From NCBI GenBank assembly GCA_018672815.1, contig JABHDX010000147.1, forward strand, positions 1 through 31,056: DNA of 31,056 bases, in the 5' to 3' direction. Below the pieces are notes generated by a model. It did no database searches, had not been told where the DNA came from, and saw only the letters and a list, made by a program, of their open reading frames with translations. Positions 1 to 31,056 of the stretch are shown in pieces. The position numbers and the translations under genes are program-made. How positions within the stretch are numbered: the first letter of the stretch is position 1; every line of letters starts with the position of its first letter. This DNA is from Gammaproteobacteria bacterium. GTDB taxonomy: Bacteria > Pseudomonadota > Gammaproteobacteria > UBA11654.

Positions 1-14
1 ATTAGGAAATTATT

Positions 15-1667
15 ATGACTACAAATAAACAATATTCAGCTCTTCAGGTTGGTATTGTGTGGCAACGCCTAAATGGTCTTTTGGATGAAACTGCTCATGT
101 ATTTGTTCGCACCTCTTTCTCATCAGTGGTTCGAGATAATTGGGATTTTGCAGTCTGTTTAATGGATTCAAAAGGTAGATTATTTGCTCAGTCTTCTAGA
201 AGTATTCCTTCTTTTATAGGCTCTATGCCTCGTACTCTAAAAATTATGTTGAAACGCTTTCCTAAAGAGACATTAAGTCCTGGCGATGTAATGATTTCAA
301 ATGATGCTTACCATGGAACTGGACATCTTAATGATGTAACAATGATAAGACCTGTTTTTAGAGATGGAAAGCTGATCGCTTTTTTGGGAAGTGTATTTCA
401 TAGTGTAGATATAGGAGGAGCACCATCTGTTAACGCCAAAGATTCATTTGAAGAAGGGCTTACTATTCCTGTCTCAAAAATATTGGTTAAAGGTAATAGA
501 AATGAGGATGTCATAGCATTCATGACTGAAAATCTTAGGTCTCCTGAAGAAACATTCGGTGATATTGGTGCGCAGTTTTCTGCTTATGAACTAGGCATTA
601 AAAGACTAATAAAAATACTGGATGATGAAAATATTAATGATTTAGATGTCTTAGTAGAAGAAATACTTGGACGATCTGAGTTAGCCATGAGAAATGCTAT
701 ATCTGCTGTGCCAGACGGCATATATAGTGATGATATTATGTTGGATGGTTTTGATGAACCATTAAAAATAAGATGTGAGGTTAGTATTAAAGGTAGTGAT
801 CTTAGCGTGGATTTCTCTGGAACATCTGAGCAGATTAACCGACCTATAAATTCAGTTTTAAATTATACGATAGCCTATTCTGCTTATGCCATTAAATGTG
901 CTTTTGACCCAAATACACCTAATAATGAAGGATCTTTTCGACCCATAACTATTACAGCTCCAGAAGGTTCAATATTAAATCCATTAAGGCCAGCACCGGT
1001 TTGGGCTAGGCATTTGACTGGGCATTATTTACCACCAGTCATTTTTAGTGCTCTTGCTAAATTGATACCTGATCGAATTATAGCGGATTGTGGTTCACCA
1101 GTATGGAATGTTTATTTTGCTGGGAAATTGGATGATGGCCAGCGTTTTATAAAAATGTTTTTTATGAATGGTGGACATGGTGCACGTCCACATGAAGATG
1201 GTCCCGCCTGTCTAAGTTTTCCTAGTAATATTGCGACAGTTCCACTAGAGCAATTTGAGAATAGTGTTCCGATTTTAATTATGGAAAAAAGTTTAATTCC
1301 AGATTCTGGGGGAGCAGGAGAATTTAGAGGAGGCCAGTCTCAACGATTATCTTTTAAAATTGTTTCTAAAGACCCAGTGACAATGACCATCCGTCATGAG
1401 CGAGTTAAATATCCACCACGAGGATTATTGGGTGGTAAGGCTGGCTCTCCAGGTTGTGATTATCTTAATGGTGAAATAATACCTGCCAAGAGTCGTATTG
1501 AGTTGAAGAATAATGATGTAGTTACATTTGATACTGCAGGAGGTGGAGGTATTGGTTCTCCAGAAAACCGCTCTGAAGAAAAAATTGTTCAAGATTTAAA
1601 GTCTGGTGCTGTGACACTAGAAACAGCTGAGCGTGATTATTCTTTTAAACAAAAAGAGGTACTTTAG
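15..1667 (+). CDS. hyuB: Hydantoinase B / oxoprolinase-type subunit B
   Basis: This is a 550-residue member of the HyuB family, which pairs with HyuA in ATP-dependent hydantoinases, 5-oxoprolinases and acetone or acetophenone carboxylases. The sequence shows the family's NDAYHGTGHLND block (residues 96-107), the HSVDIGG block (129-135) with likely metal-binding His and Asp, FSGTSEQ near 268, the Gly-rich GGAGEFRGG segment and the C-terminal TAGGGGIGSPENR motif. Length is normal for the family. AGGAAA at 4-9 supports the ATG. It ends directly against hyuA (TAG then ATG), so the two are translationally linked and presumably form one complex. The window starts 14 nt upstream, so the promoter and any earlier operon genes are not visible. 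The exact reaction (ring-opening hydrolase or ketone carboxylase) cannot be decided from sequence alone. Confidence 0.93.
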   Translation: MTTNKQYSALQVGIVWQRLNGLLDETAHVFVRTSFSSVVRDNWDFAVCLMDSKGRLFAQSSRSIPSFIGSMPRTLKIMLKRFPKETLSPGDVMISNDAYHGTGHLNDVTMIRPVFRDGKLIAFLGSVFHSVDIGGAPSVNAKDSFEEGLTIPVSKILVKGNRNEDVIAFMTENLRSPEETFGDIGAQFSAYELGIKRLIKILDDENINDLDVLVEEILGRSELAMRNAISAVPDGIYSDDIMLDGFDEPLKIRCEVSIKGSDLSVDFSGTSEQINRPINSVLNYTIAYSAYAIKCAFDPNTPNNEGSFRPITITAPEGSILNPLRPAPVWARHLTGHYLPPVIFSALAKLIPDRIIADCGSPVWNVYFAGKLDDGQRFIKMFFMNGGHGARPHEDGPACLSFPSNIATVPLEQFENSVPILIMEKSLIPDSGGAGEFRGGQSQRLSFKIVSKDPVTMTIRHERVKYPPRGLLGGKAGSPGCDYLNGEIIPAKSRIELKNNDVVTFDTAGGGGIGSPENRSEEKIVQDLKSGAVTLETAERDYSFKQKEVL

Positions 1668-3788
1668 ATGTCTGATAATTATCGTTTAGGGGTAGATATA
1701 GGTGGCACCTTTACCGATATAGTAATGGTTGATGATAATAGTGGAAAACTCTTTGATGAGAAGGTTTTAACTACTCCAGATGATCCTTCTTTGGGCGTGA
1801 TTCAAGGGGTGAAAAAAATTCTAGAAACTAACAATGTTGAAGCTTCAGAATTGAAACATATCATTCATGGAACCACCTTAGTTGCCAATGCAATTATTGA
1901 AAGACGTGGTTCTAATGTGGCCTTAATAACCACTGAGGGATTTCGTGATATACAGGAAATAGGAACAGAGTCTCGCTATGATACCTATGATTTATTTATG
2001 AAAATGCCTGTACCTTTGGTTTCTCGACAATGGCGTTTCGAGATCTCTGAAAGGATAGGTCCTGATGGACAGGTGATAACAAATTTAGATGAATCTAGTG
2101 TGGTTAATGCAGCAAAGGTCATTGCTTCTAGTGATATAGATGCTGTCTCTGTTTCTTTGATTCATAGTTATCAAAATCCAACACATGAAAGGCGTATTCG
2201 AGAGATATTGCAACGTGAGATACCAGATATTATTGTTTGTATCTCTAGCGATGTAATGCCAGAAATTGGTGAGTATGAACGTACTTCAACTACTATCTGT
2301 AATGCCTATGTTTTACCAACTTTTACACGCTATTTAGAACGATTAACAAGAAGTTTGCATGACCTGGGTGTTAGTAAAGATTTGTATTTAATGCTATCCG
2401 ATGGTGGGACAGTACATCAGTCAACTGCAGCAATTTATCCAATTAGATTAGTTCAGTCAGGTCCAGCAGGTGGAGTGCAAGCTGCTGCTGCAATCAACAA
2501 AGTCATTGATCATGAAGATAGCGAGGGTAATATTTTGTGTTTCGATATGGGTGGAACAACTGCCAAGGCTTGCTTGGTCGAAAATGGAAAACCAATGCAT
2601 GCTAATGAATTTGAAGTTGCTCGAATATTTAGAGGTAAAAAAGGGAGCGGAATACCACTGAAAATTCCTGTGATAGAGATGATAGAAATTGGTGCAGGTG
2701 GAGGCTCTATAGCAAGTTTAGATAATTTAGGTCTTATTCAAGTAGGACCGGAAAGTGCTAGTGCTCATCCTGGACCTGCTTGTTATGGTTTGGGAGGTCT
2801 GAGTGCAACAGTCACTGATGCTGATCTTATCTTGGGCTATCTTGATGCAAGCAATTTCTTGGGTGGTGATATGAAGCTTGACGTTGAAGCATCCAAATCG
2901 GCAGTTAAAAATACTATTGCAGATCCACTAGGTTTAACAGTAGTGGATGCAGCTTGGGCTATCCATGAGACCGTGAATGAAAGTATGGCTCAAGCAGCAG
3001 CTATTCATGCACTTGAAAAAGCTAAACGTATAACAGATTATACAATGATACCTATTGGGGGTGCAGGGCCTGTTCATGCCTGTAATATTGCACTCAAACT
3101 GAATTTATCAAAACTTATTTGTCCTCCAGGTGCTGGTGTCGCTTCTGCATTAGGTTTTCTTGTTTCTCCGACTTCCTTTACAACTTTGCAAGGCGGTGTA
3201 GTTCCTTTAAATCAACTAAATTTCAAAACTTTAAATCATCAAATTCTATACATGGAAGAACAAGGACGAAAATTAATTACAGATGCGATGGAAAAGAAAG
3301 ACGAGGTTAGTGTCGAGATACTTGCCTCCATGCGCTATATTGGCCAGGGCTATAATGTGGAAGTAGGTATTTCCAAAAAAGTATTAGCTTCAGAAGATAT
3401 TTCTGAAATACAACAGCTATTTGAATCCGTTTATCTTACTCAATTCGGGCGAATAGAGCCTCACATGAATATTGAAATCGTATCATGGCGTATCGTTACT
3501 GCAGGACCTACACCGCAGATAGATTTAGGAGAAGCCAGAGCTGGAATTCAATCTGGTAATTATGAAAAGGGCAATAGACAAGTCTATTTTGGTTGTGAAA
3601 ATGATTTTGTATCTACGCCAATTTTTGAACGATCCCAGTTAGAAGAGGGGCAACACTTTGTAGGATCTGCTATTTTTGAAGAACGTGAATCTACAATAGT
3701 GGTTCCACCTGGATCGAATTCATACGTTGATGAAGCTTTAAATCTCATTATAAATCTACCCACCGAAGATGAGGCTGAATTAAATTAA
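1668..3788 (+). CDS. hyuA: Hydantoinase A / oxoprolinase-type ATPase subunit A
   Basis: This 706-residue HyuA family protein is the ATP-using partner of HyuB. It has the ASKHA-fold phosphate-1 motif GVDIGGTFTDIV (8-19), the conserved HGTTLVANAIIERRG block (67-81), a second phosphate motif CFDMGGTTAK (291-300), and the family signature GAGGGSIA followed by SAHPGPACYG. ATP is expected to activate a carbonyl for ring opening or carboxylation. The start is set by AGAGGT at 1655-1660, and the ATG follows the hyuB stop with no gap. Its own stop overlaps the next ATG by one base (TAATG at 3786-3790), which indicates translational coupling to the ThDP enzyme. It is full length, and no disrupting change was seen. 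Substrate is unknown. Confidence 0.93.
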   Translation: MSDNYRLGVDIGGTFTDIVMVDDNSGKLFDEKVLTTPDDPSLGVIQGVKKILETNNVEASELKHIIHGTTLVANAIIERRGSNVALITTEGFRDIQEIGTESRYDTYDLFMKMPVPLVSRQWRFEISERIGPDGQVITNLDESSVVNAAKVIASSDIDAVSVSLIHSYQNPTHERRIREILQREIPDIIVCISSDVMPEIGEYERTSTTICNAYVLPTFTRYLERLTRSLHDLGVSKDLYLMLSDGGTVHQSTAAIYPIRLVQSGPAGGVQAAAAINKVIDHEDSEGNILCFDMGGTTAKACLVENGKPMHANEFEVARIFRGKKGSGIPLKIPVIEMIEIGAGGGSIASLDNLGLIQVGPESASAHPGPACYGLGGLSATVTDADLILGYLDASNFLGGDMKLDVEASKSAVKNTIADPLGLTVVDAAWAIHETVNESMAQAAAIHALEKAKRITDYTMIPIGGAGPVHACNIALKLNLSKLICPPGAGVASALGFLVSPTSFTTLQGGVVPLNQLNFKTLNHQILYMEEQGRKLITDAMEKKDEVSVEILASMRYIGQGYNVEVGISKKVLASEDISEIQQLFESVYLTQFGRIEPHMNIEIVSWRIVTAGPTPQIDLGEARAGIQSGNYEKGNRQVYFGCENDFVSTPIFERSQLEEGQHFVGSAIFEERESTIVVPPGSNSYVDEALNLIINLPTEDEAELN

Positions 3789-5452
3789 TGACTGAGGAAG
3801 CAACTCATAACACTAAGACCGTTGCTGAAATTCTTGCACAGGCATTTTATGATAATAATGTCACACATATCTATGGTGTACCTGGTGGCGGAAGTAGTTT
3901 GCTTTTAATAGAAGCTGCTGCTCAACTAGGCATCAAATTTGTACTTACTCGAACAGAATCTGGTGCGATGATGATGGCCTCAGCAACTGCAGAACTTACT
4001 GGCACTATCGGTGTTGCTTTGACTACCAAAGGACCAGGGGTTGCCAGTGCAGCTAATGGTTCTGCTTGTTCATTGCTCGATCGTGCTCCTGTAATTTTAG
4101 TGACCGATGGCTTCACTGATCAACAGTCAAATTTTATTACGCATCAATTTATTGATCAAAAAGCATTATTAGCACCAGTTAACAAAGGTCATAGTAGATT
4201 GGAAGAAAATCAAGTGATCAGTGAGATAAATAGACTGGTCAATTTAGCTATGAGCCCTCCTTGTGGCCCTGTGCATATTGAGTTAACCGGCGCTACAGCA
4301 AAAAAAGAGGTGATAGAACCTCAAACTCAGAAGATAAATGAAGATTATCAGATCAACGCAGATAATTTAAATACACTTAAAGATGCATGTGAGCTTATAA
4401 ATAATGCTTCCCAACCGGTATTTGTCATTGGATTAGAGGCGCGTAGCATTGAAAATACAGAAAAAATACGCCAACTAATTGAACGTACTGGTTACCCTGT
4501 ATTAACGACCTATAAGGCAAAAGGTGTCATCTCAGATTATCACCCACAATACGCAGGCATATTTACAGGCGGTATCTCAGAGTCAGCTTGTATATCTAAG
4601 GCAGACTTAATCATTTTAATCGGTGTTGATCCTGTTGAATTTGTATTACAAAAGTGGCGATACCAGGTTCCAATTATTGATATTTCAGTCATTGAATACC
4701 CTGTGCATTATGTAAGGCCAGATGTAGGTTTGTATGGCTCTATCAGTAATAATATAAGCACTTTACTGAAGGAGATTCCAGTATGGCCTTCGAGTTGGAA
4801 ATTATCAGCTATAGAGGAGCTTCGAAATAACATGCTTCATTCTTTGGAATGCCATGCAAAGGAGGGCATAGGATCACAGGATGTTGTCCAAGTTGCACTA
4901 GAGTCTGCTATGTCTAAGCATGAAGGTAATTTACAAAAAAAACTACCACTTATCACCGTTGATGCTGGCGCTCATATGTTTTCAGTGATGGCTTTCTGGC
5001 CCTGTAATCAGCCACTTGATGTACTCATATCAAATGGATTAGCAACGATGGCTTATGCATTACCTGCAGCTATTGCTGCTGCTATCAAAGAAACTAATAG
5101 GGCAGTTATAGCTTTTACTGGTGATGGAGGTTTGCTAATGTGTCTCGGCGAATTAAGTACTGCAATTGAGCAAGATCTTCCTATGATTATTATTGTTTTT
5201 AATGATCAATCACTTTCGCTAATAGATATCAAACAACAGGCTTCAGGATTACCCAGCCGAGGAATGCGTTGGAAGCAACCAAACTTTAGTCAGGTAATGG
5301 AGGGTTTAGGTGGCAAGGGGTATCAAGTGAGCAACATAGAGCAGTATCAACAGGCAATGGATGAGGCATTGGAGATTGGTAAGCCTGTACTCATTGACGT
5401 ATTATTAAATCCAGAAGGATACAGTCAGCAATTAAAAGCACTGCGAGGTTAA
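3788..5452 (+). CDS. ThDP-dependent decarboxylase/lyase of the acetolactate synthase superfamily
   Basis: This 554-residue thiamine-diphosphate enzyme has the three usual domains. The N-terminal pyrimidine-binding domain carries GVPGGGSS (30-37) and the cofactor-activating Glu57 in RTES. The central Rossmann-like domain lies around 195-330. The C-terminal pyrophosphate domain carries the GDG...N metal/ThDP motif from GDG 445-447 to Asn472 (FND). Family members decarboxylate 2-oxo acids or transfer the resulting activated aldehyde. No regulatory small subunit (ilvN/ilvH) is adjacent, and the gene is coupled to hyuA, which argues for a catabolic rather than a branched-chain biosynthetic role. 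With a transaminase and two aldehyde dehydrogenases nearby, a 2-oxo acid to aldehyde step is a reasonable inference. It could equally be a carboligase or an oxalyl-CoA/benzoylformate-type enzyme. Confidence 0.88.
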   Translation: MTEEATHNTKTVAEILAQAFYDNNVTHIYGVPGGGSSLLLIEAAAQLGIKFVLTRTESGAMMMASATAELTGTIGVALTTKGPGVASAANGSACSLLDRAPVILVTDGFTDQQSNFITHQFIDQKALLAPVNKGHSRLEENQVISEINRLVNLAMSPPCGPVHIELTGATAKKEVIEPQTQKINEDYQINADNLNTLKDACELINNASQPVFVIGLEARSIENTEKIRQLIERTGYPVLTTYKAKGVISDYHPQYAGIFTGGISESACISKADLIILIGVDPVEFVLQKWRYQVPIIDISVIEYPVHYVRPDVGLYGSISNNISTLLKEIPVWPSSWKLSAIEELRNNMLHSLECHAKEGIGSQDVVQVALESAMSKHEGNLQKKLPLITVDAGAHMFSVMAFWPCNQPLDVLISNGLATMAYALPAAIAAAIKETNRAVIAFTGDGGLLMCLGELSTAIEQDLPMIIIVFNDQSLSLIDIKQQASGLPSRGMRWKQPNFSQVMEGLGGKGYQVSNIEQYQQAMDEALEIGKPVLIDVLLNPEGYSQQLKALRG

Positions 5453-5503
5453 AGGAGAAATGCTAATAGTAACAATAACCATGGAATGTAGGAGATAGAA
5501 ATT

Positions 5504-6715
5504 ATGAATATGGGTTCTGAGTCTTCAAATAGTTTTCAATTACCACCCGATGTATTAGAAATTTGCGACCTAGCAGAAAACATTGTCAGTAAAGAGCTGA
5601 TGCCTCTAGAAGCTGAATTTTTAAATTCATCAGATCATGCTTTTGGTATTAAGGAAACAATTAATCTAGAGTCAGTTTTTGGCAAAGGTACTCTTGATCA
5701 TCTAATGAAAATAGCGAAGGAAACAGGTCTATGGACTTTAATGATCCCAGAAGAATTTGGTGGCGCAGGACTTTCTATGTTGAGTAAGGTTGCGATCTTA
5801 GAAAAGTTTTATTATACAGCTGTCCCTTTTCCTTTCGCCAACGTACCTAATATTCTCTACGATTGTAAAGGTGAGCAAATTGAAAAATATTTAAATCCAG
5901 TTATGAGTGGTGAAAAAACTACTTGTTTTGCACAAACTGAAGCAAATGCAGGATCAGATCCCGGGAGAATGATGCAGACTAAGGCAATCAAAGATGGAGA
6001 TGACTGGATTATTAATGGCACTAAAATGTGGATATCTATGGCCGCTGAAAGTGACGTCATGATGGTCCAGGTTGTCACAGATGATGAAAAACGTCAGCGT
6101 GGTGGGATTACTATGTTTTTAGTTGATCGCAATAATCCAGGCGTCAAAGTAGAAGAAGATGGAATTAAGACTTGGCTTGGGCCAAGAGCCTCTCAATACA
6201 TTGTTCATTTTGATGATTGCAGAGTTTCTGGAGATGCTATTTTAGGCGGTGTTGGTAATGGATTTCGACTAGGGCAAAGATGGTTGACGATTCATGATCG
6301 TTTGCTTAGAGGTCCATTCGCCTTGGGTAAAATGCAACGTGCACTTGATATGTGTATTTCATGGTCTAAACAACGCTATACATTTGGCAAACCTCTTGCA
6401 GAACGGCAAGCTATTCAATGGAAGTTGGTGGATATGTATACCGATATTCAATCATTGCGTGCACTAACCTATCAGATGGCTGCTCGTTATGATCAAGGCG
6501 AAGATATTAGAGTGGAAGCTGGTTTGATTAAATTAACATCAATGGATTGGGGGGCTCGTTGTTTAGACCATGGAATCCAAATTCATGGAGCAATGGGCGA
6601 GTCACTCGAATTGCCTTTGACATTATTTTATCGCTATCTTCGGCATGGTCAGATTGGTGGAGGAACTAGCGAGATACAACGAATGCAGATTGCCCGAAAA
6701 TTACTCAAAGATTAA
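5504..6715 (+). CDS. Acyl-CoA dehydrogenase family protein with atypical active-site base
   Basis: This 403-residue flavoprotein of the acyl-CoA dehydrogenase family would desaturate an acyl-CoA at C2-C3 and pass electrons to electron-transferring flavoprotein. The sequence has the FAD/substrate motif CFAQTEANAGSDP (141-153), WIINGTKMWIS (168-178), the RYTFGKPL segment (291-298) and the C-terminal GGGTSEIQR (385-393). In most family members a Glu lies two residues before the Thr of that last motif; here it is Gly386. The position used instead by isovaleryl-CoA and long-chain dehydrogenases appears to hold Asp265 (HDR). The base may therefore be Asp, as in a branched or unusual acyl-CoA subfamily, or the protein may be diverged. 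TAGGAG at 5489-5494 sets the ATG. It lies 51 bp after the ThDP gene in the same operon. Confidence 0.92.
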   Translation: MNMGSESSNSFQLPPDVLEICDLAENIVSKELMPLEAEFLNSSDHAFGIKETINLESVFGKGTLDHLMKIAKETGLWTLMIPEEFGGAGLSMLSKVAILEKFYYTAVPFPFANVPNILYDCKGEQIEKYLNPVMSGEKTTCFAQTEANAGSDPGRMMQTKAIKDGDDWIINGTKMWISMAAESDVMMVQVVTDDEKRQRGGITMFLVDRNNPGVKVEEDGIKTWLGPRASQYIVHFDDCRVSGDAILGGVGNGFRLGQRWLTIHDRLLRGPFALGKMQRALDMCISWSKQRYTFGKPLAERQAIQWKLVDMYTDIQSLRALTYQMAARYDQGEDIRVEAGLIKLTSMDWGARCLDHGIQIHGAMGESLELPLTLFYRYLRHGQIGGGTSEIQRMQIARKLLKD

Positions 6716-6785
6716 AGCAGGTATATAAAAAATAAAATAATGAAAGAAATAATAAACGAAGACAACAAAACTAATAGGTATCAAT

Positions 6786-8147
6786 ATGAATGATTTTGAA
6801 CATGCAACAGCAACAACCGAAGAACAATATGGTTCACCTACTTATGCTTGGTATGTTGTCATAATCTTATTATTTGCCTATGTCACCTCATTTCTTGACC
6901 GAACTATTTTAACTTTACTAGTAGAGCCAATTCGAGAAACTCTTAATATTACCGATTTGCAATTAAGTCTTCTTCATGGATTTGCTTTTGCGGTATTTTA
7001 TGTTTCTCTCGGCGTTCCCATAGCACGATTTGCTGATTCACATAATCGTGTGAAATTAATTTCTGCAGGTGTTTTGGTCTGGAGTGTTATGACTGCAGTT
7101 TGTGGATTAGCGAGAAACTTTACTCATATGTTTTTAGCCAGAGTTGGCGTAGGTATAGGAGAAGCAACGCTTTCTCCAGCAGCTTACTCAATAATCAGTG
7201 ATTACTTTCCAGTGGAAAAACGTCCAAGAGCATTTAGTGTTTACCAAACTGGAATTTATGTAGGTATGGGTCTAGCAATGATCATAGGAGGTTATGTTAT
7301 TGCAGTAGTTCCTTCTATCAATATGCCATTTTATGGTCCTATGGAACCCTGGCAAGTTGTATTTCTATTGGTTGGTTTACCAGGATTATTAGTATTTTTA
7401 TTATTAAGGACAATTCGAGAGCCTGAACGAAAAGGTATGATGGTCGATGCTGAAGGCAATACGACTATTTCATTTAGAGAAGTACTATCTTTTATAGTTG
7501 CCAGAAGAGGAGCTTATGGTTATGTAATCGGTGGTGTAGCTGCTAAGAGCTTAGCGTTCTATGGTGTAGCGGCTTGGTTACCAACGTACTTCATTCGAAC
7601 TTTTGGTTGGGATGCTCAAACTATTGGTCTTTGGTATGGTCTAGCTAGTATTATTTTTGGTGTGATCGGTATTAATACCGGTTCTAGTGTAAGTGTTTGG
7701 CTTAGAAATCGAGGATACAGTGATGCTAATTTACGGATTTGCTTAGGTGCTGAAGCCTGCTTGATCCCTGTAGGTATACTTGCTTCTTTAATGCCAACAC
7801 CGGAGTTATCGATGATGTTTTATTGTGGGTTTATTTTCTTTGCTAGTTTCTCAGTTGGTTGCCAAGCAGCTGCTCTTCAAGAGATAACACCTAATCAACT
7901 TCGCGCTCAGGTCTCTGCTATTTATCTTTTTTGTACTAACATGGTCGGCATTGGTTTTGGACCAACATTTATAGCTTTTTTTACAGATGTGGTATTCAAA
8001 AATGATGCTTTAGTTGGCTACTCTATGTCGATTGCTGTGGCTGTTGCATGTCCGATAGGAGTATTTTTATTTTGGCGAGGTTTGAAGCCTTATCGTAAAT
8101 GTTTAGATTTAGCTAAACAAAATTATGCTTCTCCAAGTACACATTGA
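6786..8147 (+). CDS. Spinster-like MFS transporter
   Basis: This is a 453-residue inner-membrane carrier of the major facilitator superfamily with about 12 hydrophobic segments. The first helix contains TSFLDRTILTLL, the position and type seen in spinster-like carriers. The helix 2-3 loop has a motif-A-like GVPIARFADSHNRVK (about 77-91), and helix 4 has RVGVGIGEATLSPAAYS. A long loop around residues 210-235 separates the two halves, as expected. Bacterial relatives move lipids, sugar phosphates, aromatic acids and other organic acids, so the family does not give the substrate. Its place between acyl-CoA and aldehyde dehydrogenases suggests that it imports the compound degraded by this operon, or exports an intermediate. 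AGGT at 6776-6779 is a modest ribosome-binding site. Confidence 0.88.
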   Translation: MNDFEHATATTEEQYGSPTYAWYVVIILLFAYVTSFLDRTILTLLVEPIRETLNITDLQLSLLHGFAFAVFYVSLGVPIARFADSHNRVKLISAGVLVWSVMTAVCGLARNFTHMFLARVGVGIGEATLSPAAYSIISDYFPVEKRPRAFSVYQTGIYVGMGLAMIIGGYVIAVVPSINMPFYGPMEPWQVVFLLVGLPGLLVFLLLRTIREPERKGMMVDAEGNTTISFREVLSFIVARRGAYGYVIGGVAAKSLAFYGVAAWLPTYFIRTFGWDAQTIGLWYGLASIIFGVIGINTGSSVSVWLRNRGYSDANLRICLGAEACLIPVGILASLMPTPELSMMFYCGFIFFASFSVGCQAAALQEITPNQLRAQVSAIYLFCTNMVGIGFGPTFIAFFTDVVFKNDALVGYSMSIAVAVACPIGVFLFWRGLKPYRKCLDLAKQNYASPSTH

Positions 8148-8175
8148 GATAGTATAAATATATTAAGAAAGAATA

Positions 8176-9654
8176 ATGAATACCTATCAAATCTATATTA
8201 ATGGCCAATGGCGTGACTCATCTTCTGGAAAGTCGTTCGATAGTCTGAATCCTTATACAGGAGAATCTTGGGCATCCATACCTCAATGTAATGCCGCTGA
8301 TGTTGATGCTGCTGTAGAAGCAGCTAACACAGCATTTATAAGCGAAGAATGGCGTGGTTTAACTGCTACAGCCCGTGGGAAAATGGTTAAAAAATTTGGA
8401 AAAGTTTTATTAGATCACGCTGAAAAACTAGCTACTATTGAGGTGCGTGATAATGGGAAACTTTATACTGAAGTCATCAATCAATGTCGTTATATGACTG
8501 AATGGTTTGAGTATTTTGGCGGACTTGCTGACAAAGTAGAAGGAGCCGTTCCCCCGATAGACAAGCCCAAAGTACTAAACTATACACGATATGAGCCTCT
8601 AGGAGTTTGCGCCTGTATAACACCATGGAATTCGCCACTGTTATTGCTGGTATGGAAATTAGCACCAGCATTAGCGGCAGGTAATACAGTAGTTATTAAA
8701 CCATCTGAATACACCTCTGCTTCAACCTTAGAGCTTGCGAAACTATCAGAATTGGCAGGATTCCCACCAGGCGTCATTAATGTCGTAACCGGCTATTCCT
8801 CAGAGGTTGGAGAACCCTTAGTATCTCATAAGAAAGTTAGAAAGGTTGCTTTTACTGGCGGTGAAGAAGGCGGTCGAAATGTTAATATTTCTGCTGCTGC
8901 AGATTTTAAAAAAGTCACATTAGAATTGGGAGGTAAATCAGCTAATATTGTTTTCGATGATGCAGATTTAGATCAAGCAGTTGATGGTGCTATTTCTGGT
9001 ATCTTTGCTGCTAGTGGTCAAACCTGTATTGCTGGGTCTAGGCTTTTACTTCAAGACACAATCTATGATGAATTTCTTGAACGTTTGATTGATATGTCTA
9101 GAATTGCAAAACTTGGCGACCCAATGTCTCAGGATACTCAAATTGCCCCTATTGCTAATGAACTTCAATACAAAAAAATATTGAAATATATAGATATAGC
9201 GAAAACCGAGGGAGCACAATGTGTTTTGGGTGGAGTCCCTGCTTCTGTTGAGAGTAAGCATAAAGGTTTATTTGTTTTGCCAACAATATTTGCAAACGTT
9301 GATAACAGTATGAGAATTGCTCAAGAAGAAGTATTTGGACCAGTTCTTTCAGTAATTCGATTCAAGGATGAAGATCAGGCAATTTCTATTGCCAATGATA
9401 TTGATTATGGCTTAGCGGCAGGTGTTTGGACAAAAAGTCTTAATCGGGCTGTTAACGTATCAGAACAATTACAGGCGGGAACAGTTTGGGTGAATACCTA
9501 TAGATCTACAAGTTACACATCACCTTTCGGTGGTTATAAATCAAGTGGATTGGGAAGAGAAAATGGCCAACAGGCAATTAAAGAGTATCTTCAAGTTAAA
9601 AGTGTATGGCTGCATACAGGCGATTCGACTAAGAATCCTTATGCTCGTCGTTAA
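8176..9654 (+). CDS. NAD(P)-dependent aldehyde dehydrogenase (copy 1)
   Basis: This 492-residue aldehyde dehydrogenase superfamily enzyme oxidises an aldehyde to a carboxylate with NAD(P). Catalytic elements are intact: Asn152 in ITPWN (oxyanion hole), Lys175 in VIKPSE, Glu250 in LELGGK (general base) and the nucleophile Cys284 in GQTCIAGSR. The C-terminal EEVFGPVL and PFGGYKSSGLGRENG blocks are also present. One oddity is the cofactor loop, which reads FTGGEEGGR where most relatives have FTGST-E-GR, so the usual Ser/Thr near the dinucleotide phosphate is Gly. It lies 28 bp after the MFS gene and probably shares its transcript. In the proposed route it would take the aldehyde made by the ThDP enzyme, which is an inference from neighbourhood only. 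Confidence 0.93.
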   Translation: MNTYQIYINGQWRDSSSGKSFDSLNPYTGESWASIPQCNAADVDAAVEAANTAFISEEWRGLTATARGKMVKKFGKVLLDHAEKLATIEVRDNGKLYTEVINQCRYMTEWFEYFGGLADKVEGAVPPIDKPKVLNYTRYEPLGVCACITPWNSPLLLLVWKLAPALAAGNTVVIKPSEYTSASTLELAKLSELAGFPPGVINVVTGYSSEVGEPLVSHKKVRKVAFTGGEEGGRNVNISAAADFKKVTLELGGKSANIVFDDADLDQAVDGAISGIFAASGQTCIAGSRLLLQDTIYDEFLERLIDMSRIAKLGDPMSQDTQIAPIANELQYKKILKYIDIAKTEGAQCVLGGVPASVESKHKGLFVLPTIFANVDNSMRIAQEEVFGPVLSVIRFKDEDQAISIANDIDYGLAAGVWTKSLNRAVNVSEQLQAGTVWVNTYRSTSYTSPFGGYKSSGLGRENGQQAIKEYLQVKSVWLHTGDSTKNPYARR

Positions 9655-9738
9655 GTGAGATTAATATCAAAAAAATACTCTTTAAGATAATCGTGGTATA
9701 TAAAAAAGTTATTTGAAGAAATTAAATAGGAGAGATGA

Positions 9739-11643
9739 ATGAAAAATATTAAAATAAAAAATGGCATATTAAACACCATTCTTTTTGTGTTGGTGTTAAC
9801 TAATATATCCTGCTCTGAGAATACATCAGAATATGGTGAGCTTTCAGGTAATGTCAAAGGTACCGAGGTTGATGCACTTCCTGTAATATATGCTTATAAC
9901 ACTGACAAAGATATTGGATATACTGTATTTGTAGTTGATGGTGAGTATACAGCTAACCATATGATTGCTGGTAATTATGATGTGACATTAAGACCAGCAG
10001 TTGGCCAGTTAAAAAGTTTTAGTTCCCAAACAGTAAGTTTTTTTATTGATAAAGGTGACCATGCTGAGGCTAATTTTACTATTACAGATATAGATACGGT
10101 ACCCAATTATGTTGGAGGAATGGATTATCCAGATGCACAAATTCTTCCTTATGATGTAGTGTACCCACCAGGTCCTGGTAGAGATATCCTAGAAAAAACC
10201 TGTCACGGTTGCCATACAGCTAATTTTTATTCTTATAATGCTGTAAGGTCTTATTCGGGTGGAAGAGTTCCAAAAAATAAAGACACATGGGCTATAACAG
10301 TTGATCGTATGCATAAAGTTCCTGCTTTTGGTGCTCAGGGTAATCCATCTATGTTTGATCCAAAATATTTAACGCCAGAAGATCGAGATATATTAGTTGA
10401 CTATCTTGCCGAAAATTTTGGTCCTGAAGATCCACCTAAGGTTGTGCAACTTGAAGTTGAACCTGAATTAGACTTAACAGCACTTAAGTCTGCAATGTTT
10501 GTTGAGTATATTTATCGAGAACCTGAAGGTAAATATTCAGTAGATCCTTGGCCCCATCAAGTGGATTTTGACCTAGATGGGAATGTTTGGTTAGCTTATA
10601 CCGCTTGTTGTATTGTCAAATTTGATCCCCGTACAGGCGAACAAACTGTATTTGAAGATCATGGAGGCGGTCATGGTATTGCAGTAGACCAAACTGATGG
10701 TTCTGTTTGGTATTCGGGAGATGTAGTGAGACATCTAGATCCTGAAACAGGTCTTGTTGATCATTGGATAGCACCAGAAAATACTTTCTTAGGGAGTAAT
10801 ACACAGATTTTTGATTCCAAAGGAAATCTTTGGCTTTCTCTCTTAGGAGCAGGGGCTCTTGGTAAATGGGAACGAGAAACGGATACAATTAAATACTGGG
10901 ATGTTCCCGTTATGCGGAGCAGACCTTATGGTATTGTTATGGATCATAATGATAAAGTTTGGTTTGCAGATTATCATAATAATGGTGTGACCCGGTTCGA
11001 TCCTGATACAGAAGAATTTAAACATTTTAATCTCGTAAAAACAGAAAATGTCACAGCTATTAGACGCTTGGGTGCTGACTCAAATAATATGATATGGGCT
11101 GGAACTTGGGGTAATTTAGCATTCAATAATTCAAGTTTGTATAAGCTGAATCCAGAAACAGAGGAGGTGACAGAGTATCCATCAGGTATTCCTTATGGAG
11201 CTATTTATAATGCTGAGGCTGATAATCAGGATAATATTTGGATAGCCCCTGACAATTATGTTTCAAAATTTGATCAAGTCACTGAAAAATTCACACACTA
11301 CCCAATACCTACTCGATCTGATAGCTTAAAAACCACAATAACTCGTGATGGTGGGGTTTGGTTTATCTATCGAAACGCTGGAAAATATGCAGGTTATGGT
11401 GGCAGTGCAGTGGTCTTGTATCCTGATAAGAATAAAATTAAAACCTTAGCCGCATTTCATGATAATAATAGTGCAGGATATGCACTCAGTAAGTATCAAG
11501 GACCGCCTTCTCCTAAAGCCAAAGGTATTGATAGACCTGTTGCTTTTGGTGCACAAAATAAAGAAGAGTATGAAATATTTGCTTTAGAAAATGGGTTGAT
11601 TGAAAAGCAAGGTCAAACATTAACGCAGGAAAATCCTGAATAA
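9739..11643 (+). CDS. Exported cytochrome c / Vgb-like beta-propeller fusion protein (copy 1)
   Basis: This 634-residue multidomain envelope protein starts with a hydrophobic signal segment ending in TNISC (Cys25). It may be a lipoprotein, but Asn at -3 makes the lipobox imperfect. Residues about 33-115 resemble a carboxypeptidase-regulatory-like beta sandwich. Then comes a small cytochrome c domain with one heme site, CHGCH at 155-159, and a possible Met ligand at 191. From about 270 onward there are repeated blades of the streptogramin-lyase (Vgb) type, such as GNVWLAY...FDPRTG and DKVWFADY...FDPDTE. The WFTE-type Glu of true Vgb lyases is not evident, so antibiotic linearisation is not supported. 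An electron-transfer or substrate-sensing role in the periplasm is an inference. AGGAG at 9728-9732 supports the start. It lies 84 bp after the aldehyde dehydrogenase. Confidence 0.85.
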   Translation: MKNIKIKNGILNTILFVLVLTNISCSENTSEYGELSGNVKGTEVDALPVIYAYNTDKDIGYTVFVVDGEYTANHMIAGNYDVTLRPAVGQLKSFSSQTVSFFIDKGDHAEANFTITDIDTVPNYVGGMDYPDAQILPYDVVYPPGPGRDILEKTCHGCHTANFYSYNAVRSYSGGRVPKNKDTWAITVDRMHKVPAFGAQGNPSMFDPKYLTPEDRDILVDYLAENFGPEDPPKVVQLEVEPELDLTALKSAMFVEYIYREPEGKYSVDPWPHQVDFDLDGNVWLAYTACCIVKFDPRTGEQTVFEDHGGGHGIAVDQTDGSVWYSGDVVRHLDPETGLVDHWIAPENTFLGSNTQIFDSKGNLWLSLLGAGALGKWERETDTIKYWDVPVMRSRPYGIVMDHNDKVWFADYHNNGVTRFDPDTEEFKHFNLVKTENVTAIRRLGADSNNMIWAGTWGNLAFNNSSLYKLNPETEEVTEYPSGIPYGAIYNAEADNQDNIWIAPDNYVSKFDQVTEKFTHYPIPTRSDSLKTTITRDGGVWFIYRNAGKYAGYGGSAVVLYPDKNKIKTLAAFHDNNSAGYALSKYQGPPSPKAKGIDRPVAFGAQNKEEYEIFALENGLIEKQGQTLTQENPE

Positions 11644-11678
11644 TTGAATTACTGAGGTACTACAAATTAAATAAAACT

Positions 11679-11698
11679 ATGAACTAATATTGGTTCAT
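11679..11698. promoter_or_regulatory. 20-bp near-perfect palindrome upstream of IclR gene
   Basis: The arms ATGAAC and GTTCAT flank TAATATTG. Across 20 bases only one symmetric pair (positions 7 and 14) fails to match. It lies 84 nt upstream of the IclR-family start in a 139-nt intergenic gap. IclR proteins bind palindromes of about this size, often near their own gene, so an autoregulatory operator is the simplest reading. No second copy was found in the window. Confidence 0.5.
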
Positions 11699-11782
11699 TT
11701 ATGAAAAAAAATAGTTTAGTTTTAAGATTTAAATAATTGCATAGAGAATACAAACTCTTAAAAATTTTAGGAGATTATTAAA

Positions 11783-12598
11783 ATGATTAGATCATTGAGT
11801 AATGGTCTTGAAATACTAATGTTTTTAAATAAACAAGATAGTGCCAGTGCTGGAGAGCTATCTAAGAAACTTGGCATACCAAGAGCCACAGTTTATAGGA
11901 TACTTTTGACATTAGATGAAAAGGGGTTTGTATATAAGCATCCAGATGATCATCGCTATTATATGAAGCCAAAAGTGAAAGCCTTAAGTGATGGCTACAG
12001 TGATGATGATCAACTCGCTATTATTAGTAGGCCATTCCTGCTAAATATCACAAAAGAATTACGATGGCCAGTTGCACTTGCTGTCATTTCAGGAGTGGAT
12101 CTAAGACTTCGTGATAATACAGATAAGGAGAGTCCATTAGCAATTGAAAATTTTAGTAGTGGTTATCCAGTTCCAATTCTTGGATCTGCATCTGGACCAT
12201 GTATTTTGGCTCATATGACCCTTAATAGACAGCGTGATATTTTGAATGTTTTAAATGATACAAATATATTGAGAGAGCAAACTGATCAATCAGTGGAAGA
12301 AATATTAAAGATGTTAGAAATAATAAAAGAGCAGGGTTACTCAATGCATAGCAGGCAAAGAAATAAAAGTTATGTTGGGTATACATGGACTTCTGATTTG
12401 ACGTCATTGTCTGTACCAATAGTTAGAAAGAATAAACATATCGTTGGGGCAATAACTATTCGTTATGCTACTCCCGCTGTAAAAAAAGATAAGGCGCTAA
12501 GAGATTTTTTGCCAGTAATGGTGAAAACTGCGTCGGAAATTATTGAAAAAATAAAAGCTAAACGTAAGTCTAGGAAAGTAAAAAACGTTCTAAATTAA
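11783..12598 (+). CDS. IclR-family transcriptional regulator
   Basis: This 271-residue protein has the two-domain IclR layout. The N-terminal winged helix-turn-helix (about 4-65) includes SAGELSKKLGIPRATVYRILLT, cut here to the core ELSKKLGIPRATVYR. The effector-binding domain follows (about 80-260). The stretch RLRDNTDKESPLAIEN followed by PVPILGSASG resembles the MhpR-like branch, whose members answer to aromatic or related catabolic acids; that resemblance is from memory and is weak evidence for the ligand. AGGAG at 11769-11773 sets the ATG. It lies directly downstream of the catabolic operon and is the likely local regulator, probably acting at a promoter outside the window and possibly at its own 20-bp palindrome. 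Its 3' end overlaps the convergent aminotransferase gene by 9 bp. Confidence 0.9.
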   Translation: MIRSLSNGLEILMFLNKQDSASAGELSKKLGIPRATVYRILLTLDEKGFVYKHPDDHRYYMKPKVKALSDGYSDDDQLAIISRPFLLNITKELRWPVALAVISGVDLRLRDNTDKESPLAIENFSSGYPVPILGSASGPCILAHMTLNRQRDILNVLNDTNILREQTDQSVEEILKMLEIIKEQGYSMHSRQRNKSYVGYTWTSDLTSLSVPIVRKNKHIVGAITIRYATPAVKKDKALRDFLPVMVKTASEIIEKIKAKRKSRKVKNVLN

Positions 12599-13501
12599 AG
12601 TTCGCCACTCTTTGTGATCTGAGTTAGGGTCACGAACTATACTAAAATAGTCTTCTTTTATATTTTCTGTTATTGGACCTATATTACCCTCACCAACACT
12701 AAAGTGATCAATGGATGTTACTGGAATAATTTCTTGTCCTGTACCACATAAAAAAGCTTCATCTGCAAAATATAATTCGCTTCGATCAATACTACGTTGC
12801 TCAACTTGATTTCCTGTTATTTCTTGATATCGAGTGATAATAGTATCCCGAGTAACACTCTCTAAAATATTACTAGAACATGATGGTGTGATGAGTTTTC
12901 CATCTCGAACCATGAAAAAACAGGCAATAGGTGCTTCAGAAACGTAATCGTCTGGTGTGAGCATTAATGCGCCATCATAGCCTTCCAGTTTTGCTTCATG
13001 AACAGCTAATCTAGCATTATGATAATTCGCTGTTGCTTTAATTCTTGGCGGGCTTGCATTATCAGATAATCGCCTCCATGAACTGACACCTAAACTCATA
13101 CCTGTTTCTGCGTACACACTTTTTTTCCTTGGCATTGCAGCTGCTGTGAACCCAACAGGACCTGTGGTTGCCAATAAGCCTTGCCCTTCAATATAAACTA
13201 AGAGCCTAATATAGACATCAGAGTCTGGCTTGTTAGCTTTGATTAAGTTTATTAAGCAATCAGTTAAATACTGGCTCTCATAAGTCTCCTCAAAACGCAT
13301 AACTTTCATGCCAATTTGTAGTCGTTTCAAATGATCTTCCACACGAAATAATGAGAATTGATTTGTTTCTGGCACATGATAAGCACGCAAACCTTCAAAG
13401 ACAGTTGTTGCATAAGTCATAGCGAGTGACAAAGGATGTATGCCAGCATCTTCAAATGGCATAAGTTCTCCATTCATCATAATAATGTCATTCTTCCACA
13501 T
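12590..13501 (-). CDS. Branched-chain-type class IV aminotransferase
   Basis: This 303-residue fold-type IV PLP transaminase aligns along its whole length with IlvE. Features seen are TVFEGLRAY (33-41), RVEDHLKRL (53-61), the PLP-binding Lys155 in IKATANYHN, Glu189 in YVSEA that would contact the pyridine nitrogen, ITPSCSSNILESVTRD (204-219), and the cofactor-phosphate loop EAFLCGTGQE (248-257). The usual EG-G-N after the glutamate reads EAPIACFF, so the substrate pocket differs from E. coli IlvE. It would interconvert a branched or hydrophobic amino acid and its 2-oxo acid with glutamate. It sits alone among catabolic genes rather than with ilv/leu genes, so a catabolic role feeding the ThDP enzyme is plausible. 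D-amino-acid or aminodeoxychorismate lyase relatives are less likely. Confidence 0.88.
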   Translation of the reverse strand: MWKNDIIMMNGELMPFEDAGIHPLSLAMTYATTVFEGLRAYHVPETNQFSLFRVEDHLKRLQIGMKVMRFEETYESQYLTDCLINLIKANKPDSDVYIRLLVYIEGQGLLATTGPVGFTAAAMPRKKSVYAETGMSLGVSSWRRLSDNASPPRIKATANYHNARLAVHEAKLEGYDGALMLTPDDYVSEAPIACFFMVRDGKLITPSCSSNILESVTRDTIITRYQEITGNQVEQRSIDRSELYFADEAFLCGTGQEIIPVTSIDHFSVGEGNIGPITENIKEDYFSIVRDPNSDHKEWRTLI

Positions 13502-13572
13502 TGATTTAGTCTCTATTACTCACAAACTATCTTATAAAATAAAATAATAGTTGGTTGTTAACTCTCATTTTC

Positions 13573-14148
13573 TTAGTCTAGTTTTAGTGTATCACTAGTG
13601 GTTATTGTGCTTAACTTTTTCATATTTTCTAGACTACGTTGATGATCTTCATCATTAGCAGCTATACAGCAGTCAGAAATTATAGTTACAACAAAATCTC
13701 GATCATGAGCTTCTCTTGCAGTTGATTCAACTACCATATCGGTGGCTACTCCAATCAAAAATAATTCTTCAACACCCATCGTTTTAAGTGTGAGATTTAA
13801 TGCTGTACCGTAGAAGGCGCCGACTCTATTTTTAGTGAAAATGAATTCGTCTTTTAATGGAGCGACTTCAGATAAAAATTCTGTGCCCCAGCTATCTAAT
13901 TTAAAGGCTTCAAACTTATGAGCTTGACCCATAAGTGGGGATGTTTTTGGTTGCTCTGCATAACTGTTTGAAAAACCAACACGAACATGTAGTACGGGGT
14001 AGCCAGCATCTCTAAATTTAGATTGTGTTTCTGCTACTTTCTCAAGAGAGTTGTATGTTTTATTAAATTCTGCATACCCTTTTCCAGCTACCTTACCATC
14101 TGGGTGTACAATATCATTTTCATAATCAAGACAAAGAAGTGCTTTCAT
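13573..14148 (-). CDS. Isochorismatase-fold hydrolase lacking the catalytic cysteine
   Basis: This 191-residue protein of the isochorismatase/cysteine-hydrolase fold has a Rossmann-like sheet, Asp8 in LCLDYENDI and Lys106 in FTKNRVGAFYGT, two members of the usual Asp-Lys-Cys triad. The third element normally reads G-ATD-CV, with Cys as nucleophile. Here it is GVATDMVVESTARE, with Val139 (codon GTA) in its place. True isochorismatases (EntB, PhzD) also lack Cys and cleave a vinyl ether, so this protein may do non-nucleophilic chemistry or have lost amidase activity. Neighbouring HyuAB would suggest N-carbamoyl-amino-acid hydrolysis, but that chemistry needs the Cys. AAGGAAA lies just upstream of the ATG. 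It lies 71 bp upstream of the aminotransferase on the same strand and is probably co-transcribed with it. Confidence 0.87.
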   Translation of the reverse strand: MKALLCLDYENDIVHPDGKVAGKGYAEFNKTYNSLEKVAETQSKFRDAGYPVLHVRVGFSNSYAEQPKTSPLMGQAHKFEAFKLDSWGTEFLSEVAPLKDEFIFTKNRVGAFYGTALNLTLKTMGVEELFLIGVATDMVVESTAREAHDRDFVVTIISDCCIAANDEDHQRSLENMKKLSTITTSDTLKLD

Positions 14149-14206
14149 ATTTTATTTTCCTTAAATTAGGTAATTTTTAAAGTAGTTATATGTACCTATT
14201 AAATTA

Positions 14207-14234
14207 GATTAATCATTTTTAATCATGGGATTAA
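14207..14234. repeat. Clustered AATCAT/GATTAA half-sites
   Basis: The 8-bp palindrome GATTAATC (14207-14214) is followed by two AATCAT copies exactly 10 bp apart (14211 and 14221) and by TTAATC-ATGG-GATTAA (14219-14234). It lies between the divergent hydrolase and cytochrome/propeller genes. The helical-turn spacing would suit a regulator, but in AT-rich DNA this could be chance. Confidence 0.25.
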
Positions 14235-14300
14235 GTTTAACAATAACAAATTTAAAAGAATACATGCCTTAAGTAATAGGCAAATGGATAATCCAATTAC

Positions 14301-14339
14301 TGCCCATTATTGAGACATTTTTTGTATAGTGGTTGAATG
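14301..14339 (+). promoter_or_regulatory. Conserved upstream element, copy A
   Basis: TGCCCATTATTGAGACA (14301-14317) is followed, exactly 14 nt later, by GTTG (14332-14335) and then TG after two bases. The first 17 bases match copy B (18626) at 16 positions, and the GTTG-N2-TG block has the same spacing in all three copies. It lies 140 nt upstream of the chosen start of the second cytochrome/propeller gene, in the same orientation. It is most likely a regulator binding site or part of a shared promoter; the bound protein is unknown. Confidence 0.6.
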
Positions 14340-14350
14340 AAATAGTGGTT
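14326..14350. repeat. Direct repeat ATAGTGGTT x2
   Basis: Two identical 9-bp copies, 14326-14334 and 14342-14350, are offset by 16 bp. The first overlaps the 3' half of upstream element A. It could be a second protein-binding site controlling the cytochrome/propeller operon, or simply local duplication. Confidence 0.4.
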
Positions 14351-14390
14351 AGTTAATTCTATCATAACAATGATTTAACTATATTAACCT

Positions 14391-14418
14391 TTGGTGCGAC
14401 TCAATTGGTGCGACTCAA
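14391..14418. repeat. Perfect 14-bp tandem repeat in the leader
   Basis: TTGGTGCGACTCAA occurs twice head to tail (14391-14404 and 14405-14418) with no mismatch, ending 8 nt before the AGGAG ribosome-binding site of the second cytochrome/propeller gene. It may be a recent slippage duplication or a paired binding site in the leader. Confidence 0.7.
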
Positions 14419-14440
14419 ATTTTTTTAGGAGCTTATGGCA

Positions 14441-16195
14441 ATGAACAAAACGGTACAATTATTAATCACATTGATCTGGTTATCTACTGGACTTTTTACT
14501 AACTCCATCTATAGCGCTGATGCGACTTTAGGTAAAGTACCAGAAACTGGAGTAATGTTCGGCAGTGTTCAAGGGCCAAATAATTTTATTGCTGCAAAGG
14601 TCTATGCTAAAAATTTAGATAAAAATATGCTCTATATGGTCTATACCAATAAGGGAGAATATAGGATGCCCAATCTGATGGTTGGCGCTTATGAGATTTG
14701 GTCTGAGCATAAGGAGTTACGTTCAGAACACAGTTGGTTGAGGATAGAATCAAACAGTAAAGTGGATGCAGATTTTACTCTTAAATCAGGTCCTGCTGAC
14801 CCACTAACATTGAATGTTAGAAATGCACCACAGGAGGGTAACGTCGTATCCTATGATGAGTTATATCCGCCTGGTGTTGGAAGAGATTTAGCTGAAAGAA
14901 CCTGTATGAGTTGTCATGGACAAATGCATATACCTTCCTATAAATTCGATAAGGCTGGATGGAATGCAATGATAGGTTTGATGCTGGATCCTAATGCACG
15001 ACGTGGTGCAATGATTCAAGAAGGTTCTGGTGTAGGAAATATAACTGATGAGGAAAGAGATTTACTATCAGGTTATCTGGCGGATAACTTTGGTCCTGAT
15101 AGTGTGGATCGAGTCTTGTTTTCTGAGGCTGAATACCCCCTGGATGAGGCAGAATTATCAAAAGGTTTATTTGTAGAATACATGCTCCCATTGGGACCTA
15201 ATACTGATCTTGCAATCAGATCGAGAGCAGAGGCAGGCAAGCATAGAATTTTAGAACCTAAAATTGATAATCAAGGAAATATTTGGGGAACTAATAGTTT
15301 TATTGGTGTAAGTAAGTTAGACCCAAGGACTGCTGAGTATTCCCATTATCCATTTGGCATTGATAGAGAAAATGGAAACCCCTATATTCAAGCACATGGT
15401 ATGACTATTGATTCAAGTGACGACATATTTTGGATAGAGTTTTTTGGGAAACATGTGGGTCGATTAAATCCTGAAACAGGTAAAATGGATCGTTTTCCGA
15501 TGGATCCAGAAAAGAAGGTCTATAATATACAAGGACATACTCCAGATTTGGATTCCAAAGAGAATGTTTGGTTTACAGTAATCACTGGAAATAAGATGGG
15601 TGTTTGGGATCGTCAAACAGAAAAAGTAAGTTTATATGAGGTTCCCACAGCTAATTCGTTTCCATACGGTATCGATGTAGATCAACAGGATAATGTTTAT
15701 TTTGCCCAATTATTTGGTTGTAAAGTGGGTGTTATTAATGCCATAACTAAGGAATTTAAAGAATACCCTGCGCTTGCAAGTCCTTGTTCTATGAATCGGG
15801 TTATGGTTGATAAAGAAGGAATTGTTTGGTACTCATTGAACCGTTCAGGATTGCTTGGACGCCTAGACCCTAAGACTGGGAAACAGATAGAATATCCAGT
15901 ATTACCTTTCCGTGAAGATAGGACAATACCACTATCATCACCTTATGGAATTATGGCCGATCATAAAAATAAAGTTTGGTTTGGGGACCAAGGACTTGGT
16001 GGTGCATTGATCAGGTTTGATCAGGATACAGAAAAATTTGCCTATTTCCCTTTACCAAGGAAAACTGATAATCCTAATATCGATATCACTGGAAAAGGCG
16101 CTATTGTTTATACTTCACGATCTAGTCGCCAAGCGGCGATTGGTATTTTTTATCCCGATGTATCACAGATGACATCTTTTGCAGTTTATCGTTAA
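14441..16195 (+). CDS. Exported cytochrome c / Vgb-like beta-propeller fusion protein (copy 2)
   Basis: This 584-residue paralogue of the fusion at 9739 has the same domain order. A signal peptide (cleavage near residue 25, IYSADA) is followed by a regulatory-like beta sandwich (about 35-115), a cytochrome c domain with heme site CMSCH at 155-159 preceded by YPPGVGRD, and then about six propeller blades such as ENVWFTV...WDRQTEK, DNVYFAQ and GIVWYSL...LDPKTGK. It lacks the lipobox Cys of copy 1. AGGAG at 14427-14431 lies 9 nt from the ATG at 14441 but only 3 nt from an in-frame ATG at 14435, so 14441 is preferred. It heads a likely operon with the MORN protein (35-bp gap) and the second aldehyde dehydrogenase. 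Element A lies upstream. A periplasmic redox role is inferred; lyase activity is not supported. Confidence 0.86.
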   Translation: MNKTVQLLITLIWLSTGLFTNSIYSADATLGKVPETGVMFGSVQGPNNFIAAKVYAKNLDKNMLYMVYTNKGEYRMPNLMVGAYEIWSEHKELRSEHSWLRIESNSKVDADFTLKSGPADPLTLNVRNAPQEGNVVSYDELYPPGVGRDLAERTCMSCHGQMHIPSYKFDKAGWNAMIGLMLDPNARRGAMIQEGSGVGNITDEERDLLSGYLADNFGPDSVDRVLFSEAEYPLDEAELSKGLFVEYMLPLGPNTDLAIRSRAEAGKHRILEPKIDNQGNIWGTNSFIGVSKLDPRTAEYSHYPFGIDRENGNPYIQAHGMTIDSSDDIFWIEFFGKHVGRLNPETGKMDRFPMDPEKKVYNIQGHTPDLDSKENVWFTVITGNKMGVWDRQTEKVSLYEVPTANSFPYGIDVDQQDNVYFAQLFGCKVGVINAITKEFKEYPALASPCSMNRVMVDKEGIVWYSLNRSGLLGRLDPKTGKQIEYPVLPFREDRTIPLSSPYGIMADHKNKVWFGDQGLGGALIRFDQDTEKFAYFPLPRKTDNPNIDITGKGAIVYTSRSSRQAAIGIFYPDVSQMTSFAVYR

Positions 16196-16230
16196 TGAAA
16201 TAACTGAATATCTATACTAAAAGCGTTTAT

Positions 16231-16938
16231 ATGAAACAATTGTTTTTCACTTTACCAATTATGTCATTTCTGATGGTGTCGACTGTTTATAGTGACGATG
16301 ATAAATGTATCTCTGGTAATTGTTTAAATGGTGATGGCACGATGCTTTTTAGTGATGGCTCCAAGTATACTGGACAGTGGAAAAATGGAAAAAAACACGG
16401 TAAGGGAAGAGAAATTCGCTTCAATGGGGGAATCGTTACTGGTTATTATGCTGATGATCGTCCTCATGGTTATGGGACCTATACTTTTTTAAACAAAGCA
16501 AAATATGCAATTGATTGGACCGGTGATGAGAAGCAAAAACTTGGCCCTTATGCCTATTCTCCGGGTGGCAAGTATGTTGGAGAGCATGATAATAGAGAAC
16601 ATGGTCATGGGACAGTTATGTATAACGATGGAGGCACTTATATAGGTGGTTATGATCATGGAAATAAACAGGGAGTAGGTACTTTTGTATACCCTGATGG
16701 CGCAATTTATCATGGTGATTGGTGGGGTGGAAAACCACATGGTCTAGGAACATTTGTTGAGATTAATGGAGATGTATTTTATGGCGCTTGGGAAGATGGT
16801 ATGCCACATGGAGAAGGTATATTAACCCATACTGATAACAGCACTAAAGAAGGTCTTTGGCATAGAGGCGAATTTATCGAAGGCTCTTCTAATGAAAGTG
16901 AAGCTATTTCTAATAAGTCTGATGTTGGACACAAGTAA
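16231..16938 (+). CDS. Secreted MORN-repeat protein
   Basis: This 235-residue protein has a cleavable signal peptide (about 1-21, ending VYS) and then a chain of MORN repeats covering most of the mature part. Clear units include YTGQWKNGKKHGKG (46-59), YVGEHDNREHGHGT, YIGGYDHGNKQGVGT, YHGDWWGGKPHGLGT and YGAWEDGMPHGEG. A CISGNC pair (26-31) near the mature N-terminus could form a disulfide. The C-terminal 20 residues are polar and probably disordered. MORN repeats form beta-hairpin surfaces for protein or lipid contact and have no catalytic residues. The gene lies between a cytochrome/propeller gene and an aldehyde dehydrogenase, so a scaffold for the envelope redox protein is conceivable (inference). 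No strong ribosome-binding site precedes the ATG, so translation may depend on coupling. Confidence 0.88.
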   Translation: MKQLFFTLPIMSFLMVSTVYSDDDKCISGNCLNGDGTMLFSDGSKYTGQWKNGKKHGKGREIRFNGGIVTGYYADDRPHGYGTYTFLNKAKYAIDWTGDEKQKLGPYAYSPGGKYVGEHDNREHGHGTVMYNDGGTYIGGYDHGNKQGVGTFVYPDGAIYHGDWWGGKPHGLGTFVEINGDVFYGAWEDGMPHGEGILTHTDNSTKEGLWHRGEFIEGSSNESEAISNKSDVGHK

Positions 16939-16989
16939 ATATCTCAATACCTATTTATCTAATTTATTGATTTTTTATAAAGTAATTCT

Positions 16990-18510
16990 ATGACCTCTCT
17001 TCGTTCAAATAATGCTCAACTATCAGTTGATAGTGCCAAGACTTTTATTGACCGAGGTCAGCAAAAAATATTTATTAATGGTGAATGGGTAGATGCCTAC
17101 GATGGCTCTATTTTCGAAACTGTAGATCCTGGAACAGGCAATATAATAAACGAGATAGCTAAAGGGAGTATTTGTGAGATAAATGATGCTGTAATTGCTG
17201 CCAGAAAAGCACTTGAGAGTGATCAGTGGTTTAATATGCTTCCCGTTGGTCGAGCAGAGATTCTCAATAAAATTGCCAATATTATGGAAGATAATATTGA
17301 TGAATTGTCTGAGCTAGAAACTCTCGATCAAGGAAAACCATTATATGTTTCTCGTTGGGCAGAAATACCAGGTGCAATTGATCAATTTCGCTATTTTTCT
17401 GGTGTTGCTAGAACCATTGAAGGTCAAACCATTACTTCATCCATCGGTTATCAACCCCAAGATAAAAAGACTTTTAGTTATACGAAGAGACATCCAATTG
17501 GTGTGGTAGCTTGTATTACTCCTTGGAATTCACCATTGGTATTAACTGCAATGAAATTAGCTCCAGCTTTGGCTGCAGGATGCACTATTGTTTTGAAGCC
17601 AGCAACTTATACTAGTCTAACAGCTGTCCGTTTAGTCGAAATATGCCAACAGGCGGGTCTTCCAGATGGCGTTATAAATTTGGTCACTGGTTCTGGGAGC
17701 ACGATAGGCCATGCCCTTGCTATGCATCCAGATGTGGATAAAGTTTCATTTACAGGGTCAACTGAGATTGGTCGCAGAGTGATTCAAGCAGCAGGAGAAT
17801 CCAATCTTAAAAAAGTTCAAGTCGAACTTGGAGGTAAATCACCTCAAATAGTGATGCCTGATGCAGATCTTAATTTAACGATACCTGGTGTGGCTAATGC
17901 AATCTTTTTTAATGGCGGTCAAGTTTGTGTTGCTGGATCCAGGTTGATCGTTCATAAGAGTATTTCTGATCAATTGATTGAAGGAGTGGCTAAATACGGT
18001 CGTGAAATGGTTATGGGTCATGGTCTGGATCCTAAGACTCAGATGGGACCTTTAGTAGCTAAGAGTCATGCCGAATCTGTGAAAAAATATGTTGATGATG
18101 CTTTAATTGATGGTGCAGTTTTAATCTCAGGTGGCCAACTATTAGGTACATCAGGTTGTTTTATGGAACCGACTATAGTTGGTAGTGTGAATCGCGATAT
18201 GGCTATCTTTAAAGAAGAGGTATTTGGACCGGTTCTCACAGTATCAGTGTTTGAAGATATAGAGCAAGCAGTGGCTTTAGCTAATGATAGTAATTATGGA
18301 CTTGCAGCATCATTATGGACAGAAGGGTTATCCAATACTCATCGCATTGCAGATTCTATAAATGCTGGCACCGTTTGGGTAAATAGCCATTTGATGTTTG
18401 ATTCAGCTTTACCGATTGGTGGTTGGAAGCAATCAGGTTGGGGCAAAGAATCGGGTCATCAAGCAGTATCAAATTATCTTAAAGATAAAACTGTGACTGC
18501 TATTTTATAA
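16990..18510 (+). CDS. NAD(P)-dependent aldehyde dehydrogenase (copy 2)
   Basis: This 506-residue aldehyde dehydrogenase has all catalytic parts: Asn180 in ITPWN, Lys203 in VLKPAT, the standard cofactor loop FTGSTEIGR (254-262), Glu279 in VELGGK and Cys313 in GGQVCVAGSR, followed by EEVFGPVL and LPIGGWKQSGWGKE. The N-terminus carries about 20 residues beyond the usual start of the fold. Similarity to the first aldehyde dehydrogenase is clear but distant, and the cofactor loop differs, so these are not recent duplicates and probably act on different aldehydes. It lies 51 bp after the MORN gene. The ATG has only a weak ribosome-binding site (AAAG at 16980-16983). The physiological aldehyde is unknown. 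Confidence 0.92.
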   Translation: MTSLRSNNAQLSVDSAKTFIDRGQQKIFINGEWVDAYDGSIFETVDPGTGNIINEIAKGSICEINDAVIAARKALESDQWFNMLPVGRAEILNKIANIMEDNIDELSELETLDQGKPLYVSRWAEIPGAIDQFRYFSGVARTIEGQTITSSIGYQPQDKKTFSYTKRHPIGVVACITPWNSPLVLTAMKLAPALAAGCTIVLKPATYTSLTAVRLVEICQQAGLPDGVINLVTGSGSTIGHALAMHPDVDKVSFTGSTEIGRRVIQAAGESNLKKVQVELGGKSPQIVMPDADLNLTIPGVANAIFFNGGQVCVAGSRLIVHKSISDQLIEGVAKYGREMVMGHGLDPKTQMGPLVAKSHAESVKKYVDDALIDGAVLISGGQLLGTSGCFMEPTIVGSVNRDMAIFKEEVFGPVLTVSVFEDIEQAVALANDSNYGLAASLWTEGLSNTHRIADSINAGTVWVNSHLMFDSALPIGGWKQSGWGKESGHQAVSNYLKDKTVTAIL

Positions 18511-18625
18511 AACTGATAATAAAAATATAAAGTATAAATGATCTATATCAATTGAAGATTCAGTATAATTTAGTAAGCTAGTTATTAGCACTATGATCTT
18601 GGATTTTTGATTCTGAAAGTTATGA

Positions 18626-18664
18626 TGCCCATTATAGAGACAAAGAACGGACTGTTGTTGTCTG
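18626..18664 (+). promoter_or_regulatory. Conserved upstream element, copy B
   Basis: TGCCCATTATAGAGACA (18626-18642) differs from copy A at one base. GTTG at 18657-18660 and the following CTG keep the spacing seen in copies A and C. It lies 173 nt upstream of TonB receptor 1. A possible sigma-70 promoter (TTTACG at 18706, TAAAAT at 18730, spacer 18) lies downstream of it, which would place the element where an activator binds. That promoter call is weak. Confidence 0.6.
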
Positions 18665-18798
18665 TTGTGTTATCTCTCCTTAGTGTTGGTGTAGAAGAAC
18701 TTATCTTTACGAAATTTTTTTAGTATCGATAAAATATTTAGGGTTAGAGTTTTTTATAAATGTTCGAAATTTTTTAATTGTATTTAGAGGGGAGAAAT

Positions 18799-21165
18799 AT
18801 GAAATTAATCAATAAACTAACTTTGTTATCTTTAATGATAGCAATAGTATCATTTGCATCGCCGTCGTATGTTTTTGCACAAGACGGTGCACTAGCAATT
18901 GAAGAGATTATTGTTACTTCTCGTAAGAGAGAAGAAACTTTGATGTCTGCACCTGTGACTGTTAGCGCTTTTGGATCAAGTGAAATTGAAGATATGGCGC
19001 TTGATGAATTACCAGATTTTGTTAACTTCACACCTGGTTTTCATTATTCAGAGCATTCTGTGGGTAAAGGAGGTCGATTTAATCGACGTTTAATCTTTAG
19101 AGGAATGAATCCACGAACCGATCGTCAAACAAGACAAGGGGCTACAGTTTTTATTGACGGTGCTCCAATTTTGGGTTCAGAGATTGGCAGTACTGATAAT
19201 TATGAACGAATAGAAATTATTAAAGGACCTCAAAGTGCTTACTTTGGCCGTTCAACGTTCTCCGGTGCTATCAATGCTGTAACTAAAACTCCAGGAGATG
19301 AATGGAAAGGTAGAATTACTGCTGAAGGTGCTAAATTTGGGACTCTAGATGTTTCAGGTCAAATAGAAGGACCTATAAGTGATACTGTCTCAATGCGATT
19401 CAGTGCTCGAAGTTATAATACTGATGGTGAGTTTGAGAATGCTAGCGATCCGGGTACCACTCTAGGAGAAGAGTCCACAACTGATGTTTCCTTATCTTTA
19501 TTTGCCCAACCTAGCGATAAATTATCAGTAAAACTTCGCTTACATTCCTGGGTTGATGATGATGGCCCTTCAGTTGGTGTTTTTGTTAATCGCAATGAAC
19601 AACCAGAACTGTTTACCTGTAAGCCTAATGGCAATTCTGTAGCTGGTGGCAATTGGCTTTGTGGCGATGTCCCATACATGGGTACTTCTCTGGTTGGAAT
19701 GGATACAATTATAACTCCAACATTACAGACGAAGTATTTTAGTCCAGCGATGATTGAGTCATATGATCGCATGTTTCAACCAAAACAGGCAATGGGATTA
19801 GAGAGACACGCTAAGGAAGCTAGTTTAGTCATAGATTATGAGATGGATAATGGAATGACGCTATCATTTATTACTGCTGCTCATGAGAATGAGTACAGTA
19901 GTTTTGAGGATTTTGATCGCCGAGTTACCGCTGGCAAGTTAGGAAACTATTTAGGGTTTATGGCATCAGCTGATACATATAGCATGTCCATGACTCAAAA
20001 CAAGGATTCTAGTAGTGAGATTAGACTGACATCTGCTGCTGATAGCCAGATAAGTTGGATGGTTGGCGCTAGTTATACTGACATTGAAGCTAGATTAGTA
20101 GGCTATAATGTTCTCTGGGGTGGGACACCTAGGCCTACTCAGAGTGTCAGTACTTTTGATCCAGAAACTAGAGCTGTTTTTGCTTCACTTGGCTATGATA
20201 TCAGCGATACTTTAACATTAAATCTTGAGCTACGAAAACAAGATGATAAGGTCATTGAAGGTACTCTTGGAAATGAACCACTGTCGAATACATTCTCAAG
20301 TACTACACCTCGTGTCATTTTGGATTATAAACCCAGAGAAGGCTTAACTTATTATGCTATTTTTGCGAAAGGTGTTAACCCAGGTCAGTTTAATGCTGGT
20401 CTATTGGGAAGAACTCAGGGTGAATTAGATCAGATAGCCGCACAAGGCGGTGGTGGAATCAGTGTAGATGAAGAAGAAATCACTAATATAGAGTTTGGTA
20501 CTAAAGCTCGATTTTGGGACGATCGTGCACAGATAACAGCGGCTGTTTATTTCTCAGATTGGGAAAATGCTATCGCACCAGAGATTTTATCGATTACTAA
20601 TGCTGCCGGTGATGGTGAAAATATTCAAGTAAACTCCAATGGCGGTCAGGCAGACCTCTCAGGTCTTGAGATTGAAGGAACTTACTTGTTATCTGATAAT
20701 TGGACAATTGATATGACATATTCATTGAATAAGTCAGATATTAATGACTTTGAGAGTGCAGATGCACTAGCTCTTTTTGGTAATCGAACCATTGATGGAA
20801 TGGGTAATAGTTTTTCTCGTTACCCAGAGAAAAGTAGCACATTATCAGCAATCTATGCTGATACCATGGAGTCTGGAAATGACTTTTTTGTAAGAGGTGA
20901 CTTCATTCGTCAAGGTAGTACATGGATGACTAATGCTAACGTAACTAGTACTCCTGCTTACTCAATATTTAACCTAAGAGCAGGTTTGGAATCTGATTCA
21001 TGGCGGGTTGAAGTTTATGCAAACAACTTGTTTGATAAAGAAGGTTACTCCAATCTTCAACTTTTCCCTGATCTATCAGGTCTAAGTGGTCCTTTCACTA
21101 GAGGAATCATGGCTGGAATGATTCAGCAGAGATCATATGGAATAAGAACTACCTTTGATTTCTAA
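18799..21165 (+). CDS. TonB-dependent outer-membrane receptor 1
   Basis: This 788-residue TonB-dependent receptor begins with a signal peptide (1-27, ending VFA). A TonB-box-like EEIIVTSRKREE (35-46) is followed by the plug domain, with FIDGAPI, then RIEIIKGPQS and FSGAINAVTK. The remaining roughly 550 residues alternate polar and aromatic segments as expected for a 22-strand barrel, and the chain ends in the membrane-insertion type FDF. One extracellular loop has a close Cys pair (CKPNGNS...WLCG). The ATG at 18799 follows GAGGGGAG at 18787-18794; an in-frame TTG at 18778 lacks such a site and would precede the ribosome-binding site itself. Element B lies upstream. The ligand is not predictable; the catabolic context suggests a carbon source rather than a siderophore (inference). 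A hairpin follows the stop. Confidence 0.93.
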   Translation: MKLINKLTLLSLMIAIVSFASPSYVFAQDGALAIEEIIVTSRKREETLMSAPVTVSAFGSSEIEDMALDELPDFVNFTPGFHYSEHSVGKGGRFNRRLIFRGMNPRTDRQTRQGATVFIDGAPILGSEIGSTDNYERIEIIKGPQSAYFGRSTFSGAINAVTKTPGDEWKGRITAEGAKFGTLDVSGQIEGPISDTVSMRFSARSYNTDGEFENASDPGTTLGEESTTDVSLSLFAQPSDKLSVKLRLHSWVDDDGPSVGVFVNRNEQPELFTCKPNGNSVAGGNWLCGDVPYMGTSLVGMDTIITPTLQTKYFSPAMIESYDRMFQPKQAMGLERHAKEASLVIDYEMDNGMTLSFITAAHENEYSSFEDFDRRVTAGKLGNYLGFMASADTYSMSMTQNKDSSSEIRLTSAADSQISWMVGASYTDIEARLVGYNVLWGGTPRPTQSVSTFDPETRAVFASLGYDISDTLTLNLELRKQDDKVIEGTLGNEPLSNTFSSTTPRVILDYKPREGLTYYAIFAKGVNPGQFNAGLLGRTQGELDQIAAQGGGGISVDEEEITNIEFGTKARFWDDRAQITAAVYFSDWENAIAPEILSITNAAGDGENIQVNSNGGQADLSGLEIEGTYLLSDNWTIDMTYSLNKSDINDFESADALALFGNRTIDGMGNSFSRYPEKSSTLSAIYADTMESGNDFFVRGDFIRQGSTWMTNANVTSTPAYSIFNLRAGLESDSWRVEVYANNLFDKEGYSNLQLFPDLSGLSGPFTRGIMAGMIQQRSYGIRTTFDF

Positions 21166-21171
21166 AAACGT

Positions 21172-21223
21172 AGGGGCACAACCATATTATATTCCCCATA
21201 AAATTTCTCTCGGTTGTGCCCTT
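21172..21223. terminator. Hairpin after TonB receptor 1 (possible terminator or mRNA-stabilising stem)
   Basis: AGGGGCACAACC (21172-21183) pairs with GGTTGTGCCCTT (21212-21223) over 12 positions with one G-U pair. The loop is 28 nt and no strong T-run follows directly, so it is not a classic intrinsic terminator. It could protect the abundant receptor mRNA 3' end or give partial termination before the methyltransferase. Confidence 0.5.
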
Positions 21224-21299
21224 AACAGCTTTTCAAGTAAACTAAACCTATAAAAGTACTAAGAACTACATAGTAATTAGCACTAAGGTAAAAATTGAT

Positions 21300-22391
21300 A
21301 TGACTACTAATAAAGCAATTTATATTCGTGGGAAAACTGCAGGAGTCTTCCCGTCTCTTTCATCACGTCGAGATGAAGCTTATGTTGGTTTTATAGAAGA
21401 TGCTCGTAATGTATTACTGCATGCCCAACAGAAGCCTCTTTCAGAATATTGTCGACACATGATCAAGGATGCTGGAAAAACCTTGAACTCTGATCAAAAA
21501 AATACAGCAGAAGCAAAAGATTTGCTCATGAAAGATAATGTTTTAAAAACCTATTACCGAGTAAAACGTACTCTTCAAGAATCATTTTGGGAATGTCTTC
21601 GCAATTCTTTTGACATGCGAAAAAATGATCTACTACAAGCACTCGATGATGCTGAAAGTATTGGTCCAGGATCAGTAGAATACAGTTCAGAATTTTTAAC
21701 TCCTGAGTATGCTAATACTGAGATACATATACAGCCTGGCGGTAATGTCAATGAACCGCTTTCAGGTTTTCTTTATGACTATGGAGCAAAGGTATTTATG
21801 GGTGGTGCAGCTGATAATGACATGTTAAGTGATATGCAAGCCAGCACAGTAGCTGTTCCTAAAGATGGAAAAGTTAAACGAATTCTTGATCTTGGATGCA
21901 GTGCAGGTGTTACGACAACAGCTATGAAACGCATATATCCAGATGCTGAAATATGGGGGATTGATTTTAGTTCTCATATGGTTCGTTATGCGCATGCTAG
22001 AGCGATAGAGAATAATTATGATATAAATTTTAAACAAATGCTTGCTGAAGATCTTAACTTTGAAGACAATAATTTTGATATTATCGTTGCAAATTTATTA
22101 TTTCATGAGGTTCCAGTTTCAGTCTCAAAGAAAATACTATCAGAAACATTGAGGGTTTTAAGGCCAGGAGGTAGTTTTACATTGATTGATTTTCCTGGTG
22201 ACAAAAATGGAGATGTTTACGGCATGTTTTTTGGAGAAATGGATGCTGCTGATAATGGAGAACCTTTCCTTCCTGGTTTTGTCCGTTCTAATGTTGAAGA
22301 TATTATGAAAGAAACAGGTTTTGAGATGGAAGTATACGACCCATCCAAATCTCTACTTGCAGGAAGAATAGGATATAAACCAATTAATTAA
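21300..22391 (+). CDS. SAM-dependent class I methyltransferase with N-terminal helical domain
   Basis: This is a 363-residue protein. The C-terminal half is a class I methyltransferase Rossmann fold: motif I ILDLGCSAG (195-203), acidic residue Asp222 in GIDFS at the end of strand 2, and VANLLFHEV then LRVLRPGGSFTLIDF for motifs around strands 4-5. The N-terminal roughly 180 residues are mostly polar and helical with no motif I recognise; they could bind the acceptor. No signal peptide is visible, so it is cytoplasmic. AAGG at 21286-21289 supports the ATG. It follows TonB receptor 1 by 134 bp (with a hairpin between) and precedes a small gene by 12 bp. It may methylate or modify the imported compound; a quinone or small-acid methyltransferase is equally possible. 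Confidence 0.85.
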   Translation: MTTNKAIYIRGKTAGVFPSLSSRRDEAYVGFIEDARNVLLHAQQKPLSEYCRHMIKDAGKTLNSDQKNTAEAKDLLMKDNVLKTYYRVKRTLQESFWECLRNSFDMRKNDLLQALDDAESIGPGSVEYSSEFLTPEYANTEIHIQPGGNVNEPLSGFLYDYGAKVFMGGAADNDMLSDMQASTVAVPKDGKVKRILDLGCSAGVTTTAMKRIYPDAEIWGIDFSSHMVRYAHARAIENNYDINFKQMLAEDLNFEDNNFDIIVANLLFHEVPVSVSKKILSETLRVLRPGGSFTLIDFPGDKNGDVYGMFFGEMDAADNGEPFLPGFVRSNVEDIMKETGFEMEVYDPSKSLLAGRIGYKPIN

Positions 22392-22403
22392 AATGAAAGC
22401 TAA

Positions 22404-22745
22404 ATGATAGATGACAAATCAAAGGATCTAGAAAATTTTGATAATCTTCCTGGGTTTAAGAGAGGAAATCCTACCTATTTCGAAAATGAAGTAATTGATC
22501 ATCTTATTGATATAACACTTGAATTAGGTGCAGAGCTTTGGGTTGTTAAAGACAGACTTGCTCATCTTGAAGAAATACTATCAAATGAGAACAAAGTATC
22601 TTTAAACTCACTCGACAATGATAAGCCATCAGAAGAACTTCAAAAAAAACTAAACAATGAACGTATTCAATTAATAAAACGTATTTATGGAAGACTCTAT
22701 TCTAAATATGGTGGCGAATCTGCAGATGAAAAGAGTGCTATTTAA
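22404..22745 (+). CDS. Small hypothetical protein, predicted helical
   Basis: I do not recognise a named family for this 113-residue protein. It is charged and soluble with no signal peptide or membrane segment. The middle part (about 29-62) reads as one amphipathic helix, with LGAELWVVKDRLAHLEEIL as its core. A second helix-rich stretch (77-103) is rich in Lys, Arg and Glu, so coiled-coil pairing is likely. The codon pattern and tight spacing (12 bp after the methyltransferase) support a real gene in the same operon. Similar short proteins may accompany enzymes as partners or subunits, but that is only a guess. The ribosome-binding site is weak (GAAAG at 22395-22399), which suggests translational linkage to the upstream gene. 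Confidence 0.72.
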   Translation: MIDDKSKDLENFDNLPGFKRGNPTYFENEVIDHLIDITLELGAELWVVKDRLAHLEEILSNENKVSLNSLDNDKPSEELQKKLNNERIQLIKRIYGRLYSKYGGESADEKSAI

Positions 22746-22864
22746 AATTTACTTTTTCTTTTAATTAATGATAGAAAAAAAAGTCAAAAATTATAAATTA
22801 TATAATTCATCACTTTAATCAATTATTCGTAATTACATAGAAGAATTAAATATCACTATAACTA

Positions 22865-22880
22865 TTGCACACGTTTGCAA
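22865..22880 (+). promoter_or_regulatory. LacI-type operator upstream of TonB receptor 2
   Basis: TTGCACACGTTTGCAA is a near-perfect palindrome with a central CpG, the form bound by LacI-family regulators. It is the exact reverse complement of the site at 29295-29310. A LacI-family gene lies at 26499. The downstream half overlaps the predicted -35 box, which suggests repression in the absence of inducer. Confidence 0.8.
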
Positions 22881-22902
22881 AATATTTCAATGTCATTATA
22901 GT
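22875..22902 (+). promoter_or_regulatory. Predicted sigma-70 promoter of TonB receptor 2
   Basis: A -35 box TTGCAA (22875-22880) and a -10 box TATAGT (22897-22902) are separated by 16 bp. The -35 is the right half of the LacI-type operator. The receptor's ATG follows 41 nt after the -10. A 9-bp inverted repeat (TATAACTAT 22857-22865, ATAGTTATA 22898-22906) brackets the site. Confidence 0.55.
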
Positions 22903-22943
22903 TATATTAAAGACTTTACATAAAAATGAGGGAGCATCTAAAA

Positions 22944-25598
22944 ATGAGAAACATAAATATTTCGATTAAGTTAATTGTAATAGTACTATTATTTTCCTTA
23001 GAGCCTTTGATAGCGCAAACAGTGATCGAGGAAATTACTGTCACAGCTAGAAATCGTGCTGAGAATCTACAAGAAGTTCCACTTGCTATTTCTGTTTTTA
23101 CATCCGAACAATTAGATAAAGCGACCATTAAGAATATTAATGATTTAGCTAACTATACATCAAATATGACTTTCAATAGTAGTGAGAATGGTCGTTTAAA
23201 CATTCCAGTAATTCGAGGAATGGGAATGATAGATACTCGTGGATTTGATAATAATGTCAGTATTTTTCTTGATGGTGTTTTTGTTTCAGGTAGAAGTTCT
23301 CAGAATGTATCAATGCTAGATTTGGAACGAGTTGAAGTCGTTAAAGGTCCTCAAAGTGCCCTTTATGGACGTAACTCTTTTTCAGGGGCTATAAATTATG
23401 TAACTAAGAAACCAAATGATGAATTTTTAGGCAAAGTGACCACAACTGTTGATTTAGACAATATTCGTCAAGTTATAGCTACATTAAGTGGTCCAATTAT
23501 AGAAGGAAAACTCTATGGAAGCTTAGCTTTAGACTCTGATCATGATGGAGGTACTTATATCAACCGACCCGTAGATCGAGAATATCAACTAGGAGGACAT
23601 GATAATGAAAATCTAATGGCTACTCTCCGATATACTCCTGATGAGGCTACTGATATAATTTTTAGTGCTTTTCATGGTAGAGAAGATATAGATCAACTGC
23701 CAATTTCAATTGATGCAAATAATTGTGGTGAGTATAACAATCCATCGGGTGGTTATGACAAGGGAGCTGCTTATTACCATTGTGGAGAAATTAATGGTTC
23801 AGGTACAGATGAATTCAGTATGTCTCCTGAAGCTTATTCTGCTAAAGGTAGTTCATCACGATTTACTCTAAAAATGGATTTTACTTATGATGATTACAAC
23901 CTAATATCCACTTCATCTTATTCAGAGAGTGATAGTCATGGAAATATGGATCTTGATAGGGGATATAGAGGCGCTGAACATTATGGTTGGACTACTGTAG
24001 CAGCTGCACAATCATATTTTTATGGAGGTCCTCTTGCTGGTCGTAGAGCTAATTTAGGACCTATGGGAACTCCACCTCTGTTATCATCTGATCCAGGATT
24101 TCCAGCTCCAACTATACCAATCGGAGGGCTATTTCAGGCTGATACTTATCTGGGAGCACAGAACCTTGATCAGGAGTATTTGTCGCAAGAAATAAGAATA
24201 GAATCAAACTCAGATCAAAGACTAAGATGGTCTGCGGGCGCATTTTATTTTAAATCTGAAAGCACTTCATCAACAGCATTCAATGTTGATGTAAGTGATG
24301 CACTTGAAGCATCTGGTCTGCCTGCTGATCAACTTATTTTTCTAACAGCAGAACCTTTATTTTTCCCCACAGCATTCCACCCAATGTTTGGCTTTCCTAT
24401 CGCCTTTTTCAATGGAAATATGGGAGTTAGTCACCCCGTTCTTGCTCAACCATCTCTGGATCCGGCAAGTACTGGAATAATTTGGTGGGATGGAAGTAAT
24501 CCAAATAATCATCTAACTTCTGGTATTGAAAAAGTCACACAACATGCACTCTTTGGTTCTGTTCAATATGATATTTCAGATCAACTTACTATAACAACAG
24601 AATTGCGTTGGACTAATGATGATCGTAGCCTTTTAAGCACAAAAGATGATTTCTTTTTCTCGCTTAAGACCTTTGAAGCAGCTGGAGTGCCAGCTTACCA
24701 TGAAGTTAAGCATGATTATTGGGATCCAAGAGTAACTCTGAGTTATAAAGCAACTGAGAAAAGTATGCTCTATGCTTCTGCTTCTCATGGCACTCGATCG
24801 GGTGGAATTAACCCCAGTCTTCCTATTACAGCAGATCCATCTTATGACCCTGAAGAGAATTGGACTTATGAAGTAGGGGCTAAAACTACATTACTTAATG
24901 GCAAATTACAGATTAATGCTGCCGCTTTTGTTATTGACTGGACGGACGCACAATTTAGACAGATATTATCTAACTTCTTAACAACAACAGCTAATTCAGA
25001 AGGCTTAGATATTAATGGCTTTGAGATTGATTTCATTTATAACCCAACTGATAATTTATTAATTGCTGGTGGTTATGGTTATGCCAATGCTGAATTTGCA
25101 GATGGAACACTTTGGACAGGCGGTAATGCATTTTGTAGCAAGATGTTAGGACAAGATTCTAGTAGTTACCAGTCACTACCAATTAATTGTGTAACATCAT
25201 CTATCAATGGTAAAAGCTATCCTGATATGAGTAAAAAAATGCCTAAACGTTCTAGTAAGAACACTGCTAATTTAGCTGTTGAATATAGAAAAGCATTGCC
25301 TAAATCCTTGATAAATGATCTTGATGGTTTCATCAGACTTGATTCTTATTATCGATCTAAACAATACATGGATGAAATGAATGTAGCTTTTGTTCCAGAT
25401 CGTATAGTTATGAATTTTAGTGCTGGCGTTGAATCAGGAAATTTTGATCTAAAAATTTGGGTACGTAATTTACTAGATGATGATAAACCAATTTATGCAC
25501 AACAATTTGGAACAGACTTTAATTCACAGTTAACAGTATCAGGCGTAGTGAATCCAACGCTAAGGCAAATTGGTTTTACTGGCACATATAGATTTTAA
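22944..25598 (+). CDS. TonB-dependent outer-membrane receptor 2
   Basis: This 884-residue TonB-dependent receptor has a signal peptide (about 1-25, ending LIAQ), TonB-box-like EEITVTARNRAE, and a plug with FLDGVFV, RVEVVKGPQSALYGRNSF and FSGAINYVTKKP. A long barrel ends in TGTYRF with a terminal Phe. The barrel is about 100 residues longer than in receptor 1, with large loops containing two Cys pairs (around CGEYNN...HCGE, and CSKMLG...NCVTSS). GAGGGAG at 22928-22934 lies 9 nt from the ATG at 22944; the in-frame ATG at 22926 overlaps the upstream edge of that site and is rejected. A LacI-type operator covers the promoter. The GPH symporter and LacI regulator nearby suggest uptake of a glycoside-like or similar small molecule (inference). 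It is followed by the NmrA-like gene after 72 bp. Confidence 0.93.
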   Translation: MRNINISIKLIVIVLLFSLEPLIAQTVIEEITVTARNRAENLQEVPLAISVFTSEQLDKATIKNINDLANYTSNMTFNSSENGRLNIPVIRGMGMIDTRGFDNNVSIFLDGVFVSGRSSQNVSMLDLERVEVVKGPQSALYGRNSFSGAINYVTKKPNDEFLGKVTTTVDLDNIRQVIATLSGPIIEGKLYGSLALDSDHDGGTYINRPVDREYQLGGHDNENLMATLRYTPDEATDIIFSAFHGREDIDQLPISIDANNCGEYNNPSGGYDKGAAYYHCGEINGSGTDEFSMSPEAYSAKGSSSRFTLKMDFTYDDYNLISTSSYSESDSHGNMDLDRGYRGAEHYGWTTVAAAQSYFYGGPLAGRRANLGPMGTPPLLSSDPGFPAPTIPIGGLFQADTYLGAQNLDQEYLSQEIRIESNSDQRLRWSAGAFYFKSESTSSTAFNVDVSDALEASGLPADQLIFLTAEPLFFPTAFHPMFGFPIAFFNGNMGVSHPVLAQPSLDPASTGIIWWDGSNPNNHLTSGIEKVTQHALFGSVQYDISDQLTITTELRWTNDDRSLLSTKDDFFFSLKTFEAAGVPAYHEVKHDYWDPRVTLSYKATEKSMLYASASHGTRSGGINPSLPITADPSYDPEENWTYEVGAKTTLLNGKLQINAAAFVIDWTDAQFRQILSNFLTTTANSEGLDINGFEIDFIYNPTDNLLIAGGYGYANAEFADGTLWTGGNAFCSKMLGQDSSSYQSLPINCVTSSINGKSYPDMSKKMPKRSSKNTANLAVEYRKALPKSLINDLDGFIRLDSYYRSKQYMDEMNVAFVPDRIVMNFSAGVESGNFDLKIWVRNLLDDDKPIYAQQFGTDFNSQLTVSGVVNPTLRQIGFTGTYRF

Positions 25599-25635
25599 TA
25601 GAGTTTTTACTGAACAATAATTAAATACAATCTAA

Positions 25636-25655
25636 TTTAGATATTTTTATCTAAA
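25636..25655 (+). promoter_or_regulatory. Perfect 8-bp hairpin abutting the ribosome-binding site of the NmrA-like gene
   Basis: TTTAGATA (25636-25643) and TATCTAAA (25648-25655) form an 8-bp stem with a TTTT loop. The GGGG of the ribosome-binding site begins at the next base (25656), 11 nt before the ATG at 25671. It could tune translation or mark an mRNA processing point between receptor 2 and this gene. Confidence 0.45.
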
Positions 25656-25670
25656 GGGGCATTAATACCA

Positions 25671-26459
25671 ATGACAGTTTCAAGAAATAAAATTGCTACT
25701 TTAATCTTTAGCATTATGTTTTTAAGTATGTCTTTATTTCATTCAGTGATAGCAGATACAACAAATGAAGATGAGCTGATCTTAGTTGTTGGCGCTTCGG
25801 GTAGAACAGGATCTTACGTTATAAAGTACTTAAAACAGCAAGACAGAAACTTTATCCCAATGACTAGTAATAAAGAACGTGCTGCTAAAAAAATTAGTGA
25901 AAAATATAATTGGGTTGAAGCGGATGTCAAAAACCCAAAGTCATTAGATTCTATTATGGTCGGCGTTACCGCAATCATATCAGGCCTTGGGACAAATATA
26001 TTTGAAGGACCTAACAGCCCTGAATTTATAGATTATGGTGGAACAAAAAATCTGATAGATGCTGCCAAAAAAGCAGGAACAGTAAAACAATTTATTCAAA
26101 TGTCATCATCTGGTATTACTCAAGAAAATAATCCTCTTAATAAATATGGCAATGTTTTGATATGGAAACTCAAAGGTGAAGATTACATTCGATCAAGTTC
26201 TATCACTCATACAATTATTAGAGCAGGTGGGTTAACTAATGATGAGTCAGGTGTTAAAGGAGCAAGAATGCAACAAGGAGATACTGTTCCTATAAATGGT
26301 GGTTTGACCAGTCGAGGTAACCTTGCTGCTATTTGTATAGAAGCATTAACCAATAAGAATGCAAAAAATAAAACATTTGAAGTTTTTGATGATGAAACAA
26401 TGAATGCTGATGCTTGGCGAGAGGATTTTGCAAAACTTATACCAGACACAAAATTATAA
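25671..26459 (+). CDS. Exported NmrA-like NAD(P)-binding Rossmann protein
   Basis: This 262-residue atypical short-chain dehydrogenase/NmrA-type protein has a dinucleotide motif GASGRTG (41-47), preceded by a hydrophobic leader of about 28 residues (ending VIA before DTTNEDE) that looks like a cleavable signal peptide. Later parts fit the family: EADVKNP (acidic residue at a strand end), FIQMSSSGIT and THTIIRAGGL. The catalytic Tyr-x-x-x-Lys of classical SDRs is not obvious, so it may be a reductase of the isoflavone-reductase/NmrA type or a redox sensor. Export of an NAD(P)-fold protein is unusual, since the periplasm has no free NAD(P) pool; the leader could instead act as a membrane anchor. 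It lies between TonB receptor 2 and the LacI gene and is probably under the same operator. Confidence 0.82.
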   Translation: MTVSRNKIATLIFSIMFLSMSLFHSVIADTTNEDELILVVGASGRTGSYVIKYLKQQDRNFIPMTSNKERAAKKISEKYNWVEADVKNPKSLDSIMVGVTAIISGLGTNIFEGPNSPEFIDYGGTKNLIDAAKKAGTVKQFIQMSSSGITQENNPLNKYGNVLIWKLKGEDYIRSSSITHTIIRAGGLTNDESGVKGARMQQGDTVPINGGLTSRGNLAAICIEALTNKNAKNKTFEVFDDETMNADAWREDFAKLIPDTKL

Positions 26460-26498
26460 TAGAAATCTATTATTGGTTGTTAATCGAATTATAGGCAT

Positions 26499-27512
26499 AT
26501 GAAGAAGGAGAAAAGTAGGATCACCTCCTATAATGTTGCTAAGTTAGCAGGTGTATCAAGATCAGCTGTATCAAGAGCATTTACTCCAAATGCTAGCGTC
26601 TCTCTAAAGACTAGAGAAAAAGTTAATAAAGCAGCTAAAAAACTTGGTTATCATCCTAACGTTATCGCCCGTAGTTTGATTACAAAAAAAACTCAGATGA
26701 TAGGGCTACTTATGGCTGATTGGGAGAATCCTTTCTACGCTAGTGCATTAAAAAAATATAGTGAAAAACTTCAAAAAGAAAATTATCAAACCGTTTTAGC
26801 TACTATTAATGAAAATAGTGATATTAATACTTCCATTGAGTTTCTAATGCAATACCAGGTAGATGGAATCATCATGCTTTCTGCTTTACCATCTGAAGAT
26901 CTAGTTCGCAAATGTAATCAAAAACATACACCAATAGTTTTAGTAGGTAATTCATCAAAAGAAATAAATACTTGTACAGTCAATATTGATCATAATGCGA
27001 TTGGAGAGAACTTAGCTGATTTAGCTTTAAATCTTGGTTATAGACGTTTTGTCATGATAAGGGGTGATAAGAATATTGAATCAGGGATTCAAAGAACCGA
27101 TTCATTTTCCAAGGTTATAGAAGAAAAAGAAGAAGGAAAAATCCTTGCTAATTTTACAGGTATATTAGGCCATGATGAGGGACGAAATGCCATGGCAGAT
27201 ATCATAAAAATAGATCCAGAACTTGTAATATGTTCTTCCGATTTGACAGCATTAGGCATTATTGATGGAGCACGCATAGATTATAATCTTGAGATACCTC
27301 GTGATATGGCTGTAATTGGTTTTGGAGATAATCCTATATCTTCTTGGGGTATGAATCGTTTAACTACTGTTCAATTACCATATGAAAAATTAATCGATGA
27401 GTCCATTAGATGTCTCATTAGACGCATTAATAACCCGGAACTCCCACCTAAAAATATAGAACTACTTTCAGATATCATAACCCGTGATACAACCAGAAAA
27501 CTTATGCAATAA
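26499..27512 (+). CDS. LacI-family transcriptional regulator
   Basis: This 337-residue regulator has an N-terminal helix-turn-helix (SYNVAKLAGVSRSAVSRAF, 10-28) and hinge helix NVIARSL (54-60). The hinge Leu60 would sit at the central CpG of the operator, as in LacI and PurR. The ligand-binding periplasmic-binding-protein-like domain follows, with IGLLMADWENPFYA (68-81), FVMIRGD (about 190), AVIGFGDNPISSW and TTVQLPYEKL. Two matching operators with a central CG (22865 and 29295) flank the gene, so it is the natural candidate for controlling TonB receptor 2 and the divergent SDR operon. No operator was found at its own start. It follows the NmrA-like gene by 39 bp and is probably co-transcribed, which would make it autoregulated through the receptor promoter. 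The inducer is unknown. Confidence 0.92.
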   Translation: MKKEKSRITSYNVAKLAGVSRSAVSRAFTPNASVSLKTREKVNKAAKKLGYHPNVIARSLITKKTQMIGLLMADWENPFYASALKKYSEKLQKENYQTVLATINENSDINTSIEFLMQYQVDGIIMLSALPSEDLVRKCNQKHTPIVLVGNSSKEINTCTVNIDHNAIGENLADLALNLGYRRFVMIRGDKNIESGIQRTDSFSKVIEEKEEGKILANFTGILGHDEGRNAMADIIKIDPELVICSSDLTALGIIDGARIDYNLEIPRDMAVIGFGDNPISSWGMNRLTTVQLPYEKLIDESIRCLIRRINNPELPPKNIELLSDIITRDTTRKLMQ

Positions 27513-27529
27513 GCTTATTCTGGTTTTTT
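27491..27529 (+). terminator. Intrinsic terminator overlapping the LacI stop codon
   Basis: AACCAGAA (27491-27498) pairs with TTCTGGTT (27518-27525), and a T-run reaches 27529. A shorter inner stem (CTTAT/ATAAG) may form in the loop. The stem contains the last codons and stop of the LacI gene and the 3' end of the convergent gene. It should end + strand transcripts; no equivalent T-run serves the - strand. Confidence 0.65.
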
Positions 27530-28285
27530 AAATTTGAATATAAATCGTTCTGATTTTCCACGCACATCAGGCATCATAACCATCGTGTTGAGAGCATCAT
27601 CAGGGTTATTCAAGATGTTACTTTCAGCAACAAAACGAAAACCAGAATTTTCAACTTCTTCCTTAACAAGTAGCTTATCTATGCGATGAAATTTCTCAAC
27701 ATCTCGTGTCCCTGATCCTAATTCAGCTTTATGATCAACAATTATCAGAGTACCACCTGGTTTGATTGCATCAAACAATGCCTTATTCATAGCTTCTGTA
27801 TTAATGTTCAGTTGAGATAAATGTGTGTCATGATAGATCAGTACAATGATCGCAGCATCAAGCATTTTAGAAAAAACAGGAGCATTAAATGTACCCATAA
27901 TACTAGTCACATTAGCGCGCTCTTCCGCTATAGGGTCTGTTGGATTACCATTTTTAAAAACACGTGCAAATTCTTTACCATTAAATCCGTAAACATGACC
28001 GGTTGTTCCGACTATATCACTTAGAATTCTAGTGTAATAACCACCTGCTGAACCAATATCTGCCACTATATCTCCAGGTCCTATGTCAGAGAAACTCATA
28101 ATTTCAAATGGCTTTCTGTCTATGTCACGTTGTCTATCTTTTGCAGGCCTTGTTTGATTTTCAATAGCCTTTTGTATGATACTTTCATTTTTCTCATGAG
28201 CATTAGTGCTTTCTGGTGCTGTAATAGCAAAGACCGGTAATAAGAGAATAAGTGTATAAAAAGTGGTTCGTTTTATTTTCATCAT
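27515..28285 (-). CDS. Exported class I methyltransferase-fold protein (COG4798-like)
   Basis: This 256-residue protein has a signal peptide (about 1-29, ending STNA) followed by the sequence pattern of the 'predicted methyltransferase' group with secretion signals: DIDRKPFEIMSF (54-65), motif I VADIGSAGGYYT (74-85), VYGFNGKEF, IVLIYHDTH (about 152) and KPGGTLIIVDHKA. The SAM-binding Gly-rich loop is intact, although SAM is not known to be available outside the cytoplasm, so the true ligand or location is uncertain. AAGGA lies 9-10 nt upstream of the first of two adjacent ATG codons. It is the second gene of a two-gene - strand operon with the membrane-anchored NmrA-like gene (48-bp gap) and ends 2 bp from the LacI stop. 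The product is probably periplasmic; function is unproven. Confidence 0.83.
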   Translation of the reverse strand: MMKIKRTTFYTLILLLPVFAITAPESTNAHEKNESIIQKAIENQTRPAKDRQRDIDRKPFEIMSFSDIGPGDIVADIGSAGGYYTRILSDIVGTTGHVYGFNGKEFARVFKNGNPTDPIAEERANVTSIMGTFNAPVFSKMLDAAIIVLIYHDTHLSQLNINTEAMNKALFDAIKPGGTLIIVDHKAELGSGTRDVEKFHRIDKLLVKEEVENSGFRFVAESNILNNPDDALNTMVMMPDVRGKSERFIFKFKKPE

Positions 28286-28333
28286 TATTTTAATCCTTTA
28301 TAAATTTTTTATAATGCAGTAACTTGAATCAAA

Positions 28334-29191
28334 TTAGTCCATGAACATTTGGTATAGATACAACATATCTGAATCATAAGCAGTAAATGTTTTTCCAATA
28401 GATTGCTTATTACCTAATGCCTCGATTGCTAGATTAGCAACATCCACTCTGGCAATAAAGCTAAAAGCTAAAGGATCTTCTGTTAGTTTTGCCTTGCCTG
28501 AGGATTGTCTATTGCTGAAACCACCAGGACGAATAATAGTATAGGCAAGACCACTTTCACGAAGATGATTTTCAGCCTTTTCTTTTTGTTTAATAACTTC
28601 TTTGTGGCCTCTTCTAGCAAGTGGAGGCAGAGCATTATATGACTCTCCTGTACCAATCACTGTAATGAAAATAAAGCGATTAGCGCCCATTGCTTTTGCT
28701 GAATCTATAATATTACGATTTCCAATAAAGTCAGGACGCTTATTAGGATCCATTTTTACTTCACCTTTGAACATCGATTGAATGAAATTTTGTCGCTTCG
28801 GTAGATCTTTAGCTGAAGTGCCAAGTGTTGATATCACTGTACCAAAGTTATTTTGAGAAAAAATACTCTCAACTTGTTCTTTAATGAGAGCATCAGCAAT
28901 AACTTGTTTAACCCCTAGTTGATTTAATTGTTGAACGTTTGAAGTAGATCGAACCATCGCTGTTACGTCTTCTCCACGATCTATTAACTTTTTAATAATT
29001 TCAAGCCCAACACCTCGAGTCCCTCCAACAATTAGAATTTTATTTGAGGGGGTGACGTAATTTGATGATGTTAAAAATTTTGTAGGAGTGTGATAAATAC
29101 TACTCATTAAGATCAAATATGCACTTATTATAAATACAAAACCAATTATGAGTGAAATTAGATAACGTGATATTTTTAAAATTATATTCAT
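28334..29191 (-). CDS. Membrane-anchored NmrA-like NAD(P)-binding protein
   Basis: This 285-residue atypical SDR/NmrA-like protein has an N-terminal transmembrane helix (about 9-31, very hydrophobic, with no clear cleavage site) and then a Rossmann domain with GGTRGVG (56-62), VIADALIKEQ, VISTLGTS, FIFITVIGTGES and YTIIRPGGFSN. Positively charged residues precede the helix and the globular part follows it, so the topology (cytoplasmic or periplasmic) is open. It shares layout and key blocks with the exported NmrA-like gene at 25671 but is clearly a different sequence. It is the first gene of a - strand operon. Its promoter carries the LacI-type operator on the -35 (29295-29310), so it should respond to the same regulator as TonB receptor 2. 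Two AAGGA-type sites precede the ATG. Confidence 0.82.
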   Translation of the reverse strand: MNIILKISRYLISLIIGFVFIISAYLILMSSIYHTPTKFLTSSNYVTPSNKILIVGGTRGVGLEIIKKLIDRGEDVTAMVRSTSNVQQLNQLGVKQVIADALIKEQVESIFSQNNFGTVISTLGTSAKDLPKRQNFIQSMFKGEVKMDPNKRPDFIGNRNIIDSAKAMGANRFIFITVIGTGESYNALPPLARRGHKEVIKQKEKAENHLRESGLAYTIIRPGGFSNRQSSGKAKLTEDPLAFSFIARVDVANLAIEALGNKQSIGKTFTAYDSDMLYLYQMFMD

Positions 29192-29273
29192 GTCCTTATT
29201 TCCTTCATTTATTTAATAAGTTATTTCTTCAATAGAATTGATTTATTTTTTGTAAAAAATATAGATTATTAAG

Positions 29274-29300
29274 AGTATAATTTATCAAAAGACATTGCAA
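29274..29300 (-). promoter_or_regulatory. Predicted sigma-70 promoter of the SDR/methyltransferase operon
   Basis: Read on the minus strand, TTGCAA (29300-29295) and TATACT (29279-29274) are separated by 15 bp (16 if the -35 is taken as TTTGCA). As at TonB receptor 2, the -35 is the TTTGCAA half of the LacI-type operator, in the same orientation relative to transcription. Confidence 0.55.
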
Positions 29301-29310
29301 ACGTGTGCAA
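29295..29310 (-). promoter_or_regulatory. LacI-type operator in the divergent SDR / GPH symporter region
   Basis: TTGCAAACGTGTGCAA on the + strand is the exact reverse complement of the operator at 22865-22880. It overlaps the predicted -35 of the SDR operon and lies 188 nt upstream of the symporter start, so control of the SDR operon is direct and control of the symporter is possible. Confidence 0.8.
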
Positions 29311-29345
29311 TTGCTATGGCTAAAAAATATCAGGAGTTTAATAAT

Positions 29346-29384
29346 TGTCCACTAATGAGACACACAGTGGGCTCTAGTTGCCTG
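29346..29384 (+). promoter_or_regulatory. Conserved upstream element, copy C
   Basis: TGTCCACTAATGAGACA (29346-29362) matches copy B at 13 of 17 bases. The second block, GTTG at 29377-29380 followed by CCTGTT, continues the match to copy B without a gap. It lies 152 nt upstream of the proposed ATC start of the GPH symporter, in the same orientation as that gene. Confidence 0.55.
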
Positions 29385-29497
29385 TTATCAATCAGTTGAT
29401 ATTAATATAGTTATTAGTAATGCTTTATACTAGCTAAGCTATTAAATGTCAGAAGATAAAAGTACTTTTAGATTTTAATTAAATAAGGTTTATAAAT

Positions 29498-30967
29498 ATC
29501 CCAACACGCGATCGAAAAATTAGTCTTCCAATTAAATTAGCCCATGGAATAGGATTGGGTGCGGAAGCTATTAAGACTAATTCCTTAGAGTTTTTTTTAT
29601 TATTCTATTATGTTCAAGTTTTACACCTAGATCCAATACTTGCAGGTACCGCTCTTCTCTTAGCATTGGTATTTGATGGTATTAGTGATCCCATTATTGG
29701 TGCATTTTCAGATAACTATAATTCTAAATTAGGTAGGCGACATCCATTCATGTATGCCTCTGCAATACCATTTGGATTAGCTTTTTATTTGCTTTTTAGT
29801 CCTCCAGAAAGTTTTTCTGGAATGAACCTTTTTTTATGGCTAACATTTTTTGCAATTACTCTACGTTTAATGATGACTTTTTTTCTTCTACCGTATTATG
29901 CTTTAGGCGCAGAATTGACTGAAAACTATGAAGATCGTACTGCTCTTGTAGCTATTAGAAATATGTTTTCTTTTATTGCAGCGATGATCTTATCTATAGT
30001 TGCATTTACTGTCTATTTTAAGGCCACTGATGATTATCCCCAAGGACAACTCAACCCTGATGCTTATCCTGCTTTTGCATTTACATTTGCGATTGTATCT
30101 ATAATCGTAATCTTTATTACAACTTTAGGGACTCAATCACAGATTCCTTTTATGCATAAAAATAATAGTGATAATGAACAATTTACTAATAGCTTCACTA
30201 GTTTTTATAGATATTTTTATAAGGGCCTGCTTGAGACTTTAAAAAATCGCTCCTTTCTTTCAATTTTTCTTGTTTCTATTACTTTTTTTATATTAAGTGG
30301 ACTCCAACGTGCACTTGTATTGCATATGAATACTTATTTTTGGGCTCTTGAGACATCGAAAATACAATATATGTTTTATGCTTTTTTTATTTCAACTGTG
30401 TTGGTCATCCCATTTGTTAAACACATCATTAATTGGTTGGATAAAAAAAGATCAATGTATTTAGGATTATCAATAATTTTAACTTCATTTGTTTTGCCAA
30501 CGATACTTCGTCTAATTGGTTTATTTCCAGAAAATGACAGTTCATTATTATTACCTTTTTTAATTGTTAGCCAAATAACAACAGGTTTTGGTATGGCAAT
30601 TATGGTGGTTGGTATGGGCTCTATTATGGCTGATATTGCTGATGATCAAGAGTTGAAAACTGGTAAGCGTCAAGAAGGTTTGATTTTCTCTTTTATTGGC
30701 TTGGCCAGTAAAGCTACTTCTGGAGTAGGTCATTTCTTAGCTGGATTAGCTCTTTCATTAATTTCTTTTCCTACTTCAGAGAATGTTACTGCTAATGAAG
30801 TACCTGAAGATGTTATTTTTAATCTTGGATTGGTATATGGACCAACTGTCTTGATCTTTGGTTTAGCATGTTTTTATTTTTTCTCTTACTATAGTATTAC
30901 TCGTAAAAGTCATGAGAAAACTCTAGAAACTTTAAGACAAAGACGGTTATCAGAAAAAAAACAGTGA
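29498..30967 (+). CDS. GPH-family (MFS_2) cation symporter, probable ATC start
   Basis: This inner-membrane carrier of the glycoside-pentoside-hexuronide:cation symporter family has about 12 helices. Hallmarks are DGISDPIIGAFSDN followed by GRRHPF in the helix 2-3 region, and MADIADDQELKTGKRQEGL in the second half. The first conventional in-frame start is TTG 29555, but this falls inside the conserved first block: the open frame continues upstream as PTRDRKISLPIKLAHGIG, which looks like the normal family N-terminus. AAGG at 29485-29488 lies 9 nt before ATC 29498, exactly where an ATG would be expected. Either ATC is used inefficiently, the start has mutated, or the base call is wrong. Length is 489 residues from ATC. 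Element C lies upstream. Sugars or glycosides are usual substrates; other solutes are possible. Confidence 0.8.
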   Translation: MPTRDRKISLPIKLAHGIGLGAEAIKTNSLEFFLLFYYVQVLHLDPILAGTALLLALVFDGISDPIIGAFSDNYNSKLGRRHPFMYASAIPFGLAFYLLFSPPESFSGMNLFLWLTFFAITLRLMMTFFLLPYYALGAELTENYEDRTALVAIRNMFSFIAAMILSIVAFTVYFKATDDYPQGQLNPDAYPAFAFTFAIVSIIVIFITTLGTQSQIPFMHKNNSDNEQFTNSFTSFYRYFYKGLLETLKNRSFLSIFLVSITFFILSGLQRALVLHMNTYFWALETSKIQYMFYAFFISTVLVIPFVKHIINWLDKKRSMYLGLSIILTSFVLPTILRLIGLFPENDSSLLLPFLIVSQITTGFGMAIMVVGMGSIMADIADDQELKTGKRQEGLIFSFIGLASKATSGVGHFLAGLALSLISFPTSENVTANEVPEDVIFNLGLVYGPTVLIFGLACFYFFSYYSITRKSHEKTLETLRQRRLSEKKQ

Positions 30968-30970
30968 ATA

Positions 30971-30993
30971 AGATTATATTATCTTTATAATCT
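30971..30993. terminator. AT-rich hairpin after the GPH symporter
   Basis: AGATTATA (30971-30978) and TATAATCT (30986-30993) form a perfect 8-bp stem with a 7-nt loop, 3 nt after the TGA. The stem is weak and no T-run follows, so termination is uncertain. Confidence 0.35.
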
Positions 30994-31011
30994 ACTCACA
31001 TCATTCAAATA

Positions 31012-31056
31012 GCGCCCGTAGCTCAACTGGATAGAGCATCAGCCTTCTAAGCTGAG
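31012..31056 (+). tRNA. tRNA-Arg(UCU), 3' part cut by window end
   Basis: GCGCCCG begins the acceptor arm. TA, the D-arm (GCTC...GAGC) and an anticodon stem TCAGC/GCTGA follow, enclosing loop CTTCTAA, so the anticodon is TCT (31046-31048), reading AGA codons. The variable loop starts at 31056 and the T-arm lies beyond the window. The sequence resembles E. coli argU. Confidence 0.93.

Follow-up and report, generated by a model that had tools for sequence, protein, structure and literature searches.

A repeated upstream element in a gammaproteobacterial locus and its predicted recognition by a linked IclR-family regulator

The three-copy element and its genes

The DNA analysed here, referred to as the window, is a stretch of 31,056 nucleotides from a gammaproteobacterium of the UBA11654 lineage (GenBank assembly GCA_018672815.1, contig JABHDX010000147.1), in which a two-block element is found upstream of genes that otherwise seem to belong to separate operons. 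The questions raised by this locus are which protein recognizes the element and whether it joins these genes into one regulon; with an answer, the repeat is no longer unassigned but becomes one half of a regulator–operator pair that can be tested.

The three copies, at 14301–14339 (A), 18626–18664 (B), and 29346–29384 (C), show no mismatch to the pattern of two blocks with a 14-nt gap in a scan of the window, compared with a mean of 0.02 matches at up to three mismatches in shuffled sequences. The element described in the initial annotation is thus real, and chance similarity of its copies is ruled out by the shuffles together with the conservation presented below. The first blocks of A and B are identical at 16 of 17 positions, exactly as had been claimed, and an ungapped alignment of B and C spans 43 nt, of which 30 are identical. 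It is worth mentioning that the 17-nt block without the second one is less striking in the window, where it also occurs three times (with up to three mismatches allowed, shuffled sequences have 1.05 occurrences on average, and three are attained in 8 of 100).

The 17-nt blocks are predicted operator boxes, all on the plus strand. Box A (TGCCCATTATTGAGACA, 14301–14317) starts 134 nt before the ATG of a CxxCH/propeller gene (14435–16195), box B (TGCCCATTATAGAGACA, 18626–18642) 173 nt before the ATG at 18799 of the gene for TonB-dependent receptor 1 (18799–21165), and box C (TGTCCACTAATGAGACA, 29346–29362) 152 nt before the start of a GPH/MFS_2 symporter gene (29498–30967). ATC at 29498 is the probable start of the symporter, since no ATG, GTG, or TTG fits; relatives of this protein in viral contigs were not found. 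Judging from the spacing, the propeller gene would form one operon (14435–18510) with a MORN-repeat gene (16231–16938) and an aldehyde dehydrogenase gene (16990–18510), while the receptor and symporter genes are the predicted targets B and C, all three read from the plus strand.

A fourth copy had been reported as absent, but a degenerate one (TGCCTATTACTTAAGGCA) is present at 14265–14282 on the minus strand. It was recognized by alignment with orthologous regions, five of which (two loci of G001, and G002, G182, and G003) have good divergent boxes at this position, and was left unscored by the weight matrix because it is one base longer. It faces the gene of an isochorismatase-family hydrolase (13573–14148), followed by that of a class IV aminotransferase (12590–13501), and this minus-strand pair (12590–14148) is probably its target. 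A further target is probably the plus-strand operon 15–11643, comprising genes for hydantoinase B/A, a TPP enzyme, an acyl-CoA dehydrogenase, an MFS protein, an aldehyde dehydrogenase, and a propeller protein. Its orthologs have a box ca. 114 nt 5' of the first gene (L054:3215, L056:2541, L121:6940), and one is therefore expected here just to the left of the window, which starts too late to include it. Probably five transcription units would thus be brought together by the element, in a gammaproteobacterial lineage about which little is known, to form one functional unit for import, transport, oxidation, and hydrolysis.

Two other identities of the element were rejected, that of a sigma-54 promoter, in which the GG-to-GC spacing (judged by eye only) is one base short, and that of a known RNA element, the sole Rfam match in the window being a partial tRNA at its end. 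Six exact motif strings had no occurrence in the papers of the literature searched, and further literature searches showed nothing on the motif.

Conservation and promoter geometry

The motif is sharper in relatives, where it reads TGYCCRYTATTGAGACA. The box is found at promoters orthologous to that of copy A in G001 (two loci), G002, G003, and G182, and 5' of the TonB1 gene in L001, L002, L003, and L006; no counterpart of copy C was found 5' of the symporter gene in four relatives (L054, L058, L059, L121), so conservation at orthologous promoters is seen for A and B, but not for C. A same-strand gene start lies within 250 nt in 28 of 31 pattern rows, a count that includes a site taken as chance, L065 in G005, located 147 nt 5' of a gene in a genome without the IclR clade discussed below. 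Matches with two mismatches were not used, as in larger genomes they barely exceed the reversed control (20 vs. 13 in G016).

The second block was confirmed downstream of each box, but GTTG-N2-TG, initially taken as a part of the element, probably represents a −35 region lying outside the operator. The putative −35 TTG is at 14333–14335 in copy A, 15 nt past the box, at 18658–18660 in copy B, and at 29378–29380 in copy C, all on the plus strand; copy C has TANNNT at 19 nt beyond its TTG, and copy A has no TANNNT at 16–18 nt. TTG is found 15 nt past the box at 29 of 40 listed sites, in a list made by hand which leaves out the pattern or matrix matches L061, L065, L071, and L072, the sites L122:614, L123:13264, L123:18468, L128:4744, L132:6737, and L142:8696, and, on contig 58, the second of the exact sites of G037, and which is not fully even because the TTG-bearing L123:18468 was dropped and its counterpart L125:117 kept. 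At nine of the 40, among them the G001 and G182 counterparts of box A, TTG is absent at 14–15 nt. TANNNT lies 16–18 nt beyond TTG in 22 of 31 cases.

One explanation of such regularity would be recent copying of a promoter fragment within the locus, with no selection for a binding site. Copies B and C share with the box of the relatives' hydantoinase operon a longer similar stretch (one group, 8 sites), and these two copies likely did arise by copying, which is compatible with their being IclR operators. As an account of the element as a whole, copying is most improbable, for the box is kept in 20 dissimilar downstream groups, with TTG at 15 nt in 14 of them, including genomes with quite different genes behind it.

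In our reading the element consists of an operator of 17 bp, with its centre near −60, and a weak sigma-70-type promoter behind it. The box centre would fall at −59 to −62, a value dependent on the assumed spacers and a 7-nt discriminator, as in class I activators such as CRP bound at −61.5, and a preferred distance between the box and the −35 region (29 of 40 sites, 14 of 20 groups) is a feature of promoters dependent on such activators. As the basis of a regulon, either the site of a regulator or a promoter architecture common to the three genes had been proposed, and both find support in the 17-bp box, its preferred distance to promoter-like hexamers, and its conservation at the orthologs of A and B. 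To judge from these comparisons, copies A and B are conserved, and all three copies are part of a conserved regulon.

The IclR-family regulator

The proposed binder of the boxes is encoded on the plus strand at 11783–12598. It has the IclR helix-turn-helix and effector domains (PF09339, 46.7 bits at a cut-off of 22, and PF01614, 40.8 bits at a cut-off of 24) and the recognition helix PRATVYR. It scores 121.4 bits against PRK09834, under the equivalog cut-off of 251, and 112 bits against the PcaR/PcaU/PobR model TIGR02431, far under the cut-off of 284.75.

Among 396 genomes, in which at most six IclR candidates per genome were scored, the exact motif is found in eight, a close IclR protein (at least 326 bits) in seven, and both in six. 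With the three genomes removed whose IclR proteins were part of the profile, leaving 393, three of the four IclR genomes and three of the five motif genomes coincide. A smaller set of 101 genomes from the family, which overlaps with the one above, has the motif in five and the IclR protein (E 1e-30) in three, all three shared. When 369 genomes were scanned across the class, with position 7 of the motif left free, G001 alone had an IclR protein of the top tier, and exact motifs were limited to G001 and G440. The G440 site is taken as chance, as it falls within a predicted gene and is read from the reverse strand.

The sites are also linked to the regulator gene. In G016, G053, G191, and G380 all seven sites having one mismatch or none are no more than 10 kb away from it, although the G380 count is not independent, because the motif was loosened (any base at position 7) after its site was known; in G182 this applies to two of four sites, the others being on other contigs. 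A box of at least 18 bits is found on the same stretch for 14 of 14 IclR proteins with the helix PR[AS][TS][VIL]YR, and for the next IclR group, with PRTTTYR, none of six loci has a box of at least 16 bits (one match reaches 14.7). G177 has the IclR protein and variant boxes only, with no site within one mismatch, and G288 has it with only a two-mismatch site.

Co-occurrence by itself names no binder, and the IclR gene could be a passenger of the locus, the boxes being read by another regulator, either the LacI protein encoded at 26499–27512 or a factor encoded elsewhere. Two genomes have sites and no close IclR protein. The highly fragmented G099 contains three exact sites but yields no IclR match at E 1e-8, and in G037, with two exact sites, the best IclR match reaches 75 bits. 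The LacI protein was rejected as the binder, since candidate operators for it are present at 22865 and 29295 and are conserved in relatives. What loci with other cargoes have in common with the window is mainly the IclR gene and a distant TonB receptor gene. TonB homologues of 34–42% next to the IclR clade have the box in seven loci, and those of 59–67% in three genomes without this clade (L004, L005, L014) have none. This distribution, together with the partial fit of the motif to the IclR-family consensus given below, makes another binder improbable. The IclR protein, named initially as one candidate, can now be proposed as the regulator with good confidence on the basis of co-occurrence, linkage, and a partial motif fit.

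An autoregulatory site before the regulator's own gene is usual in the IclR family. The stretch before this gene in the window (11643–11783) has no weight-matrix match of at least 7 bits, and the gene may be co-transcribed with the preceding operon.

Comparison with known IclR operators

PRK09834, the name on the best NCBIfam relatives of the regulator, is presumably MhpR, and MhpR is an activator bound near −58. Its E. coli operator, GGTGCACCTGGTGCACA (PMC8222616), resembles the box in its 17-bp length and upstream position, in addition to the NCBIfam relationship of the proteins, but differs in half-site sequence and gene content, and the regulator scores below the equivalog cut-off.

The box was compared with the 17-nt TGT-11-ACA motif of IclR-family group 1, a subgroup whose regulons are enriched in aromatic metabolism (Suvorova and Gelfand 2021, PMC8222616). 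Out of 17 positions of TGTYCRYW3RYGRACA, box A fits 13, boxes B and C 14 each, the relatives' consensus TGTCCACTATTGAGACA 14, and the G177 variant 15, and a fraction of ca. 0.0003 of random 17-mers from the window score at least 14. The left half of the box agrees with TGTYCRY, whereas the proximal half, TGAGACA against RYGRACA, departs at three adjacent positions, and the box is asymmetric, pointing to the gene. The PobR operator of Acinetobacter baylyi, TTGTCCGATSATCGGACAR (Table 1, PMC8222616), is likewise a 17-bp inverted repeat with a TGTCC half-site, and the variant boxes in G177 and on contig 37 of G182 (TGTCCACTATTAGGACA) have perfect TGTCC-N7-GGACA halves, but in most boxes described here the proximal half is AGACA and the spacer bases differ. 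The IphR operator of Comamonas, GTCTCATCAGAC with an additional half-site ATGGAC (PMC8222616), has GTCTCA and TGGAC pieces similar by eye to those in the reverse complement of the box, TGTCTCAATAGTGGACA, but with another spacing.

Proposed mechanism

The element is very probably the operator of the IclR regulator encoded at 11783–12598, placed 5' of a weak sigma-70-type promoter. A dimer of the regulator would bind the 17-bp box through the distal half TGYCC and the proximal half AGACA, with the box centre ca. 60 bp 5' of the predicted transcription start, as in class I activator geometry. The promoter would consist of a −35 region reduced to TTG and a TANNNT-like −10, and the inducer-bound regulator would recruit RNA polymerase, the inducer probably being one of the compounds in the pathway. 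The genes for catabolic enzymes would thereby be turned on together with those for import through TonB and for transport across the inner membrane. The box, its conservation and preferred spacing, and the co-occurrence and linkage of the IclR gene are observed, and we infer the binding by this protein, the preference for activation over repression, and the inducer.

The box could also be an IclR operator used in another way, by a repressor, or in a three-box mode as in PcaU, PobR, and HmgR, which have an extra external half-site (IphR likewise), with the TTG block as the third contact. A repressor site upstream of −35 is less usual, and the box does lie 5' of −35. The conserved downstream block comprises little beyond [CG]TTG, unlike TGTCC or GGACA, and the enrichment of TANNNT 16–18 nt from TTG is as expected for −35 and −10 hexamers. 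These features make both modes rather unlikely, even though repressors, activators, and dual regulators are all known in the IclR family (PMC8222616). PheR of Sphingobium, an IclR-family repressor that also affects TonB-dependent receptors, links these to catabolism, as is proposed for the protein considered here; its footprint covers the promoter between −21 and +23, and its core sequence is a different one (PMC13273656).

It is conceivable, though we put it forward only tentatively, that one IclR clade, its direction-locked asymmetric operator with rigid spacing, and a TonB receptor form a portable module that carries different catabolic cargoes in different lineages. Selection would then maintain the asymmetry of the box, as a dimer bound in the opposite orientation would make no productive contact with RNA polymerase, and substrates that differ between lineages would be imported and broken down under the control of the same 17-bp word. 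With this word, related genomes can be searched for more members of the pathway, whose substrate may become accessible through the regulator.

The repeated element and its proposed targets

The initial annotation described an element of a 17-nt block followed after 14 nt by GTTG-N2-TG, and its three copies are borne out: the 39-nt pattern occurs without mismatch at 14301, 18626 and 29346 (boxes A, B and C), the mean for shuffled sequence being 0.02. The 17-nt block by itself, with 3 mismatches allowed, is unremarkable within one window, so the case stands on both blocks jointly and on conservation. The accompanying remark that no fourth copy was found overlooked a degenerate one on the minus strand at 14265-14282, where an intergenic alignment with five orthologous regions has divergent boxes at the aligned place. 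Box A is assigned to the CxxCH/propeller operon, box B to TonB receptor 1, box C to the symporter, and the degenerate copy to an isochorismatase/aminotransferase pair, while a hydantoinase operon is added by orthology, with its box expected immediately beyond the left window edge. Downstream of box A and before its gene there is a 14-nt tandem duplication (TTGGTGCGACTCAA x2, 14391-14418), which the aligned relatives do not show. The locus also codes, at 9739-11643 and 14435-16195, for two related CxxCH-motif proteins with a Vgb-lyase-like propeller, each in a transcription unit of its own.

Conservation and promoter layout

TonB receptor 1 was aligned with its protein-search homologs; on named genome contigs this yielded 17 loci, and the most similar homolog (87%) comes from an assembly labelled Woeseiaceae. 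An exact box precedes the TonB gene in four of the 17 (L001, L002, L003, and L006). Seven of these genomes, scanned whole with up to 2 mismatches, yielded more sites, including divergent pairs with starts 35-39 nt apart. At this threshold a reversed control pattern was as frequent in one genome (G003, 10 control matches vs 8), and therefore only good sites before genes were taken further. With a loose pattern and six typed variants, 31 rows were collected from the window and 20 fetched regions; in 28 of them a gene on the same strand starts no more than 250 nt away. Their logo is TGYCCRYTATTGAGACA, part of which is constrained by the pattern itself.

The trinucleotide TTG lies exactly 15 nt past the box in 29 of the 40 listed sites (background 2.5% per position), and in 14 of 20 groups when sites with similar downstream sequence are joined. 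Where TTG lies 14 or 15 nt past the box (31 sites), TANNNT follows 7 times after a 16-nt spacer, 7 times after 17 nt, and 8 times after 18 nt; no other spacer length between 4 and 44 nt has it more than 4 times. This spacing is the layout of a putative -35/-10 pair, and the likeliest role of GTTG-N2-TG, present at all three copies as annotated, is that of the -35 region, outside the operator. In the window, TANNNT at 16-18 nt is found in copy B only; in copy C it lies at 19 nt, and after the TTG of copy A none was found. If the spacer is taken as 16-19 nt and the distance to the start as 7 nt, the centre of the box would be at -59 to -62.

A candidate regulator of the IclR family

The gene at 11783-12598 (+) codes for a protein with IclR HTH and effector domains, proposed to bind the box. 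A profile of seven IclR proteins, the window's included, was searched against 396 genomes of the order, with up to six candidates per genome scored: seven genomes reached at least 326 bits, the next 282 (G288), and the rest at most 260. Eight of the 396 genomes carry the exact motif, and six of these are also in the IclR set of at least 326 bits. After removal of the three profile-contributing genomes (393 left), the motif is present in 3 of 4 IclR genomes, and the IclR in 3 of 5 motif genomes. All seven sites with at most 1 mismatch in G016, G053, G191, and G380 are no further than 10 kb from the IclR gene, as are two of four in G182, where the box of the hydantoinase operon is one of the non-adjacent sites, on a separate contig. 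At this threshold G177 and G288 have no site, G177 carrying variant boxes only. A weak point for IclR as the regulator is that such sites also occur in G099 (four) and G037 (three), both without a close IclR.

All 14 of the IclR proteins compared, each from a stretch whose box scores at least 18 bits, have the recognition helix PR[AS][TS][VIL]YR; seven of them were found near sites and seven came from the profile search. In the next group, with PRTTTYR, none of six fetched loci (101.8 kb) has a match of at least 16 bits, and six genomes of this group hold a single site with at most 1 mismatch (G185), on a contig different from that of the IclR gene. No sign of autoregulation, as a box before the IclR gene, was seen in the window.

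The box might instead travel with the TonB gene or with the pathway. Speaking against this, the TonB homologs in L004, L005, and L014 (59-67% identity; genomes without the IclR clade) have no box (700 nt, 12 bits; 16 of the 17 loci were covered by this upstream search), whereas in seven loci a homolog of 34-42%, located beside IclR, does have one. The called TonB start overlaps the box in G288 and G380, and the true start is probably later. Nine further, more distant TonB loci (37-39%), from genomes outside the IclR search, are also without the box. The second cargo, seen in G016 with a FAD-binding monooxygenase and an arylmalonate-decarboxylase-like protein, shares with the window's neighbourhood IclR, a distant TonB, and also aldehyde dehydrogenase and MFS genes of a more general kind.

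The predicted binding by IclR may be compared with known operators. Suvorova and Gelfand 2021 (PMC8222616) give TGTYCRYW3RYGRACA as the motif of IclR group 1; of its 17 positions, box A matches 13 and boxes B and C match 14 each, while random 17-mers of the window reach at least 14 in about 0.0003 and at least 13 in 0.0014 of cases. The mismatches lie in the proximal half, except that boxes A and B have C instead of T at position 3. The TGTCC half-site of the box is the same as that of the PobR operator in that text, and the boxes of G177 and of contig 37 of G182 have perfect TGTCC/GGACA halves. None of six exact motif strings occurred in the literature searched. Family habits, together with the gene content, hint at aromatic or related catabolism.

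The symporter region

No counterpart of copy C was found before the symporter in L054, L058, L059, and L121, and copy C shares with copy B a similar stretch longer than the box, so its promoter looks recently gained or copied. Two palindromic sites of the LacI type, TTGCACACGTTTGCAA and its reverse complement, lie at 22865-22880, upstream of TonB receptor 2, and at 29295-29310, in the stretch from 29191 to the symporter. Both are probably sites of the LacI regulator encoded at 26499-27512. Since such an operator is also present in the symporter region, double control of this gene, by box C and the LacI-type operator, is suggested. Among relatives, L054 and L121 have two LacI-type sites each, L058 has one similar site, and none was found in L059.

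The expected start of the GPH symporter at 29498 is without ATG, GTG, or TTG, and is likely the ATC at this position. The aligned place holds ATT in L121 and, in L059, either ATT or a GTG four codons earlier, so that a rare start codon seems to be conserved. At 31012-31056 a partial tRNA gene is cut by the window end.
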